Below, in pieces: positions 1-64,000 of a DNA stretch of 64,000 nucleotides (positions are counted from its first letter, which is position 1; every line of letters starts with the position of its first letter). Location of the stretch: assembly GCA_023957155.1 (NCBI GenBank), contig JAMLHK010000016.1, positions 1 to 64,000 on the forward strand. Direction: 5' to 3'. A model generated the notes under the pieces. That model was not told the origin of the DNA. It was given only the letters and a program-made list of their open reading frames with translations, and did no database searches. Origin of the DNA: Chitinophagaceae bacterium (GTDB lineage Bacteria > Bacteroidota > Bacteroidia > Chitinophagales > Chitinophagaceae). The position numbers were made by a program, and so were the translations under genes.

Positions 1-27
1 ACAAAGACATTATAAATCATCAAACAA

Positions 28-909
28 ATGAACGATTTAACAGTAACAATAAATCAACAAATCGAATTTAACCAAGGTAAAAATTTTTTCTATAAAGATC
101 TTGATGCACTTCAATTTACTAACGAAACAGTTAATGCTATTTCACATATTAATATACTGTCACCAAGTGTGGAACAATTCCTCATTGATTATACGACCAA
201 TAAAGCTATTGAAGAATTTTGTAGAGTAAATCAATATTATTCGTTCGATTCTAAATCAAGAAATGAGTTAAGAAAAATATATGCTGAACTTTTGGAATGT
301 ATTCAAACAAAATCAAATTCAAGTGAAGAGATTTCAAAAACTCATTACAGGAAATTAAAACAATGGATTATAAACAATAATCCTTTTGCTGAGAGAATTT
401 ATAAAGGCAAAAAACAGCAAGTTGATATAGTTACTTGCTCGCAATACAATCCTGCCTTACAAATAAAACTTTTGAAAATAAATCTAACTACCTTAAACCA
501 ACCTATTTTAGACATTGGCTGTGGAAAAGACAGCTTTTTAGTTAATTATCTCGCAGAAAAAGGCATTGATGTCTTTGGAATCGATAGATTCAAATTTACC
601 TCTTTTAATTTAATCACTTCTGATTGGCTTGAATATGATTATGGTGAAAAAAAATGGGGGACAATTATCAGTAACTTAGGTTTTACAAATCACTTTCAAC
701 ATCATAATTTAAGAATTGACGGAAAGTATATTGAATATGCGGAAATATATATGAAAATTTTACGCTCCTTAAAAGTAGGAGGGCAATTTCATTATGCTCC
801 GGATTTACCTTTTATTGAAAAATATCTTGACAGTAAACAGTTTTCTATAAATAAATACGACATTAACAAAACAGACTATAAAACTACTGTTATAAAACGT
901 TTAGAATGA
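28..909 (+). CDS. Class I SAM-dependent methyltransferase (cassette 1)
   Basis: A 293-residue protein. The C-terminal half carries a class I methyltransferase motif I, ILDIGCGKD, at residues 160-168, followed by an acidic/hydrophobic strand (GIDRF, about 184-188) as expected for an SAM-binding Rossmann fold. The first 150 residues are helical, charged and not recognised. The substrate cannot be told from sequence. The gene ends 8 bases before the R'' arm of attC-like site 1, so it is the cargo of the first cassette; that cassette's left border lies outside the window. The start ATG is the first in frame. The family is clear from motif I; the function is open. Confidence 0.75.
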   Translation: MNDLTVTINQQIEFNQGKNFFYKDLDALQFTNETVNAISHINILSPSVEQFLIDYTTNKAIEEFCRVNQYYSFDSKSRNELRKIYAELLECIQTKSNSSEEISKTHYRKLKQWIINNNPFAERIYKGKKQQVDIVTCSQYNPALQIKLLKINLTTLNQPILDIGCGKDSFLVNYLAEKGIDVFGIDRFKFTSFNLITSDWLEYDYGEKKWGTIISNLGFTNHFQHHNLRIDGKYIEYAEIYMKILRSLKVGGQFHYAPDLPFIEKYLDSKQFSINKYDINKTDYKTTVIKRLE

Positions 910-917
910 ATGTACGA

Positions 918-1052
918 ACGCACAACATCGTATTTGCAATAGGCGGGCTGACGGCTTCGTATCAACGGAAGTGCAAAATTCAACATTTGTTCTTCGTATC
1001 AGCGTTAGTGCTAAAAATCCCGCCCATCGCCAATACGCGGCTCGTTACAGGC
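918..1052 (+). other. attC-like recombination site 1
   Basis: A palindromic site of 135 bp. The left arm ends in AAC at 924-926; the right arm begins with GTT at 1044-1046. The inner arms pair imperfectly (GTATTTGCAATAGGCGGG against CCCGCCCATCGCCAATAC). It is the short class and nearly identical to site 4. GTTACAGGC (1044-1052) is the exact reverse complement of GCCTGTAAC at the next site (2807-2815). Confidence 0.8.
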
Positions 1053-1210
1053 AATATTACGACCGACCGTACTAAAAGAAAAAGTTCGTATATTTGCAAA
1101 ACACAAAAACTTAAACAACTCGAAATGTAAAATATAATTTCTTTCAGACAAATCAGAACAACAACCGCAAAGCGGTCGCTGTATTGTTTCATCTTTTAAA
1201 GAAAGGAATT

Positions 1211-2797
1211 ATGCTTACTTTACAAAACATTTCATATACACATACAAACAAAGATTTACTGTTTAGCGACATCAATCTGACAGTAAACAATCACGAAAAA
1301 ACTGCGTTAATCGGTAACAACGGAGTTGGAAAATCTACTTTGCTCAAAATTATCGCAAACGAACTTCAACCAACAAACGGACAAATAAGCGTTGATAACG
1401 AACCATATTATGTTCCGCAGATTTTCGGACAATTCAATCATTTGACCATTGCACAAGCGTTGCAAATTGAAGACAAATTGAACGCTTTGCAAGAGATTTT
1501 GAACGGAAATACAAGCGAAGAAAATTTCAATTTGCTCAATGACGATTGGGCTATCGAAGACCGTTGCAACGAAGCGTTAAACTATTGGCAACTCAACAAT
1601 TTTGACTTATCGCAAAAAATGGAAGCGTTGAGTGGCGGACAAAAAACAAAAGTTTTTCTTGCAGGAATTTCCATTCATCAACCCGAATTGGTTTTATTGG
1701 ACGAGCCAAGCAATCATTTAGATATTGTCAGCCGACAACTTTTGTATGACTTTGTTCAAACCACAAAAAGCACTTTAATAATCGTGAGCCACGACAGAAA
1801 ATTACTTAATATTATGAATAACGTTTGCGAATTGAGCAAATACGGAATTAAAGTTTATGGTGGTAATTACGACTTTTATAAAGAACAAAAGCAAATAGAA
1901 AACAACGCTTTGAGCCAAGACATTCAAAGCAAAGAAAAAGCGTTGCGAAAAGCGAAAGAAAAAGAAAGAGAAACTTTGGAGCGACAACAAAAATTGGACA
2001 GTCGTGGCAAAGGCAAACAAGAAAAATCGGGCGTTGCTCGAATAATGATGAACACTTTGCGAAATAATGCGGAAAACAGCACTTCAAAATTGAAAAGTGT
2101 TCACGCAGAAAAAATCGGAGGACTTTCGCAAGACTTACAAGAACTTCGTTCTTCTCTACCCGACATTGATAAAATGAAATTTGGCTTTGATAATTCAGAT
2201 TTGCATAAAGGGAAAATTCTGTTCACAGCAACAGACATCAACTTTGGCTATGGCAACAAGCCACTTTGGAAAGACAAACTAAATTTTCAAATTACAAGTG
2301 GGGAACGCATTGTTTTGAAAGGAAAAAACGGTTCAGGAAAAACAACTTTAATTAACTTGATTTTAGGAAATTTAGAACCGCAATCAGGAACAATTTACCG
2401 AGCAAACAATAAATCGGTTTATATTGACCAAGATTATTCTTTGCTCGACAACACGTTGAAAGTTTACGAACAAGCCCAACAATTTAACACTTCGGCATTG
2501 CAAGAACACGAAGTCAAAATTCGATTAAATCGTTTTTTGTTTGCCAAAGACGATTGGGATAAACCTTGCATCTCATTGAGTGGTGGAGAAAGAATGCGTT
2601 TGTTATTGTGTTGCTTGACTATTAACAGCAAATCGCCCGACATTATTATCCTTGACGAACCAACTAACAATTTGGATATTCAGAATGTTGAGATTTTGAC
2701 AACAGCCATAAATGAATATCAAGGAACACTAATTGTTGTATCGCACGATGAAACATTTTTGGAGCAGATAAATATAGAACGAACGATTGAACTCTGA
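1211..2797 (+). CDS. ABC-F family ATPase (cassette 2)
   Basis: A 528-residue soluble protein with two ABC ATPase domains and no membrane segment, the ABC-F layout. Domain 1: Walker A GNNGVGKST (35-43), signature LSGGQ (140-144), Walker B and DEPSNHLD (164-171). Domain 2: GKNGSGKTT (371-379), LSGGE (456-460), DEPTNNLD (482-489). A charged, coiled linker lies between them (about 225-325). ABC-F proteins act on the ribosome; some protect it from antibiotics and others are translation factors. Carriage on a gene cassette makes a resistance role plausible, but nothing in the sequence proves it. The ATG at 1211 is preferred over an upstream in-frame codon because the protein then begins with the usual first beta strand of an ABC domain (MLTLQNIS). 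Confidence 0.88.
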   Translation: MLTLQNISYTHTNKDLLFSDINLTVNNHEKTALIGNNGVGKSTLLKIIANELQPTNGQISVDNEPYYVPQIFGQFNHLTIAQALQIEDKLNALQEILNGNTSEENFNLLNDDWAIEDRCNEALNYWQLNNFDLSQKMEALSGGQKTKVFLAGISIHQPELVLLDEPSNHLDIVSRQLLYDFVQTTKSTLIIVSHDRKLLNIMNNVCELSKYGIKVYGGNYDFYKEQKQIENNALSQDIQSKEKALRKAKEKERETLERQQKLDSRGKGKQEKSGVARIMMNTLRNNAENSTSKLKSVHAEKIGGLSQDLQELRSSLPDIDKMKFGFDNSDLHKGKILFTATDINFGYGNKPLWKDKLNFQITSGERIVLKGKNGSGKTTLINLILGNLEPQSGTIYRANNKSVYIDQDYSLLDNTLKVYEQAQQFNTSALQEHEVKIRLNRFLFAKDDWDKPCISLSGGERMRLLLCCLTINSKSPDIIILDEPTNNLDIQNVEILTTAINEYQGTLIVVSHDETFLEQINIERTIEL

Positions 2798-2806
2798 AAA
2801 AATACT

Positions 2807-3004
2807 GCCTGTAACAAGGGTTTTGCAAAATGGCGGAGTTTCGTCTAAGTTGAAAATTCCGTCTTCGTAAACCGCAAAAGCCAATTTTATTGGCTTTTTT
2901 TCATAATTTAGCAAATAGAAATTGGCTTTTGCTACGTGTCGTCTAAATCGAAACTTCCGTCTTCGATTTTCCGCCACTTCGCAAAGCCCCAAACCGTTAG
3001 CAGC
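2807..3004 (+). other. attC-like recombination site 2
   Basis: A palindromic site of 198 bp between GCCTGTAAC (2807-2815) and GTTAGCAGC (2996-3004). Outer arms pair: GGGTTTTGCAAAATGGCGGA against TCCGCCACTTCGCAAAGCCC. The loop has a 26-bp imperfect direct repeat (from about 2831 and 2940) and a terminator hairpin. GTTAGCAGC is the exact reverse complement of the left arm of site 3. Confidence 0.8.
2876..2901 (+). terminator. Intrinsic terminator inside attC-like site 2
   Basis: A perfect 10-bp stem AAAAGCCAAT / ATTGGCTTTT with a TTT loop, and a run of seven T starting within the right arm. It sits in the loop of site 2, just after the ABC-F gene. A second copy of the right arm (AAATTGGCTTTTGC, about 2918-2931) could form an alternative, longer stem. 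Confidence 0.7.
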
Positions 3005-3010
3005 AACACT

Positions 3011-3634
3011 ATGAGGCAACTCGCAATCACACTACTTACCTTTTGGACAATTTCTGTTTATGGACAGGACTATCCGTTTGCTAAGACATTCATTGACGGA
3101 ACTATTATTTTAAAGGACTCAACTCAACTTAAAGGACAACTGAAATGGTATCCTCACCAAAATGAGAAATTAAAATTTAGAGTAAGCGAAAATGCCGAAA
3201 TAAAAAAATACTCACCAGAGGACTTAATTAGTTTTACAACCGACACGTTAAAATTTGTTTCACTCTTTGACCTTGAAGTATATTCAGACAACTACGCATT
3301 GTTGGGCAAGACATCAAAAATCAAACACACATTTGGACAATTGCTTGACAGTGGCAGCTTCAACATCTATTTTGTTTTAATAACAGGTGTTGATGCAATA
3401 AGCGGCGCAATTCAACCATATCCGAATTTTTACTTTGAAAAAAAGGTTGGCAATAATTATGTATCAGCAGCTTATCCGTTTGCTATGAGAATGAAGGAAA
3501 AAAAATATGAGAAAGCCAAGGACAACCTATACACATTCTTCAAGGACTATCCTCAAATAATTGAAAAGATTAAATCTTATAAAAAACAGGATGACTTTTT
3601 TGAAATTATAGACCTAATGAAGAAAGAAAACTGA
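3011..3634 (+). CDS. Secreted protein of unknown function (cassette 3)
   Basis: A 207-residue protein not recognised as any family. Residues 1-18 form a signal peptide ending in VYGQ, so the product is probably exported to the periplasm or outer membrane. The mature part is beta-rich (repeated ILKDSTQLKGQLKWY-like strands) with a helical lysine-rich C-terminus. The ATG at 3011 lies only 6 bases after the cassette border GTTAGCAGC and gives an N-terminus that starts directly with the signal peptide; upstream in-frame codons would lie inside the recombination site. Confidence 0.65.
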   Translation: MRQLAITLLTFWTISVYGQDYPFAKTFIDGTIILKDSTQLKGQLKWYPHQNEKLKFRVSENAEIKKYSPEDLISFTTDTLKFVSLFDLEVYSDNYALLGKTSKIKHTFGQLLDSGSFNIYFVLITGVDAISGAIQPYPNFYFEKKVGNNYVSAAYPFAMRMKEKKYEKAKDNLYTFFKDYPQIIEKIKSYKKQDDFFEIIDLMKKEN

Positions 3635-3647
3635 CAGACAAGTGTAT

Positions 3648-3848
3648 GCTGCTAACATTGGGTTTGCAGCTATGCCGGCTGGACGAAAAAAAGTCAACAT
3701 TGGGTTCGCTGTTGGGCCGTAGCCCCGGCCGGACGTTCGCGGTTCAGCTTTTGTATTTATCTTCGGCTTGGGTTCGCTATTGTGCAGACGTTCCGGGCAG
3801 ACGGATCACGGAATTCCGGCACAGCAGCAAGCCCTATTCGTTAGCGGT
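3648..3848 (+). other. attC-like recombination site 3
   Basis: A palindromic site of 201 bp between GCTGCTAAC (3648-3656) and GTTAGCGGT (3840-3848). Arms pair: GGGTTTGCAGCTATGCCGG against CCGGCACAGCAGCAAGCCC. The loop holds three copies of a CCGGSYRGACG-like word. The right end is the exact reverse complement of ACCGCTAAC at site 4. Confidence 0.8.
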
Positions 3849-3899
3849 TATGGTCGGACAACGCACAGACCGAAAGTAAAAACAGTAAACGACAAGACA

Positions 3900-4412
3900 A
3901 TGAGCAACGAAATATTATTTACTGAAAGACAGAAATTCAAACAATGGTGGTTATGGTTAATATTGTTAGGTATTAACGGACTTTTTTTGTTTGGCGTTTT
4001 CAAACAAGTGGTAGGTGGACAACAATTTGGCGACAAACCAATGAGTAACGTAGGACTATTAATAGTGACAGGATTTACAATTATCTTGACAATTTTGTTT
4101 GTAAACTTTCGTCTTGACACAACAATCAAGAAAGATGGAATTTATGTTCGCTTTTTCCCATTTCATTTAAAGACGAAACATTACACTTGGGACAGTTTGA
4201 CAAAATCATTCGTTAGACAATATTCACCGCTGACAGAATACGGTGGTTGGGGTTTACGACTTGGACTTTTTGGAAAAGGGACTGCATTTAATGTTTCGGG
4301 CGACAAAGGACTACAACTTGAATTTACGAACAACAAAAAATTGCTCATCGGGACGAACAAACCAGACGAACTGACTGAAACGCTAAACAAAATTGGACAA
4401 CTAAAACAATGA
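3900..4412 (+). CDS. Small membrane protein of unknown function (cassette 4)
   Basis: A 170-residue protein with two membrane segments (about residues 16-36 and 50-70), followed by a soluble C-terminal domain rich in beta strands (a GGWGLRLGLFGKG-type stretch and GLQLEFTNNKKLLIGT). The hairpin-plus-beta layout resembles small membrane PH-like proteins, but I cannot name the family. The start ATG at 3900 follows the cassette border by about 50 bases. The stop is 14 bases before the left arm of site 4. Confidence 0.6.
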   Translation: MSNEILFTERQKFKQWWLWLILLGINGLFLFGVFKQVVGGQQFGDKPMSNVGLLIVTGFTIILTILFVNFRLDTTIKKDGIYVRFFPFHLKTKHYTWDSLTKSFVRQYSPLTEYGGWGLRLGLFGKGTAFNVSGDKGLQLEFTNNKKLLIGTNKPDELTETLNKIGQLKQ

Positions 4413-4426
4413 TAAGAATGCCACAA

Positions 4427-4562
4427 ACCGCTAACATCGTATTGGCAATAGGCGGGCTGAACGGCGTCGTACCAACGGAAGTGCAAAATTCAACATTTGT
4501 GCTTCGTATCAGCGTTAGTGCTAAAAATCCCGCCCATCGCCAATACGCGGACCGTTATGCGT
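4427..4562 (+). other. attC-like recombination site 4
   Basis: A short-class site of 136 bp between ACCGCTAAC (4427-4435) and GTTATGCGT (4554-4562). It is nearly identical to site 1, with only about ten differences outside the terminal boxes. Its right end is the exact reverse complement of ACGCATAAC at site 5, almost 5 kb downstream, which defines the whole restriction-modification block as one cassette. Confidence 0.8.
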
Positions 4563-4663
4563 CACCCTGCGACAGTCCTTTAATCGGCGGACAGTTGACA
4601 TTTTGGGCGACAGTATTTCAAATTTGTTTTAATAGCTCTGCTTCTTTGCCGACACACATTTTA

Positions 4664-4714
4664 GCACATTTGCAGGCACACAAACCTTGATACCAAGCCA
4701 ACCTTGGAAAAGAG
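4664..4714 (+). repeat. Hairpin element A left of the restriction-modification genes
   Basis: A hairpin-forming element: TTTTAGC (before 4665) pairs with GCTAAAA (4713-4719), and the inner bases also pair imperfectly. It shares GCACATTTGCA-GGCACACAAA and AACCTTG-AAAAG with element B at 9271-9325, on the other side of the four genes. The rest of 4563-4864 holds no gene; it contains this element and the regulatory sites just before the regulator gene. Confidence 0.5.
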
Positions 4715-4776
4715 CTAAAATTTTGCCAACGCACAAACAGCCCGCCTCCTTAAAGACGAGTTATTAACATTTTTAT

Positions 4777-4866
4777 TGTATCCTTACATTTTTTTTGTTT
4801 ATTCAACATAAAATACTCGATATTTGCTTAATTCTTTCATTGTAAGAATACATTTTTTTTGTTTAT
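4777..4866 (+). promoter_or_regulatory. Putative operator pair and promoter of the R-M operon
   Basis: Two near-palindromic 12-mers, TGTATCCTTACA (4777-4788) and TGTAAGAATACA (4841-4852); the reverse complement of the second differs from the first by one base. Each overlaps an identical 17-bp direct repeat (ACATTTTTTTTGTTTAT at 4786-4802 and 4850-4866). The second ends on the start codon of the regulator. Between them lies a Bacteroidota-like -7 word (GATATTTG, about 4819). The arrangement suggests binding by the HTH protein encoded immediately downstream, but this is inference. Confidence 0.5.
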
Positions 4867-6082
4867 GCCTGAAAAGAACAGCAAACATCAAGATATTAAT
4901 TCGTTGCTAAACGATATTTTAAGACCTGACAAACCAGGACTAAAAGAACTTTTTGATAAAAAGATTTCTGAATTAAAAATTACTTCAACAAGCGTTTTAG
5001 AGATTCTCAATATTCAGCATCGGACTTTAAAAGGAATATTAGATGGTACACAAAAGGTTGTTGATGTTACTAACCTCATTAAGATTGCAAACTTCCTTCA
5101 ACTGCCAAAGGAAGACGTAATTAAAATGTACATTGACTCTTTAGAAAAAAACTATACAGAAAGCATTGTACCACCTGAAAAGATAAAGTTCATACAAGAA
5201 AATTTTGACTTGGCTGCATTGAAAAAAGCAGGGTTTATTGATTCTTTGACAGACTTTGAAAAGATTGATTCAAAAATCACTTCATTCCTTGGGCTAAAGT
5301 CTATTTATGAATATAAGAGACCAAATATTAAACCTGCGTTTAGTGCAGGATTAGTGAAGCCAAAAAACGAATTGACACGTTCTTTATGGATTCAATCTGC
5401 AATAACTTACTTCGAAGATATAGATAATCCATACGAATATAATAGGAAAGCATTAATTGAATACTTCCCTAATATAAGGTGGCATTCTACAAATGTTGAA
5501 TTTGGTTTACTTACTATAATAAAAGACTTATTCAAACTTGGTGTTACAATAATTTATCAATCTCCATTACCGTCTTTACATCTTCGAGGAGCAACATTTG
5601 CTGTAAACGACAAACCTTGTATTGTATTGACAAACTATGTTGGTTTCTATGGCACTTTATGGTTTGCTTTAATTCACGAACTTTTTCATGTTCTCTTCGA
5701 TTGGGAAGAGATACGAACAAATATGTATCACTTATCTGATGACGAAGATAATGAGTTGATAGTACAGGAGAAAGAAAATGAAGCAAATCAATTTGCCCGT
5801 GAGTATTTGTTCCCACAAGAGAAAATGAAGCAAATAAAACACAATTTAAACAATCCATATTTTGTCAGTGAGTTTGCAAAGAACAACCAGGTGCATCCAA
5901 GCATTATCTATGTGTTTAATGCTTTTGACAGCAGTAAAACGAACAGAATGCCGTGGGCAAGAGCAAGAAAAAATGAACCAGCAGAATTGTCGAAGTGTAT
6001 CTCTCACTTAGAAAACCCATGGAGCAACTCAATGCCAATTAATGAAATTGTAAAAAATAAAAAATTAGAAATCTATAATTAA
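4865..6082 (+). CDS. HTH / ImmA-IrrE family metallopeptidase regulator (R-M cassette)
   Basis: A 405-residue protein. Residues about 35-85 look like a helix-turn-helix of the XRE/antitoxin kind. The second half contains the zinc protease motif HELFH (271-275) with a downstream acidic helix (ENEANQFAREY, 304-313) supplying the expected third ligand, typical of ImmA/IrrE peptidases. Such proteins cleave repressors or act as regulators near mobile elements and R-M systems. Here it is first in a four-gene run with gaps of 5 and 26 bases and then an overlap, so it is the likely controller of the system. ATG at 4865 is chosen; a TTG two codons upstream is also in frame. The operator-like repeats lie directly before it. 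Confidence 0.75.
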   Translation: MPEKNSKHQDINSLLNDILRPDKPGLKELFDKKISELKITSTSVLEILNIQHRTLKGILDGTQKVVDVTNLIKIANFLQLPKEDVIKMYIDSLEKNYTESIVPPEKIKFIQENFDLAALKKAGFIDSLTDFEKIDSKITSFLGLKSIYEYKRPNIKPAFSAGLVKPKNELTRSLWIQSAITYFEDIDNPYEYNRKALIEYFPNIRWHSTNVEFGLLTIIKDLFKLGVTIIYQSPLPSLHLRGATFAVNDKPCIVLTNYVGFYGTLWFALIHELFHVLFDWEEIRTNMYHLSDDEDNELIVQEKENEANQFAREYLFPQEKMKQIKHNLNNPYFVSEFAKNNQVHPSIIYVFNAFDSSKTNRMPWARARKNEPAELSKCISHLENPWSNSMPINEIVKNKKLEIYN

Positions 6083-6087
6083 TAACT

Positions 6088-6702
6088 ATGAAAGACAAAA
6101 AAAATCAAAAACAACTTTCAATAAAGTTAGTAGAGAAACGGCAAGCTGCCGAACAAGGAAAACAGCAATTAATTGAATTGCTTTTACAGGGTCCCGAAAA
6201 CAGAGTTCAGCAAAAATATTCTGACAGAAACCTTGACAGAGAAAATGAAATAATTGAACTTCTCGGAGGTCGTCAAGTTACCATACGACAAATCAAAGAC
6301 ATCATTGCAAAGTGTGAACAGGAATATGTGCCACAATTTCCACCAGTCTTTTACTCAGAAATAGACAGATTAAATAATTGGCAGCGTCCGAAAGAAAAGC
6401 AGCATGAAAAACCTCCAATCGTTGGCAGGTGGACAAAACAAATAATCTATGGACGATTTCCAAAAGAAGTATTACCCGTACTTGAGCAACTTAATCCATA
6501 CATAGGTTTTGGTATCAGGCTATACAAACATTTTCAGTGGCTAACCCCTGAAGGAAAGAATCAATTACAAGAATTTATTGCAGAAGCAATTGAAGTAATG
6601 CAATCTTCAAGTACATGGTATGAGTTCAGAGTAAAATATGCACGACAATACGGAGTACCTTTCCAGCTTAGTGTTTTTGAAGATAACGACAACATTAAAT
6701 AA
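6088..6702 (+). CDS. P63C domain protein (R-M cassette)
   Basis: A 204-residue protein whose residues about 109-185 match the P63C family pattern as I know it: PPIVGRWTKQIIYGRF, then NP, then the hallmark HFQWLT (148-153), then a helix with MQSSSTWYEF. P63C is a domain of unknown function found on phage and mobile DNA, sometimes next to DNA-modification genes. The N-terminal 80 residues are charged and helical. It sits 5 bases after the ImmA/IrrE gene and 26 bases before the methyltransferase, so it is co-transcribed and probably serves the R-M system. The family call rests on motif memory only. Confidence 0.6.
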   Translation: MKDKKNQKQLSIKLVEKRQAAEQGKQQLIELLLQGPENRVQQKYSDRNLDRENEIIELLGGRQVTIRQIKDIIAKCEQEYVPQFPPVFYSEIDRLNNWQRPKEKQHEKPPIVGRWTKQIIYGRFPKEVLPVLEQLNPYIGFGIRLYKHFQWLTPEGKNQLQEFIAEAIEVMQSSSTWYEFRVKYARQYGVPFQLSVFEDNDNIK

Positions 6703-6728
6703 TTCAAATAGACATTAAATTTAGTAGA

Positions 6729-8330
6729 TTGACAGCAGCGATAGACATAAAACCACTCACTAATGAGTTACCCAGCCACTTTGCCGACAGAGTTGGACAG
6801 TTTTATGCTAAAACTGTTACGACACAGCACAAGAAGGACAATGGACAATTTTTTACTCCGACAGAAATTGCTCATTTCATGGCAGGACTTTCCAAACAAA
6901 CAAAAGACAAATTCAAAATACTTGACCCTGGTTGTGGCACGGCAATTCTTTCATGTTCACTTATTGAGACACTTGCAAAAAAGAATGACACCCTAAAAGA
7001 AATCGAACTTCTTGTTTACGAGACCGACCAGGATATTTTGCCATATACACAAGCGACACTTGACTATTTAACCACGTGGCTAACGAAATATAAAATCAAG
7101 TTTAAATCAACACTTGAAACAAACGATTTTGTACTTGAAAATAAAGATTGCTTTCAAGTATCTGCAACACTTTTTTCGGAACCCCAAAATGCCATTTATG
7201 ACATTGTAATTTCCAATCCGCCATATTTCAAAATACCTAAAGAAGATAAACGGGCAACTGTAGCAAAATCTATTGTTTGGGGGCAACCAAATATTTATTC
7301 AATCTTTATGATGGTTGCAGCAAAGCTATTAAAAGAAGAAGGCGAACTCATATTTATTACGCCAAGAAGTTTTGCATCGGGTAATTATTTCAGAGCTTTT
7401 CGTGAGGCCTTCTTTCAGGAAATTGAAATAGAACATATTCATTTATTCGGTTCAAGAACTGACACATTTGACCGTGATAGCGTTCTGCAAGAAACTTTAA
7501 TCTTGAAAGGTAAAAAACAAAAACTAAACGGACGCTTGCCTTCAATACTTGTAACTCACTCTAATGGCATAAGAGACATTGAAAATTTCACTGAAAAGGT
7601 TTATAAAACTGGTGAACTGATTGACTTAAAGTCAAAAGAAAAAATTATTCACCTGCCGACAAATGAAACAGATGATAAAGTAATCAAACTGTTTAAATCA
7701 TGGTCAGGTAGTTTACGTCAGTATGATATTCAAATTTCAACAGGTCCTGTTGTTTCATTCAGAGCAACTCAATATTTGTTTGAGCAGTATCAAAATGGAA
7801 CAGTTTTTTTAGTTCCACTTTATCAGCTTATCAATACAGCCAAAATGCAATTTGAATGGCCTGTTATTAAAAGGAATAAACCTCAGTACATTCAACTGTG
7901 CGAAGAAACCAAATCGCTTTTGCTTCCAAATAAGAATTATGTTTTCCTACGCCGTTTTAGTGCAAAGGACGACAAGAGCAGGTTAGTTGCAACACCTTAT
8001 TTTGTTGACATTACCCAAGCAGAATATATCGGTGTGGAAAATCATCTCAATTACATTTACCGACCTAAAGGGCATCTCGAAAGAAATGAAATATTAGGAC
8101 TTGCTGCCTTGTTAAATAGTAATTTGTTTGATATATATTTCAGAACATTCAACGGCAATATAAATGTAAGTGCAACCGAATTAAGAGAAATGCCTTTACC
8201 CCCTTTAGAAGATATAAAACAAATTGGCAATCAAATAATACTACTAAACGACTTTTCACAATCAAAGGTTGATGAAATCATAACCAACTACTTTGATATA
8301 GAACATATATTCTCTTATGAGCAAAATTGA
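6729..8330 (+). CDS. N6-adenine DNA methyltransferase, BsuBI/PstI type
   Basis: A 533-residue modification enzyme. SAM-binding motif I is KILDPGCGTA (63-72) and the catalytic motif IV is NPPY (163-166), the order of gamma-class adenine methyltransferases. The N-terminal stretch GQFFTPTEIAHFMA (39-52) is typical of this class. Residues about 330-520 form the target-recognition part. It starts at a TTG, because the next in-frame ATG (residue 51) would remove the conserved N-terminal block. It overlaps the endonuclease gene by 14 bases. From the partner's family the expected target is CTGCAG, which would have to be tested. Confidence 0.85.
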   Translation: MTAAIDIKPLTNELPSHFADRVGQFYAKTVTTQHKKDNGQFFTPTEIAHFMAGLSKQTKDKFKILDPGCGTAILSCSLIETLAKKNDTLKEIELLVYETDQDILPYTQATLDYLTTWLTKYKIKFKSTLETNDFVLENKDCFQVSATLFSEPQNAIYDIVISNPPYFKIPKEDKRATVAKSIVWGQPNIYSIFMMVAAKLLKEEGELIFITPRSFASGNYFRAFREAFFQEIEIEHIHLFGSRTDTFDRDSVLQETLILKGKKQKLNGRLPSILVTHSNGIRDIENFTEKVYKTGELIDLKSKEKIIHLPTNETDDKVIKLFKSWSGSLRQYDIQISTGPVVSFRATQYLFEQYQNGTVFLVPLYQLINTAKMQFEWPVIKRNKPQYIQLCEETKSLLLPNKNYVFLRRFSAKDDKSRLVATPYFVDITQAEYIGVENHLNYIYRPKGHLERNEILGLAALLNSNLFDIYFRTFNGNINVSATELREMPLPPLEDIKQIGNQIILLNDFSQSKVDEIITNYFDIEHIFSYEQN

Positions 8331-9252
8331 CGAAGCAAAAGAAATTCTTAAAGAATTAGGATTACCAGCAGCACAACAAAATGAAATTTCAGCCTACACA
8401 TTGCTTGCCCTTTGTGATATTAAACCCCGTGGGAATTGGAGCAAAGCCACTAAAGCAAGTCTGAAAGTTTCAAAAGGCATTATGGCATTTTGTAAAGACG
8501 TTTACAAAAAAGAATATGCTCCCAATACAAGAGAAACGTTTCGGAGACAAGTGTTGCATCAATTTGTTCAAGCAAGAATAGTTGACTACAATCCCGACAA
8601 CCCTACTTTGCCAGTCAATAGCCCCAATGCTCACTATGCAATCACAAATGAGGCACTTGAGGCTATTAAAACGTTTGGGACTAAAGCATGGAAGGAAGCA
8701 TCGGAAAGATTTAAGTCCGAAGTTGGCGAACTTTCAAAGAAATACTTAAAAGCGAGAAAGCAAAATTTAATCCCTGTAAAATTAAGTAATGGGAAAACAC
8801 TTAAACTTTCCGCAGGAAAACATAATGTTGTGCAAGCTGCTATCGTTCAAGACTTTGCTGCTCGTTTTGCAAATGGTAGTGAAGTTCTTTATTTAGGCGA
8901 CACAGCAAATAAAGACCTGTATGTTGACAAAACCGTTTTAAAAGAAATAGGCATACCGATTACAGAACATAGCAAATTGCCAGACGTAGTTTTATTTGAC
9001 AGAAAGAAAAATTGGCTATACTTAATTGAAGCCGTTACTTCTCATGGACCTGTTTCTCCAAAACGAATTGTTGAATTGGAAGAACTATTGAAAGATTGCA
9101 AAGCAGGCAAAGTTTATGTTTCAGCATTTCCCGACTTTGCAGAATTTAAAAAACATTCGACAAACATTGCATGGGAGACAGAAGTTTGGGTTGTAGATTT
9201 TGCAGAACACATGATACACTTTAATGGCGACCGTTTTATGGGGCCACGATAA
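8317..9252 (+). CDS. BsuBI/PstI family restriction endonuclease
   Basis: A 311-residue type II endonuclease. The C-terminal half shows the PD-(D/E)xK-like core of this family: LPDVVLFD (221-228), then LIEAVTSHGPVSPKR (236-250), and further on a WVVDFAEHMIHFNG tail. The N-terminal half is a helical DNA-binding region. Founding members cut CTGCAG; the same specificity is inferred here. It is last in the R-M operon, overlapping the methyltransferase by 14 bases, so translation of the nuclease may depend on that of the protecting enzyme. It has no obvious truncation. Confidence 0.87.
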   Translation: MSKIDEAKEILKELGLPAAQQNEISAYTLLALCDIKPRGNWSKATKASLKVSKGIMAFCKDVYKKEYAPNTRETFRRQVLHQFVQARIVDYNPDNPTLPVNSPNAHYAITNEALEAIKTFGTKAWKEASERFKSEVGELSKKYLKARKQNLIPVKLSNGKTLKLSAGKHNVVQAAIVQDFAARFANGSEVLYLGDTANKDLYVDKTVLKEIGIPITEHSKLPDVVLFDRKKNWLYLIEAVTSHGPVSPKRIVELEELLKDCKAGKVYVSAFPDFAEFKKHSTNIAWETEVWVVDFAEHMIHFNGDRFMGPR

Positions 9253-9268
9253 ACCAACGCACCAAGTC

Positions 9269-9327
9269 AGGCACATTTGCAAGGCACACAAAGCCGATAC
9301 ACATAACCTAACCTTGCAAAAGTGCCT
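9269..9327 (+). repeat. Hairpin element B right of the restriction-modification genes
   Basis: AGGCACATTTGCAAGG (9269-9284) pairs with CCTTGCAAAAGTGCCT (9312-9327) with one mismatch, leaving a 27-base loop. It shares most of its left arm and part of its right arm with element A (4664-4714). The two copies bracket the four R-M genes inside one cassette. Confidence 0.55.
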
Positions 9328-9406
9328 GCCTTGTGCCTATGCTTCATAGACACACTCTGCTTCGTTGGACACAGAACAAAACTTGACAGACCGAGAAGAA
9401 GGGCGA

Positions 9407-9610
9407 ACGCATAACATTGGGTTTGCTGCTATGCTGGCTGACGAATAAATCTTCATCTTTTCAGTTCCCTGTTCAGCAGCGGTTCGGGCAGACGGATTTC
9501 TATTCGGCTTTTGTTCTTAACTTCAACATCAGTAATTCTATTGGGCTTCAGTTCCAGGCTGGACGTTTTTCAAATCCCAGCACAGCATCAAGCCCTGTCC
9601 GTTATGTGGC
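9407..9610 (+). other. attC-like recombination site 5
   Basis: A palindromic site of 204 bp between ACGCATAAC (9407-9415) and GTTATGTGGC (9601-9610). Arms pair: GGGTTTGCTGCTATGCTGG against CCCAGCACAGCATCAAGCCC. It closes the R-M cassette. Its right end is an exact 10-bp reverse complement of the left end of site 6. Confidence 0.82.
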
Positions 9611-9634
9611 ATTTCAAAACAACGACAAATTAAC

Positions 9635-10408
9635 ATGCGAAAACTTTTGATATTCTTATTTGGAAGCATTGCAGTTTCCGCTACTTCTTACGGCCAACGA
9701 GACTCTCTCTGGAGCCAAGACGATATTTCAAACGTGACTGTCTTTCTTTATCAAAAGACCTCTGATACAAGTTCACAATCAGGTTCCGGAACGATTATTA
9801 GTCATGGGGGAAAATATTTTTTACTCACTGCAAACCATGTTGCTAAAGAAATGCGTAATGACGCTAAGGTTGTTTTTCGTATAAGTGGAGACAAGCCAGG
9901 CATTGTTGACCTGCTTCTTTTGAGTAAAACCCATTCATTAAATTGGACAACCCACCCTATTGCTGATTTGTCCTTAATGGAACTATCAACAACTAATAAA
10001 GACATTGAAAAAAGGTTAAAAGAATGGTCATTCCCTTCGTATTTGATTTATGGCGGTAAAGATGCAGCACCGAAAGACGTTGATATAACTTTTCTTGGTT
10101 ATCCCTTATTAGACTTACAATTAGAACACTTTTCCCCATTGATTTTTACCAGTCATTTAGCAAGCGGACTAATAACACAGACGAGGGCGGATACGAAGAC
10201 AAAATGTACTTTTTTCTACTTGGACCTTCCAAGCATGCAAGGCTGCAGTGGTTCCGGTGTATATTATTCCGTAAAAAAAGCAATGTTTATTGGAGGAAAT
10301 AAAACAATATTCTTAGGAGTTGTACATGGCACACAAGGAGACAACACAGGTGGGAAGCTTGCGGCTATTACACCGTCATATTATATATGGGACATACTGA
10401 AAGACTGA
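9635..10408 (+). CDS. Secreted trypsin-like serine protease (cassette 6)
   Basis: A 257-residue protein with a signal peptide (about 1-20, ending SYGQ) and the three catalytic blocks of a chymotrypsin-fold protease: TANHVA with His68, PIADLSL with Asp111, and GCSGSG with Ser205. The first block is preceded by GSGTIIS, the usual strand before the catalytic histidine. The product should be periplasmic or outer-membrane facing. Substrate unknown. The gene stops 2 bases before the left arm of site 6, so it is the sole cargo of a 1005-bp cassette. Degradative and defence-associated trypsin-like proteins share this fold; the signal peptide favours an envelope role. Confidence 0.82.
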   Translation: MRKLLIFLFGSIAVSATSYGQRDSLWSQDDISNVTVFLYQKTSDTSSQSGSGTIISHGGKYFLLTANHVAKEMRNDAKVVFRISGDKPGIVDLLLLSKTHSLNWTTHPIADLSLMELSTTNKDIEKRLKEWSFPSYLIYGGKDAAPKDVDITFLGYPLLDLQLEHFSPLIFTSHLASGLITQTRADTKTKCTFFYLDLPSMQGCSGSGVYYSVKKAMFIGGNKTIFLGVVHGTQGDNTGGKLAAITPSYYIWDILKD

Positions 10409-10410
10409 AC

Positions 10411-10614
10411 GCCACATAACATTGGGCTTGCTTCCATGCCGGCTGACGGAATAAAACCTCAGCATTTGTAATTCTATTGAGCATTTGTTCGGGCTGAAAG
10501 AACACCGATCAACATTTGTAATTATCTTCGGCTTTGGGTTCACTATTGGGCTGATGATCGGGCTGAAACAGCTTCGAATTCCGGCACGAAAGCAAGCCCC
10601 GAACCGTTGTGCGC
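10411..10614 (+). other. attC-like recombination site 6
   Basis: A palindromic site of 204 bp between GCCACATAAC (10411-10420) and GTTGTGCGC (10606-10614). Its arms resemble those of site 3 (ATTCCGGCACGAAAGCAAGC on the right). GTTGTGCGC is the exact reverse complement of GCGCACAAC at 11297-11305, which lies inside the next gene's 3' end. Confidence 0.8.
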
Positions 10615-10623
10615 TATTAGATT

Positions 10624-11346
10624 ATGCATCTTAAACATTGGAAAATATTGACATTTATATTGTTGACAGCTTTTTTGTCTGTATCTACATATCTTTTTTT
10701 AAAAGGGCAGCACACAGATTTAAGTTATCCTATTGACACAAATAAATTCAATGACTATGGAAGTTTCATTGGTGGACTCTTTGGAAGTTTATCTATCTAT
10801 CTTTTGTTGATAACATATTTTTATTCAATACAAGGCAATGAATTAACGAAGATTGAGACGTTCTACCAAAATTTAAACTCAGAAATTAATGATGCATCAT
10901 TTGAAGGGGAAAAAGGTACTGACGCTTATTTGGCTTACGATATGAATACTCAAACTAAAAACGTTATTCTTGACAATTTAAATGTTGTTGTTACATCCTT
11001 TGCAACCTACCTCAATTATGTTTCTCAGAATAAAATAGTTTCTGAATCAGACAAAAAAATATATGTAACACGAATTTATTTGCTATTCTATTCAAAAGTA
11101 TTGTGGCCACTTCATGAAACAATTACTAAAAATGGTATCAGTTTTATAAATAAAAAGCATGATGACAGCTTATTGGTACTTCCAAAATTCTGTGACATAG
11201 GAATAAAAACTATTAAATATCTAAGAGAAAATGAAATTGCAGCCGCGTCAGCTTTTAAAGACGAGACAATTAAAAAACTAAGAATTATAATAGACAGCGC
11301 ACAACACGGGGACTCAAGTCAGACAAGACATAGTATAATCGGCTAA
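10624..11346 (+). CDS. Membrane protein resembling phage abortive infection AbiC-like proteins (cassette 7)
   Basis: A 240-residue protein with two membrane segments, about 8-26 and 48-68, separated by a short loop with NKFNDYGSFIGGLFG, and a long soluble domain. This layout, with a FGxFxGG-type motif before the second helix and an FYQNLNSE-type start of the soluble part, resembles the family annotated as putative phage abortive infection protein. That similarity is from memory of the pattern, not a search. The start is 9 bases after the cassette border. The last 17 codons lie inside attC-like site 7, so the C-terminus is encoded by the recombination site. Confidence 0.6.
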   Translation: MHLKHWKILTFILLTAFLSVSTYLFLKGQHTDLSYPIDTNKFNDYGSFIGGLFGSLSIYLLLITYFYSIQGNELTKIETFYQNLNSEINDASFEGEKGTDAYLAYDMNTQTKNVILDNLNVVVTSFATYLNYVSQNKIVSESDKKIYVTRIYLLFYSKVLWPLHETITKNGISFINKKHDDSLLVLPKFCDIGIKTIKYLRENEIAAASAFKDETIKKLRIIIDSAQHGDSSQTRHSIIG

Positions 11347-11491
11347 TTGCAGTCCGGGCTCCAGTTACCGCCAGACGACAGCACAACAGAAATTATATAG
11401 ATACAATATTTTTTACATTAAATGGTCATACGGTATTTCAGCAGACGGATTTCAAATATCCTACCTGCGCCAATCCATTCCGTCATGCGAT
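11297..11491 (+). other. attC-like recombination site 7 (degenerate right end)
   Basis: The left end GCGCACAAC (11297-11305) matches the right end of site 6 exactly. The right end is GTCATGCGAT (11482-11491), with GTC in place of GTT. It differs at two positions from the reverse complement of ATCGCACAAC at site 8. The arms pair poorly. The loop shares a long stretch with site 12 (ACAATATTTTTTACATTAAA, about 11402-11421, and ACGGTATTTCAGCAGACGGA). Confidence 0.6.
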
Positions 11492-11536
11492 ATTTCTAAG
11501 CCAACCGAGATAAATTGACAATATATTAGAGTCTAT

Positions 11537-12088
11537 ATGATTAACTTTTTTAGGCGATTATTTAATATTTCTAATAAGAAAATTGAGATAGAACCAAATT
11601 CTTCCGAACTAACTCATGAAATGCTTTATTCATTAGCAGAAGCAAATAGGCTTTGTGATGAAAAGAAATATTCTGAAGCATTATTAAAATTTGATCTTGC
11701 AGTAAAATCGGGACTTTTTGATAAGGAAGCTTATACAGATAGAGGGATTTGCTTGCAAAGTCTTGATTTTCATCTTGACGCTATTGACGATTTTACATTT
11801 GCGATTCAATTACTTCCATATGATCCAAACAACTACTTTCTTCGTTCTCTATCGTTAAAACAAATTGGATTATATAAGGAGGCCATTAGTGATAACGAAA
11901 AAGCAATTTTGCTTTCAGAAATCCCATCTGTAGAAAATGAAGAAAAAAATAAAAAAGCAATAGATATGGGGTATAATTGTGTGGCAGACTTTTATCGTAT
12001 TCGTTTGGACTTACTATTGCAAGAGACAAATTTTAGTCAAACTATTAAAGATTACATAGTTAAACCTAAAACAAGAAGAACCATATAA
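11537..12088 (+). CDS. TPR repeat protein (cassette 8)
   Basis: A 183-residue protein with no signal peptide. Residues about 33-100 form two tandem tetratricopeptide-like helical pairs (EANRLCDEKKYSEALLKFDLAV, then YTDRGICLQSLDFHLDAIDDF), with a further pair at about 100-125. TPRs bind partner proteins, so the product is likely an adaptor; the partner is unknown. The N-terminus MINFFRRLFN is amphipathic. It is the only gene of an 818-bp cassette. Confidence 0.65.
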   Translation: MINFFRRLFNISNKKIEIEPNSSELTHEMLYSLAEANRLCDEKKYSEALLKFDLAVKSGLFDKEAYTDRGICLQSLDFHLDAIDDFTFAIQLLPYDPNNYFLRSLSLKQIGLYKEAISDNEKAILLSEIPSVENEEKNKKAIDMGYNCVADFYRIRLDLLLQETNFSQTIKDYIVKPKTRRTI

Positions 12089-12103
12089 ATTTGACAATAA
12101 AAC

Positions 12104-12308
12104 ATCGCACAACAGGCAGGTTGGCATAAATGCGGGCAGACGGAAAACGTTCGTCAACTTTTGGTTCTTTGTTTTAGCTTTTGTTCCGGCTGACGGAAAG
12201 CAATCGGCAAAATTCTATAGTTTGTACTTTTAATAAATAATCAACTTCGGTAGCCGGGCGCGACGGAATGCTATTATCCGCACTTCGCCAACCTGTACCG
12301 TTGCCTGC
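12104..12308 (+). other. attC-like recombination site 8
   Basis: A palindromic site of 205 bp between ATCGCACAAC (12104-12113) and GTTGCCTGC (12300-12308). Arms pair: AGGTTGGCATAAATGCGGG against CCGCACTTCGCCAACCT. The right end is the exact reverse complement of GCAGGCAAC at site 9. Confidence 0.8.
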
Positions 12309-12369
12309 AAGCTTACGCAGACACATTATAAAATAAATTGCATGACTTATTAATCAACTATAAACAAAC

Positions 12370-13782
12370 ATGAGGATAATCTTACAAACCGTTTTGACAC
12401 TTATTTTATTTTTATTTTCGTTGACCTCCTATTCGCAGAAAAACGGCAAAACCAGCTATATCATTCTCACTGGTAAAATTGAAAATGTTGCGACACAAAC
12501 CAACGGTAAAAAAACAATTGAACTTGTGCCGCCATATTATTTAAAATCGGATAAGGAAAAGATAATTTATTTAGGTGATGACGGCTCTTTTACAGACACG
12601 GTAATGACAGGAAAAGGACTGTACTATATTTTTGACCAAACCAATGTAGTTCCTATTTATCTGGATAAATCCAAAACTTACACGATAACTTACAATAGCT
12701 CCAACTACCGTAAAGGAGTAGTAAATCTTTTAGGTGCCGATACATCCATTAATCGTTATTTTATTGAAAAAGACCAAAACAGGGTCTTTGTTGACCGACT
12801 GAATGTTCAAAGAAGCGAAGAAGAGTTTCGGGAATTAATCGGGAAAATAAGGCACGGACAATTACAACGGCTTACAGAAAGTAAACTACCGCAATATTTA
12901 AAGGAAGAGGAAGCCAAATATATCAAGTACGAGTGGCTTTCTGAATTGTATTACTTCCTTGTCGCAAAGCAAGAATCCTATCCGGATTTTAAACCCTCAC
13001 TGATTTCAAAAAATGAGCTAAATATCAATTACAACAACGAGGAAGAATATAAAAGACAGCCGTACTATTCTAAACTTGTATCTATTTATTACGATGAAAA
13101 AATGAATTGTGCTAACAAAAAGAATAAAGAGAAAGACTCTGCCTATTCCAATTCTCAACACGTAATTAAGTTAATTGATTCGCTGGTTGCAAACAAATAC
13201 ATTAAGAATGACCTAATAAAACAGTATGCCAGAAGCCAGTTAACCCGTGCGGAAAACAAGGAGGCTTATTACAATGATTTTGTAAAGTATTATACAGGAG
13301 ATGACGAGGAGTTGAAGCAAAGCATGTATGATGCTTATCTGCGTTTTACAAGGCTAAGGAAAGGAACGCCATCGCCCGAATTTTTTAATTATCCCGAGTA
13401 TAAAGGAGGTAGTAAATCGCTAAAAGATTTTAAAGGCAAATTTGTTTATATAGATATTTGGGCTACATGGTGCGGCAACTGTTGGCGTGAACTTCCTTAT
13501 TTAAAAAAAATGGAGGAAGAATATGCCAATAAAAACATAGTTTTTTTAAGCCTGTCGTGGGACAGATTTGAAAACGAATGGAAAGAAGCTATACAAAAAT
13601 ATAGTTTAAGCGGCGTACAGTTACTTGCTAACAGGGAGGACGATTTTTTTACAACGTATGCTGTTAGTGGCATACCACGGTATATTTTCTTAGACACTAA
13701 CAGTTGTATAATAGACTACAATGCACCTATGCCTAGTGAAAAAGAGAAATTGGAAGAATTGTTTAAAAGCGTTGGGCTGTAA
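12370..13782 (+). CDS. Secreted TlpA-like thioredoxin-fold protein (cassette 9)
   Basis: A 470-residue protein with a signal peptide (about 1-22) and a C-terminal thioredoxin fold. The redox motif WCGNC lies at about residues 367-371 in the context IWATWCGNCWRELP, followed by a Pro-containing loop GIPRY (about 436-440) equivalent to the cis-proline. Residues 25-330 form a long N-terminal region of beta then helical character, seen in Bacteroidota TlpA family disulfide reductases. The likely role is thiol-disulfide exchange in the periplasm or on the cell surface. It is an unusually large single-gene cargo (1647-bp cassette). Confidence 0.8.
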   Translation: MRIILQTVLTLILFLFSLTSYSQKNGKTSYIILTGKIENVATQTNGKKTIELVPPYYLKSDKEKIIYLGDDGSFTDTVMTGKGLYYIFDQTNVVPIYLDKSKTYTITYNSSNYRKGVVNLLGADTSINRYFIEKDQNRVFVDRLNVQRSEEEFRELIGKIRHGQLQRLTESKLPQYLKEEEAKYIKYEWLSELYYFLVAKQESYPDFKPSLISKNELNINYNNEEEYKRQPYYSKLVSIYYDEKMNCANKKNKEKDSAYSNSQHVIKLIDSLVANKYIKNDLIKQYARSQLTRAENKEAYYNDFVKYYTGDDEELKQSMYDAYLRFTRLRKGTPSPEFFNYPEYKGGSKSLKDFKGKFVYIDIWATWCGNCWRELPYLKKMEEEYANKNIVFLSLSWDRFENEWKEAIQKYSLSGVQLLANREDDFFTTYAVSGIPRYIFLDTNSCIIDYNAPMPSEKEKLEELFKSVGL

Positions 13783-13817
13783 ATAAGTGGACAATAAATC
13801 CAAATTGACAAAAGCCA

Positions 13818-13955
13818 GCAGGCAACAAGCGGTTTTGCAATAGTGCGGCTGACGAATATAGGCTCAACATCAGTAATTCTATCTAACTTTGGTGCAAAAC
13901 TCAACTGACGGAATGCCATTACCGCACCATCGCAAAGCCCCGACCCGTTAGCAGC
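13818..13955 (+). other. attC-like recombination site 9
   Basis: A short-class site of 138 bp between GCAGGCAAC (13818-13826) and GTTAGCAGC (13947-13955). Arms pair: GCGGTTTTGCAATAGTGCGG against CCGCACCATCGCAAAGCCC. The right end is the exact reverse complement of GCTGCTAAC at site 10. Confidence 0.8.
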
Positions 13956-14007
13956 AATGCCTTATGACATTTCAAAATTGTAAATTGCTTGATAAGACCA
14001 AATATAG

Positions 14008-14778
14008 ATGCAACTAAAAATTCCTGCTGGACAAGCTATTCAAATACTTCAAGACAGATTAAAGGAAATTGACGCTTATAACTTCAATCCTAAGGCATGG
14101 AAGAATAAGACTGAAAACGACTTACGTGAAATCTTTCCATTAGGTTCAATGCAATGGTTACAAGTAAGCAATCTTCAATTTGACACATTTGTAACTTTGG
14201 AAAAGGCTAAAGTTTTAGCGGAAGGAAAAGAGACCGCCAGACAATTAATTACTTCGTATATAGATTTCATAAAGCAATATTCTAAAATTGCGGAACAGAA
14301 ACAGATAATTAAGGAAAAGGATTTTGAACAAAAGTATTACGACTTGCTTAAAGAATGGAATGAGTTAGTTCCAGGTTACAATGATTTGGTCAAAAAATAT
14401 GATGAGCAACTGACGTCTGCGGAAGGATTGTTAGAAACTATTGACCTTAAAGACCACGAAATTGAGCGCATAAAAAATGAAACCATTCAGCTTGACAATG
14501 TTTCCTTCAAAAAACTTTGGGCCGCTTTATTTAACTTGCCAACAGGACAATTAATAGCGGTCTTTTCAACCTTTTTGGCCCTCTTGATTGGTGCATTTAC
14601 GTTGGGGACACTTTACGAAAGGACCAGCGCAAACAATGAGCTTTTTGACTTGAGAAATAGTAACAAACAATTACAAGAACAAAACGAAAGAATAAGGACA
14701 AGCTATGACAGTTTGAAAAATACACAACCTATTTTTCAAGACACAACAAAACACACTAAAATGGACACAACGCAGTGA
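14008..14778 (+). CDS. Coiled-coil membrane protein of unknown function (cassette 10)
   Basis: A 256-residue protein with no recognised family. Visible parts: an N-terminal helical domain (1-95), a coiled coil (about 95-165, rich in Lys, Glu and Leu heptads), one membrane helix (about 179-200, LIAVFSTFLALLIGAFTLGT), and a second coiled coil (about 208-240) ending in a polar tail. It has no signal peptide, so the N-terminal domain is probably cytoplasmic. The layout could suit a membrane-anchored sensor or effector, but no catalytic motif is visible. The downstream recombination site carries the group II intron. Confidence 0.6.
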   Translation: MQLKIPAGQAIQILQDRLKEIDAYNFNPKAWKNKTENDLREIFPLGSMQWLQVSNLQFDTFVTLEKAKVLAEGKETARQLITSYIDFIKQYSKIAEQKQIIKEKDFEQKYYDLLKEWNELVPGYNDLVKKYDEQLTSAEGLLETIDLKDHEIERIKNETIQLDNVSFKKLWAALFNLPTGQLIAVFSTFLALLIGAFTLGTLYERTSANNELFDLRNSNKQLQEQNERIRTSYDSLKNTQPIFQDTTKHTKMDTTQ

Positions 14779-14789
14779 AGATAGCACAT

Positions 14790-14973
14790 GCTGCTAACAA
14801 GCGGCTTGGCTATATGGCGGCAGGACGAGCGTATACTCAATTTTTGTTCGCTATTCAGCTTCAGTCCCGGCTGACGAATAACGCCGGGCAATAGAATAAA
14901 CAATGAACATTTATTTATAAATTTAACAGCGGTTACGGGCAGACGAATCACGGAATACCGCCACATCGCCAAG
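14790..14973 (+). other. attC-like recombination site 10, left part (split by intron)
   Basis: Starts with GCTGCTAAC (14790-14798), exact partner of the right end of site 9. It includes the left arm GCGGCTTGGCTATATGGCGG and most of the right arm (CCGCCACATCGCCAAG, 14958-14973), where the group II intron begins. The site continues at 16849. Confidence 0.8.
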
Positions 14974-15508
14974 GTGTGCTGTGAAAGGCTAACAGCAAAG
15001 AGTTAGTCAATGCTGTATAAAAGATGATGGACGACCCATCGGTGTCGGCTTTCAAGAGCAGGCATCAAACCACTTCCCGATGCCTGGGTGGTAACAAACA
15101 GGTATTAAACGGTAGGAAGAAAAGGCTATCAATAATAGTCAGGTACGAATTAAGGAGACAAACGAAAGTGAACCTGTGAAGAAGTTGTGTGAAGTGGCTA
15201 CATTTTGTCAAAAGCTTGCATTCTTGGCTGCAAGTGAAAAGCTGTAACGGGAGCTTGACTATTGGTTACAGGGCAAACGCAACTGAGCAGGTGTGAACTT
15301 AATTCAGGCTTTTATACGGAACTCAGGAAGTCCTTACAAAATGCAAAGAGAACGGCACAAAAGGGCAACACCCTCAAGGCTTATAGTATCGAAGTTTGTA
15401 AGGATGACGGATGTCGTTGTAATAGCAAAGAAGTGTTTGTAATGAACATGGAGCGAAGGACGACAGACATACAGTCTTGAACAGGTAAACAACTTAGGAC
15501 AATTAAGG

Positions 15509-16762
15509 ATGACAGACTTATTCGAGACAAAATCAAAACCGGTTCCGGTAACCAAAGACATGGTGAGGGAAGCCTACCGCAAGGTCAGGAGCAACAAAGA
15601 AAGTGCAGGGGTGGATGAAGTATCGCTTCAGGAATTTGAGAAGAACTTATCCAAAAACCTGTACAAACTTTGGAACAGAATGGCCAGTGGCAGTTATTTT
15701 CCTAAGCCCGTGAAAGAGGTTATCATCCCCAAGAGCAATGGAGGAAAGCGAAAACTGGAGATCCCATCCATCAGCGACAGGATAGCTCAGGAAGTAGTAA
15801 AAGCCTACCTCGAACCACGCATGGCAGCAGAGTTTCTGCCACAATCGTATGGCTATCGCCCCCACAAGAACGCACACCAGGCATTAGAGCAGGTACGGGA
15901 AAATGTACGCCAATTTGCATGGGTCATTGATATGGACATCAAGAGCTTCTTTGACGAAGTCAATCATGAGTTATTGATGAAAGCCATAGACAGGCATGTG
16001 CCGGAAAAGTGGGTGAAAATATACATACGCAGATGGCTGGAAGCGCCTGTACAAACTCAGGAAGGACTTGTTCACAAACAAGGGCAGGGCACACCACAAG
16101 GAGGTGTTATCAGTCCCTTGTTAGCCAATTTATTCTTGCATTACGTGTTAGACAAATGGTTGGTGAAAACATTTCCGACAGTAAGATTTGTACGCTATGC
16201 AGACGATGTAGTGGTTCATTGCATCAGCGAAAAGCAAAGTCATTATGTATTAGCGGGCATCAGGCGAAGGCTACAGGAATGCCAATTGCGATTAAGCGAA
16301 GAGAAGACCAAAATTACCTATTGCCAGGACTATCGGCGACAGGCAAGAAAAGACTATCCCGGAAAATTCGATTTCCTGGGACACACATTCAAGCCTATGA
16401 CGAAGAAAAGTAATAGGGACAAAGGCGTTTTTCTCGGCTTTGATTGCGAGATGAGCATGAAGTCAAGGACACGTATCCTATCGGACTGGAAACGAATGAA
16501 TTTCCAGCGGGAAAGTACATGTACAATACAGGACATAGCCGCCTTACTGAACGCTAAGACAAGAGGAATTATTAATTATTTTGGCAAGGTAAATACCTTT
16601 TCACCAGAAAGATTATTCCGACATTTGGACTACCGGATAGCAAAGTGGGTAAAGAACAAGTTTAAGAAATTAAACAGCTACCAAAAGGCTTATGATTGGC
16701 TAAGGGTCATTAAGACAAGCTATCCAAATACATTTGTCCATTGGTCGTTGAGCAAAATCTAA
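15509..16762 (+). CDS. ltrA: Group II intron reverse transcriptase/maturase
   Basis: A 417-residue protein that assists splicing and copies the intron into DNA. Reverse transcriptase blocks run in order: a PVTKDMVREAYRKV N-terminus, GYRPHKNAHQAL, DMDIKSFFDEV, GTPQGGVISPLLANL and the catalytic RYADDVVVHC. The maturase (X) domain follows, with a TRGIINYFGKV motif. The protein ends soon after the maturase domain and lacks a C-terminal HNH endonuclease, as in several bacterial intron classes; the sequence reminds me of class D. No frame interruption is seen, so it may still be active. Confidence 0.92.
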   Translation: MTDLFETKSKPVPVTKDMVREAYRKVRSNKESAGVDEVSLQEFEKNLSKNLYKLWNRMASGSYFPKPVKEVIIPKSNGGKRKLEIPSISDRIAQEVVKAYLEPRMAAEFLPQSYGYRPHKNAHQALEQVRENVRQFAWVIDMDIKSFFDEVNHELLMKAIDRHVPEKWVKIYIRRWLEAPVQTQEGLVHKQGQGTPQGGVISPLLANLFLHYVLDKWLVKTFPTVRFVRYADDVVVHCISEKQSHYVLAGIRRRLQECQLRLSEEKTKITYCQDYRRQARKDYPGKFDFLGHTFKPMTKKSNRDKGVFLGFDCEMSMKSRTRILSDWKRMNFQRESTCTIQDIAALLNAKTRGIINYFGKVNTFSPERLFRHLDYRIAKWVKNKFKKLNSYQKAYDWLRVIKTSYPNTFVHWSLSKI

Positions 16763-16775
16763 GATTGTATGTCAA

Positions 16776-16809
16776 GAGCCGTATGAGCCGAGAGGTTCAC
16801 GTACGGTTC
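16776..16809 (+). ncRNA. Group II intron domain V
   Basis: The 34-nt catalytic hairpin starts GAGCCGTATGAGCCGAGAGG and ends TTCACGTACGGTTC. It lies 13 bases after the maturase stop and is followed by a short domain VI with an unpaired adenosine candidate in the GCTGAAATGC region. Confidence 0.9.
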
Positions 16810-16848
16810 TGTGAGAGGCTTAAGCTGAAATGCTTTTGCCTACTTGAC

Positions 16849-16866
16849 CCCCGAACCGTTGTGCGT
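16849..16866 (+). other. attC-like recombination site 10, right part
   Basis: The 18 bases CCCCGAACCGTTGTGCGT complete site 10 after the intron. GTTGTGCGT (16858-16866) is the exact reverse complement of ACGCACAAC at site 11. Without the intron, the site would be 202 bp long, like the other long-class sites. Confidence 0.82.
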
Positions 16867-16986
16867 CAGCTAAGAAAGCGTTGTCGACAAGACATTCTGT
16901 ACCTAAATTTGAATGCAACTCGACAATATTGAGGAAAAGGCAATGAATAGAGATAATAGAATGTTAAATAATGAAATGATTTTATA

Positions 16987-17847
16987 ATGAAAAGAAGTAT
17001 TCGCATTTTGGCAATATGCACATTATGTTTTATTTACAGTAATTTGATGGCTCAAACTCCATCATACCCGATTGTTGATTCGCATTGTCACATAAAAACC
17101 CATCTCACAGATGATATATTTATGACAATGGAAGAGTATTTTGCTGAAAATAAGTCAATAAACATAAAATATTTGTTTGGAATATCTTTTGTGCAAAGAC
17201 AAGGCAATCTTGAGGAAATGAAAGTTCGGAATGATTCTCTGTTTTCGATGGCTCGTCGTGATTCACGATTTATCCCTGTTTGCTCTGTTCATCCTAATGA
17301 TGGCGATGCTGCAATTGAAGAATTGCGTAGGATCAAAGATTTTGGTGGTAAAATCATTAAATTGCATCCCATTACTCAAAATTTCCCTATCCTAAGCAAC
17401 GAAGTGTTTAATGTAGCAAGAGTTGCAGGGGAATTGGGTTTGATTATTTTGATTGACGGATACGGCTTTGTTATTCCGAATTATGTAGAACACCTCTTAA
17501 AATTGGCAATGTCCAACCCTCGAACAAAATTCATCATTGCACACATGGGAGGTACGGATTTTTATAAATTGGGAGGTCTGAACTTAGTTCAAACACTAAA
17601 TCCCGGATTATTGAGCAATGTATGGTATGACCTTTCGGCTACTGTTAAAATTTATGCCGATTCACCTTATAAATCCCAGTTAGAATGGGTAATCAGAAAT
17701 ATTGGAATAGATAGAGTGTTGTTTGGAACCGATAATCCTGTTACTTCTTTATCGGAAGCATTAAACGCTTTTTACAAACTTGATTTTAACGAAACCGAAA
17801 AAGAAAATATTCTGTATAAAAATGCAGTAAAACTTTTGAGATTGTAA
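16987..17847 (+). CDS. Secreted amidohydrolase-2 family protein (cassette 11)
   Basis: A 286-residue protein with a signal peptide (about 1-23, ending MAQT) and a metal-dependent TIM-barrel hydrolase. Metal-ligand motifs are DSHCH (31-35) near the mature N-terminus, KLHP, IIAHMGG and the C-terminal FGTDNP. This matches the amidohydrolase_2 family, whose members hydrolyse or decarboxylate small cyclic or carboxylated compounds. The substrate cannot be predicted. The gene begins about 120 bases into its cassette and stops 30 bases before site 11. Confidence 0.78.
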   Translation: MKRSIRILAICTLCFIYSNLMAQTPSYPIVDSHCHIKTHLTDDIFMTMEEYFAENKSINIKYLFGISFVQRQGNLEEMKVRNDSLFSMARRDSRFIPVCSVHPNDGDAAIEELRRIKDFGGKIIKLHPITQNFPILSNEVFNVARVAGELGLIILIDGYGFVIPNYVEHLLKLAMSNPRTKFIIAHMGGTDFYKLGGLNLVQTLNPGLLSNVWYDLSATVKIYADSPYKSQLEWVIRNIGIDRVLFGTDNPVTSLSEALNAFYKLDFNETEKENILYKNAVKLLRL

Positions 17848-17877
17848 GATGTGCGAATACGAAATAATAATTGCCGA

Positions 17878-18078
17878 ACGCACAACATGTGGCTTTCAGC
17901 CATGCTGGCTGAATAATAAATCATCAATACTATATTACTAATCTGCTTCGGTTCCGGCTTAATGTACTCTGATCAGCAAAAGAATATATCTTTAACTTTA
18001 GTAACAATATTGGGCTTTAGTTCGGGCTGGATGAATCACAGAATATCAGCACAGCAGAAAGCCCCGATCGTTGTGCGT
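17878..18078 (+). other. attC-like recombination site 11
   Basis: A palindromic site of 201 bp between ACGCACAAC (17878-17886) and GTTGTGCGT (18070-18078). Arms pair: GGCTTTCAGCCATGCTGG against TCAGCACAGCAGAAAGCC. The right end is the exact reverse complement of the left end of site 12. Confidence 0.82.
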
Positions 18079-18087
18079 TATATAAAA

Positions 18088-18798
18088 ATGACTATTATGA
18101 AAAAACTGACATTTATCCTTTTATTATTCCTTTTTAGCATTCTAACTTATGCTCAAAATAATTTTATTGACCAACCCTATATTGAGACTTCGGCTAAGGT
18201 TGATACTTTAGTTGTACCAGACAGAATCTATATTTCAATCCTTTTGAATGAAGCTGATAGTAAAAATAAAAAATCTGTAGAAGAACTTGAAGTGACGTTA
18301 GAAACTACATTAAAAAACCTCAACTTAGATACAGAAAAAGATTTATCACTTCTTGACTTTTCAAGTGATTTCAAAAAATATTTTATGAAAGGACAAAATG
18401 TTATTAAAAGCAAAATATATTCTTTAGTAGTAGGAGACGCTGTAACTGCGGGAAAGGTTTTAGCCGAACTTGAAAATGTTGGAATATCAAATGTAAATAT
18501 TGAACGAACGGAGTACTCTAAATCTGAGACGTTAATTTTAGACTTAAAAGAAAGAGCCGTTAAGAAATCACAAATAACAGCTGAGAGCCTTGCTAGACCT
18601 TTAGGTCAAAAAATTGGGAGGGCTATTTACATTTCTGATGGGAATACTATTTCCAACGCACTTCAAGGTCAGACACCAGGAGTTAGAATTCGTGGAATAA
18701 GTAGTTTGTATGGCTCAAGAGCAGCTGACCCAATTTACACTGAATTTCAAAAAGTGAAATTTGAAGTAGAAGTAAGTGTAAAGTACATCTTAGAATGA
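18088..18798 (+). CDS. Secreted SIMPL-domain protein (cassette 12)
   Basis: A 236-residue protein with a signal peptide (ending TYAQ, residue 23). The body fits the SIMPL/DUF541 pattern: a first strand block PYIETSAKVDTLVVPDRIYISI, a central segment on the variable VSNVNIE-type loop, and a final strand KFEVEVSVKYILE. SIMPL proteins are periplasmic or outer-membrane associated and of uncertain function. A segment near the C-terminus (SNALQGQTPGVRIRGISSL) resembles the plug motif of SusC-type receptors. ATG at 18088 lies 9 bases after the cassette border; 18097 is a second possible start. Confidence 0.72.
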   Translation: MTIMKKLTFILLLFLFSILTYAQNNFIDQPYIETSAKVDTLVVPDRIYISILLNEADSKNKKSVEELEVTLETTLKNLNLDTEKDLSLLDFSSDFKKYFMKGQNVIKSKIYSLVVGDAVTAGKVLAELENVGISNVNIERTEYSKSETLILDLKERAVKKSQITAESLARPLGQKIGRAIYISDGNTISNALQGQTPGVRIRGISSLYGSRAADPIYTEFQKVKFEVEVSVKYILE

Positions 18799-18805
18799 TA
18801 TACAA

Positions 18806-19008
18806 ACGCACAACATTCGGTTTGGCAATATGGCGACTGGACGAATATATCCCCGGCTTTTTGTTTGTTTCCGGGCTTTGGTTATCGGCTGACGACAGTC
18901 TAACAAAAATTATCTGAACACAATATTTTTTACATTAAATTGACATTACGGTATTTCAGCAGACGGATTTCAAATTCCACACCTGCGCAAAGCCATACCG
19001 CTGGCAGT
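18806..19008 (+). other. attC-like recombination site 12 (last site, degenerate right end)
   Basis: The left end ACGCACAAC (18806-18814) matches site 11 exactly. The right end is GCTGGCAGT (19000-19008), with GCT instead of GTT, and no reverse complement of it is found after the following gene. The loop is shared with site 7. This looks like the last, possibly inactive, site of the array. Confidence 0.6.
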
Positions 19009-19072
19009 AATATTAAACAACCCTTTATATTGGACAAACGAATCGGCAAAGCCCTTAAAGTTTTCATTAATT

Positions 19073-21286
19073 ATGATTAGAAAACGAATCGAATATTTAT
19101 ACAGAGTACTAATAAATATTAATTATGGTTGGCAAAACAATAAATCATTGAAAAAAATATATCTGTTGTTCGCCTGCTCTCTATTAATTTTATCATTACA
19201 GGCACAAACCTTTTCCTCCGTACAGCAAATAGCAAACCGCCGTGTACCCTGGCTTTCAAAGCATTTAGAATTTAAAATAATTCCAAAGCAAAATGGCGAA
19301 GATGCGTATGAGCTTTCATCTCAAAACAATAAGATCGTAATTGCTGCTACCAATGCAAATGCTGCTGCTGTGGCATTAAATTTTTATTTAACCCGATATT
19401 GCCACCGCAGTATGAGTCACTTGGGTGATAATCTTTCACCACTAAAAAAAATACCGCAAATAAAAACCACAGTAAAAAATGTTTCGCCTTTTCAATATCG
19501 TTATGCGCTTAATTATTGTACCATCAACTATACGATGAGTTTTTATACATGGAAAGATTGGGAACGGGAATTAGATTGGTTGGCATTGCATGGTTTTAAT
19601 TTGGTGCTAATGCCTGTGGGTGTTGAAAAAATTTGGCAAAACACTTTGAAGCAATTTGATTATAGCGATAAAGAAATAAAAGAATTTATTCCGGGTGCTG
19701 CATTCACAGCTTGGTGGCTTATGGGTAATTTGGAAGGTTGGGGAGGTGCTGTATCACAAACAATAATTGACCAACAAGCCTTGCTTGCAAAAAAAATTAT
19801 TGCAAGAATGAAAGAATTAAATATTCAACCTGTTATACAAAGTTTTTATGGAATGATTCCAACATCGTTAAAAAATAAATTTCCTGATGCGGCAATAATA
19901 CCTCAGGGCAATTGGGCAGGAGGTTTTACAAGACCCGATATTCTATTGCCAAACGATATATTGTATAAAAAAATGGCTGCCGTTTATTACAATGAAATAA
20001 AAACACTATACGGCAGCGATATACATTTTTTTTGTGGAGAACCTTTTCATGAAGGTGGTAAAGCAGATGGTATTAATGTAAGTGAAGCAACCAATTTGGT
20101 GCAACAACAAATGCAACAACATTTCCCCAAAAGCACTTGGGTATTGCAAGGTTGGCAGAATAATCCTTCAAAAGATTTTTTAAGAAATTTAGATAAAGAA
20201 CACACATTGATCATTGAATTATTTGGCGAAAACACAAGAAATTGGGAACAAAGAAAAGGATATGAAAACACGAACTTTATTTGGAGCAACGTAAGCAATT
20301 TTGGAGAGAAAAACGGCTTGTATGGTAAACTGCAACGCTTTGCCAATGAAATTTATTACGCAAAAAAAAGTTCGTATTCTTCTTTGTTGAAAGGCATTGG
20401 CATTATTCCCGAAGGTATAAATAACAATCCTGTTGCTTACGATTTTATGGCACATCTTGCATGGACAAAAGATAGTGTTGATGCAAAACAATGGATTAGA
20501 AATTATGTACACTATCGTTACGGATTTACAAATGATACATTGCAAAAAGCATGGGATTTATTGCTACAAACAGTTTATAGCAGCCCTGATGAAAAACAGG
20601 AAGGTTCACCAGAGTCTATATTTTGTGCAAGACCTGCATTGAATATAACAGGTGTTTCAACATGGGGAACAAGAAAAAGAAATTACAATTTGCAATTATT
20701 TGAGGATGCTGTGAAATTATTCGTACAGGCAGGAAAAAATATTTCTTCATCAACATATAATATTGATAAAATAGATTTTGTTCGCCAGTTACAAGCTAAT
20801 AAAGCAGATGAAGTTTACCAACAAATGTGCGATGCTGTTACGCAAAAAAATAAAGCCTCTTTTTTGCAAGCATACGATTTATTTGAAAAAATGCTATTGC
20901 AGCAAGATTTATTATTAAGTAGCAGTAAATATTTTTCACTCAATACATGGTTGCTACAATCGCAAAAATTTGTGAAAAACAGTGCCGATAAAAAAATGGC
21001 ATTACTCAATGCCAAAACACAAATTACTTATTGGGGTAGCAATAATTCGCAAACAGATTTACACGATTATGCACATAAAGAATGGGCAGGATTATTGTCC
21101 TCATTGTATTTGCAGCGTTGGCAATTATTCAAAAAAGAAATGTTGGCAAAAATAAATGGAGAAAATTTTATAGCAGATTATTTTGAAATAGAAAAAAAAT
21201 GGGCAGAAACGGACAGCTTTTATTCAGTAAATCCCACATTAGAAGATGATTTGAGTAATTTAATTGAACGAATTATTGAAAACTAA
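19073..21286 (+). CDS. Alpha-N-acetylglucosaminidase, GH89 (NAGLU-like)
   Basis: A 737-residue exported glycosidase that should release terminal alpha-linked N-acetylglucosamine. The family is recognisable from the tandem blocks WERELDWLALHGFNLVLMP, FTAWWLMGNLEGWGG, PQGNWAGGFTRPDILLP, HFFCGEPFHEGG and GIIPEGINNNP, in the order seen in NAGLU enzymes. A signal peptide lies at about residues 26-44 (LLFACSLLILSLQAQ). An in-frame TTG at 19148 would place the signal at the N-terminus. Base composition is AT-rich like the cassettes, unlike the genes after 21.6 kb. No site follows it, so it is either a trapped terminal cargo or array-edge chromosome. Confidence 0.85.
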   Translation: MIRKRIEYLYRVLININYGWQNNKSLKKIYLLFACSLLILSLQAQTFSSVQQIANRRVPWLSKHLEFKIIPKQNGEDAYELSSQNNKIVIAATNANAAAVALNFYLTRYCHRSMSHLGDNLSPLKKIPQIKTTVKNVSPFQYRYALNYCTINYTMSFYTWKDWERELDWLALHGFNLVLMPVGVEKIWQNTLKQFDYSDKEIKEFIPGAAFTAWWLMGNLEGWGGAVSQTIIDQQALLAKKIIARMKELNIQPVIQSFYGMIPTSLKNKFPDAAIIPQGNWAGGFTRPDILLPNDILYKKMAAVYYNEIKTLYGSDIHFFCGEPFHEGGKADGINVSEATNLVQQQMQQHFPKSTWVLQGWQNNPSKDFLRNLDKEHTLIIELFGENTRNWEQRKGYENTNFIWSNVSNFGEKNGLYGKLQRFANEIYYAKKSSYSSLLKGIGIIPEGINNNPVAYDFMAHLAWTKDSVDAKQWIRNYVHYRYGFTNDTLQKAWDLLLQTVYSSPDEKQEGSPESIFCARPALNITGVSTWGTRKRNYNLQLFEDAVKLFVQAGKNISSSTYNIDKIDFVRQLQANKADEVYQQMCDAVTQKNKASFLQAYDLFEKMLLQQDLLLSSSKYFSLNTWLLQSQKFVKNSADKKMALLNAKTQITYWGSNNSQTDLHDYAHKEWAGLLSSLYLQRWQLFKKEMLAKINGENFIADYFEIEKKWAETDSFYSVNPTLEDDLSNLIERIIEN

Positions 21287-21287
21287 C

Positions 21288-21308
21288 AAAAAAGAAACTT
21301 GCTTTTTT
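21288..21308 (+). terminator. Possible weak terminator after the GH89 gene
   Basis: AAAAAAG (21288-21294) and CTTTTTT (21302-21308) form a 7-bp A/T stem ending in a T run, one base after the stop codon. The remaining bases up to 21632 hold no gene I can support; they include a 69-codon open frame with no family likeness and no complete attC-like palindrome. Confidence 0.35.
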
Positions 21309-21632
21309 AACGTTACATAGGTTCAAAATTAAAGAGGCTCAGACATAACATACTTCTGCCAAAGCCTTGCAACAGTTTCGCAGATCCGCTAACCTCACGG
21401 CAGGTACGATTGAGATTCTTATTCCATTTCAGTTCTTCCGGGGAGGCAAGCCATTACGACAGATATATAACAAATGTAAACTTAGCGAAGAAAACATTGA
21501 CCGTTCTGTTGAACTTTTGTGGCTGAAGCCGTACAACCGTGACAGACGACACCACACACATAAGCTTGGTTGGTAAGTGAGGAACAATTACCTTTGAATC
21601 ACAAAGTTGCATAAACAACTAAATTTAATATT

Positions 21633-22811
21633 ATGCAGGACGCGTATATAGTAGCAGGTTTTCGTACGGCGGTGGGAAAATCCAAACGGGGTGGCTTTCG
21701 CTTTACCCGGTCTGATGACCTGGCTGTTGAAGTGATAAAAAATGTATTGGCATCTGTGCCCCAGCTGGAGGCTAAACGGGTGGATGATGTTATTGTCGGG
21801 AATGCTGTTCCCGAGGCTGAACAGGGGTTGCAGGTTGGCAGGATTATAGCAGCAAGAGCTTTGGGAATTGAAGTACCCGGCATGACAATTAACCGTTACT
21901 GCGCTTCAGGATTGGAAGCCATTGCAATAGCAACTGCTAAAATCCGTACGGGTATGGCTGAATGCATTGTAGCTGGCGGAACCGAAAGTATGAGCTTAGT
22001 GCCAACAGCAGGATGGAAAACAGTACCTGCTTATTCTATTGCTAAAGATGAGCCGGACTATTACCTGAGCATGGGCCTGACCGCAGAAGCTGTAGCTAAC
22101 GAATATAAAGTGAGCCGCGAAGATCAGGACCTCTTTTCCTATCACTCACACCAAAAAGCAATCCATGCGATAGAAAACGGCTATTTTAAATCGGGTATAT
22201 TGCCTGTTACCGTTGAAGAGGTCTATCTGGACGCCAGGGGTAAAAAGCAGAGCAAGAGCTATGTTATGGATACGGATGAAGGACCACGCAAGGATACTTC
22301 TGTTGAAGTGCTGTCAAAATTAAAACCCGTTTTTGCAGCCGGGGGCTCTGTTACGGCCGGCAATTCTTCTCAAACCAGTGATGGTGCTGCTTTTGTTATT
22401 GTGATGGGAGAGAAAATGGTAAAAGAGTTGGGGCTGAAACCATGGGCACGCCTGGTAGCCTGTACATCGGCGGGTGTTCATCCCCGTATTATGGGTGTTG
22501 GGCCGATCGCGGCCGTACCCAAGGTATTGAAGCAGGCCGGTATGTCATTGCAAAACATAGATCTGATAGAGTTGAATGAGGCCTTTGCTTCCCAATCGCT
22601 TGCCGTGATCCGTAAGCTGGAGCTTGATCCCGATATAGTTAATATAAATGGAGGAGCCATTGCTTTAGGTCATCCTCTGGGTTGTACAGGCTGCAAGCTT
22701 ACGATACAAATTACTCATGACATGAAGCGGCTGAATAAAAAATACGGTATTGTTACCGCCTGTGTAGGAGGAGGTCAGGGAATAGCCGGAATAATTGAAA
22801 ATATTAACTAA
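21633..22811 (+). CDS. Acetyl-CoA C-acyltransferase (thiolase)
   Basis: A 392-residue thiolase, full length for the family. The nucleophilic cysteine is in NRYCASGLEA (Cys90), the NEAFASQS motif follows, and the C-terminus carries GGAIALGHPLGCTG (catalytic His) and ACVGGGQG (acid/base Cys). It joins or cleaves acyl-CoA at the 3-keto position. Whether it serves beta-oxidation (FadA role) or acetoacetyl-CoA synthesis is not clear, because no fadB-like gene is adjacent. A strong terminator follows, so it is probably transcribed alone. It marks the start of the higher-GC chromosomal part. Confidence 0.92.
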   Translation: MQDAYIVAGFRTAVGKSKRGGFRFTRSDDLAVEVIKNVLASVPQLEAKRVDDVIVGNAVPEAEQGLQVGRIIAARALGIEVPGMTINRYCASGLEAIAIATAKIRTGMAECIVAGGTESMSLVPTAGWKTVPAYSIAKDEPDYYLSMGLTAEAVANEYKVSREDQDLFSYHSHQKAIHAIENGYFKSGILPVTVEEVYLDARGKKQSKSYVMDTDEGPRKDTSVEVLSKLKPVFAAGGSVTAGNSSQTSDGAAFVIVMGEKMVKELGLKPWARLVACTSAGVHPRIMGVGPIAAVPKVLKQAGMSLQNIDLIELNEAFASQSLAVIRKLELDPDIVNINGGAIALGHPLGCTGCKLTIQITHDMKRLNKKYGIVTACVGGGQGIAGIIENIN

Positions 22812-22873
22812 AGGAAATTTTTACCAAATATTGCTGCCGCAGATAATAAACCGGCAGGGTTTTATGTTCTACT

Positions 22874-22899
22874 CCGGGAGAAGTTCTCCCGGTTTTTTT
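22874..22899 (+). terminator. Intrinsic terminator after thiolase
   Basis: A perfect 7-bp stem CCGGGAG / CTCCCGG with a 5-base loop (AAGTT) followed by seven T, 62 bases after the thiolase stop. Confidence 0.9.
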
Positions 22900-23032
22900 A
22901 TGTCCGTACCTCATTAGTATTATTACTAAGTAGTTTACCCATTGAAGAAAGAAAAAAAGTGCTGAAAAGAAATTCGGCAAAAAGTTTGTTATAGTCTTTG
23001 CGCGTTATTCTAAAATCCAATACGCATGTCCT

Positions 23033-24706
23033 ATGAACAGAAGAGCATTTTTGACCGCCTCTGGTGTAAAAAAGAAAAATAGACCTTCCCGTCCGGTTGT
23101 TACAGGACGGACAAGCAGTGGCATTGTTCCTTATACCGGTGCGTGGACAAGGAATGAAGTTATCCATTTGCTGAAGCGTACCATGTTCGGTGCAAAGCCC
23201 GATGATATACAATATTTTGAAGGGAAAACGATGGAGGAAGCGGTGGATGAGTTGCTGAATATTACCTCTCCTTTGCCTGGCCCCCCGCTTAAAGATTATG
23301 ATACCGGAGATGCCGAGGTTCCGGACAATAATATACCTAAGGGCACTACCTGGATAAATGATGTTAACGAAGACAGTAAGATCGCATGGTTGCGTAAGCA
23401 ATCCCTGAAAAAATGGTGGGTAGGTGTTATGCTGAACCAACCACGGAATATCCGTGAAAAAATGGCATTGTTCTGGCATAATCATTTTGCTACGGAAATG
23501 GCTTCGACTAATAATGCGGGCTATGCATACAGGCATCATACCCTGTTACGTGCAAATGCACTGGGGAATTTTAAAAGTCTGGCCCGGGCAATAACAATAG
23601 ATCCGCTGATGTTGGTATACCAGAATGGGGAGCACAACCGGAAAGGAGCGCCGGATGAAAATTTTGCGCGGGAGCTGCAGGAGCTTTTTACCCTGGGAAA
23701 AGAGAATAATCCCAATTACACGGAAGAGGATGTAAAAGCAGCCGCAAGAGTGCTGACCGGCTGGAGAAATGATCCGGAAGCCAATGACTCCTATTTTGAT
23801 CCCCAGCGGCATGATGAAGGCAATAAGACTTTTTCTTCTTTCTATAATCATAAAACGATAACAGGCAGAAGCGGAAATGCGGCCGGAGAGGAAGAGCTGA
23901 ATGAGCTGATTGATATGATATTCAGTAAAGGCCGGGAGGCATCGGAATATATTGTAAAGGAATTATATCGCTGGTTTGTATATTATGAAATTGATGATGC
24001 GGCAAGAGTTAATGTGATTGAGCCGCTTGCTTTAATGCTTCGGAATTACAACTGGGAAATAAAACCGGTTCTTGCCGCTATGCTGAAAAGCGAGCATTTT
24101 TTTGACCCGCTGAACCAGGGCTGTATTATAAAAAACCCCGTAGATTTTATTGTTGGTTTATGTCGTGAGTGTGATGTTATGCTTCCCGACAGCAGTGATT
24201 ATGCAACCTGGTATTCAACCCTTGATGGATTATTGGGTCAGCTTGAAATATTGCAGCAATCGCCCGGGGATCCGCCCAGTGTATCCGGTTGGCCGGCTTA
24301 TTACCAGATACCCTCTTTTCATGAACTGTGGATCAATAATGATACTTATCCGCGGCGTACCCAGTTTACCGATATTATGGTGTATAACGGATTTACCCGG
24401 CTGGGTTTTGAATTAAAAATAAATACCATCGCATTTGCCGCCTCCCTGAGCAATCCGGGTGATCCTAAAGCGCTGGTAGATGATTCTCTGGAGATCCTGT
24501 ACCGTATCGCATTGTCGGATACGGCAAGAGAGCAATTGAAAAGAGATATTTTGCTGACAGGACAAACCAGTGATTATTACTGGACGAATGCCTGGAATGC
24601 TTATATCGCCAATCCGGGTGATATGATGGCGTATCAAACGGTTTATTCAAGATTAAATGAGTTATACCGGTACCTGCTGGCATTACCTGAATTTCAGCTG
24701 TCCTGA
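23033..24706 (+). CDS. DUF1800 family protein
   Basis: A 557-residue protein of the DUF1800 type. Recognisable stretches are HLLKRTMFGAKPDDI near the N-terminus, MALFWHNHFATE, NFARELQELFTLG, AARVLTGW and a HDEGNKTF block, followed by LYRWFVYYEID. The function is not known; members are usually encoded next to a DUF1501 gene, as here (51-base gap), and the two probably act together in the envelope. No classic signal peptide is visible; the N-terminus is basic (MNRRAFLTASGVKKKNR). Confidence 0.85.
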   Translation: MNRRAFLTASGVKKKNRPSRPVVTGRTSSGIVPYTGAWTRNEVIHLLKRTMFGAKPDDIQYFEGKTMEEAVDELLNITSPLPGPPLKDYDTGDAEVPDNNIPKGTTWINDVNEDSKIAWLRKQSLKKWWVGVMLNQPRNIREKMALFWHNHFATEMASTNNAGYAYRHHTLLRANALGNFKSLARAITIDPLMLVYQNGEHNRKGAPDENFARELQELFTLGKENNPNYTEEDVKAAARVLTGWRNDPEANDSYFDPQRHDEGNKTFSSFYNHKTITGRSGNAAGEEELNELIDMIFSKGREASEYIVKELYRWFVYYEIDDAARVNVIEPLALMLRNYNWEIKPVLAAMLKSEHFFDPLNQGCIIKNPVDFIVGLCRECDVMLPDSSDYATWYSTLDGLLGQLEILQQSPGDPPSVSGWPAYYQIPSFHELWINNDTYPRRTQFTDIMVYNGFTRLGFELKINTIAFAASLSNPGDPKALVDDSLEILYRIALSDTAREQLKRDILLTGQTSDYYWTNAWNAYIANPGDMMAYQTVYSRLNELYRYLLALPEFQLS

Positions 24707-24757
24707 TAAGTTCAACCGGTCTTGCCGCAAACTAATTATAAATAAAATGCTTTACGG

Positions 24758-26335
24758 ATGAAAAGAAGAGACTTTTTGAGACACACCGTACCTGCTGCTA
24801 TCTTACCTGCTTTTGTTAACGGGCATACTATAACGGCTTTGTCACCATCACCCTTGCTGGATGCGCTGACGAACTTTACTACCGATACCGATCATGTATT
24901 GGTAATCATTCAGATGAATGGTGGAAATGACGGATTAAATATGGTAATCCCCAGGGATAATTATTCAGGGTATTTTAACGCCCGGAGTAATATTGCCATT
25001 CCGGAAAGTAAGATACTGGCACTGCAGGGGAATGAAAAAACAGGGCTTCATCCTGCAATGACCGGTATTCAGCAGCTATATGATGATGGTAAGGCGGCCA
25101 TTGTGCAGTCTGTAGGATATCCACAGCCGAACCTCTCTCATTTCAGATCAACAGATATATGGATGAGTGGTTCCGATAGTAATGAAGTGGTGGATACGGG
25201 CTGGGTTGGGCGTTATCTGAATTATGAGTTTCCCGGTTTCCCTAATGGCTATCCCAATACGTCTATGCCGGATCCGCCGGCTATACAAATCGGGGCGGTA
25301 TCGTCATTAACTTTTCACGGGCCGTCTATAGGGATGTCTATGAGTATAACCAATCCTACTTCTTTTTACCGGATCGTAGATGATGTTCAGGATCCCGCAC
25401 CGCCAACACGTGCAGGAAAGGAGCTGACCTATATACGCGAAATTGCCCGCCAAACCGAACTTTTTGCCAATTCTGTTAAAAGAGCGGCCTCCAATACCGT
25501 ACAGCAGCTCCCTTATCCGGAAAATAATGGTTTGGCCGACCAACTGAAAATAGTAGCCCGCCTGATTAAGGGAGGACTTAAAACGCGGGTATATATGGTT
25601 AGCTATAATGGATTTGATACACATTCTATGCAAACGGATCCGGCAGATCCTACTATCGGTAAGCACGCTGAGCTTCTCAAAGAACTTTCCGATAGTGTAA
25701 AAGCATTCCAGGATGATCTTGCATTCCTGGGAATTGAAGACCGGGTGATTTCATTTACGTTTTCTGAATTCGGGCGAAGGATAAAATCTAATTTTAGTAT
25801 AGGTACGGACCATGGGGTGGCTGCTCCTATGCTTGTCTTTGGCAGTAAAGTGCAAAACGGTATTGTAGGAAAAAATCCTGATATTCCTGCAGGTCTTTCT
25901 GTTAATGACAATATCCCTCATCAATATGATTTTCGCAGTGTGTATGCTTCTGTTTTAGAGCAATGGTTTTGTGCCGATACGGTTGCGTTACAAACGGTAT
26001 TGTTAAAAAACTTCCAGTCGCTTCCGCTTATTCAAAACGGCTCCTGTGCCGGTATGGATGATATCAATAAGAAGAATGATCTGAGCCTCATCTCTAATTA
26101 TCCTAATCCTTTTACAACCCGCACCAATATAAAATATATAACACAGCCGGGGCATGTTCTGATACAGGTTATAGACTGTATGGGACGGGTAGTGAAAGTA
26201 TTGGTTGACCAGGTGCAGGATGGCAGTACGTACACCATTTCTTTTGATAGTACCGGTTTAGCTACCGGGGTATATTACCTGCGATTACAGAATGGACCAT
26301 TGCAGCAGGTGAGGCCGATACTGAAAGTAAAATAA
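24758..26335 (+). CDS. DUF1501 family protein with T9SS sorting domain
   Basis: A 525-residue exported protein. The N-terminus MKRRDFLRHTVPAAILPAFV has a twin-arginine-like motif and hydrophobic stretch. The DUF1501 sulfatase-like body includes VIIQMNGGNDGLNMVIP, NLSHFRSTDIWMSG, YNGFDTH and FSEFGRR. The last 80 residues (from about NYPNPFTTRTNIKY to GVYYLRLQNG) match a type A C-terminal sorting domain of the type IX secretion system, so it is expected on the cell surface or released. It is probably co-transcribed with the DUF1800 gene. Confidence 0.88.
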   Translation: MKRRDFLRHTVPAAILPAFVNGHTITALSPSPLLDALTNFTTDTDHVLVIIQMNGGNDGLNMVIPRDNYSGYFNARSNIAIPESKILALQGNEKTGLHPAMTGIQQLYDDGKAAIVQSVGYPQPNLSHFRSTDIWMSGSDSNEVVDTGWVGRYLNYEFPGFPNGYPNTSMPDPPAIQIGAVSSLTFHGPSIGMSMSITNPTSFYRIVDDVQDPAPPTRAGKELTYIREIARQTELFANSVKRAASNTVQQLPYPENNGLADQLKIVARLIKGGLKTRVYMVSYNGFDTHSMQTDPADPTIGKHAELLKELSDSVKAFQDDLAFLGIEDRVISFTFSEFGRRIKSNFSIGTDHGVAAPMLVFGSKVQNGIVGKNPDIPAGLSVNDNIPHQYDFRSVYASVLEQWFCADTVALQTVLLKNFQSLPLIQNGSCAGMDDINKKNDLSLISNYPNPFTTRTNIKYITQPGHVLIQVIDCMGRVVKVLVDQVQDGSTYTISFDSTGLATGVYYLRLQNGPLQQVRPILKVK

Positions 26336-26493
26336 GCAGCGACAATTGGGAGTAGCCTTCTTCTCATCCCTGTCATTATTTGTTTTCCCTTATCTTTACG
26401 GGGTATGAAAGTACTTGTAAGGGAGTGTGTCTTGTTATTTCAGGGGAGGTATTGGTTTTCCGGCGGTATATTCAATTGAATTTTCGGTAAAAT

Positions 26494-28338
26494 ATGAGAA
26501 GTCTCATCCTGATATTATCTGTGCTGTTCCTTCCTTTTATTTTCCAGAAAACCTATGCACAGTATGACACCACGTATTTAAAAAAATTATACGACCGGGT
26601 ACTTGATTTTAATAGTTCTAAATCGGACTCTGTTTTGTATTATGCCCGCTTTATAGAAGAACAGGCGAAAAAGCTTGGCTTTGATAAGGGTGCCGTGCTA
26701 TCCTTAAGGCTTAAAGGAATACACCAGGAATTCAGGGAAGAATATGATTCCGCTATAAATTATTATTATCAGTCGTTAGAGCAGTCCAGGCTGTTAAAGA
26801 CAAACGAATACGAATCTTCGGCCCTGGGTGATCTGGCGATGGCTTACAATAGTATTAATCAGCCTCAAAAAGCCAGGGATTTCTTTATCGAAGCATTACG
26901 GGTGTCCCGTGAGCGAAAGGAGATGATGTCCATTTTTACAAACGGTTCTAACCTGGGCGCTATTTACAACCGGTTAGGCTATCCTGATAGCGCGTTGCTT
27001 TTTCTTGAGCAGGCGGAGGAGGTAGCCAAAAAACACAACCTCTCCATAGACATCCATTCTTTATACAATAACATAGGGAATGCCTGGTTTCACAAACAGG
27101 AATGGGATAAGGCGCTTCATTTCTTTAAGATCAATTATGATCATAATCTCAGCTATGGGGATGACGAAATGCTTTGGTACGACTGCCTGAATTTAGGGGA
27201 TGTGTTTACTGAGAAAAAAGTCTTTGATTCGGCTCGTAAATATATTGACCGTTCTTTTGATTTGGCAAAATCACTCGGATCAAAACGTAAGGAAGCCGAT
27301 ACACACTTATTATACGCTAAATTTTTTGCTGCAAAAGGAGATTATAAATATGCGTACCGGCATGTTGAAAGCTGGCGTAATTTAGATACCGTTCTTGTTA
27401 GCCAGCATACCTTGCAAACCGTAGCCCGGCTCCAGGAAAAGTTTAACTTGAAGCAGCAGGAACAGCTGAATAGTATGCTGGGGCTTAAGATAGATCGGCA
27501 AAGGTTGGAAAAGAGAAATATACTGTTGCTCGCATTGGGTATAGCGGCATTGGCTGTTTCAGCTTTTGTAAGCCTGTTGCTGATCAGGCGTAAAAATACG
27601 TTGCTGAAGAAGCAAAATGAGCTGATCCAAAAGCAAAACAATAAACTTGCGCAGTTAAATGCTGAAAAAAATTCCCTGATCAGCGTAGTGTCTCATGATC
27701 TGAACGGGCCTTTTACAAGTGTAAAAATGTGGAGCCAGATATTATTATCAGATGTTTCTAATTTAACAGCCGACCAGAAAAAAGCGTTGTACCGGATTCA
27801 GTCCTCAGCCGATAACGGGGAGCTTTTAATAAGAGATATTCTTTACATAGAAAAGGAAGAGATCAAACATCATGCATTGAACCTGGAAGAGCTGGATGTG
27901 AATGCTTTTTTAGAAGACGTTATTCAAATGTATAAGCTCCGGGCACAGCAGAAAGAGATCAGCATACATTATCAGCCGGGGGAAAAAAGCGTATTGCTTA
28001 TGAGTGACCGGCATATTGTAAGCCGTATATGTGAAAATTTGCTGAGTAATGCCATTAAGTTTACCCCTCGTGGAAGAAATGTATGGGTCAGCTTAGCGGA
28101 TATGCCGGATAGCGTTCATATTAAAGTAGAAGATGAAGGAGTGGGGATAGTTGCAGAGGATATTCCCTATCTTTTTTCCAAATACCGGAAAATATCCTCA
28201 ATGCCCACAGAAGGTGAGTATTCAACAGGGCTGGGGCTGTCTATTGTAAAAAGGTTGGTTGAAGAGCTTAATGGCAGTGTGAACTGTAAAAGTGAGCCCG
28301 GAAAGGGTAGCCTGTTTACGGTAATACTTCAAAAGTAG
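26494..28338 (+). CDS. TPR-containing sensor histidine kinase
   Basis: A 614-residue membrane sensor. Order: signal peptide (1-22), a periplasmic set of TPR-like repeats (about 40-310), one membrane helix (about 335-358), a short coiled coil, then the kinase. The phosphoacceptor is His401 in VVSHDLNGP. ATP-binding boxes follow: N box ENLLSNAIKF, G1 DEGVGI, G2 STGLGLSIV. No receiver domain and no adjacent response regulator are present, so the partner is elsewhere. The signal sensed is unknown. Confidence 0.88.
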   Translation: MRSLILILSVLFLPFIFQKTYAQYDTTYLKKLYDRVLDFNSSKSDSVLYYARFIEEQAKKLGFDKGAVLSLRLKGIHQEFREEYDSAINYYYQSLEQSRLLKTNEYESSALGDLAMAYNSINQPQKARDFFIEALRVSRERKEMMSIFTNGSNLGAIYNRLGYPDSALLFLEQAEEVAKKHNLSIDIHSLYNNIGNAWFHKQEWDKALHFFKINYDHNLSYGDDEMLWYDCLNLGDVFTEKKVFDSARKYIDRSFDLAKSLGSKRKEADTHLLYAKFFAAKGDYKYAYRHVESWRNLDTVLVSQHTLQTVARLQEKFNLKQQEQLNSMLGLKIDRQRLEKRNILLLALGIAALAVSAFVSLLLIRRKNTLLKKQNELIQKQNNKLAQLNAEKNSLISVVSHDLNGPFTSVKMWSQILLSDVSNLTADQKKALYRIQSSADNGELLIRDILYIEKEEIKHHALNLEELDVNAFLEDVIQMYKLRAQQKEISIHYQPGEKSVLLMSDRHIVSRICENLLSNAIKFTPRGRNVWVSLADMPDSVHIKVEDEGVGIVAEDIPYLFSKYRKISSMPTEGEYSTGLGLSIVKRLVEELNGSVNCKSEPGKGSLFTVILQK

Positions 28339-28396
28339 ACGGGGTTGGTATAGCCAGTTATCCCGTACCGGAATATGATTGGTGAATGTTAGCTTC

Positions 28397-30208
28397 TTAA
28401 GCGGTCTCGGCAGGTGTTTCCGAAGGATTGGGTAATATAGTTGTCTTTTTTCTTTCGCCGATTTGTTGCCGCCACATGGCATAATAAAGACCTTTTTCGG
28501 ATAGTAAAGTTTCATGAGTTCCTTTTTCCACAATTTCTCCTTTTTCTAATACATATATGCTGTCGGCATGCATGATCGTAGAAAGCCGGTGGGCGATGAG
28601 GATAGTGATTTGGTTATGGCGGGAGGATACCTGTCTGATCGTTTCCGTAACTTCTTCTTCGGTTAATGAATCCAAAGCCGAGGTAGCTTCATCAAATATA
28701 AGCAGCCTGGGCTTTCGCAGTAATGCCCTGGCAATGGACAGCCGTTGTTTTTCGCCTCCAGATAATTTTAACCCTCCTTCTCCTATCATTGTTTCGATGC
28801 CTTTTTCTGCCCTGTTTAACAGTTCGGTACAAGCAGCTTTATTTAGGGCATCCAGCAGGTCGTCCTGATTTGCCGCAGGGTTTACAAAAAGCAGGTTTTC
28901 TTTAATGGTCCCGGAAAACAGCTGGGTGTCCTGTGTTACAAACCCGATCTGGTTGCGCAGGTCTTCATAGTTAATAGCGGTTTCATCTGTACCGTTGTAT
29001 AATATTTTTCCTTCCTGCGGACGGTACAGTCCGACTAATAGCTTCATGAGTGTGGATTTTCCCGCTCCGGAAGGTCCTACAAAAGCAATGGTTTCTCCCT
29101 GTTTTGCGGTAAAGCTGATACCGGCTATCGCTTTTTGTCGGGCGCTTTGATGCCGGAATGCAACATTACTGAATTGAAGGGTATTGATTTCTCCCAGATG
29201 CACCGGATTTTCCGGCTGCTGTTCGGGTTTCTTTTGCATTAATGCTTTGAAATTCTGAAGCGAGGCTTCCGCCTCACGGTAGGAAAGGATAATATTTCCT
29301 ATTTCCTGCAGGGGACCAAAAACAAAAAATGAAAAAATTTGCATCGTTACCAATTGCCCTGCATTCATCTTGTCTTTAAATATCAGCCACAACAGCATAA
29401 ACAAAATGACCTGGCGTAAGGTATTCACAAAGGTACCCTGGATAAAGCTGATGCTGCGTATTCGTTTCACCTTGGTGATCTCCAGTCCTAAAATTTTATA
29501 GGTGTTGGTATTCAGGCGGGTTACTTCCTGCTGGGTTAGCCCCAGGCTTTTAACAAGCTCAATATTGCGCAGCGATTCAGTAGTAGCTCCTGCGAGTGCA
29601 TTGGTTTGAGCAACTATATTTTTCTGGATGGCTTTTACTTTTTTACTTAACAGGTTGGTGATGATCACCAATAAAAAAATACCCCCGAAATAGATGGGAG
29701 GGAGAGACCAGTGAATGCTGAATGCAAATGTGCCTACGAAAAAGATACCGATCATTACGGTAAAGAGCACATTCACTAAATACGACATGAATCTTTCCGT
29801 ATCGGTTCTTACCTTTTGTAAGATGCTGAGTGTTTCACCGCTGCGCTGATCTTCAAATTCCTGGTAAGGAAGCTTCATGGCATGCTGTAGTCCATCGGTA
29901 AATACTTTTGCTCCAAATTTCTGAATGACGATATTTAAAAAATAGTCCTGTAGATTTTTTGCAAAGCGGCTTACCATGGCAACGCCTATTGAGGCAAGCA
30001 ATAGCCATACCACGCTGTTATAGGGTTTGAAGAAAAAGTCTGACTGGCTGTAATGCCCGCTATTTTGGGCGTAATCATTGGCCAGGTTTACTAAATTCCC
30101 AAAGATGATAGGGTCAAGAAGGGAGAAGCCGATATTCATGGCCGTTAAAAGCAGCACTAAGAATACCAGCCATTTAAACGGTTTCAGGTAGGTAATGAGA
30201 ATTTTCAT
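28397..30208 (-). CDS. ABC transporter, fused permease and ATPase
   Basis: A 603-residue half-transporter. Six membrane helices occupy about residues 1-310. The ATPase domain follows with Walker A GPSGAGKST, signature LSGGEKQRLSIARALL, Walker B LLIFDEATSALD and the switch histidine in LIAHRLSTI. This is the exporter layout of the MsbA/multidrug type and works as a dimer. The substrate is not deducible. It converges with the histidine kinase gene. Confidence 0.9.
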   Translation of the reverse strand: MKILITYLKPFKWLVFLVLLLTAMNIGFSLLDPIIFGNLVNLANDYAQNSGHYSQSDFFFKPYNSVVWLLLASIGVAMVSRFAKNLQDYFLNIVIQKFGAKVFTDGLQHAMKLPYQEFEDQRSGETLSILQKVRTDTERFMSYLVNVLFTVMIGIFFVGTFAFSIHWSLPPIYFGGIFLLVIITNLLSKKVKAIQKNIVAQTNALAGATTESLRNIELVKSLGLTQQEVTRLNTNTYKILGLEITKVKRIRSISFIQGTFVNTLRQVILFMLLWLIFKDKMNAGQLVTMQIFSFFVFGPLQEIGNIILSYREAEASLQNFKALMQKKPEQQPENPVHLGEINTLQFSNVAFRHQSARQKAIAGISFTAKQGETIAFVGPSGAGKSTLMKLLVGLYRPQEGKILYNGTDETAINYEDLRNQIGFVTQDTQLFSGTIKENLLFVNPAANQDDLLDALNKAACTELLNRAEKGIETMIGEGGLKLSGGEKQRLSIARALLRKPRLLIFDEATSALDSLTEEEVTETIRQVSSRHNQITILIAHRLSTIMHADSIYVLEKGEIVEKGTHETLLSEKGLYYAMWRQQIGERKKTTILPNPSETPAETA

Positions 30209-30351
30209 ACTTAAAAGTAATAAGAGATTGCGACCGGAAAAGATTTATCCTATCAAAATATGTACAAGTTTTAATCAAATGACAGGATGGCTGGGAAAAG
30301 TAAGCGACTGGTACGCAAGGATGCCGTGTGGTAAGTGTTATACATTAAAAA

Positions 30352-30383
30352 CCTCCACCTGAAACAGGTGGAGGAATTTTTTT
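30352..30383 (+). terminator. Strong hairpin with T run
   Basis: A perfect 10-bp stem CCTCCACCTG / CAGGTGGAGG with loop AAA and then AATTTTTTT. It lies in a gene-free stretch upstream of the ABC transporter and downstream of the cystathionine beta-synthase gene, about 615 bases from the latter. As drawn it would stop + strand transcripts; no + gene precedes it. Confidence 0.6.
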
Positions 30384-30997
30384 AACAGCCTACTAAGAAT
30401 AGATGGGCTTCTTAGGATTGGACTTTGATGTGATAAACAATCAATACGATTAGGTTGTCCAGGGGCGTGATTTTCAGATTAGCGATATTGGATTTGAATC
30501 GGGGTGGTTCTTCGGATAGCAGGTATTGGATTTTGATCTGGTTATTCCCTTTCACGGGAAGGTTTTTTTCTTAAGATAAAGGTTCCCTGGTTTTTCAATG
30601 GATTTGGGTTTCTATATACATAGGCTAATGATAAAACGAAAGTTGATTGACATTGGATTTCAGTATACTTTTTTCAAAGGATTTGGAATTCAATTTTTTT
30701 AGGACGGTTTTCTGGATTTTATTGGACGGTTGAAGCATAGCTTCCTTATCAATCAACTTCAAAACAAAAATACTAACGAGTTATCCACCGTGCAAGAGCG
30801 GTTTTCCTCAATTTTTTGTTTATGTTTTTTACGGCATTGTGCGTAAAATAACCTGCGATCTCTTTCGTATAAATACGATATCCCGGCAGGTATATAGCAA
30901 TAAATGAAGTAAAAAACAGGGGTTAGAAAATCCTGAAACAGGCTATGGTATTGAATAGTACACATATTTCCCCATTGTATCGGGAAGCAAGGGCATC
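30384..30997. other. Gene-free stretch with a recurring TTGGATTT-like word
   Basis: No gene is supported here. On + there are about seven copies of a word close to ATTGGATTTTGA (near 30418, 30489, 30527, 30599, 30653, 30680 and 30712). On - a 52-codon open frame without any ATG ends at 30412 and runs on from a stop near 30571; it could be decayed coding sequence. The rest is AT-rich and unremarkable. Confidence 0.35.
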
Positions 30998-32359
30998 TTA
31001 ATATAATGTAAGGGATTGTATTATATCGTATTTTGTTATAATGTGTAAATCTCCTGTTTCACTCCTGCTGAGTACGGCGCCGTTGTCTTTGTTGATCAAT
31101 TTACCTAACCGTTCAACGGGCGTATCAATGGGTACTAAGGGATAGGCAGGCTCCAATATGGCTGATATGGGTTGGTTTATCATATCAGGGTAGCCAAACA
31201 TTTTACTGAACATACCGTTTTCCGAAACGGATCCTTCGGGTACGCCATCTTTAATGACAGGAATATTTTCGATATCGAATTTTTTCATCAGCTCAAAAGC
31301 CTCTGCAACAGTTTGACCGGGGTTAAGGGTAACAAGGGGCCGGTTACCTCTGTTGCTGATAATATCCTTAATGGTTTTTACTTCAAGAAAACCTCTCTCG
31401 CGCATCCATTGATCGTTATATACCTTGCCTACATATCTGCTGCCATGATCATGAAGAATGCACACCACCAGGTCGTCTTTACGTAAACTATCCTTTAATT
31501 GCAATAGTCCCTGAAGGCAGCTGCCTGCACTATACCCGCAAAAAAGTCCTTCTTCTTTCGCCAGGCGGCGCGTCATTAAAGCGCCGTCTTTATCCGTAAC
31601 CTGCTCAAAATGATCTATCACCGTCATGTCGAAGTTTGCAGGAACAAAATCCTCTCCAAACCCTTCTGACAGGTAAGGATGTACTTCTTTCATATCAACT
31701 TCCCCGGTTTGGAAATATTTGGTAAGTAAAGATCCGTATGCGTCAATAGCCCATATTTTGATATCAGGATTTTTCTCTTTCAGGTATTGTGCCGTACCGG
31801 TGATGGTACCCCCCGTACCCGCCGTGCATACCAGGTGGGTGATCTTGCCATCCGTTTGTTTCCATATCTCAGGACCTGTCGTTTCGTAATGCGCAACCCG
31901 GTTGGCAAGATTGTCATACTGGTTGCATAAAAAAGCGTTGGGAATTTCTTTGGCTAATCTTTTAGCCACCGAGTAATAACTCCTGGGGTCATCGGGCTCT
32001 ACATTGGTTGGACACACAATGACTTCTGCTCCTACAGCTTTTAAAATGTCAAATTTTTCTTTAGATTGCTTATCAGTAGAAGTAAAAATACATCTGTATC
32101 CTTTTACAATTGCCGCAAGTGCCAGCCCCATACCGGTATTACCCGAGGTACATTCAATAATAGTTCCACCGGGCTTTAGTTTCCCTTCTTTCTCTGCCAC
32201 TTCTATCATCTTCAGTGCCATCCTGTCCTTGATGGAATTGCCGGGATTAAAATATTCTACTTTTGCCGTCACCAGGCAGGGTAATCCCCGGGTTATTTTA
32301 TTTAACCGGATCAGGGGGGTGTTGCCGATGGTTTCCAGTATGTTATTTTTTATATCCAT
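30998..32359 (-). CDS. Cystathionine beta-synthase with CBS domain pair
   Basis: A 453-residue PLP enzyme. The catalytic domain has NPGNSIKDR with the PLP lysine Lys44, TSGNTGMGLALA and the phosphate loop AGTGGTITGT. Residues about 335-453 form a CBS pair (IKDIISNRGNRPLVTLNPG and LVPIDTPVERLGKLI), as in cystathionine beta-synthases and unlike plain cysteine synthases. It should condense serine and homocysteine in transsulfuration, although an O-acetylserine-dependent role cannot be excluded. The CBS pair may respond to a nucleotide or SAM. Confidence 0.88.
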   Translation of the reverse strand: MDIKNNILETIGNTPLIRLNKITRGLPCLVTAKVEYFNPGNSIKDRMALKMIEVAEKEGKLKPGGTIIECTSGNTGMGLALAAIVKGYRCIFTSTDKQSKEKFDILKAVGAEVIVCPTNVEPDDPRSYYSVAKRLAKEIPNAFLCNQYDNLANRVAHYETTGPEIWKQTDGKITHLVCTAGTGGTITGTAQYLKEKNPDIKIWAIDAYGSLLTKYFQTGEVDMKEVHPYLSEGFGEDFVPANFDMTVIDHFEQVTDKDGALMTRRLAKEEGLFCGYSAGSCLQGLLQLKDSLRKDDLVVCILHDHGSRYVGKVYNDQWMRERGFLEVKTIKDIISNRGNRPLVTLNPGQTVAEAFELMKKFDIENIPVIKDGVPEGSVSENGMFSKMFGYPDMINQPISAILEPAYPLVPIDTPVERLGKLINKDNGAVLSRSETGDLHIITKYDIIQSLTLY

Positions 32360-32479
32360 GCTATAAGAATTTGAAAATATCGAAATGTAGAAATGAGAAG
32401 TGTTAAGTTAATCGTAAATCGGGTGCCGGTTTCTGCCACAGGCGATTTTTACTCGTGGTAACCGGTGGTTCCTGAACTT

Positions 32480-34072
32480 CTATTTTTCCAATACTTCCAG
32501 TGCTTTTATGATCATGGGATCGTTCGTATTATTTACTTCGTAATATCCTTCATTCCTCCAGAGCTGGCGTGCAAACAAGCTCTTTAGTCGCCGGGATATA
32601 AACTGCCTGTCTGCTGCACTAACGGAATTGAGCCGGACGCTGTCTTCTAAAGCAAACGAAGAAAACGCTTCCCAGATGTTGTTGTTAATGCTGAACGTTT
32701 TTTCAAAACCGGCAGGATCTTCGAATTGCTTAAAGTCATCCAGGTTATTTATATAATACCGGGATACAAAATTACCCATGGTGTTTTTAGCGTACAACCG
32801 GGTTATGGTATGATGATATCCTGTTGTATCTATAGCCACAAAAATATCTGGTGTTATCCCACCCCCGCCATATACTAATTTGCCATTGGGCGTATGATAT
32901 GCAGTTCCGGTTGTAATGATATTGCTGTCGGCTTTCAGCATTGCACCGTTATGATAGCGGTCATAAAGCTCTTCGTTATAGCTTTCTATGCCCTTGTCGT
33001 AGGGTTTTTGAATAGACCGGCCCAGCGGTGTATAGTAACGGGCTATCGTTAACCGCAGGGCAGACCCGTCATTCAGGTTATACTGTTCCTGTACCAGTCC
33101 TTTTCCAAAAGTTCGCCGGCCAAGTACTACGGCCCTGTCCCAATCCTGTAAGGCCCCTGTAAGTACTTCACTGGCAGAGGCAGAGCTTTCATCCACCAGG
33201 ATAATTAAATCTCCTTTTTCAAAAATACCCTCTCGTCTTGCGCGGTATTCCTGTTTTTTTATATGGTTACCCTGTGTGTATACGATGAGCTTATCAGCAT
33301 CTAAAAATTCATCCGCTATTTCTACGGATTCCTGTAAAATACCACCGCCGTTACCTCTCAGATCGAGGATCAGCTTTTGAACACCGTCTTCCTTCAGCTT
33401 TTGCATGGCTTCCATAAACTCTTCATAGGTGGTTTCTGAAAATTTATTAAGACGGATATAGCCGGTTGCAGGAGCGATCATATACCCGGCATCTAAAGAA
33501 TAAAGCGGGATGATATCACGTGTAATACTGATCTTTTTTATTTCTCCGTTCCGGAGTAAAGTGGCCTGTACCGTTGATCCGCGCAGGCCGCGCAACAACT
33601 GTTTTACCTGGCTGGCATCTATCTGGCGGCCGGTTACGGTAGAATCGTTTATGGCCAGGAATTTGTCGCCCGGCAATACTCCTGCTTTTGCCGATGGACC
33701 GCCTTTCAGTACGGTGATTACATGAATGGTATCGTTAAAAATATTAAATTCAATACCGATCCCTTCAAATTTACCTGCCAGGTCTTCATTTATTTCTTTT
33801 AAATCACTGGAAGGAATATAGATGGAATGTGGGTCCAGGTGGCCTAATATCTCCTCAATAGCGGCATAGGTAAGCGTATCGGTTGTAACCGGATCTACAT
33901 ATCTCTTTGAAATCAGATCAAGTACCTCCTGTAAAGTTCCCTTTCGTTCGGGAGAGAAGAAACGGGTGGAAACCGGCATCTTTTCTTTCATCTTGTATCC
34001 TAAAAACATTCCGGCAATCATTACTATAGAAAAGATCAGCGGCAGCCAGAGCTTTAATTTATTATTACCCAT
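32480..34072 (-). CDS. S41 family C-terminal processing protease
   Basis: A 530-residue envelope protease. One N-terminal membrane helix (about 8-26) anchors it, a PDZ domain covers about 95-175 (GIGIEFN, GPSAKAGVLPGD), and the S41 catalytic domain follows with LILDLRGNGGG. The catalytic Ser/Lys pair lies in DESSASASE (serine about 299) and FGKG (Lys324). It cleaves proteins near their C-termini. The C-terminal 100 residues are an added helical part typical of the Bacteroidota versions. Confidence 0.9.
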   Translation of the reverse strand: MGNNKLKLWLPLIFSIVMIAGMFLGYKMKEKMPVSTRFFSPERKGTLQEVLDLISKRYVDPVTTDTLTYAAIEEILGHLDPHSIYIPSSDLKEINEDLAGKFEGIGIEFNIFNDTIHVITVLKGGPSAKAGVLPGDKFLAINDSTVTGRQIDASQVKQLLRGLRGSTVQATLLRNGEIKKISITRDIIPLYSLDAGYMIAPATGYIRLNKFSETTYEEFMEAMQKLKEDGVQKLILDLRGNGGGILQESVEIADEFLDADKLIVYTQGNHIKKQEYRARREGIFEKGDLIILVDESSASASEVLTGALQDWDRAVVLGRRTFGKGLVQEQYNLNDGSALRLTIARYYTPLGRSIQKPYDKGIESYNEELYDRYHNGAMLKADSNIITTGTAYHTPNGKLVYGGGGITPDIFVAIDTTGYHHTITRLYAKNTMGNFVSRYYINNLDDFKQFEDPAGFEKTFSINNNIWEAFSSFALEDSVRLNSVSAADRQFISRRLKSLFARQLWRNEGYYEVNNTNDPMIIKALEVLEK

Positions 34073-34139
34073 CAGTCTGTATTTGTATATTATCTTTGAC
34101 TTTCAGAGCACGAATTTCACGAATTAAGTTCAATTAATA

Positions 34140-34985
34140 ATGTCATCTGTAAAATTGATAGCCGACAGCGGAGCCACCAAGGCGGAGTGGTGTTTATTGC
34201 AGGGCAAAAAAAACAAAACTATTTTTACCCAGGGCATCAGCCCTTATTTTTTCGATACCGCCCAGATTACGGAAATATTGGAGAAAGAGCTGCTGCCTTC
34301 TCTTAAAGGGATAAAAGTTGATGAGGTGTATTATTATGGAACAGGATGTATTAATCCCAATAATAACCTTATCGTAAGACGGTCGGTAAAGCATGTTTTT
34401 AAAGAGGTAACCACGGTTGAAGTCACTCACGATGTAATGGCGGCAGCCAGGGCATTGTATGGTAAAGATAAAGGAGTGGCCTGCATCCTGGGAACCGGGT
34501 CCAGTTCCTGCTACTATAACGGCAAAAAAATAGCCGTTAATAAACCCGGGTTGGGCTATGTGCTGGGCGATGAAGGCAGCGGTGCCTACCTGGGAAAAAA
34601 AGTGTTGCAGTATTATTTGTACAATACATTTGATGAAGAGCTGATGGGCCGGTTTGATCATAAGTACCATATCAGTGGTACGGAGATATTGGAGCAGGTA
34701 TATAAGAAACCCCTGGCTAACCGTTACCTGGCTTCTTTTACTCCTTTTTTATCTGAAAACAGGGGGCATTATATGATTGAAAATATTATTGAGGATGGTC
34801 TGAACGATTTTTTCTTTCATCATATATGCAAATTCAAAGAAAGCTGGACCATGCCGGTTAGCTTTGTTGGAGGGATTTCCTATCATTTCCGGGATGTGAT
34901 AAAAGACCTCTGCCGGTCGTATGAATTTACTCCCGGGAAAATATTAAAAAATCCCATGGAAGGCCTGGTTGCCTTTCATCAATAG
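34140..34985 (+). CDS. BadF/BadG-type sugar kinase, probably MurNAc/GlcNAc kinase
   Basis: A 281-residue kinase of the acetate/sugar kinase fold. The phosphate loop is ADSGATKAEW (8-17); the second loop is ILGTGSSSC and the third GYVLGDEGSGAYLG. Members of this family phosphorylate N-acetylglucosamine or N-acetylmuramic acid. The next gene, 60 bases downstream, is murQ, which acts on MurNAc-6-phosphate, so a MurK-like role in recycling cell-wall sugar is likely. It is divergent from the S41 protease. Confidence 0.8.
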   Translation: MSSVKLIADSGATKAEWCLLQGKKNKTIFTQGISPYFFDTAQITEILEKELLPSLKGIKVDEVYYYGTGCINPNNNLIVRRSVKHVFKEVTTVEVTHDVMAAARALYGKDKGVACILGTGSSSCYYNGKKIAVNKPGLGYVLGDEGSGAYLGKKVLQYYLYNTFDEELMGRFDHKYHISGTEILEQVYKKPLANRYLASFTPFLSENRGHYMIENIIEDGLNDFFFHHICKFKESWTMPVSFVGGISYHFRDVIKDLCRSYEFTPGKILKNPMEGLVAFHQ

Positions 34986-35045
34986 TGATAGGAGAAAAAA
35001 TAAATTCGGGGTTTAACGATACATATTGTTGCAATATCAATCCTT

Positions 35046-35879
35046 ATGGATGCATTTATTAAAATTACCGAACAACCTTCTGCTTATCGTCATCTTGAAA
35101 AAATGCCGGTAGCTGAAATTCTTACCCATATCAATAATGAAGACAAAACCGTTCCTTTTGTAATAGAAAAAGTAATTCCTGAAATTGAAAAGCTGATCCT
35201 GGCGGCTGTAGATAAGATGCTGGCGGGCGGGAGATTATTTTATATCGGTGCCGGTACCAGCGGAAGGCTTGCCATAGTGGATGCCAGTGAATGTCCGCCC
35301 ACCTATGGGATAGCGCCCAACCGGGTTATTGGTATTATTGCCGGTGGGGAAAAAGCAATGACCCAGCCGGTAGAATTTGCAGAAGACAGCTTAACGCAGG
35401 GATGGGAAGACCTGCAGCGGGATCATGTAAATGATAAAGACATAGTAATAGGTATTGCCGCAAGCGGTACAACTCCTTATGTGATAGCTGCATTAAAAAA
35501 ATGCCGTGAAAATGGAATTATTACAGGATGTATAACCAACAACCCGGGATCGCCTTTAACAAAAGAAGCCGATTATCCCATAGCGCTGGCGGTAGGCCCT
35601 GAATTTGTAACCGGCAGCACCCGTATGAAAAGTGGTACTTCGCAAAAGCTGGTACTGAATATGATCTCTACGGCTATTATGATCCGGTTGGGCAGGGTGG
35701 AAGATAATAAGATGGTGAATATGCAGTTAAGCAATCAGAAATTATTAGACCGGGGCGTTAAAATGCTGATGGATAATCTTCCGGGTATTGATTATGCTGA
35801 GGCCAGGGCCTTGCTGGTGAAGTACGGGAGTGTGAAGAAAGCGATGAGATCAGCGGGAGGAGCACATAAAGGGGATTGA
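35046..35879 (+). CDS. murQ: N-acetylmuramic acid 6-phosphate etherase
   Basis: A 277-residue SIS-fold enzyme that removes the D-lactyl ether from MurNAc-6-phosphate to give GlcNAc-6-phosphate. Conserved blocks are YIGAGTSGRL (67-76), DASECPPTYG with catalytic Glu82, GIAASGTTPYV and the signature VTGSTRMKSGTSQK. It forms a two-gene unit with the kinase upstream. Full length for the family. Confidence 0.93.
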   Translation: MDAFIKITEQPSAYRHLEKMPVAEILTHINNEDKTVPFVIEKVIPEIEKLILAAVDKMLAGGRLFYIGAGTSGRLAIVDASECPPTYGIAPNRVIGIIAGGEKAMTQPVEFAEDSLTQGWEDLQRDHVNDKDIVIGIAASGTTPYVIAALKKCRENGIITGCITNNPGSPLTKEADYPIALAVGPEFVTGSTRMKSGTSQKLVLNMISTAIMIRLGRVEDNKMVNMQLSNQKLLDRGVKMLMDNLPGIDYAEARALLVKYGSVKKAMRSAGGAHKGD

Positions 35880-35888
35880 AACAGAAGG

Positions 35889-37469
35889 CTACCTGGTATT
35901 CCTGTTCCCTTTTTTAGAAGCCGTTGCCTGCTTATACTTCTGCTGTATAACTTCCTGCACGGGTACGTATTGGATCTTGCTTTCTAACCATGAAATAATA
36001 TCTAAATACATGAAAGAGCGACTTTCGAGAGGGTTGTCTTTATACTTTTCCAACTTTCCTTTCAGGGCAACGAATGCAGTCTTCATCTGTCGCTGGTCTA
36101 TATGAAAAGATTTTCTCAAAAAGCGGAATATCTCTTCCTCAACTATACTCAGGTTCTGCATTTTAGCCATAAAGCGATATACGGATTTCACTAAATATTC
36201 CAGTAAAGTATAATTCCCCAGTTCATAATGAGCAATAAGGTGCAGTAGCCTGGAGTAACATTGAAGATCCGTGCGCAGGTCCACTTTCCAGTTGATGATC
36301 CGGTTCAGGTATTCAATGGCTTTTTCATTGTCCCCGCTTCCGAAATAAAGGCAGGCAATTTTATAATAAAACACCAGAATACGGTGCCGGTCCATTTTCA
36401 GCCTGAATTTTGCAATCCTGCTTTCAATTTCCGGAACGAGCTTTAAGCCTGCGGTGAAGCTGCCTTCCAGGAAATGCTTGTTGAGCTTGGCGGTGTAGAG
36501 ATAAATAAATGACTGTACCCGGATATTATCGTTACTATCGGCCTGTTTAGAATGGCAAAACTGTTCAAATGCATTCAGTGTTATATTGAATTTGTCGTAG
36601 TTCTGCAGCACAAAATGTGCATTGAGCAAGTTGTGCACGCCTTTAATATATAACGGGGTATCCACTTTCTTCATCAGGGATTCCTGCTCAAAAGCATCTA
36701 CCCATTTCTGGCAATACCGGTAATACATCAGCAGATCCTGCAGGATAAACCCGTACCAGCAGTAGCTTTCATACAGGTAGTGCCTTTCATAAAACCCGTT
36801 GTAATGTGCTGCTGTGGTAGGCAGGTTAGACTCAAAAAATGCTTTGATTGCCATCCTGTCTTTATCTCCACGGGCATGTCCCAGGTTAATATACCAACTG
36901 TATAACTGGAGTGAAAGGTTAGACAGCTTGTTCATCATGGTGAGCCTGTTATCGGCGTCTTCAACTTCTTTGGCCAGTATTTCTGCCCGGTTTTCCATAC
37001 TTCTGGTAATATACAGCGCCTCTATTTTCTTTTCAAAGATGAGGGTTTGGAGCAAATATGTAACCTGGTGCTGTTCCCGCGCATATTCTTTCACTTTTTC
37101 CAGGGTTTTAAGGCTTTGGAGATAAAGCCCCTTATCGTATAAAATCCGGGAATAATCCATAAGCTCATGTAGCTGCAATTGGATATTATTATCATCTTTT
37201 AATATGCGTAAGCTGGCTAATATCTGTTTATAAAGATGTGCTTTAAGATTGGAAAGTTGCTGTTTTTTGATGTCTGTATTTCGTTTCAGCAAGGTATCTT
37301 CATCGTAATCCTCCAGTTTGTCTAATGCATCGAACAACTGCACCGTTTTCATATCGGCGGAAGTAGCATTTCGCTGTACAAAAAGCTTAAAATTCCTCTT
37401 TTCTGCTTTTTCAAGCGACTTCACCAACTGGAATAATTCATCTGTTGACCGTTTGGGCATCGTATTCAA
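35889..37469 (-). CDS. Large helical protein of unknown function
   Basis: A 526-residue protein almost wholly alpha-helical, with irregular pairs of helices resembling TPRs (for example LQSLKTLEKVKEYAREQHQ and GDNEKAIEYLNRIINW). No signal peptide or catalytic motif is visible. Such proteins are common in Bacteroidota, but I do not recognise a named family. It converges with murQ (9-base gap) and is divergent from leuA. Confidence 0.65.
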   Translation of the reverse strand: MNTMPKRSTDELFQLVKSLEKAEKRNFKLFVQRNATSADMKTVQLFDALDKLEDYDEDTLLKRNTDIKKQQLSNLKAHLYKQILASLRILKDDNNIQLQLHELMDYSRILYDKGLYLQSLKTLEKVKEYAREQHQVTYLLQTLIFEKKIEALYITRSMENRAEILAKEVEDADNRLTMMNKLSNLSLQLYSWYINLGHARGDKDRMAIKAFFESNLPTTAAHYNGFYERHYLYESYCWYGFILQDLLMYYRYCQKWVDAFEQESLMKKVDTPLYIKGVHNLLNAHFVLQNYDKFNITLNAFEQFCHSKQADSNDNIRVQSFIYLYTAKLNKHFLEGSFTAGLKLVPEIESRIAKFRLKMDRHRILVFYYKIACLYFGSGDNEKAIEYLNRIINWKVDLRTDLQCYSRLLHLIAHYELGNYTLLEYLVKSVYRFMAKMQNLSIVEEEIFRFLRKSFHIDQRQMKTAFVALKGKLEKYKDNPLESRSFMYLDIISWLESKIQYVPVQEVIQQKYKQATASKKGNRNTR

Positions 37470-37518
37470 TCTCCTTTTAAATCCTTATCCATAAAGGGTT
37501 TTAATAAAAAAACAGGGC

Positions 37519-37625
37519 TTTGCACACCGTAATATAATATTTAATTTGGTTTTGTATGTTAGGGATCAACCGGTACATTCGTACCGGATTACAAATTTCC
37601 GGTTTTTAACGTATAAAATCCGTCT
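37519..37625 (+). promoter_or_regulatory. Candidate leu promoter, leader peptide and attenuator
   Basis: A short open frame 37556-37609 encodes MLGINRYIRTGLQISGF, in which five of 17 residues are Leu or Ile. Two overlapping hairpins cover it: CCGGTAC/GTACCGG (37570-37576 and 37581-37587, loop ATTC), and ACCGGA/TCCGGT (37583-37588 and 37598-37603) followed by five T. They share bases, so only one can form. Weak promoter words are TTTG (37519) and TTAATTTG (37541-37548). The layout is that of amino-acid attenuation, but the T run is short and this is inference. Confidence 0.45.
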
Positions 37626-38795
37626 ATGTCTCAAAGTAAGATATATATATTTGATACTACCCTCCGCGATGGAGAACAGGTTCCTGGCTGTAAATTAAAT
37701 GCAGATGAAAAGATAGAGCTTGCTCTTGCGCTTGAAAATCTTGGGGTAGATATCATTGAAGCGGGTTTCCCTATTTCCAGCCCCGGGGATTTTGAGTCGG
37801 TCCGTAATATCTCTGCCGTTATTAAGAACGCTACGGTTTGCGGTTTAACCCGTGCGGTAAAAAAAGACATTGAGGTGGCTGCCGATGCCCTGAAGGGGGC
37901 AAAGCGTCCCAGGATACATACCGGTATAGGCGTATCGGATCTGCATATCACTACCAAGTTTAATTCCAACAGGGACGATATCCGGGCCCGGGCTATAGAA
38001 GCGGTTGCGTATGCCCGGAATTTTGTAGATGACGTTGAATTTTATGGTGAAGATGCCGGCCGCGCCGATTTGAGTTTCCTGGCAAGCATGGTGGAAGCGG
38101 TGATTAATGCGGGTGCAACAGTAGTTAACATCCCGGACACTACAGGCTACTGCCTTCCTCATCAGTATGGAGAAAAAATCGCTTACCTGTTTAATAATGT
38201 GCCCAATATTGATAAGGCCATAATCTCCTGTCATTGTCATAATGACCTGGGCCTGGCTACGGCTAATTCTATTGCCGGTGTAATGAATGGAGCAAGGCAA
38301 ATTGAGTGTACCATTAACGGGTTGGGAGAAAGAGCCGGTAATACTTCCCTGGAGGAAGTGGTAATGATTATAAAACAACACGAATCTTTAGGTTTATATA
38401 CTGATATCAAGGCTGAATTGCTGAATCCCATCAGCCGGCTGGTATCGGAAACCATGCGTATGCCCGTACAACCTAATAAGGCAATTGTAGGCAGCAATGC
38501 CTTTGCACATTCTTCCGGTATACACCAGGATGGATTTTTGAAAAATGCAGAAAATTATGAAATTATCCGTCCCGAAGATGTCGGTGCCGACAGCTCAAAG
38601 ATTGTATTAACGGCAAGAAGCGGGCGTTCTGCGCTGGCACACCGGTTTCAGAAATTAGGATACAATTTCAATCGTAATGAAATTGATGTCCTGTACCGGG
38701 CTTTTCTTAAGGTCGCCGATATAAAAAAAGAAGTGAGTGATGAGGATTTGAAGGCATTGGCGGTCAGTCATTTTCCGGAAGTAGCACTTGCATAA
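37626..38795 (+). CDS. leuA: 2-isopropylmalate synthase (short form)
   Basis: A 389-residue enzyme joining acetyl-CoA and 2-oxoisovalerate, the first step of leucine synthesis. The catalytic TIM barrel has [24 protein letters not shown], a metal-binding [14 protein letters not shown] and NGLGERAGN. The protein ends about 110 residues shorter than the usual 500-residue enzyme, because the C-terminal leucine-binding regulatory domain is missing. It is first in the leu-ilv run. Confidence 0.92.
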
Positions 38796-38836
38796 TAAGC
38801 AGATGTTTTCTCATGTTGCGTTAAGCACTCTGATTG

Positions 38837-38858
38837 GCGTGGCGCTTAGGCGTCACGC
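38837..38858 (+). repeat. GC-rich hairpin between leuA and leuC
   Basis: GCGTGGCGC and GCGTCACGC form a 9-bp stem with one G-U pair and a TTAG loop. No T run follows. It could mark RNA processing or protect an mRNA end. Confidence 0.5.
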
Positions 38859-38875
38859 TTCCTAAAAGAAGAACA

Positions 38876-40273
38876 ATGGGCAAGACTTTATTTGATAAGA
38901 TTTGGGATAGGCATGTGGTGAAAACCATTCCCGGAGGGCCCTCCGTATTTTATATAGATAAGCATTTTATTCACGAGGTAACCAGCCCCCAGGCGTTTAA
39001 AGGATTGCAGCAGAGAGGGCTTCAGGTTTCCCGTCCGCAGCAGGTAGTGGCTACGGCCGATCATAATGTACCTACCATAGACCAGCATCTTCCCATAAAA
39101 GAAGAGCTTTCACGCAGGCAGGTAGAGCAGTTGAAAAAGAATTGTGCTGATTTTGGTATAGAGCTGTATGGTCTGGGTCATCCTTTCCAGGGGATAGTAC
39201 ACGTAATTGGTCCTGAGCTGGGCATTACCCGGCCCGGTATGACGATCGTTTGTGGCGACAGCCATACTTCCACACATGGAGCTTTTGGTACGATAGCCTT
39301 CGGGATTGGCACCAGCGAAGTGGAAATGGTATTGGCAACGCAGTGCCTGATGCAGGCTAAGCCGAAACTGATGCGTATAAACGTGGAAGGCAGCCTGAAT
39401 AAAGGCGTGTTTTCAAAAGACATCATTTTGTATATCATATCACAGATATCAGCAAGCGGGGCTACAGGGTATGCGGTAGAATATGCCGGCTCGGCCATCC
39501 GCAATTTATCTATGGAGGCCCGTATGACGATTTGTAATATGAGTATTGAGATGGGGGCACGTTGTGGCATGATAGCCCCCGATGATACCACATTTGCTTA
39601 TATCAAAGGAAGAAAATTTGCACCGCAGGGCGAGGCATGGCAAAAAGCAGAGGCAGACTGGAGAACATTATATAGTGATGCCGATGCGGTGTTTGATCGC
39701 GAACTGCATATCCGGGCCGAAGATATCGAACCCATGATTACTTATGGCACCAACCCCGGAATGGGAATAGGCGTTACCGGTCATATACCTGAGCTGGGAG
39801 AGATTGAAGAAAGAGAGAAGCCTTCTTTTGAAAAGTCACTTCACTATATGGGACTTAATCCGGGTGAATACATGAAAGGTAAAAAAGTGGATTATGTGTT
39901 TATCGGAAGCTGTACCAACAGCCGTATAGAAGACCTGAGGATGGTGGCTTCCTTTGTGAAGGGGAAAAAGAAAGCAGATCATGTGGAAGTATGGGTGGTA
40001 CCGGGAAGCAGGCAGGTGGAAAAACAGGCGGTTGACGAAGGGATCAATAAAATATTTGAAGATGCCGGATTTTTTTTAAGACAGCCGGGATGCTCTGCGT
40101 GCCTCGGCATGAATGAAGATAAGATACCGGCAGGCAAATACTGCATCTCTACATCGAACCGGAATTTTGAAGGAAGACAGGGACCAGGTGCAAGAACGAT
40201 GCTCGCCAGCCCGTTAACGGCAGCCGCAGCTGCCATAACCGGGGAGATAACGGATGTCAGAGAGCTGATTTAA
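38876..40273 (+). CDS. leuC: 3-isopropylmalate dehydratase large subunit
   Basis: A 465-residue aconitase-type enzyme that isomerises isopropylmalate together with LeuD. Iron-sulfur ligands lie in [11 protein letters not shown] and [11 protein letters not shown]; substrate residues occur in [13 protein letters not shown] and [22 protein letters not shown]. The ATG at 38876 gives the family-typical [15 protein letters not shown]; an upstream TTG in frame would place the N-terminus inside the hairpin. Confidence 0.95.
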
Positions 40274-40334
40274 AATCCCGGATGGTAAATCTCAATACAT
40301 AAATAATAGATCGTAAATCTCAAACAGTGGTCGT

Positions 40335-40931
40335 ATGGGTAATTCAATCAATATAGTAAAAAGCAGGGCTGTTCCTATCCCTATAGAAAATATTGATACC
40401 GATCAGATTATTCCTGCCCGCTTCCTGAAAGCAACCACAAGAGAAGGATTTGGTAAAAATTTATTCCGTGACTGGCGCTATGAGGATGGCGATGAGCACA
40501 GACCTAAGATAGATTTTCCCTTAAATGATATCACCTATAGCGGTAAGATATTAATTGCCGGGAAAAATTTCGGATGTGGCTCCAGCCGCGAACATGCGGC
40601 ATGGGCTATTAAAGATTACGGGTTTGATGTGGTAGTGAGCAGCTTTTTTGCAGATATCTTTAAGAATAATGCTTTAAATAATTTCCTGTTGCCTGTATTG
40701 GTGTCGGATCCGTTCCTTCAGCAGTTGTTTGATGAAGTACATAAAAACCCGGCTGCTGAAATTGAAGTGAGTCTTGAGGATCAGTATATAAAAATAGCTG
40801 CTACAGGAGCAACCGAATCCTTTGATATTAACAGCTATAAAAAAACCTGTTTATTGAATGGGTATGATGATATTGATTACCTGCTTAACATGAAACAGGA
40901 AATTGAAGCGTTTGAAGAACAACGAGTATAG
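40335..40931 (+). CDS. leuD: 3-isopropylmalate dehydratase small subunit
   Basis: A 198-residue partner of LeuC, full length. Family blocks are [13 protein letters not shown] near the N-terminus and the substrate-contact motif [14 protein letters not shown]. It sits 61 bases after leuC in the same run. Confidence 0.95.
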
Positions 40932-40982
40932 TTAAATACAGGTAGAAAAACCTGCGGCCCGTGAAGGACATAAAATATAAGA

Positions 40983-42098
40983 ATGAAAAAAAAGATAGCG
41001 GTAATTTTTGGTGATGGCATTGGACCGGAGGTAACCCGGCAATCTGTAAATATTCTGAATACAGTTGCCCGTGTATACCTGCATGAGTTTGAATTTGTGT
41101 ATTGCCTGATGGGAGCCGAGGCAATAGATAAAACAGGAAACCCGTTGCCGGATGAAACCATAACAGCCTGCCGGAATAGTGATGCAGTATTGTTGGGCGC
41201 CATAGGTCATCCTAAATATGACCATGATCCCCGGGCGGGCGTACGGCCGGAGCAGGGTTTGTTACAGCTAAGAAGGTCTTTGCAGCTTTATGCTAATATC
41301 CGCCCGGTAACTACCTATCCCGCATTACAGCGCTTGTCGCCCTTAAAAGCCATGCAAACGGAAGGTGTTGACTTTGTTATTTTCAGGGAACTCACCGGGG
41401 GCATTTATTTCGGCAAGAAGGAGAGGGATGAAGAGCAAACCCGGGCATCTGACGAATGTGTATATACCCGGAGTGAAATTGAGCGGATAGGTCATCTTGC
41501 TTTTCAGCAGGCACAGCAACGCAGGAAAAAGCTTACGTTGGTAGATAAGGCCAATGTGCTGGAAACATCAAGGTTATGGCGTAAGGTGGTGCAGGAGATG
41601 GCAGACGGCTACCCGGATGTGGAAGTGGATTATATGTTTGTGGATAATGCTGCTATGCAGCTTATTGTAAATCCCAAACAGTTTGACGTGATATTGACGG
41701 AGAATATGTTTGGCGATATCCTCAGTGATGAAGCCAGTGTTATTGCAGGTTCGCTTGGATTATTGCCTTCTGCTTCCGTGGGTGACGGAGTGGCTTTATT
41801 TGAACCCATTCACGGCTCTTATCCGCAGGCCGCCGGAAAAGATATTGCTAATCCCATAGGGTCTGTGCTTTCAGCAGCCATGATGCTGGATCATCTGGGT
41901 TTAGGGACCGAAGCAGAAGTTATTCGTGAAGCGGTAGCCTGGACGCTGAAGCACAATTTTGTAACCCGGGATATAGATCCGGTCAATTTTTATTTAACCA
42001 CGACCGTTGGGGAACTGATTTGTGAATATATTGGAAATAAAGTGCCGGGGCAAACCGATGAACAGGATACGGGGCTGAGAGGGTCAACCATTATATAA
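40983..42098 (+). CDS. leuB: 3-isopropylmalate dehydrogenase
   Basis: A 371-residue NAD-dependent decarboxylating dehydrogenase, third step of leucine synthesis. It begins KKIAVIFGDGIGPEVT and shows FRELTGGIYFG, DKANVLETSRLWR, VDNAAMQLI and EPIHGSYPQAAGKDIANP, all expected of LeuB rather than isocitrate dehydrogenase. It starts 51 bases after leuD. Confidence 0.95.
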   Translation: MKKKIAVIFGDGIGPEVTRQSVNILNTVARVYLHEFEFVYCLMGAEAIDKTGNPLPDETITACRNSDAVLLGAIGHPKYDHDPRAGVRPEQGLLQLRRSLQLYANIRPVTTYPALQRLSPLKAMQTEGVDFVIFRELTGGIYFGKKERDEEQTRASDECVYTRSEIERIGHLAFQQAQQRRKKLTLVDKANVLETSRLWRKVVQEMADGYPDVEVDYMFVDNAAMQLIVNPKQFDVILTENMFGDILSDEASVIAGSLGLLPSASVGDGVALFEPIHGSYPQAAGKDIANPIGSVLSAAMMLDHLGLGTEAEVIREAVAWTLKHNFVTRDIDPVNFYLTTTVGELICEYIGNKVPGQTDEQDTGLRGSTII

Positions 42099-42164
42099 TG
42101 GGTGTTTATGGCACATCTCGTATTTCAAATATCATACTCAAAATAAAATATAACGAATAGAACC

Positions 42165-43844
42165 ATGGAATTAAACAGGTACTCGAAAACGATAACGCAG
42201 GATCCTACGCAACCTGCCGCACAGGCTATGCTATATGGTATTGGTCTTACCGATGATGATCTGAAAAAAGCACAGGTAGGTGTTGTAAGTATGGGATGGG
42301 ATGGCAATACCTGCAATATGCACCTCAACGACCTGGCAAAGCTGGTGAAGCAGGGGGTATGGGAAAGTGATATGGTAGGGCTGATCTTTAACACCATTGG
42401 TGTTAGCGATGGGATCAGTAATGGTACGGATGGCATGCGCTATTCCCTGGTGAGCCGCGATGTGATAGCAGATAGTATTGAAACCGTTTGTGGAGCACAG
42501 TATTATGATGCCTTAATTGCCCTGCCCGGTTGCGATAAGAATATGCCCGGAAGTATAATGGCTATGGGGCGTTTAAATCGCCCGGCGATCATGGTATATG
42601 GTGGTACTATTGCTCCGGGACATTATAAAGGACAGGATCTTAATATCGTTTCTTCCTTTGAAGCGCTTGGACAAAAAATAGCCGGTAAACTGAGCGAAGG
42701 AGATTTTAAAGGCATTGTAATGAACAGCTGCCCCGGCGCCGGCGCCTGTGGGGGTATGTATACGGCAAATACTATGGCATCGGCTATTGAAGCATTAGGC
42801 ATGAGCCTGCCTTATTCTTCCTCCAACCCGGCGCTTAGTCCTGAAAAGAAAGCAGAATGTCTTGCTGCGGGTAAAGCTATCCGCCTCTTGCTCGAAAAAA
42901 ATATTTTGCCCAAGGATATTATGACCCGCAAAGCGTTTGAAAATGCGCTTAGAGTAATCGTCATAACGGGGGGCAGCACCAATGCCGTACTGCATTTTAT
43001 CGCCATTGCAAAAAGCGTGGGTATAGATATCACCCAGGATGATTTTCAGCGTATGAGTGACCAGACCCCGGTGTTAGCCGACTTTAAGCCATCCGGAAAA
43101 TATTTAATGCAGGATTTACATGAACATGGCGGTATCCCTGCTGTAATGAAATACCTGCTTGAAAAAGGGTTGTTGCATGGCGATTGCCTTACGGTTACCG
43201 GTAAAACGGTGGAGGAAAACCTGGCAGGTATTAAAAGTATTGATTTTACCTCACAGGATATTATCTATCCGCTGGAGAAGCCCATTAAAAAAACGGGCCA
43301 TCTGCAAATATTATACGGCAACCTTGCGGAAAAAGGCAGCGTAGCCAAGATCAGCGGTAAGGAAGGCGAACGTTTTGAAGGACCGGCACGGGTATTTGAT
43401 GGTGAAAAGAACCTCATTGCGGGACTTGCTGACGGAAGGGTGAAACCCGGTGATGTCGTCGTCATCAAGAACGAGGGACCGAAAGGCGCCCCGGGTATGC
43501 CCGAAATGCTGAAGCCCACAGGAGCCATCATCGGGGCCGGTTTAGGTAAGTCGGTTGCATTGATCACGGATGGCCGGTTTAGCGGTGGTACGCATGGCTT
43601 TGTCGTCGGACATATCACCCCGGAAGCGTACGAAGGCGGATTGATTGGGTTGGTGCAGGATGATGATATCATTGAAATTGACGCAACGAAAAACCTGCTT
43701 TCTTTAAAGGTAAGTGAGGAGGAAATTGCAAGAAGAAGAGCAGCATGGAAAAAACCGGAGCTGAAAGTAACAAAAGGGGTGCTGCTCAAATATGCCCACA
43801 CGGTAAAAGATGCGAGCGAGGGATGTGTGACCGATGAGTTTTAA
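42165..43844 (+). CDS. ilvD: Dihydroxy-acid dehydratase
   Basis: A 559-residue iron-sulfur dehydratase giving the 2-oxo acids for valine and isoleucine. Cluster cysteines are in [10 protein letters not shown] and [16 protein letters not shown]; the C-terminal half has [18 protein letters not shown]. Full length. It is fifth in the leu-ilv run. Confidence 0.95.
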
Positions 43845-43926
43845 TACAACAACAGGCGCAGGGAAAAATCGGGATTATTACCGGGTTTCCGCCGCTTTTA
43901 TTAAGTCATGTTATAAAAATTGAATA

Positions 43927-45705
43927 GTGATGAGTAATACAATACTGATCGAAAAAGATAAAAAAAACACAGGGAAAGAAAAACCTGCAGCAAAGAGAGG
44001 CAAATATGCAAAAGGTGCTGAAATAACCGGTGCACAGGCCGTGGTGGAAGCATTGATTGCTGAAAATGTTACCGATTTCTTTGGTTACCCCGGAGGAGCC
44101 ATCATGCCTATATATGATGCCCTGTATGATTATATGGATACGTTGAATCACGTTCTTGTACGTCATGAACAGGGTTCTATACATGCCGCACAGGGTTATG
44201 CCCGTACATCGGGAGAAGTTGGAGTGGTGTTTGCCACCAGCGGACCGGGAGCTACCAATCTGGTAACGGGATTAGCCGATGCCCAGATAGACAGCACACC
44301 GGTAGTTTGTATTACCGGGCAGGTATTCGCCAGCCTCCTGGGTACAGATGCTTTCCAGGAAACCGATGTTATTAATATTACCGCGCCGATAACTAAGTGG
44401 AACTATCAGATAACGGATGCTACGGAAATACCGGCTGTGCTGGCCAAGGCTTTTTATATAGCCCGCTCGGGCAGACCGGGGCCGGTGCTTGTGGATATTA
44501 CGAAAAATGCGCAGGTTCAAAAATTCACCTATCCGGGGTATAAGCTGTGTAATCATATCCGCAGCTACCGTCCCAAACCCAATATCCGCGAGGAATATAT
44601 TAAAGAGGCGGCAGATTTAATTAATGCTGCTGAACGTCCTTTTGTAATTTTTGGACAGGGTGTTATCCTGGGAAAGGCGGAAAAAGAGTTTCAGCATTTT
44701 ATTGAAAAAGGTGGTTTGCCTGCGGCATGGACGGTGCTGGGGCTGAGTGCATTGCCTACTGATCATGAGCTGAATGTGGGCATGCTGGGAATGCATGGAA
44801 ATTACGGACCCAATGTTTTAACCAATGAGTGCGATGTGTTGATTGCAGTGGGTATGCGGTTTGATGACCGTGTTACCGGCCGCTTGGATAAATATGCCCG
44901 TCAGGCAAAAGTGATCCACCTGGATATTGACCCGGCGGAAATTGATAAGAATGTGCAAAGCACTGTACCGGTATGGGGTGATTGTAAAGAAACCCTGCCT
45001 CTATTGACTGCCCTGATTTGGCAAAAACAACATACCGAATGGCTGCAAAGGTTTAAGGAGATGAGAAAGCAGGAAGAAGAAGTGGTTATTAATGACGAGC
45101 TTAATCCCCAGGGGGAAATAATGACTATGGGTGAAGTGATCCGGGTGCTGAATGAAATTTGCGGAGGTGATGCCGTTATCGTTACAGACGTAGGACAGCA
45201 CCAGATGGTAACCTGCCGCTATGCTAAATTTAATCACAGTAAGAGCAATGTAACTTCAGGGGGATTAGGAACGATGGGCTTTGCGCTCCCTGCGGCAATA
45301 GGCGCTAAATTTGGCGCTCCCGACCGGGAAGTGGTTGCCATCATCGGTGACGGCGGATTCCAGATGACCCTGCAGGAATTAGGAACTATTATGCAAACGG
45401 GCATCAAAGTAAAGATTATTATCCTGAATAATAACTTCCTGGGAATGGTGCGCCAGTGGCAGCAGTTATTTAACGACAGAAGATACTCGTTCGTAAATAT
45501 TACCAGTCCCGATTTTGTAACGTTGGCAAAAGCATACGATATTGAGGCAACAAGCATTTCAAAGCGGGAACATCTGAAAGCCGCCATTGAAACCATGATG
45601 AACCATGATGGCGCTTATTTGCTGGAAGTTATTGTTGGTAAAGAGAACAATGTATTTCCTATGGTACCCCAGGGCTGCGGTGTAGCGGAAATAAGATTGA
45701 AATAA
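43927..45705 (+). CDS. ilvB: Acetolactate synthase large subunit
   Basis: A 592-residue thiamine-diphosphate enzyme. The cofactor glutamate is in VRHEQGSIHAAQGYAR; the ThDP motif runs GDGGFQMTLQELG to NNNFLGMVRQW. A basic, lysine-rich N-terminal extension (about 1-35, KDKKNTGKEKPAAKRGKY) precedes the conserved start. The regulatory subunit ilvN lies two genes downstream, separated by a methyltransferase gene. Confidence 0.94.
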   Translation: MMSNTILIEKDKKNTGKEKPAAKRGKYAKGAEITGAQAVVEALIAENVTDFFGYPGGAIMPIYDALYDYMDTLNHVLVRHEQGSIHAAQGYARTSGEVGVVFATSGPGATNLVTGLADAQIDSTPVVCITGQVFASLLGTDAFQETDVINITAPITKWNYQITDATEIPAVLAKAFYIARSGRPGPVLVDITKNAQVQKFTYPGYKLCNHIRSYRPKPNIREEYIKEAADLINAAERPFVIFGQGVILGKAEKEFQHFIEKGGLPAAWTVLGLSALPTDHELNVGMLGMHGNYGPNVLTNECDVLIAVGMRFDDRVTGRLDKYARQAKVIHLDIDPAEIDKNVQSTVPVWGDCKETLPLLTALIWQKQHTEWLQRFKEMRKQEEEVVINDELNPQGEIMTMGEVIRVLNEICGGDAVIVTDVGQHQMVTCRYAKFNHSKSNVTSGGLGTMGFALPAAIGAKFGAPDREVVAIIGDGGFQMTLQELGTIMQTGIKVKIIILNNNFLGMVRQWQQLFNDRRYSFVNITSPDFVTLAKAYDIEATSISKREHLKAAIETMMNHDGAYLLEVIVGKENNVFPMVPQGCGVAEIRLK

Positions 45706-45717
45706 TAAACTGTCGGT

Positions 45718-46428
45718 GTGCATCAAAAATCAACCATAGAAGAGATAAGGTCGCGCTTTGATAATGACGTAGATCGCTTCTCTAACTTAGATACGGGTCA
45801 GGTATCCACCATTGACGCTACCGTATCATTAGAACTGATCACTGAAGCGGCAAAAAGGATCGTACCTGCAGCCACACAATTGCTGGATATAGGTTGTGGC
45901 GCCGGCAACTACACGTTGATGATGCTGCAAAAACTGCCGGGGCTTAACTGTACCCTGGTAGACCTGAGCAAGCCCATGCTGGACAGGGCTTTGGAAAGAG
46001 TATCTGAAAAAACAACCGGGGTGGTAAAAACACTTCAGGGTGATATCAGGGAAGTGAACTTACCGGAAAACAGTTTTGACATCATACTTGCCGGTGCCGT
46101 ATTGCATCACTTGCGCGATGATAAGGACTGGGAAGTTTTATTCAGCAAATTATACAGGCTGCTGAAAACGGGAGGCTGCCTGATGATATCAGACCTGGTG
46201 ATACAGGAAACGGAGGCGATCAGTGATTATACATGGGAACGCTACGGCGATTATCTTGAGGAAGTAAATGGAAAGGCATACCGGCAAAAGGTAATGGAAT
46301 ACATTAAAAAGGAAGACAGCCCGAGGCCCGTGACCTATCAGTTGGAGCTCATGAAAAAAGCAGGGTTTCGCTCCGTTGACATTTTGCATAAAAACATGTG
46401 CTTTGCAGCTTTTGGCGGAATAAAATAA
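45718..46428 (+). CDS. Class I SAM methyltransferase within the ilv operon
   Basis: A 236-residue methyltransferase with motif I LLDIGCGAGNYT (about 60-71), an acidic residue at VDLSKP and the post-motif block ILAGAVLHHLRD. It starts with GTG 12 bases after ilvB and ends 28 bases before ilvN, so it is co-transcribed with the acetolactate synthase genes. The fold is certain; the substrate is unknown, and its position between the two subunits of one enzyme is unusual. Confidence 0.82.
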   Translation: MHQKSTIEEIRSRFDNDVDRFSNLDTGQVSTIDATVSLELITEAAKRIVPAATQLLDIGCGAGNYTLMMLQKLPGLNCTLVDLSKPMLDRALERVSEKTTGVVKTLQGDIREVNLPENSFDIILAGAVLHHLRDDKDWEVLFSKLYRLLKTGGCLMISDLVIQETEAISDYTWERYGDYLEEVNGKAYRQKVMEYIKKEDSPRPVTYQLELMKKAGFRSVDILHKNMCFAAFGGIK

Positions 46429-46456
46429 AACATTAACTAAAGAAATTTAAACGACA

Positions 46457-47044
46457 ATGAAACAGGAATATACCATTACGGTTTATACGGAAAATCATAT
46501 CGGCTTGCTGAACCGCATTGCCATCATGTTTTCCCGGCGTAAGATCAACATTGAAAGCTTAAATACTTCCCCTTCGGAAATAGAGGGGATACACCGGTTT
46601 ACTATTGTAATCAACGAGGCGGAAGATGTAGTGAAAAAGTTGGTACGCCAGATAGAAAAGCAGGTTGAAGTATTAAAGGCATACTATAATACCAATGATG
46701 AGATCGTATGGCAGCAGCTGGCTTTGTATAAAATGTCAACAGACAAAGTAATAGCCGATGTAAAGGTAGAAAGGCTGTTGCGTAAATACGGCGCAAGGGC
46801 AGTGGTAATCCGGAAAGACTATACGGTATTTGAAACTACCGGGCACCGGGAAGAAATAGATAAGCTTACGGAAGTGCTGGGTTCTTTAGGACTGATAGAA
46901 TTTGTGCGCAGTGCGAGGGTTGCCATTATCAATGCAAGCAGCGGATTTTATGAGAAGCTTCAGGAATTTGAAGCAGAGAAGCCCGGCGAAGAAATAGTGG
47001 AGAATGAATTTCTTGATAAACAGGACGAAGTATTCAGTATGTAG
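46457..47044 (+). CDS. ilvN: Acetolactate synthase small (regulatory) subunit
   Basis: A 195-residue protein with an N-terminal ACT domain (YTITVYTENHIGLLNRIAIM, RRKINIESLN) that binds valine for feedback control, and a C-terminal activation domain (about 85-170). It pairs with IlvB. The acidic tail of about 25 residues is not part of the conserved core. Confidence 0.92.
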   Translation: MKQEYTITVYTENHIGLLNRIAIMFSRRKINIESLNTSPSEIEGIHRFTIVINEAEDVVKKLVRQIEKQVEVLKAYYNTNDEIVWQQLALYKMSTDKVIADVKVERLLRKYGARAVVIRKDYTVFETTGHREEIDKLTEVLGSLGLIEFVRSARVAIINASSGFYEKLQEFEAEKPGEEIVENEFLDKQDEVFSM

Positions 47045-47120
47045 CGAAATGAAATTTTTGTCTAACAACTTATACATCTATAATTTTACTCACTAAATCA
47101 TCAATTTTTAAATTAAAAAA

Positions 47121-48170
47121 ATGGCAAAATTAAATTTCGGCGGTGTGGAAGAAAACGTAGTAACTCGGGAAGAGTTTCCACTAAGTAAGGCCCAGGAAAT
47201 ACTAAAGAATGAAACCATTGCTGTTATAGGATATGGCGTTCAGGGTCCCGGACAGGCATTAAACCAGCGTGATAACGGCATTAATGTTATTATAGGGCAG
47301 CGTAAGAATTCAAAAACATGGGATAAAGCGGTGAAAGACGGCTTTGTACCGGGAGAAACACTGTTTGAAATAGAGGAAGCATTAAAAAGGGGTACCATTA
47401 TATGTTATCTGCTTAGTGATGCGGCACAGATTGAATTGTGGCCAACCGTTAAAAAGCATCTGACCCCGGGTAAAGCGCTGTATTTCTCCCACGGTTTTGG
47501 TATTACATTCAATGAACAAACCGGCATTGTGCCTCCCAAAGATGTAGATGTATTTTTAGTGGCTCCCAAAGGATCGGGTACTTCTCTGCGCAGGATGTTT
47601 CTTCAGGGACGCGGGTTAAACAGTAGTTATGCCATTTACCAGGATGCTACCGGCAAAGCCAAAGACCGGGTTGTTGCCCTGGGTATTGCGGTAGGCAGCG
47701 GCTACCTGTTTGAAACTGATTTCAAGAGAGAAGTATACAGTGATCTTACCGGCGAGCGCGGTACCTTAATGGGCGCTATCCAGGGTATTTTTGCTGCACA
47801 ATACCAGGTGTTACGCGATAAGGGGCATACCCCCTCCGAAGCGTTTAATGAAACCGTTGAAGAGCTCACCCAGTCCCTGATGCCGTTAGTTGCGGAAAAC
47901 GGTATGGACTGGATGTATGCAAACTGCTCTACTACAGCACAACGGGGTGCATTAGACTGGTGGAAGAAATTCAGGGACGCCACGGCTCCTGTATTTAAAG
48001 AATTATATGAAAGTGTAGCATCAGGCAAAGAGTCACAGCGGTCTATAGACAGCAACAGTAAACCTGATTACCGTGAGAAGCTCGAAATTGAATTAAAAGA
48101 ATTGAGAGAAAGTGAATTATGGCAGGCAGGTAAAACGGTAAGGAGTTTACGGCCTGAGAATCAAAAATAA
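47121..48170 (+). CDS. ilvC: Ketol-acid reductoisomerase
   Basis: A 349-residue class I enzyme converting acetolactate to dihydroxyisovalerate. The NADPH loop starts VIGYGVQGPGQALNQRDNG with the specificity loop GQRKNSKTW; metal-binding acidic residues lie in SDLTGERGTLMGAIQG and ETVEELTQSLMPL. It is 76 bases after ilvN and 24 bases before ilvA. Confidence 0.95.
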   Translation: MAKLNFGGVEENVVTREEFPLSKAQEILKNETIAVIGYGVQGPGQALNQRDNGINVIIGQRKNSKTWDKAVKDGFVPGETLFEIEEALKRGTIICYLLSDAAQIELWPTVKKHLTPGKALYFSHGFGITFNEQTGIVPPKDVDVFLVAPKGSGTSLRRMFLQGRGLNSSYAIYQDATGKAKDRVVALGIAVGSGYLFETDFKREVYSDLTGERGTLMGAIQGIFAAQYQVLRDKGHTPSEAFNETVEELTQSLMPLVAENGMDWMYANCSTTAQRGALDWWKKFRDATAPVFKELYESVASGKESQRSIDSNSKPDYREKLEIELKELRESELWQAGKTVRSLRPENQK

Positions 48171-48194
48171 ATCTTAATGAAATAAAGAAAGAGT

Positions 48195-49493
48195 ATGGAG
48201 GATAAGATCAAAGTGGCGGAAAAAAATACTCAAATCAGCGGAAGCCTTCCTGTTTGGTCAGGAAGGCTTTTTTTTCAGCAGGCAGCAGAACGCTTAAAAG
48301 ATACTGTTGTTCGCACACCGCTCATGTATAGCAGCAATCTCTCCCGTAAATACGCTTGTGATGTGTATTTAAAAAGAGAGGATCTCCAGGTGGTCCGATC
48401 CTACAAATTACGGGGTGCTTATAATATGATGTGCACGCTTGATAAGGAACAGCAGTTAAGGGGCGTGGTTTGTGCCAGCGCCGGAAATCATGCCCAGGGA
48501 TTTGCCTATAGCTGCAGGAAGCTCCATATTAAAGGCGTAATATTTATGCCTGTTATTACGCCCCGGCAAAAGATCAGCCAGACAAAAATGTTTGGTGGTG
48601 AGAATATAGAAATAAAGCTGACGGGAGACACTTTCGATGATTGCGCTGCTGCGGCGAAGGCTTTTACCCGTGAGCATAATATGGTTTTTATTCCTCCCTT
48701 TGATGATTATAGCATTATAGAAGGGCAGGGTACGGTTGCGGTAGAGATTGTAGAAGATCAGCAGGATATTGATTATGTATTTGTGCCCATCGGTGGTGGC
48801 GGGCTGGCTGCGGGGGTGGGTGCTTATTTTAAATCGGTTAGCCCCCATACAAAAATCATCGGGGTGGAACCTGCAGGTGCAGCTTCCATGAAGTCGGCGC
48901 TCCATGCCGGTCATCCCGTAACACTGGAGCATATTGACAACTTTGTTGACGGTGCAGCCGTAAAACGCGTTGGAGACATTTGTTTTGATATCTGCCGGGA
49001 TGTGCTGGACGATATCCGGACTGTGGCGGAGGGAAAAGTGTGTACTACGATATTGAGCCTTTATAATGAAGATGCTATTGTTGTTGAGCCGGCGGGTGCA
49101 TTGTCAATTGCCGTGCTGGATAGCTATGCCGATAAGATTGCAGGGAAAAAGGTGGTTTGTATTATCAGCGGCAGCAATAATGACATTGACCGTATGCCCG
49201 AAATTAAGGAAAGATCGCTCCAGTATGAAGGGCTGAAACATTATTTCCTCATCAATTTTGCCCAGCGCCCCGGTGCCTTAAAAGAATTTGTAAATAATGT
49301 TCTGGGTCCAACGGATGATATTACCCGCTTTGAGTATATGCAAAAAACCAATAAAGAAGCCGGCCCCGCCCTGGTGGGTATTGAATTACACAACAAAAAT
49401 GACTACGAAAAGCTTATCCAGCGTATGCAGGACTGCCAGGTTAACTTTTTCGAAATCAATAAGGACGATAAGTTGTTTGGATATCTTGTGTAA
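48195..49493 (+). CDS. ilvA: Threonine ammonia-lyase (threonine dehydratase)
   Basis: A 432-residue PLP enzyme making 2-oxobutyrate for isoleucine. The PLP lysine is Lys71 in VRSYKLRGAYN; the phosphate loop is GGGGLAAGV. The C-terminal 85 residues (HYFLINFAQRPGALKEF to the end) form one ACT-like regulatory domain, as in the shorter biosynthetic forms. Residues 16-25 are encoded by a terminator-like hairpin. No other ATG lies between this start and residue 44, so the N-terminus remains uncertain. Confidence 0.92.
   Translation: MEDKIKVAEKNTQISGSLPVWSGRLFFQQAAERLKDTVVRTPLMYSSNLSRKYACDVYLKREDLQVVRSYKLRGAYNMMCTLDKEQQLRGVVCASAGNHAQGFAYSCRKLHIKGVIFMPVITPRQKISQTKMFGGENIEIKLTGDTFDDCAAAAKAFTREHNMVFIPPFDDYSIIEGQGTVAVEIVEDQQDIDYVFVPIGGGGLAAGVGAYFKSVSPHTKIIGVEPAGAASMKSALHAGHPVTLEHIDNFVDGAAVKRVGDICFDICRDVLDDIRTVAEGKVCTTILSLYNEDAIVVEPAGALSIAVLDSYADKIAGKKVVCIISGSNNDIDRMPEIKERSLQYEGLKHYFLINFAQRPGALKEFVNNVLGPTDDITRFEYMQKTNKEAGPALVGIELHNKNDYEKLIQRMQDCQVNFFEINKDDKLFGYLV
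48242..48275 (+). terminator. Perfect terminator hairpin inside the 5' end of ilvA
   Basis: An 11-bp perfect stem (AAGCCTTCCTG, 48242-48252, with CAGGAAGGCTT, 48259-48269), a 6-base loop and eight T (48268-48275). It lies 72 bases after the ilvC stop and 47 bases into ilvA. It may end most leu-ilv transcripts or act as an attenuator released by translation of ilvA. Confidence 0.75.
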
Positions 49494-49494
49494 A

Positions 49495-49525
49495 ACAGAA
49501 GTGAACATCTGTTTGTATTTTTTGA
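49495..49525 (+). terminator. Weak hairpin and T-rich run after ilvA
   Basis: AAACAGA and TCTGTTT pair around GTGAACA just after the ilvA stop, followed by GTATTTTTT. It probably separates the ilv run from gltB. Confidence 0.45.
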
Positions 49526-49642
49526 TAAAAAGCACTATTATTGTGTTTTTTTTAGTATATTTATGCCCCTGCCTGTCGTATGATTGAATAATATTTTAAG
49601 AATTTTCTTATTTTTTGAATTTTATATAATATCTACCGGTCT

Positions 49643-52600
49643 ATGAGTATAAGAAGTTTATATAGAGCGGAATTTGAGCGCGATGCCTGTGGTGTAGGAT
49701 TTGTGGCGAATATTAAAGGCAATAAATCTCATCAGATCATATCTGATGCGCTCACCCTGCTTGAGAATATGGAGCACAGGGGCGCCTGTGGCTGCGAAAA
49801 CAATACCGGTGATGGCGCCGGTATTATGATCCAGGTTCCGCATGAATTCTTTTTTGCCGAATGTGTGAAGCTCGGCGTGCATTTGCCCGCTTTCGGACAC
49901 TATGGTGTTGGGGTTATTTTCTTTCCCAAAGAAATTAAAGTCAGGGAGGAATGCCGGGAGATATTTGCCAGGGCTACGGAAAAGCTCGGACTGGAGATTC
50001 TTACCTATCGTAAAGTACCGGTAAATACTACCGATATCGGTCAGACTGCACTTTCCGTAGAACCTGAGATGGAACAGGTGTTTATCTCCTGTCCCGATCA
50101 TATTCAGAACCCGGAAGACTTTGAGCGCAAATTGTTTGTCTTGCGCAACTATGCTACCCATACCATCAGTAATACCGTTAAAAAAGACAATATCGGTTTT
50201 TATATTGCGTCCCTTTCTTATAAAACAGTAACCTATAAAGGGCAGCTTACCAGTATGCAGGTTCGTACGTATTTCCCCGATCTCAGTAATAAACAGGTGG
50301 TAAGCGCATTTGGACTGATACATTCCCGTTTTGCAACCAATACTTTCCCTTCGTGGAAGCTGGCTCAACCCTTCCGCTTTATCGCGCATAACGGGGAGAT
50401 TAATACCTTACAGGGTAACCTGAACTGGTTAAAAGCCAGCGAGCAAGGATTTTCTTCTCCTTATTTCAGTAAGGAAGAGATGGACATGTTGTTGCCTATT
50501 ATAACAGGAGATCAGTCTGATTCTGCCTGCCTGGATAATATGGTAGAACTGCTTACCCTGTCGGGTCGCTCTTTACCCCATGTAATGATGATGCTGATCC
50601 CGGAGGCCTGGGACGATAATGATAAAATGGACCCGGTAAAAAGAGCTTTTTATGAGTATCATGCGGCGGTTATGGAGCCCTGGGACGGACCGGCATCCAT
50701 TTCATTTACCGATGGCAAAATTATCGGTGCAACTTTAGACCGCAACGGGCTTCGTCCTTCCCGTTTTTGTGTTACACACGATGACCGGGTGATTATGGCG
50801 TCCGAGACCGGCGCTCTTCCGGTAGATCCGCGGTTAGTGAAAAATTACGGAAGACTTCAGCCCGGAAAAATGTTCGTAGTGGATATGGAGCAGGGACGTA
50901 TCATCAGCGATGAAGAATTGAAACAACATATTTGTTCGCAAAAACCATATAGCGACTGGCTGAACCAGTATAAGATCCGGATGGAAGAACTGGCTCCGCC
51001 ACGGGTAACTTTCAGTCACTTATCGGAGGGCTCCGTTTTTAAATACCAGAAAGCATTTGGCTATAGCACCGAAGACATAGATTTCCTGGTAAAGCCGATG
51101 GCCATTGAAGGAAAGGAGCCGGTAGGGTCAATGGGTACTGATGTACCACTGGCTATATTATCAGACCAGCCCCAGCACCTCAGCAGCTATTTTAAACAGC
51201 TGTTTGCACAGGTAACGAATCCGCCTATTGATCCCATTCGTGAGCGCTTGGTAATGAGTCTGGCTTCGTATGTAGGGAATAACGGTAACCTCCTGGTAGA
51301 GGAGCCGCAACACTGCCATGGCGTTGCATTAAAGCATCCGATCCTTACCAGTACCGAACTTGAAAAGCTGCGAAGCATTGATACGGGTATCTTCCAGGCT
51401 AAAACATTACAGTGTTATTTTCGGGCCGATGGTAAGCCCGGATCATTAAAAGCCGGACTGGACAGGCTGTGCCGTTATGCGGTAGATGCTGCTGAAGATG
51501 GTTTTGAAGTAATCATTCTTTCAGACAGGGCCATAGATTCCGATCACGCGGCTATTCCTTCCCTGCTGGCTGTTTCAGCGGTACATCATCATCTTATTCG
51601 AAAAGGTCATCGTGGTAAGGTAGGTATTGTAGTGGAAGCCGGCGATGTATGGGAAGTGCATCACTTTGCCTGCCTGATAGGCTTTGGCGCAACAGCCATC
51701 AATCCCTACCTGGCGCTTGCTACTATACGAACCATGAAATCTACGGGCAGGTTGGAAACGGATCATGACTGGGAATACCTCCGTAAAAACTATGTAAAAG
51801 CGGTATGCCAGGGGCTGTTGAAAGTATTCTCTAAAATGGGCATCTCCACCATGCAATCCTACCAGGGCGCCCAGATATTTGAAATATTAGGATTGAACCA
51901 GGAAGTGGTTAGCCTGTATTTTACGGGGGCGGTCAGCCGTATTGGAGGTATAGGATTGGATGAGATTGCCCGGGAAGCGCTGGCTAAACATATCCTTGCA
52001 TTTAATCTTAAGAATATTCCTGTTGATCGTTTGCCGGTGGGAGGGATATACCAGTGGAAACGTAAAGGGGAGGTTCATCTCTTTAATCCTACAACCATTC
52101 ACCTGTTGCAGTATTCAACACGGATGAATGATTATAATATTTTTAAGAAATACACGAAGGCGGTAAATGAGCAGGGTGAAAAAGCCTGTACTTTACGCAG
52201 CATGTTCCGTTTTAAGCATAACCGGCCTCCTGTTCCTATTGACGAAGTAGAGCCGGCGGAAAATATGTATAAACGTTTTGCTACCGGCGCCATGTCCTTT
52301 GGGTCTATTTCCTGGGAAGCCCATACCACGCTGGCAATAGCAATGAATCGCCTCGGAGGCAAAAGTAATACCGGCGAAGGCGGGGAAGATGAAAGCCGTT
52401 ACGACCGGCTGTCTAACGGCGATTCTATGCGCTCTGCGATCAAGCAGGTTGCGTCTGCCCGTTTTGGTGTTACCAGCCTGTACCTCACGGAAGCCGATGA
52501 GTTACAGATTAAAATGGCACAGGGTGCAAAGCCGGGAGAAGGAGGACAGCTGCCGGGGCATAAAGTAGATGACTGGATAGGCAGGGTTCGACATTCCACG

Positions 52601-54154
52601 CCCGGTGTGGGATTGATCTCTCCTCCGCCACATCATGATATTTATTCCATTGAGGATCTTGCCCAACTGATATTTGATCTTAAAAATGCCAATCGCTCAG
52701 CCCGTATCAACGTAAAGTTAGTATCAAAAGCAGGCGTGGGCACTATTGCTGCCGGTGTGGCCAAAGCAAAGGCTGATGTTGTACTTATATCGGGATTTGA
52801 TGGTGGTACGGGTGCCTCTCCTGTAAGCTCTATCAAACATGCCGGGCTACCCTGGGAGTTGGGACTTGCAGAAGCACATCAAACCCTGGTAAAAAACCGG
52901 CTTAGAAGTCGCATCGTGTTGCAGGCTGACGGACAGATGAAAACAGGGCGTGATATTGCCATTGCAACCCTGCTTGGAGCGGAAGAGTGGGGCGTGGCAA
53001 CTGCCGCCTTAGTAGTGGAGGGATGTATTATGATGCGGAAATGTCATCTGAATACCTGCCCTGTCGGGGTAGCTACGCAGGATCCTGAATTGAGAAAACG
53101 ATTTACGGGTAATGCGGATCATGTGGTTAATTTTTTCAGGTTTATTACCCAGGAACTCCGGGAACTGATGGCTGAACTGGGTTTCAGGACCATTAATGAA
53201 ATGGTAGGTCAGGCAGATTGCCTGGAAAGAAGAGAAGAGATTGACCACTGGAAATATAAAAAGCTGGATGTATCACCTGTATTATACAAAGAACCTGCCC
53301 CGGATGAGGTGGGTTTATATAACCGGGAGCAACAGGATCACGGGCTGGACACCTTGTTAGACTGGCAGTTGCTTGAGAAAGCCCAACCTGCATTACAACA
53401 ACAGGAAAGGGTATATGCTGAGTTTCCTATCCGGAATATTGACCGTACTACTGGTACCCTGCTTTCTAATGAAATCACTAAGCGTTACCGCGCCGTCGGC
53501 CTGCCGGATGATACGATACATTTAAAGTTTACCGGAACAGCAGGCCAGAGCTTTGGGGCTTTTAACACTAAAGGGATGACGTTAGAGCTGGAAGGAGATG
53601 CCAATGATTATTTTGGTAAAGGATTAAGCGGAGCCAGGCTTATTGCTTATCCTTCTAAAAATGCCGGGTTTCTTCCTGAAGAAAATATCATAATCGGGAA
53701 TGTGGCTTTTTATGGTGCTACTTCCGGTGAAGCGTTTATCCGGGGGAAAGCAGGCGAACGGTTTTGTGTCAGAAATTCGGGCGCTTACGCGGTAGTAGAA
53801 GGTGTAGGTGATCATGGATGTGAATATATGACCGGGGGGCGTGTGGTAATACTCGGAGATACCGGAAGAAATTTTGCCGCGGGTATGAGCGGGGGTATTG
53901 CCTATGTATATGATGTAAAAGGACAGTTAGCTGAAAACTGTAACACCGAAATGATTGATCTTGACCCGGTGATCAGTGATGAATCGGATGAGTTGTATGA
54001 AATGGTCAGCAGGCATTATTCGCTTACCGGAAGTACGGTGGCGAAATTTATTATAGATGATTTTAGTAACCAGTTGAAGAATTTCATAAAAGTATATCCT
54101 AAGGATTATAAAAAAGCCGTTCAGAAAGCAGCCATGCAGGCAGTAAGAAGTTGA
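49643..54154 (+). CDS. gltB: Glutamate synthase large subunit
   Basis: A 1503-residue enzyme making glutamate from glutamine and 2-oxoglutarate. A short N-terminal propeptide precedes the glutaminase nucleophile Cys16 in RDACGVGF. The synthase half has the FMN region and the iron-sulfur cluster cysteines Cys1128, Cys1134 and Cys1139 around MRKCHLNTCPVGVAT. The C-terminal beta-helix (GANDYFGKGLSGARL) is complete. It works with gltD, 43 bases downstream. Confidence 0.95.
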   Translation: MSIRSLYRAEFERDACGVGFVANIKGNKSHQIISDALTLLENMEHRGACGCENNTGDGAGIMIQVPHEFFFAECVKLGVHLPAFGHYGVGVIFFPKEIKVREECREIFARATEKLGLEILTYRKVPVNTTDIGQTALSVEPEMEQVFISCPDHIQNPEDFERKLFVLRNYATHTISNTVKKDNIGFYIASLSYKTVTYKGQLTSMQVRTYFPDLSNKQVVSAFGLIHSRFATNTFPSWKLAQPFRFIAHNGEINTLQGNLNWLKASEQGFSSPYFSKEEMDMLLPIITGDQSDSACLDNMVELLTLSGRSLPHVMMMLIPEAWDDNDKMDPVKRAFYEYHAAVMEPWDGPASISFTDGKIIGATLDRNGLRPSRFCVTHDDRVIMASETGALPVDPRLVKNYGRLQPGKMFVVDMEQGRIISDEELKQHICSQKPYSDWLNQYKIRMEELAPPRVTFSHLSEGSVFKYQKAFGYSTEDIDFLVKPMAIEGKEPVGSMGTDVPLAILSDQPQHLSSYFKQLFAQVTNPPIDPIRERLVMSLASYVGNNGNLLVEEPQHCHGVALKHPILTSTELEKLRSIDTGIFQAKTLQCYFRADGKPGSLKAGLDRLCRYAVDAAEDGFEVIILSDRAIDSDHAAIPSLLAVSAVHHHLIRKGHRGKVGIVVEAGDVWEVHHFACLIGFGATAINPYLALATIRTMKSTGRLETDHDWEYLRKNYVKAVCQGLLKVFSKMGISTMQSYQGAQIFEILGLNQEVVSLYFTGAVSRIGGIGLDEIAREALAKHILAFNLKNIPVDRLPVGGIYQWKRKGEVHLFNPTTIHLLQYSTRMNDYNIFKKYTKAVNEQGEKACTLRSMFRFKHNRPPVPIDEVEPAENMYKRFATGAMSFGSISWEAHTTLAIAMNRLGGKSNTGEGGEDESRYDRLSNGDSMRSAIKQVASARFGVTSLYLTEADELQIKMAQGAKPGEGGQLPGHKVDDWIGRVRHSTPGVGLISPPPHHDIYSIEDLAQLIFDLKNANRSARINVKLVSKAGVGTIAAGVAKAKADVVLISGFDGGTGASPVSSIKHAGLPWELGLAEAHQTLVKNRLRSRIVLQADGQMKTGRDIAIATLLGAEEWGVATAALVVEGCIMMRKCHLNTCPVGVATQDPELRKRFTGNADHVVNFFRFITQELRELMAELGFRTINEMVGQADCLERREEIDHWKYKKLDVSPVLYKEPAPDEVGLYNREQQDHGLDTLLDWQLLEKAQPALQQQERVYAEFPIRNIDRTTGTLLSNEITKRYRAVGLPDDTIHLKFTGTAGQSFGAFNTKGMTLELEGDANDYFGKGLSGARLIAYPSKNAGFLPEENIIIGNVAFYGATSGEAFIRGKAGERFCVRNSGAYAVVEGVGDHGCEYMTGGRVVILGDTGRNFAAGMSGGIAYVYDVKGQLAENCNTEMIDLDPVISDESDELYEMVSRHYSLTGSTVAKFIIDDFSNQLKNFIKVYPKDYKKAVQKAAMQAVRS

Positions 54155-54197
54155 GGAATACTATAATTTTTTATTCATTAATGAAGAAATCAGCACA

Positions 54198-55709
54198 ATG
54201 GGAAAACCAACCGGTTTTTTAGAATTTACGCGTGAACTCCCCGGGAAAAAACCGGTAGCAGACCGTTTAAAAAATTACGATGAGTTTGTTGAACGCTTTT
54301 CTGAGCAAAAGTTAGTCCGGCAGGCTTCACGATGTATGAATTGCGGAGTACCTTTTTGCCACAGCCATAATGGTTGTCCGCTGGGTAACCTTATCCCGGA
54401 ATTTAATGATGCGGTATATCGCAGGAGCTGGCGTGAGGCTTATGATATTTTAACTTCCACCAATAATTTTCCTGAGTTTACCGGGCGGATCTGTCCTGCT
54501 CCCTGTGAAACGGCCTGTGTATTGGGGATCAACCAGCCGGCAATTACGATTGAAGAGATTGAAAAACATATTATCGAAATTGCTTTTGAAAAGGGTTTTG
54601 TTCAGCCTAAAAAGCCCAATATCCGTTCGGGTAAAAAAGTGGCCGTTATCGGTTCCGGGCCTTCAGGTCTTGCTGCCGCAACGCAATTAAATTATGCCGG
54701 GCATCTGGTTACCGTTTTTGAAAGAGATGATGCGGCAGGCGGGTTATTACGGTATGGCATACCCGATTTTAAATTGGAAAAATGGGTCATTGACCGCCGT
54801 ATCGAATTGATGGAGCAGGAAGGTGTGGTGTTCAGATATAACGCGAATGTAGGAGTAAATGTAAGCATTAATGATTTGCTTAGGGAATACCATGCTATTG
54901 TGCTGACCGGTGGTTCTACCGAGCCCCGTGGACTACCCATACCGGGCAGTGACCTGAAGGGCGTGTATTTTGCCATGCAGTTTTTAAAACAGCAAAACAA
55001 GCGTAACGCGAATAAAGATCCGCTGGCTAATGCGGCAATTGAAAGCAATATACTGAAAGAAGAAGTGCGGGCTTCCGGTAAGCACGTGGTGGTTATCGGG
55101 GGCGGCGATACCGGAAGTGATTGCGTGGGAACATCCAATCGCCAGGGAGCGGTCACTGTTACCCAGTTTGAGCTGATGCCTCAACCTCCGGCAGCACGTA
55201 CACCATTCATGCCATGGCCCACCTATCCGATGATCTTAAAAACATCTTCATCTCATGAAGAAGGCTGTGAGAGAAAATGGGCTGTTGCTACTAAAGAATT
55301 TTTGTCTGATGAGAAGGGTAATTTACGAGCGTTAAAGATTGTTGACCTGGAATGGAAGTTTTCGGATGATCAGAGACCCGCCCGGTTTGAAGAACGGCCG
55401 GGAACGGAACGGGAAATTCCCTGTGATCTTGCGTTGCTTGCTATGGGTTTTATTCATCCCCAGCATCAGGGACTGCTGGAGGAACTGGCCGTAGAATATG
55501 ACGAGCGGGGAAATGTACGGGCTTCGGAAAAAGAATATAAAACCAATATACCCAAAGTGTTTGCAGCCGGTGATATGCGACGCGGGCAATCGCTGGTGGT
55601 ATGGGCTATTAGTGAAGGCCGTGAATGTGCCCGGAAGGTAGATGAATTTTTGATGGGCAGCTCGCTGTTGGAAACCAAGGACGCTTCCTTAGTTTCGCTG
55701 GCAGTATAG
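54198..55709 (+). CDS. gltD: Glutamate synthase small subunit
   Basis: A 503-residue NAD(P)H-dependent flavoprotein feeding electrons to GltB. The two iron-sulfur clusters are ligated by cysteines in CMNCGVPFCHSHNGCPLGN and CPAPCETACVLG. The FAD loop is VIGSGPSGLAAA and the NAD(P)H loop VIGGGDTGSDCVG. Full length for the family. Confidence 0.95.
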   Translation: MGKPTGFLEFTRELPGKKPVADRLKNYDEFVERFSEQKLVRQASRCMNCGVPFCHSHNGCPLGNLIPEFNDAVYRRSWREAYDILTSTNNFPEFTGRICPAPCETACVLGINQPAITIEEIEKHIIEIAFEKGFVQPKKPNIRSGKKVAVIGSGPSGLAAATQLNYAGHLVTVFERDDAAGGLLRYGIPDFKLEKWVIDRRIELMEQEGVVFRYNANVGVNVSINDLLREYHAIVLTGGSTEPRGLPIPGSDLKGVYFAMQFLKQQNKRNANKDPLANAAIESNILKEEVRASGKHVVVIGGGDTGSDCVGTSNRQGAVTVTQFELMPQPPAARTPFMPWPTYPMILKTSSSHEEGCERKWAVATKEFLSDEKGNLRALKIVDLEWKFSDDQRPARFEERPGTEREIPCDLALLAMGFIHPQHQGLLEELAVEYDERGNVRASEKEYKTNIPKVFAAGDMRRGQSLVVWAISEGRECARKVDEFLMGSSLLETKDASLVSLAV

Positions 55710-55881
55710 AAGCGTATGCCGAAGTCTGACTATATTTTTTCAAACGCTGCCTGCCGGTGTGGTCACTGCCGGTGTTTCCTGCTGTTCCAACTTTAAGAAG
55801 TCTTTAATAAAAGAAGACGTTACAGACCCACCTGATGTGTATGCAGGCTATATCTTTGCTGCCATTAAAAACTTACCCATT

Positions 55882-56574
55882 ATGCAAAAACAAATTATTG
55901 TATTAACGGCAGCCTTAGTATGGTTTGGTATGGCATCGTATGCACAGAAAGGAGAAGATAAGCTGGCTACTTTTGGAATAAGGGCCGGTGTAAATCTTCA
56001 GAATATTTATGGTAATGATGTCATGGGCAAGAAGCTGGAAGGTGATTTTGCCACAGGCTTTCATGCAGGAGTGACTACTGATCTTTTCGTTTCGGAAGGA
56101 TTTTACCTGCAACCCGGGTTGATATATTCTGTTAAAGGAGCTCAGAAAACCAGCGGCGATGTTAAAAGTACCCAGGAGCTTTCATATATAGAGTTGCCGG
56201 TGAATGTATTGTTTAAGCCCACTGTGGGAAGCGGAAGGTTGTTGCTTGGCGCAGGCCCCTATGCGGCGTATGGTATTTCGGGAAAGAGCAAAATAAAAAA
56301 TGGCATTACGGCAATAGAACTTGATGCTAAATTTAAAAGTAAGATCAGCGCTGCGGAATATGCAACGGCTCTTTTAAGTGCCGGGTACTTTGTAAAACCC
56401 TGGGATTTTGGAGGTAATATTTTAGTTGGCTATGAGCTCAATAGCGGACTTAGCTTGCAGTTAAACGGACAGTTAGGGTTGTCAAAAATAAACCCGGCCG
56501 TTGAAGATATTGCTGCTGATAAAAGCAAATGGAATAATATCGGCTTTGGTGCGTCACTGGGGTATAAGTTTTAG
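55882..56574 (+). CDS. Outer membrane beta-barrel protein
   Basis: A 230-residue protein with a signal peptide (ending SYAQ) and a mature part of alternating strands ending in the outer-membrane terminal phenylalanine (SLGYKF). The start of the barrel, TFGIRAGVNLQNI, is typical of the small porin-like family of Bacteroidota. Function unknown. ATG at 55882 is chosen because it begins the signal peptide; an upstream in-frame GTG would add a non-conserved polar stretch. Confidence 0.82.
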   Translation: MQKQIIVLTAALVWFGMASYAQKGEDKLATFGIRAGVNLQNIYGNDVMGKKLEGDFATGFHAGVTTDLFVSEGFYLQPGLIYSVKGAQKTSGDVKSTQELSYIELPVNVLFKPTVGSGRLLLGAGPYAAYGISGKSKIKNGITAIELDAKFKSKISAAEYATALLSAGYFVKPWDFGGNILVGYELNSGLSLQLNGQLGLSKINPAVEDIAADKSKWNNIGFGASLGYKF

Positions 56575-56616
56575 TACCGGTGATGAATCCGTATAATAAG
56601 ATCTGGCGGACAGAAT

Positions 56617-56665
56617 AGCCACGAATGCACGAATATCTATATTGTTTGTTGGTGAATTCGTGGCT
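56617..56665. repeat. Inverted repeat with CACGAAT words
   Basis: AGCCACGAAT (56617-56626) and ATTCGTGGCT (56656-56665) pair perfectly around a 29-base loop. A similar CACGAATTTCACGAATT word occurs at about 34110. It could be a transcription end for the two converging genes. Confidence 0.5.
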
Positions 56666-56757
56666 GTTTTGTATTGCCTTTGTACGCGGATCGTCCAGCG
56701 GCTTAACCTTTTTATGTTCCCGCAAATCAATGCTGTATTTCCTTTTTGATTTAGAGA

Positions 56758-57870
56758 TCAGCGATGGTTTTTTAAGAAAGCACCTATAATCGTTCTGTAT
56801 TTGTATTGCGTGTCTGCCTCGGCGTTTTGCAAAATCTCCAAAAGCGTTTTATGTTGCAATGAAGCCGGTGTTTTTTCTATCAGCGACAAATAGGTATTTA
56901 GCTGGTTCTGGCTAAATGATTTCATCTGATTACCCAGGAGGCTCAGGCATGCTGCCGGTATCGTGGGAGTGGACTTCAATTGAGAGAGGAAATGGGAAAG
57001 GCTGTAAACATCAAGCTGTTCCCCGATGCCGGCTATCCGAACTATGAAATCGGGGTTGGCCCACATTTCACCGGGTGTCTTTTTCATCACAAAGAGCCGG
57101 TCTTTAGGGGAAGCCATTTCAATGGTCTCTGTTATTTCCTTTTGATATTGGGGAAATCTTGCCGCCGGAATTTGTTGCCAGAAAAATATTCTCTCATCCA
57201 CCCGGTCTGAAGTGCTGAGTCGTTTGTCCAGCAGTGTTAGCAGGCTGTCTGTTACATAGCGTTTAATGACGCCGGAAAGCTGGCTGTGTACGAGGTGATA
57301 GATGGTATAGGAAGAATAAACCGCACCATCCACCGTTACTTCCTTTACTTCTTTGGATGTGGCCCCCGTTACGGCATCTACTACCTGTGATACCCGGGTA
57401 GCTTCTTTATCAAAGAGATCGTCCTTATGTCGTCTTCTGAGGATAGACTGCTCATCACATAGCAGCCGATGCAGTTGCTGAAAATCTTCCCCATTAAAAT
57501 TCAGATGGTCATTTTTGGTTAATGGCTTCCCGGGAATAGTGTCAAAGCCGAGATAGTTGCCGGATAATGTCCAGTAGATACGAATATTCATGAGATTACA
57601 GAGGCTGTCGCTGCAAACCGGTGTTTCAATATGGCTGGTAAACAGCTCCGGAATATTGTCGTTATCTACCATCAGTGATATATGATGTACAATGCCCAGC
57701 GTGTCTTCAAATAGTATGGTGTGTTCGGAATGCCTGATGTTTTTATCTGTCCAGTTCCCGTTTACTTTCAATGGGATCGTATCGCAGGTAGTGGCTGCGC
57801 TGACAAGTGGAAATAGGGTGATCAGTAATAACGAAATCTTTTGTATCAATATGTATTGAGCTGTTCCCAT
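56758..57870 (-). CDS. Secreted protein with FMN-attachment-like motif
   Basis: A 370-residue exported protein (signal peptide about 8-26). Residues about 165-175 read VVDAVTGATSKE, close to the D-x-S/T-G-A-T-S/T pattern at which ApbE attaches FMN by a threonine in flavinylated proteins. The C-terminal third is helical. I do not recognise the family. The neighbouring upstream gene (27-base gap, same strand) is a secreted FAD oxidoreductase, so a joint redox role is conceivable. Confidence 0.6.
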   Translation of the reverse strand: MGTAQYILIQKISLLLITLFPLVSAATTCDTIPLKVNGNWTDKNIRHSEHTILFEDTLGIVHHISLMVDNDNIPELFTSHIETPVCSDSLCNLMNIRIYWTLSGNYLGFDTIPGKPLTKNDHLNFNGEDFQQLHRLLCDEQSILRRRHKDDLFDKEATRVSQVVDAVTGATSKEVKEVTVDGAVYSSYTIYHLVHSQLSGVIKRYVTDSLLTLLDKRLSTSDRVDERIFFWQQIPAARFPQYQKEITETIEMASPKDRLFVMKKTPGEMWANPDFIVRIAGIGEQLDVYSLSHFLSQLKSTPTIPAACLSLLGNQMKSFSQNQLNTYLSLIEKTPASLQHKTLLEILQNAEADTQYKYRTIIGAFLKNHR

Positions 57871-57897
57871 ATTATGATTTACCAGCCACTGACTCCT

Positions 57898-59682
57898 TTA
57901 TGGCTTTTGGTAAGACTTTTGTTTTTCAATCAGCTCCATATATTCCTTCAGGTATTTTTGATACACGTCCCTGGGTTGCACTTTATGTTTGAAACATACC
58001 GATGCGGCAAAGCCGACAGCGGCCCCCATTTGCCCTGTTGTCAGCATTACCCGTGGTCCGCCAAGCCCTATATGCGATGCACTGAAACAGCGGCCTGCCA
58101 TAAACAGGTTGCTGATGTTTTTGGAATATAAGCTGCGATAGGGAATAATGTATTTTCCCGTTTTATAAAACATCGCCTTTGAAAGAAAATCTGGTCTGTT
58201 CGCGTCCACCAGGTTTTCCTGGTAGTGAACGTCTACTTCCCGTCTTTCCATTACTACGGAGTCGGGAAACTGTGTGAGATTTCTGGCATCATTGAAAGTG
58301 AAAATATGATCGCCCACCAGGCGGCGCGATTCTCTTTTGCCTACCAGGTAAGAAACCCATTCCAGCTTCAGTTTATTTGTGTTGGGCTGTTTTTTGACGT
58401 TGGCAAATGAACCATATATCGCCCGGAACATGTGGTCTCTTATTTGTTCCGCATCATCTATCTGGTGTACATCGGTGTTGGAATATTCCCATTGCCATTC
58501 ACCACCCCTGGCAGCATAGGATCCTGCTACTTCCATTGCCCAGGGTACGTCCGGGAACTGGTGATCATAATTATCGGAGTAGGTTCTCCATAATACAGAA
58601 GCGCCCATCACTGCATTGTCGGCTACTTCGGGGCTCCAGAGTTCACCGAACTCCGGCCAGCTTTCGTTAAATTGATCAGCGCTCTCCCGGCCATACATAT
58701 ATGCTGCTCCGGCCCAGAAGCCAATCCAGCCATCGCCGGTACAGTCTGCAAAGTAAGGTGCTTTGAAACGAAGCCTTTCCCCCGTAATGGTATTTGCTGC
58801 ATCTACTGACTGAATGGTATTTTCCGTGGTGTTGGCGCCGTTTGCCCTCCAGTTTAGGAAGATGTGGATGTTTTTGTATCGTTCTATGTTGCGGTGTCTT
58901 TTTTTATCTTCCGCGTAAGCTTCGGGTGAGCCATTGGGATAGTGTTTGGTATCCAGCATCCGCAGTATTCTTTCAAAGTGCCCGTAGATACCGAGTGTGT
59001 GTACGCGTATTTCACTGCTGGCATTACCTCCCAGAACCGGGCGGTCATGTATAAGCGCTACTTTCAGTCCCTGCTCTGCTGCTGCTATGGCACTGGCACA
59101 GCCGGCAATACCGCCGCCTACTACTACATAGTCAAACTGTACCGTTTTTTCCGGGTCTGCAGGTCTTTTAGCTACTTTCAGGCGCCACTTGTTCAGCGCT
59201 TCCACATCCGATGGAGGGGACTGCTTTTTCTTATCAAAGTATATGGCATCGCATCTGCCTGCAAAACCGGTAAGGTCAACCAGTTCTATTTTCTGTGATT
59301 TGTTGCTGACCGTTACTTCACCGCCATATTCCCAGCTCCATACCGGTTCTTTACCATATACAACCGGCAGTAATTCATCCTGGATCCGGAGTTGAAAACG
59401 CCCGGGAGGAGTCCAGTTGCCCGGTACCCAGTTTTTAGTACGTACCCACAGGTGGTATTTCCCTGTTTCCGGAAAGTTAACTCTCGTATACGCATTTTCC
59501 ACCGGCTCTCCCAATCCGTGCGCCAGCAGGTAAGGCGATCCCATCTGCTGCACAAACTGCGGGTCTACCAGCCAGCCGCCTTTTTCTTCAAAACTTTCAG
59601 CTTCTATAAGGAGGTTCTGTGCATTAGTGACCTGAGTCAGCAGGGCAATCAGTAAGGTAAATAGTAGTCTCATTTTTTTCAT
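57898..59682 (-). CDS. Secreted FAD-dependent oxidoreductase
   Basis: About 594 residues. A signal peptide (MKKMRLLFTLLIALLTQVTN) is followed by a beta-sandwich-like domain (about 25-155) with residues recalling carbohydrate-binding modules, then an FAD_oxidored domain with VVVGGGIAGCASAIAAAEQG and RPVLGGNASSEIRVHTLG. The C-terminal FMAGRCFSASHIGLGGPRVM is typical of the family. It probably acts on sugars or related compounds outside the inner membrane. The start at 59682 puts the signal peptide at the N-terminus; an in-frame ATG 10 codons upstream is less likely. Confidence 0.82.
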   Translation of the reverse strand: MKKMRLLFTLLIALLTQVTNAQNLLIEAESFEEKGGWLVDPQFVQQMGSPYLLAHGLGEPVENAYTRVNFPETGKYHLWVRTKNWVPGNWTPPGRFQLRIQDELLPVVYGKEPVWSWEYGGEVTVSNKSQKIELVDLTGFAGRCDAIYFDKKKQSPPSDVEALNKWRLKVAKRPADPEKTVQFDYVVVGGGIAGCASAIAAAEQGLKVALIHDRPVLGGNASSEIRVHTLGIYGHFERILRMLDTKHYPNGSPEAYAEDKKRHRNIERYKNIHIFLNWRANGANTTENTIQSVDAANTITGERLRFKAPYFADCTGDGWIGFWAGAAYMYGRESADQFNESWPEFGELWSPEVADNAVMGASVLWRTYSDNYDHQFPDVPWAMEVAGSYAARGGEWQWEYSNTDVHQIDDAEQIRDHMFRAIYGSFANVKKQPNTNKLKLEWVSYLVGKRESRRLVGDHIFTFNDARNLTQFPDSVVMERREVDVHYQENLVDANRPDFLSKAMFYKTGKYIIPYRSLYSKNISNLFMAGRCFSASHIGLGGPRVMLTTGQMGAAVGFAASVCFKHKVQPRDVYQKYLKEYMELIEKQKSYQKP

Positions 59683-59712
59683 GTACGTTACCATATCAGA
59701 TTTTAAAGCCAA

Positions 59713-60066
59713 AAGTTACTGATTATTATACAAATGTGTTCCGGGCACCGTACTGAGCTGGCTGAGCCTGATTTCTGTATTGTTGTTTCCTTAATATCAT
59801 CAGGCCACAACAGGGGAAATAAGAACTTTCCGGCAGTACTAAGCCCTGAAACGTAAGTAGTTATGGTGATTGAACGGACAAAGCCGGAGATAAGATTTAA
59901 CCTTTATAAAAAGCAAAAGTCTAAGCAATAATCGTAAAGCTTTAATAGTTATGAAAAACAGGAGCAGGGCGTTTTACGAAGGGGAATGGCTACAGAACAT
60001 TTTCCTGTCGGAGTGAAAACAAATTAGATCATCCGCCGTGGCGGGGAAAATAAAAAAAACAGACAG
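59713..60066. other. Intergenic stretch, no gene seen
   Basis: This 354-base stretch separates two divergent genes and should hold both promoters. I see a short CCGCC/GGCGG hairpin near 60030 but no open frame, repeat or RNA gene that I can support. Confidence 0.4.
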
Positions 60067-61137
60067 ATGAAATATATAAGCATATTGTTACTCGTGCTGT
60101 TATCATTTATAAGTTGTAGTAAAGAGGATGGTTCAACGCCGGCTAACCCGAAGAGGGATATGTATTTTCCTGAAAATTCGGGTACTGCATGGGAAACAAT
60201 TTCTGTTTCGGAATTAGGCTGGAACCAGGACGCAATTCAATCGTTAAAAGATTTTCTGATCAGGAAAAACACGAAGTCGTTTATGATCCTGGTAAATGGC
60301 AGGGTAGTTATGGAGGAATATTTTAACGGGCATACTTCCGGTACCGAATGGGAATGGAACAGCGCAGGTAAAACATTAGTGGCTACAACAACAGGGATTG
60401 CCTGGCAGGAAGGGTTGCTTAATATCAGTGATAAGTCATCAGATTATTTAGGTACCGGATGGACAAATATGCCACTGGAAAAAGAAAACCTGATAACCAT
60501 AAAGCATCTCCTCACCATGACATCGGGTATTGATGACTCCAGGCAGTTGGTAATTAAGCCTAACCTGACTTATGTTGCCGATGCCGGTACAAGATGGGCA
60601 TACGGAAATGTTTTCCAAAAGCTGACGGATATAGTTGCCGAAGCAGCCGGTAAAGATTTTGAGGATTATTTCAGCGAGAAACTGAAAAATAAAATTGGAA
60701 TGGACGGATATTGGAATTTTGGACCGGTTTTTACTATATATCACAGTACAACAAGAAGTATGGCAAGGTTTGGACTATTGGCGTTAAATGGGGGAAAATG
60801 GAAAAGTGAACAAATAGTCAATACGTCATTTTTCACTGAAAGCACGAGTACATCTCAAAACATAAATCCTGCTTATGGATACTTGTGGTGGCTTAATGGA
60901 AAATCAAAATATATGCTACCCAATGAGCAAACTGTTTATGATGGAGTCCTGATTCCCAATGCACCGGCAGATATGTACGCTGCCATGGGAGCATTTGACC
61001 AGCGACTCTACGTAATACCCGGCAAAAAAATGGTTATCGTAAGAATGGGAAATGCCTCCGACCCCTCAAATCCCGATTTTGCCGTTTCGGGATTTGATAA
61101 CGAACTTTGGACAAGGATCAATGCGGTCATAAACTAA
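60067..61137 (+). CDS. Serine hydrolase lipoprotein, class C beta-lactamase family
   Basis: A 356-residue protein with a lipoprotein signal and lipobox ending FISC (Cys17). The nucleophile motif is SAGK (SxxK) in WNSAGKTLVATT; the second motif, YGN, follows in RWAYGNVF. This is the fold of beta-lactamase class C, DD-peptidases and esterases. The lipid anchor and lack of resistance gene context favour an esterase or peptidase role. Confidence 0.82.
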   Translation: MKYISILLLVLLSFISCSKEDGSTPANPKRDMYFPENSGTAWETISVSELGWNQDAIQSLKDFLIRKNTKSFMILVNGRVVMEEYFNGHTSGTEWEWNSAGKTLVATTTGIAWQEGLLNISDKSSDYLGTGWTNMPLEKENLITIKHLLTMTSGIDDSRQLVIKPNLTYVADAGTRWAYGNVFQKLTDIVAEAAGKDFEDYFSEKLKNKIGMDGYWNFGPVFTIYHSTTRSMARFGLLALNGGKWKSEQIVNTSFFTESTSTSQNINPAYGYLWWLNGKSKYMLPNEQTVYDGVLIPNAPADMYAAMGAFDQRLYVIPGKKMVIVRMGNASDPSNPDFAVSGFDNELWTRINAVIN

Positions 61138-61189
61138 AAAGCAATAAACGCCGCGAATCGTTTTCGGGAAACATATAATGACAGTAGAT

Positions 61190-61615
61190 ATGGCAAAAGC
61201 GAAAATACACACAACCAACTATTTTGACACTTTTATTGAAGTGGCAGAAGATATAAAAGCAACAAGTGGAGTACAACCGCCGTCGAAAGGTGATAAGAGA
61301 ACCATTGCCGAAATGCAGTATGATTTGATTGCAGAAAATCCGTATAAATATACTTCCGATGATGTCTTGTTCCAGGTATTTGCCGACAGAAACGACCTGA
61401 CTAAAGCAGAATACAAACAAGCCAGGGAGCAGTTTTTTTCAAAAGGACAGGCTTGTCTCCGGTGTTCACCTTTAACAAAGACCTACGGCTTTGGTATTCA
61501 TGCTGACAGCAACGGGAAAGTTGCCCTGTTTGGAATGGAAACCGGGCAATATGAACGATTTAAAACAGACCCGAAAATAAAAAAGGTGAAGGCAATGCGA
61601 ACAGCCAAAAAATAA
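61190..61615 (+). CDS. DUF6157 family protein
   Basis: A 141-residue soluble protein of unknown function. It matches the DUF6157 pattern as I recall it: HTTNYFDTFIEVAED at the N-terminus, ENPYKYTSDDVLFQVFA in the middle and CSPLTKTYGFGIH towards the end. ATG at 61190 is preferred to one four codons upstream. It is followed by two other small genes in the same direction. Confidence 0.75.
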   Translation: MAKAKIHTTNYFDTFIEVAEDIKATSGVQPPSKGDKRTIAEMQYDLIAENPYKYTSDDVLFQVFADRNDLTKAEYKQAREQFFSKGQACLRCSPLTKTYGFGIHADSNGKVALFGMETGQYERFKTDPKIKKVKAMRTAKK

Positions 61616-61692
61616 CAATAAAAACCTGCTTACTATTCACGAACTTCCCACTTCCTGTACTTGGGTAGGCAAACACTAAAAAATTAACGGGT

Positions 61693-62046
61693 ATGAAGCA
61701 TAACGAGAGGGTGTACAAAATGTCTTTTGCAAGTGTGTATCCGCTCTATATTGCCAAAGCGGAGAAGAAAGGACGGACAAAAGCCGAAGTGGATGAAATT
61801 ATTTTTTGGCTTACGGGATATAATGAAAAAGACTTGCAGGAGATTCTTGATCGTAAAACGGACCTGGAAATTTTTTTTGCACAGGCGCCGCAAATCAATC
61901 CCAATGTTTCAAAAATTACAGGTGTTATTTGTGGTTATCGTGTGGAAGAAATTGAAGAGAAGCTAATGCAACAAATCCGTTATTTAGATAAGCTGATTGG
62001 TGAGCTGGCGAAAGGAAGGGCAATGGAAAAGATTTTAAGAAAATAA
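61693..62046 (+). CDS. DUF2200 family protein
   Basis: A 117-residue soluble protein with the DUF2200 hallmarks: [24 protein letters not shown], then IIFWLTGY and a [11 protein letters not shown] block. Function unknown. It lies 77 bases after the DUF6157 gene. Confidence 0.85.
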
Positions 62047-62069
62047 AAGCTGACCTAATATTTTTATAT

Positions 62070-62495
62070 ATGGCAGAGCCGAAAACCAAACAAAACGATA
62101 CCGGTGTTCACGAGTGGATCCATTCGTTCGCAGATACGGAACAAAAGCGAAAAGACAGTTTTGCACTTTTAAAGCTGATGCAGGATGCTACGGGTTTTGA
62201 ACCCAAAATGTGGGGAGCATCTATTATCGGATTTGGAAGTTATCATTATAAATCTGATAAAAGTCGCCAGGAAGGCGATTGGCCACTTGTCGGATTTTCA
62301 CCCCGCAAGGCTGCTATTTCCCTGTATGTTTATACCGCATGCCCTGCACAGGATGCCTTGTTGAAGGAATTGGGGAAATTCAAAATGGGAAAATCCTGCA
62401 TCTATATCAAAAAACTATCCGACATCAACCAGGAGGTGCTTAAAAAAATGATTAAATCAACTATTGATCTGCTGCAGTCAAAATATGGGAAATAG
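62070..62495 (+). CDS. DUF1801 family protein
   Basis: A 141-residue protein of the DUF1801 fold: FADTEQKRKDSFALLKLMQDATG, MWGASIIGFGSYHYK, then FSPRKAAISLYV and GKSCIYIKKLSDINQ. Function unknown. It starts 23 bases after the DUF2200 gene and is likely co-transcribed with it. Confidence 0.85.
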   Translation: MAEPKTKQNDTGVHEWIHSFADTEQKRKDSFALLKLMQDATGFEPKMWGASIIGFGSYHYKSDKSRQEGDWPLVGFSPRKAAISLYVYTACPAQDALLKELGKFKMGKSCIYIKKLSDINQEVLKKMIKSTIDLLQSKYGK

Positions 62496-62590
62496 TAAGA
62501 TCTAACTTAAGTAGGGGTTCTTTTTGTAGTAAGGTATTTACTATGAATAAGTGAAGTTGCTTCAATTTTACATTTCCTTATCTCCTTTCT

Positions 62591-62630
62591 AAAAAAAGAA
62601 GCTGCCCTTTTGAGACAGCCTCCTTCTTTA
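62591..62630 (-). terminator. Terminator of the MFS transporter gene
   Basis: On the - strand, GCTG and CAGC pair around TCTCAAAAGGG with flanking GAAG and CTTC, followed by a run of seven T. It lies 42 bases after the stop of the transporter gene. Confidence 0.6.
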
Positions 62631-62671
62631 TATTCCCTGTTGCGGGTGATCAGATTATTTTCTCTTTCCCG

Positions 62672-63910
62672 TTAATGGGCTACTGCTGCTGTTGCTGCAG
62701 AGCGGGGATTCGCCTTCTTTTGCCAGAAGAAGAAGATCAAAAACAGCACCACCAGAATGGCAGGGAAAGCAACCATTTTGGCTAATGTTTCCTGACCGGA
62801 AACAAGTTCAAGCTCGGTGCCCGTAAGTCCTGCAGCGGTATGTATTTCTTTTGCTTTATCAATCCATGATCCGATAACCGGCTGGAAGATCGCGGTGGAA
62901 AACATACCTATTCCGCCGATGATAGACATACCTAAAGCCCCGCTTAGCGGAACTCTTTGTGCTACGGCTCCTACCATGGTAGGCCAGAAGAAACATACGC
63001 CTATGGCAAAGAATATGGCTGCCAGGTAGGCCATAGGTCCGGTAACGGTACTGAACATATATATTCCGATCGCAGTAAAAATAGCGCCGCCTAATAATAC
63101 ACCTGTCTGACCTAAAGAATGAGTAACCGGTCCGCCGAAGAACCTTCCCACAGCCATCAATCCGGTAACCAACGCCAGGATCAGCATGGGATCAGCTCCG
63201 CTTTTACTTAAGATCAAACCTACCCATTGCTGCGGGCCAAATTCGGATATTGCCGTAAGCGCCATGCAGCAAAACAGGAAGATATAAGTGGGAGTAAGCA
63301 TGGCCTTGAAGTTTTTACCGAGGTCGGTAGACCCTTCCACTTTGGGTTTGGGAAAAGCTTTTCCGTAGAATAGAATAGCATAAATAATAGTGGGGATCAT
63401 CGTTACCCACATCTGGGACTGCCAGCTCATTCCAAAATCAGTCATGAACTTGGAGATAAGGCTTCCGAGTACAATACCGCCGGGGAACCACATGTGGAAC
63501 CGGTTAAGCATTTTACTCATTTTGTCGCCGGAGTACATGTCCGCGATCATGGGGTTACAGGCTGCTTCCGTACACCCGTTCCCGAAGCCGATGAAAAGTG
63601 TGGAAATCAGCAGGAGCGAATAGCCGCCGGCATAGATGGTAAATATTATCCCCAGTGTGTGCGCGATAAAAGCTACCCGCATAATTGTTTTCGGGCCAAC
63701 CACATAATAAAATAGCCCGCCCAGGATCATGGAGATAGGGAATCCCAGGAAAAACATGAGATTAATAAAGCCGAGCTGTTCGGCCGTGAGCTTAAATTCT
63801 TCTCCGAGCTGGGCTAAAATACCGGCCCGGATACTGAAGGTAAATGCCGTTGTGATCAGTGCAAAGCAACTCCCGTTAAACAGCGCACTTCTGTTAATGT
63901 TCTCGTTCAT
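62672..63910 (-). CDS. MFS transporter
   Basis: A 412-residue membrane protein with about 12 helices. MFS-like features are the GFPISMILGGLFYYVVGPKTIM loop between helices 2 and 3, a second-half GRFFGGPVTH loop, and small-residue packing in GIGMFSTAIFQPVIGSW. Overall it resembles sugar-type MFS permeases such as the fucose-permease group, but the substrate is not certain. The tail ends in a short alanine-rich stretch. Confidence 0.82.
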   Translation of the reverse strand: MNENINRSALFNGSCFALITTAFTFSIRAGILAQLGEEFKLTAEQLGFINLMFFLGFPISMILGGLFYYVVGPKTIMRVAFIAHTLGIIFTIYAGGYSLLLISTLFIGFGNGCTEAACNPMIADMYSGDKMSKMLNRFHMWFPGGIVLGSLISKFMTDFGMSWQSQMWVTMIPTIIYAILFYGKAFPKPKVEGSTDLGKNFKAMLTPTYIFLFCCMALTAISEFGPQQWVGLILSKSGADPMLILALVTGLMAVGRFFGGPVTHSLGQTGVLLGGAIFTAIGIYMFSTVTGPMAYLAAIFFAIGVCFFWPTMVGAVAQRVPLSGALGMSIIGGIGMFSTAIFQPVIGSWIDKAKEIHTAAGLTGTELELVSGQETLAKMVAFPAILVVLFLIFFFWQKKANPRSAATAAVAH

Positions 63911-64000
63911 TAATTGATGGTTTAGTGTGTTATGGAATTTTAAAAGTCAGGCAAACATTAGGGCAATATAATAAAAATATATTACGCTTTTAGATTTATA

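Follow-up and report, generated by a model that had tools for sequence, protein, structure and literature searches.

Up to the last of its hairpin sites, the window (the whole 64,000-nucleotide stretch of DNA analysed) is very probably part of a chromosomal gene-cassette array, the cassettes of which would be exchanged by a tyrosine recombinase of the int404/int287 family. Judged from sequence, the system is integron-like in mechanism and different in its integrase. Established at this level are the site family, the pairing of cassette ends (R'' with R'), the G^TT boundaries of a cassette common to different genomes, attI-like junctions, int404 genes beside arrays in relatives, and recombinases that lack the IntI insert.

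Sites and cassettes of the window

Using R1, a covariance model built from 10 of the 12 window sites (the truncated site 7 and the split site 10 were omitted), twelve related hairpin sites were located at 913-19013, all on the + strand (182.5 to 50.5 bits; E-values, 6e-45 to 3e-11; n = 12). Ten of these are matched by construction, and the two omitted sites, 10 and 7, still matched at 91 and 50 bits. There were no further R1 sites in the 64-kb window, with the next-best matches at only 12 and 7 bits. A preceding sequence-only reading had counted twelve same-direction sites, as the model does. Its lengths of about 135 or 200 bp apply to three sites of ~135 nt (sites 1, 4 and 9) and seven of ~200 nt, but not to site 7, which is missing its left half, or to the intron-split site 10, and its AAC left ends and GTT right ends fail at site 7 (no AAC, right end GTC) and at the right end of site 12 (GCT). 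The features are:

913..1057, + strand: site 1 (short, ~135 nt; R1 103 bits), closing a cassette with ORF 28-909 (no Pfam match)
1211..2797, + strand: cassette gene with two ABC ATPase domains (PF00005, two stretches)
2802..3009, + strand: site 2 (~200 nt; R1 109 bits)
3643..3851, + strand: site 3 (~200 nt; R1 164 bits), after ORF 3011-3634 (no Pfam match)
4422..4567, + strand: site 4 (short; R1 95 bits), after ORF 3900-4412 (no Pfam match)
4865..9252, + strand: multi-gene cassette with IrrE-like peptidase, P63C protein, Eco57I/N6 DNA methylase and BsuBI/PstI restriction endonuclease (Pfam)
9402..9614, + strand: site 5 (~200 nt; R1 182.5 bits)
10407..10619, + strand: site 6 (~200 nt; R1 178 bits), after ORF 9635-10408 (trypsin-like, below the Pfam cut-off)
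11292..11495, + strand: site 7, left half lost, no AAC (R1 50.5 bits)
12100..12313, + strand: site 8 (~200 nt; R1 141 bits), after ORF 11537-12088 (TPR-like, below the Pfam cut-off)
13813..13960, + strand: site 9 (short; R1 101 bits), after redoxin/thioredoxin-like ORF 12370-13782
14785..14973, + strand: site 10, part left of the intron (R1 91 bits over 14785-14994), after ORF 14008-14778 (no Pfam match)
14974..16848, + strand: group II intron, 1875 bp, inside the right arm of site 10 (RF01999 and RF00029)
16849..16872, + strand: site 10, part right of the intron, CCCCGAACC / GTTGTGCGTC... (from the intron edges)
17873..18083, + strand: site 11 (~200 nt; R1 176 bits), after amidohydrolase ORF 16987-17847
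18801..19013, + strand: site 12, the last (~200 nt; R1 138.5 bits), right end GCT instead of GTT, after a SIMPL-domain ORF ending at 18798
19073..21286, + strand: alpha-N-acetylglucosaminidase (Pfam NAGLU), first gene right of the array and its boundary, outside the array

Within the array, 97 nt of site 4 are 95% identical to site 1 (repeat D6), and the homology of site 7 to site 12 starts at 11353 (repeat D10). Related sites also occur singly elsewhere in the source genome. The intron of site 10 contains an RT/maturase ORF (15509-16762; TIGR04416, 396 bits). Group IIC-attC introns likewise sit inside attC-type sites, but are oriented opposite to the cassettes in the portion of PMC7923331 that describes them, whereas the window intron, placed in the right arm, runs in the same direction as the cassettes, as do the introns of L222 and L230.

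The window starts at base 1 of its contig (C8) and the array reaches this left edge, so that the start of the first cassette lies beyond the contig. Three flank proteins had no match in the other loci examined except the source genome's own, and the gene right of the array was present in one of 18 relatives besides the source genome.

Cassette ends, boundaries and folding

Within the window, a site's left end matches the right end of the preceding site in a mean of 9.1 of 11 bp, whereas other end pairs average 5.8 and the two ends of one site 6.1; none of 200,000 shuffles attained the neighbour value. Units that circularise by joining at G^TT would give such pairing with the previous site, and complementarity between R' (after the G) and R'' of a cassette implies exchange at G^TT. 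The same held across 25 loci, where 124 R''/R' pairs matched at a mean of 6.12 of 8 variable bp (3.23 for random pairs) and 102 of the 124 reached at least 6, compared to 9 of 124 in reversed pairing; 20 further loci gave 39 of 52 and 0 of 52, respectively.

The proposed unit would run from TT at its start to the AAC-hairpin-G at its end. The folded bottom strand would be the form of a site cut by a recombinase of the int404/int287 family, between the G and the TT; circular cassettes would be joined to an attI-like site just downstream of the recombinase's own gene, and cassettes would be excised by exchange between two sites. Catalysis by int404 and int287 and the folded bottom strand as substrate are the presumed parts of this scheme. 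In folding, the bottom strand gave the better terminal stem (outer R boxes removed) at all 11 window sites compared (site 7 excluded, site 10 with the intron removed in silico). For site 12 this stem has little stability (-6.1 kcal/mol, where shuffles average -4.4 with an sd of 2.0) and the two strands differ slightly; for sites 2 and 9, the best shuffled sequence out of 300 equalled the native stem. The z-scores of four sites folded whole were modest, from -0.5 to -2.4, and beyond the window the bottom strand was favoured less strongly (115 of 150; 44 of 66).

Tandem single-direction arrays bounded by related sites were found in the window (12 + strand sites) and in relatives. According to the sequence-only reading, genes and spacers kept in fixed order among related genomes, with no gain or loss, would speak against cassettes; in relatives, for cassettes other than the window's own, cassettes are instead repeated in one array (a 471-bp cassette has four copies) and common to different genomes with exact G^TT edges. 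A rival in which the sites are structured repeats that do not move (terminators or REP-like elements) and have come to lie behind genes would account for sites just 3' of genes in one orientation and for the single sites of the source genome, but not for neighbour-specific end pairing, copied cassettes or an exact-edged cassette common to two genomes, and can be given almost no credence. The integron-type layout with attC-like sites proposed from the letters stands.

IntI integrons, CALIN included, have that layout too, with cassettes in tandem and in one direction, hairpin sites built on a G^TT core, matching of R'' and R' inside each cassette, an attI-like site beside the integrase and, in folding, a tendency towards the bottom strand. 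The site grammar differs. Integron R boxes follow the consensus GTTRRRY / RYYYAAC, whereas the R box here approximates GTTRBNNGYMA in sites of mostly 135 or 200 nt, and strict GTTRRRY was present in 13 of 200 sites and RYYYAAC in 10 of 200 (after 18 of the 218 aligned sites, lacking AAC or GTT, had been dropped).

The recombinases int404 and int287

The recombinase int404 (~400 aa) precedes such sites elsewhere in the source genome and in the family, and an attI-like site closely follows its gene. At 10 of 16 int404-like loci, int404 was followed on its own strand by the first site at a distance of 0.7-1.6 kb, and no IS91 module intervened; two others (L049 and L070) had an IS91 module before the first site and four had no same-strand site (L172 and L179 in the aligned set, L060 and L061 outside it, where a separate R1 search gave a single site of 35.8 bits for L061 and nothing for L060). 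For nine of the 10 loci, the best GTT of the interval paired with the R'' of the first site at 9-10 of 11 positions, placing the first cassette beside the integrase in these relatives, though not in the window; L164 failed at 6 of 11. This GTT lay 104-191 nt past the gene match (1000 nt in L170), and most attI-like GTTs were preceded by a motif resembling GCGTATATTT. Unlike IntI integrons, loci of the family have the integrase co-oriented with the array and attI located 3' of it; at L198 and L209, integrase and array are divergently oriented. For the N-terminus of int404, a HARP-like identity was rejected, with no Pfam family over its cut-off and only weak DUF5710 matches (E 0.001 to 0.08, three of nine proteins).

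The second recombinase, int287, is a 287-aa relative of int404 inside an IS91-type module located at attI or attC junctions, and was found in three protein-identical int287+IS91 copies in the source genome, the DNA identity of which stops at G|TT before three different cassettes. R1 sites occurred in seven of 13 int287-type loci, several of the rest ending at a contig edge. IS91-family elements with an accompanying tyrosine recombinase gene exist, and in the int287 module an IS91-type Y2 transposase (NF033538, 428.8 bits, and PF04986) similarly adjoins the integrase-like gene, but its right end is an attI-like junction followed by a cassette. This transposase could itself move the units, cutting at GTT by the hairpins with the tyrosine recombinases as passengers, and IS91 elements do favour GTTC/CTTG-like targets at the right end, while the module's right flank was GTT in eight displayed cases picked by hand. 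With 10 of the 16 int404 loci free of a module before the first site, and with matched R''/R' ends per cassette and G^TT boundaries left unexplained by IS91 transposition, such a role is decidedly improbable; within the recombinase-driven system, the IS91-type modules would instead carry int287 as a mobile integrase.

In sequence and in fold, int404 and int287 both resemble Xer proteins, which would fit movement of the units by the host XerC/XerD at dif-like sites. In a tree of 30 proteins, however, host Xer fell outside the int404/int287/IntI group (support 96/96, with long-branch warnings), and the sites are hairpins of 135-200 nt with R''/R' cassette logic, unlike pdif sites, given as 28 bp in the part of PMC7530245 that treats them; host Xer is thus a most improbable agent.

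An ordinary integron remnant (CALIN) with canonical attC sites, its IntI lost or in the unassembled part, has in its favour the array layout, the G^TT core, the bottom-strand bias, the 88% completeness of the source genome, the contig ending at the array and the presence of IntI in other families of the phylum. The sequence-only reading had similarly placed the integrase left of base 1 or proposed an orphan cluster; the array does run off the left edge, but an intI-type enzyme with the added integron domain was not borne out. Under the integron-integrase model TIGR02249 (cut-off 265 bits), no match over the cut-off occurred in the source genome (best stretch, 100.9 bits), and as whole proteins int404 and int287 scored 180.5 and 169.9 bits, below it. 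Their stretches skip model positions ~180-239, and the ~35-aa IntI insert, present in four displayed IntI rows, was absent from the four int404 and two int287 rows displayed; the IntI-specific additional domain was not found in either. No TIGR02249 match at E ≤ 1e-40 was found in 98 family genomes, a search in which the control also had no match, yet R1 sites occur in 80 of 117 family genomes. Nor did any of nine IntI loci checked have an R1 site (E ≤ 0.1). Together with the scarcity of strict R boxes, these results lead us to reject an ordinary IntI integron, and the remnant is improbable.

No recombinase was found on contig C8 (PF00589 search), and an array-head contig of the source genome would have preceded the window. 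For this, C22, which carries int404, is the best candidate. Contigs C22, C15 and C11 terminate within a + strand site or soon past one, but joining them to the window found no support: no 20-mer was common to their last 400 nt and the first 400 nt of C8 or C20.

Distribution and resistance-gene cassettes

Across the phylum, R1 sites were present in 91 of 395 genomes. Genes like int404 occurred in 56 of the 91 site-positive genomes compared to 59 of the 304 site-negative ones (p = 1e-13), the latter being negative under R1, a model with a single training genome that misses remote sites; 35 of the 91 had no int404-like match at E ≤ 1e-60, including G021 and G070. Outside the family, 26 of 112 listed sites lay within 10 kb of an int404-like gene, with none near the IntI of the same genomes. 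Sites and IntI co-occurred less than expected (odds ratio, 0.41). The sequence-only reading had described integrons as poorly documented in this phylum. True IntI is in fact common in other families (TIGR02249 over the cut-off in 105 of 395 genomes, none of the matching rows from Chitinophagaceae), though the nine IntI loci checked are without R1 sites. Loci of more distant recombinases had no R1 matches (43 loci), and a Rufibacter plasmid with an int404 relative (L214) had weak ones of at most 14.8 bits.

It is likely that the Bacteroidota hold a second, phylum-wide integron lineage, having a recombinase without the IntI domain, its own attI/attC grammar and a self-moving int287+IS91 module that plugs into attI, and having been one source of mobile resistance cassettes, among them aadS, ere(D), tet(X2) and the tet(X3) of Acinetobacter. 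If so, a widespread gene-capture system of the Bacteroidota has been overlooked, the IntI insert would be dispensable for cassette exchange at folded sites, and the occurrence of some resistance genes of Bacteroides and Flavobacteria in swappable rows would be explained. No published description of such a system was recognised in the open-access journal literature searched.

Certain antibiotic-resistance genes known from gut bacteria seem to be cassettes of this kind. A Bacteroides plasmid carries aadS, ere(D) and tet(X2), with such a site behind every one of the three genes. The aadS cassette of this plasmid has a counterpart in another genome at 99.8% identity over 1033 bp, from G^TT to G^TT, the identity beginning at the G of GTT. 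The contexts of tet(X4), tet(X5) and tet(X6) had no site (L218-L220). Acinetobacter plasmids carry xerD-tet(X)-res-ISCR2 regions, where the enzyme is named xerD with no link to cassettes in the relevant portions of PMC7530245 and PMC7473080. There, tet(X3) starts at the same GTT as the tet(X2) carried in a cassette, and behind it lies half a site, recognised by blastn (no R1 match on L216; only 16.7 bits, E 0.0097, on L213). The recombinase of these regions is related to int404 and int287 (47.7% and 40.9% identity in the aligned region). Under the reading of a second integron lineage, a possible role of this XerD in the mobility of the neighbouring tet(X), which PMC7473080 puts as a question, would become directly testable.

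Cassette ends and site folding in the array

The covariance model of the array's attC-like sites (R1), built from an alignment of 10 of the 12 window sites, gave 12 matches in the window, all on the + strand and spanning 913–19013, with the next-best match at 12 bits. The twelve sites in one direction claimed by the sequence-only reading were recovered, while its site size of about 135 or 200 bp held for three short sites (1, 4, and 9; about 135 nt) and seven long sites (about 200 nt), but not for sites 7 and 10:

11292–11495, + strand, site 7, left half gone
14974–16848, + strand, group II intron interrupting site 10

Between the sites lie ORFs, mostly single; the one operon among them encodes a restriction-modification set of the BsuBI/PstI type. 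The genome is represented by 26 contigs, of which C8 supplies the window as its positions 1–64000, and is 88% complete.

In the circle of an integron cassette, the start (after the G) pairs with the end (before the hairpin), so that each site in an array has a left end that pairs with the right end of the site before it. Across the 11 neighbor pairs of the window, 9.1 of 11 bp matched, compared to 5.8 for other combinations and 6.1 for a site against its own right end, a sum equalled in 0 of 200,000 permutations. The pair ending at the truncated site 7 matched at only 5 positions and, lacking this left half, the preceding cassette should no longer excise as a unit. A first multi-locus set comprised 25 loci (three from the window's genome), from which the best 150 of 162 R1 matches were aligned; AAC was present in 145 and GTT in 142 of these 150 sites, and neighboring sites had a median spacing of 875 bp. 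The 124 neighbor pairs in this set (<4 kb apart) matched at 6.12 of 8 variable bp (random, 3.23; reversed pairing, 3.20), and 52 pairs from a second set of 20 further loci, including nine IntI (known integron integrase) loci that yielded zero sites, averaged 6.02 (random, 2.92).

Stems were folded with the R boxes removed and the arms linked through a neutral loop, and both strands were compared. The bottom strand was the better fold in all 11 window sites assessed, with the stem of site 12 barely above shuffled sequence, in 115 of 150 sites of the first set, and in 44 of 66 of the second (two short matches dropped). This bias in predicted folding would fit recombination of the bottom strand.

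Recombinases at the head of arrays

A PF00589 search of the genome identified 11 matches, with none on C8, the contig of the window, and none of the 11 reaching the integron-integrase cut-off. Genome-wide, R1 (E < 0.01) had 39 matches, 12 in the window and 27 on other contigs (C2, C22, C15, C12, C20, and others). Sites on C2, C15, and C22 are preceded by a module encoding two proteins that are the same in every copy, the tyrosine recombinase int287 (287 aa) and a transposase of the IS91 family; DNA identity among the three copies stops at ...TCTGTGTG/TT, followed by three different cassette starts. On C22 a second recombinase, int404 (404 aa), is directly upstream of the int287 module.

Within the Chitinophagaceae, an int404 relative (E ≤ 1e-30) occurred in 11 of the 20 genomes searched, including that of the window, and R1 sites occurred in 17 of 19. 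Of 16 int404-like loci, 10 have their first site 0.7–1.6 kb downstream of the gene on the same strand. In L049 and L070 the IS91 module separates gene and first site, and no site followed the gene in that set in L060, L061, L172, and L179, with one weaker site in L061. In nine of ten loci, the best GTT of the interval paired with the left end box (R'') of the first site at 9–10 of 11 positions, 104–191 nt past the int404 gene match (1000 nt in L170); the pairing failed in L164. A motif resembling GCGTATATTT precedes the GTT in most of the ten displayed loci, though it is poor in L173. From these sequence features, the GTT junction after int404 is read as a putative attI.

To the right of the IS91 module, the GTT likewise paired with R'' of the first site at 9–10 of 11 in L047, L048, L065, L066, and L070; in L049 the script chose another GTT at the module's right end. 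The left end of the module begins with GTTGAAC... in 13 loci, a motif that was itself the search query, and is absent in L068 and on the other strand in L067. The left flank was attI-like in the three copies of the window's genome, L058–L061, and L069, and an attC half in L065, L066, L070, and, by eye, L062 (L064 was ambiguous). These flanks would arise from a circle that brings along its own attI half and recombines at G^TT, or the junctions may reflect IS91 targeting of GTT. Close int287 relatives were on contigs named Bacteroidetes, Chitinophagaceae, Flavisolibacter, Sediminibacterium, and one cyanobacterium, names that point to Chitinophagaceae as the probable family. L067, which carries the int287-IS91 module, is a short contig from a MAG labelled Thermosynechococcaceae cyanobacterium and is perhaps mis-binned.

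Distribution and relation to IntI integrons

Sites were detected in 80 of 117 Chitinophagaceae genomes (E ≤ 1e-4) and 91 of 395 Bacteroidota genomes (E ≤ 1e-6), with the int404 profile (E ≤ 1e-60) matching 115 of the 395. Genes resembling int404 occurred in 56 of 91 site-positive and 59 of 304 site-negative genomes (odds ratio = 6.6, p = 1e-13), compared to 14 of 91 and 94 of 304 for IntI (odds ratio = 0.41, p = 0.003). Among 112 sites listed outside the family, 26 had an int404-like gene within 10 kb and none was near an IntI of the site-positive genomes; R1 had zero matches (E ≤ 0.1) at the true-IntI loci (n = 9). Eleven comparison loci were selected for having R1 sites, and R1 matches there accordingly; five contained int404- or int287-like sequence (L198, L200, L203, L208, L209), frameshifted in L200 and a fragment in L208. 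L198 and L209, which come from other families, carry their integrase of this group in divergent orientation to the array. Across the phylum, IntI was identified in 108 of 395 genomes (E ≤ 1e-50) and 105 of 395 above the curated cut-off, with no matching rows from the Chitinophagaceae. The latter count exceeds what the published accounts consulted suggest.

In a tree of 30 recombinases, the int404 (n = 10), int287 (n = 8), IntI (n = 7), and host Xer (n = 2) sequences each formed one group, and int404, int287, IntI, and one ungrouped recombinase were separated from host Xer (support, 96/96; long-branch warnings). The IntI insert of about 35 residues is present in four displayed IntI rows and missing from the four int404 and two int287 rows. 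A structure model of int404 (mean pLDDT, 79.6) best matched XerA (5hxy), an archaeal Xer (4a8e), and an integron integrase (2a3v), with TM-scores of only 0.36–0.46 over the query. Residues 1–80 form a separate, confidently modelled domain (e.g., L049 6349–6600); no Pfam family exceeded its cut-off for this domain, and a weak resemblance to DUF5710 occurred in three of nine. The domain (about 80 residues) carries a motif of about GARWSxTxKCWxxP.

Judged by its sequence, the array system appears to work like an integron. It is not of the IntI type, since the recombinases were checked for the defining insert and lack it, and since their sites have a different R-box consensus. The earlier reading is supported for the integron-type layout and not for an intI-type integrase.

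Repeated and shared cassettes, resistance genes, and a group II intron

One array (G068) contains a 471-bp cassette four times (95–100% identical; L166 12405–15186, L167 1367–3075). On a plasmid of human-gut Bacteroides thetaiotaomicron (L217 186–4323), R1 sites follow aadS (81 bits), ere(D) (52 bits), and tet(X2) (52 bits), with a further site before aadS (21 bits). Over 1033 bp, the aadS cassette shares 99.8% identity with a chromosomal cassette in G118, whose neighbor on the opposite strand is an int404-like gene; the identity extends from exactly the G of GTT to four bases into the next GTTA, after which the flanks diverge. On Acinetobacter plasmids (L213 3407–4720; L216 4907–6190), tet(X3) begins at GTTATGTGCC, a cassette-type GTT start shared with tet(X2). 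Behind the gene come 69 nt of a short site that resembles one in G080 (84% identity, E = 1e-15); beyond these 69 nt the resemblance ends. This half site has a weak or no R1 score, and a blastn control with reversed sequence had 0 hits. The recombinase beside tet(X3), the so-called xerD, is an int404/int287 relative. No sites were found in the contexts of tet(X4), tet(X5), and tet(X6).

The group II intron of site 10 (window copy, L221) is near-identical in same-genus genomes, with a 96% identical full copy in G507. Exon edges resembling site right arms occur on the 5' side in L221, L222, L226, and L230, and on the 3' side in L221, L222, L223, and L227. For L222 and L230, the site at the 5' edge is backed by R1 and has the same direction as the intron; the other exon edges were assessed by eye. 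Group IIC-attC introns are reported to be oriented opposite to the cassettes (PMC7923331), whereas this intron runs along the site direction in the window, L222, and L230.
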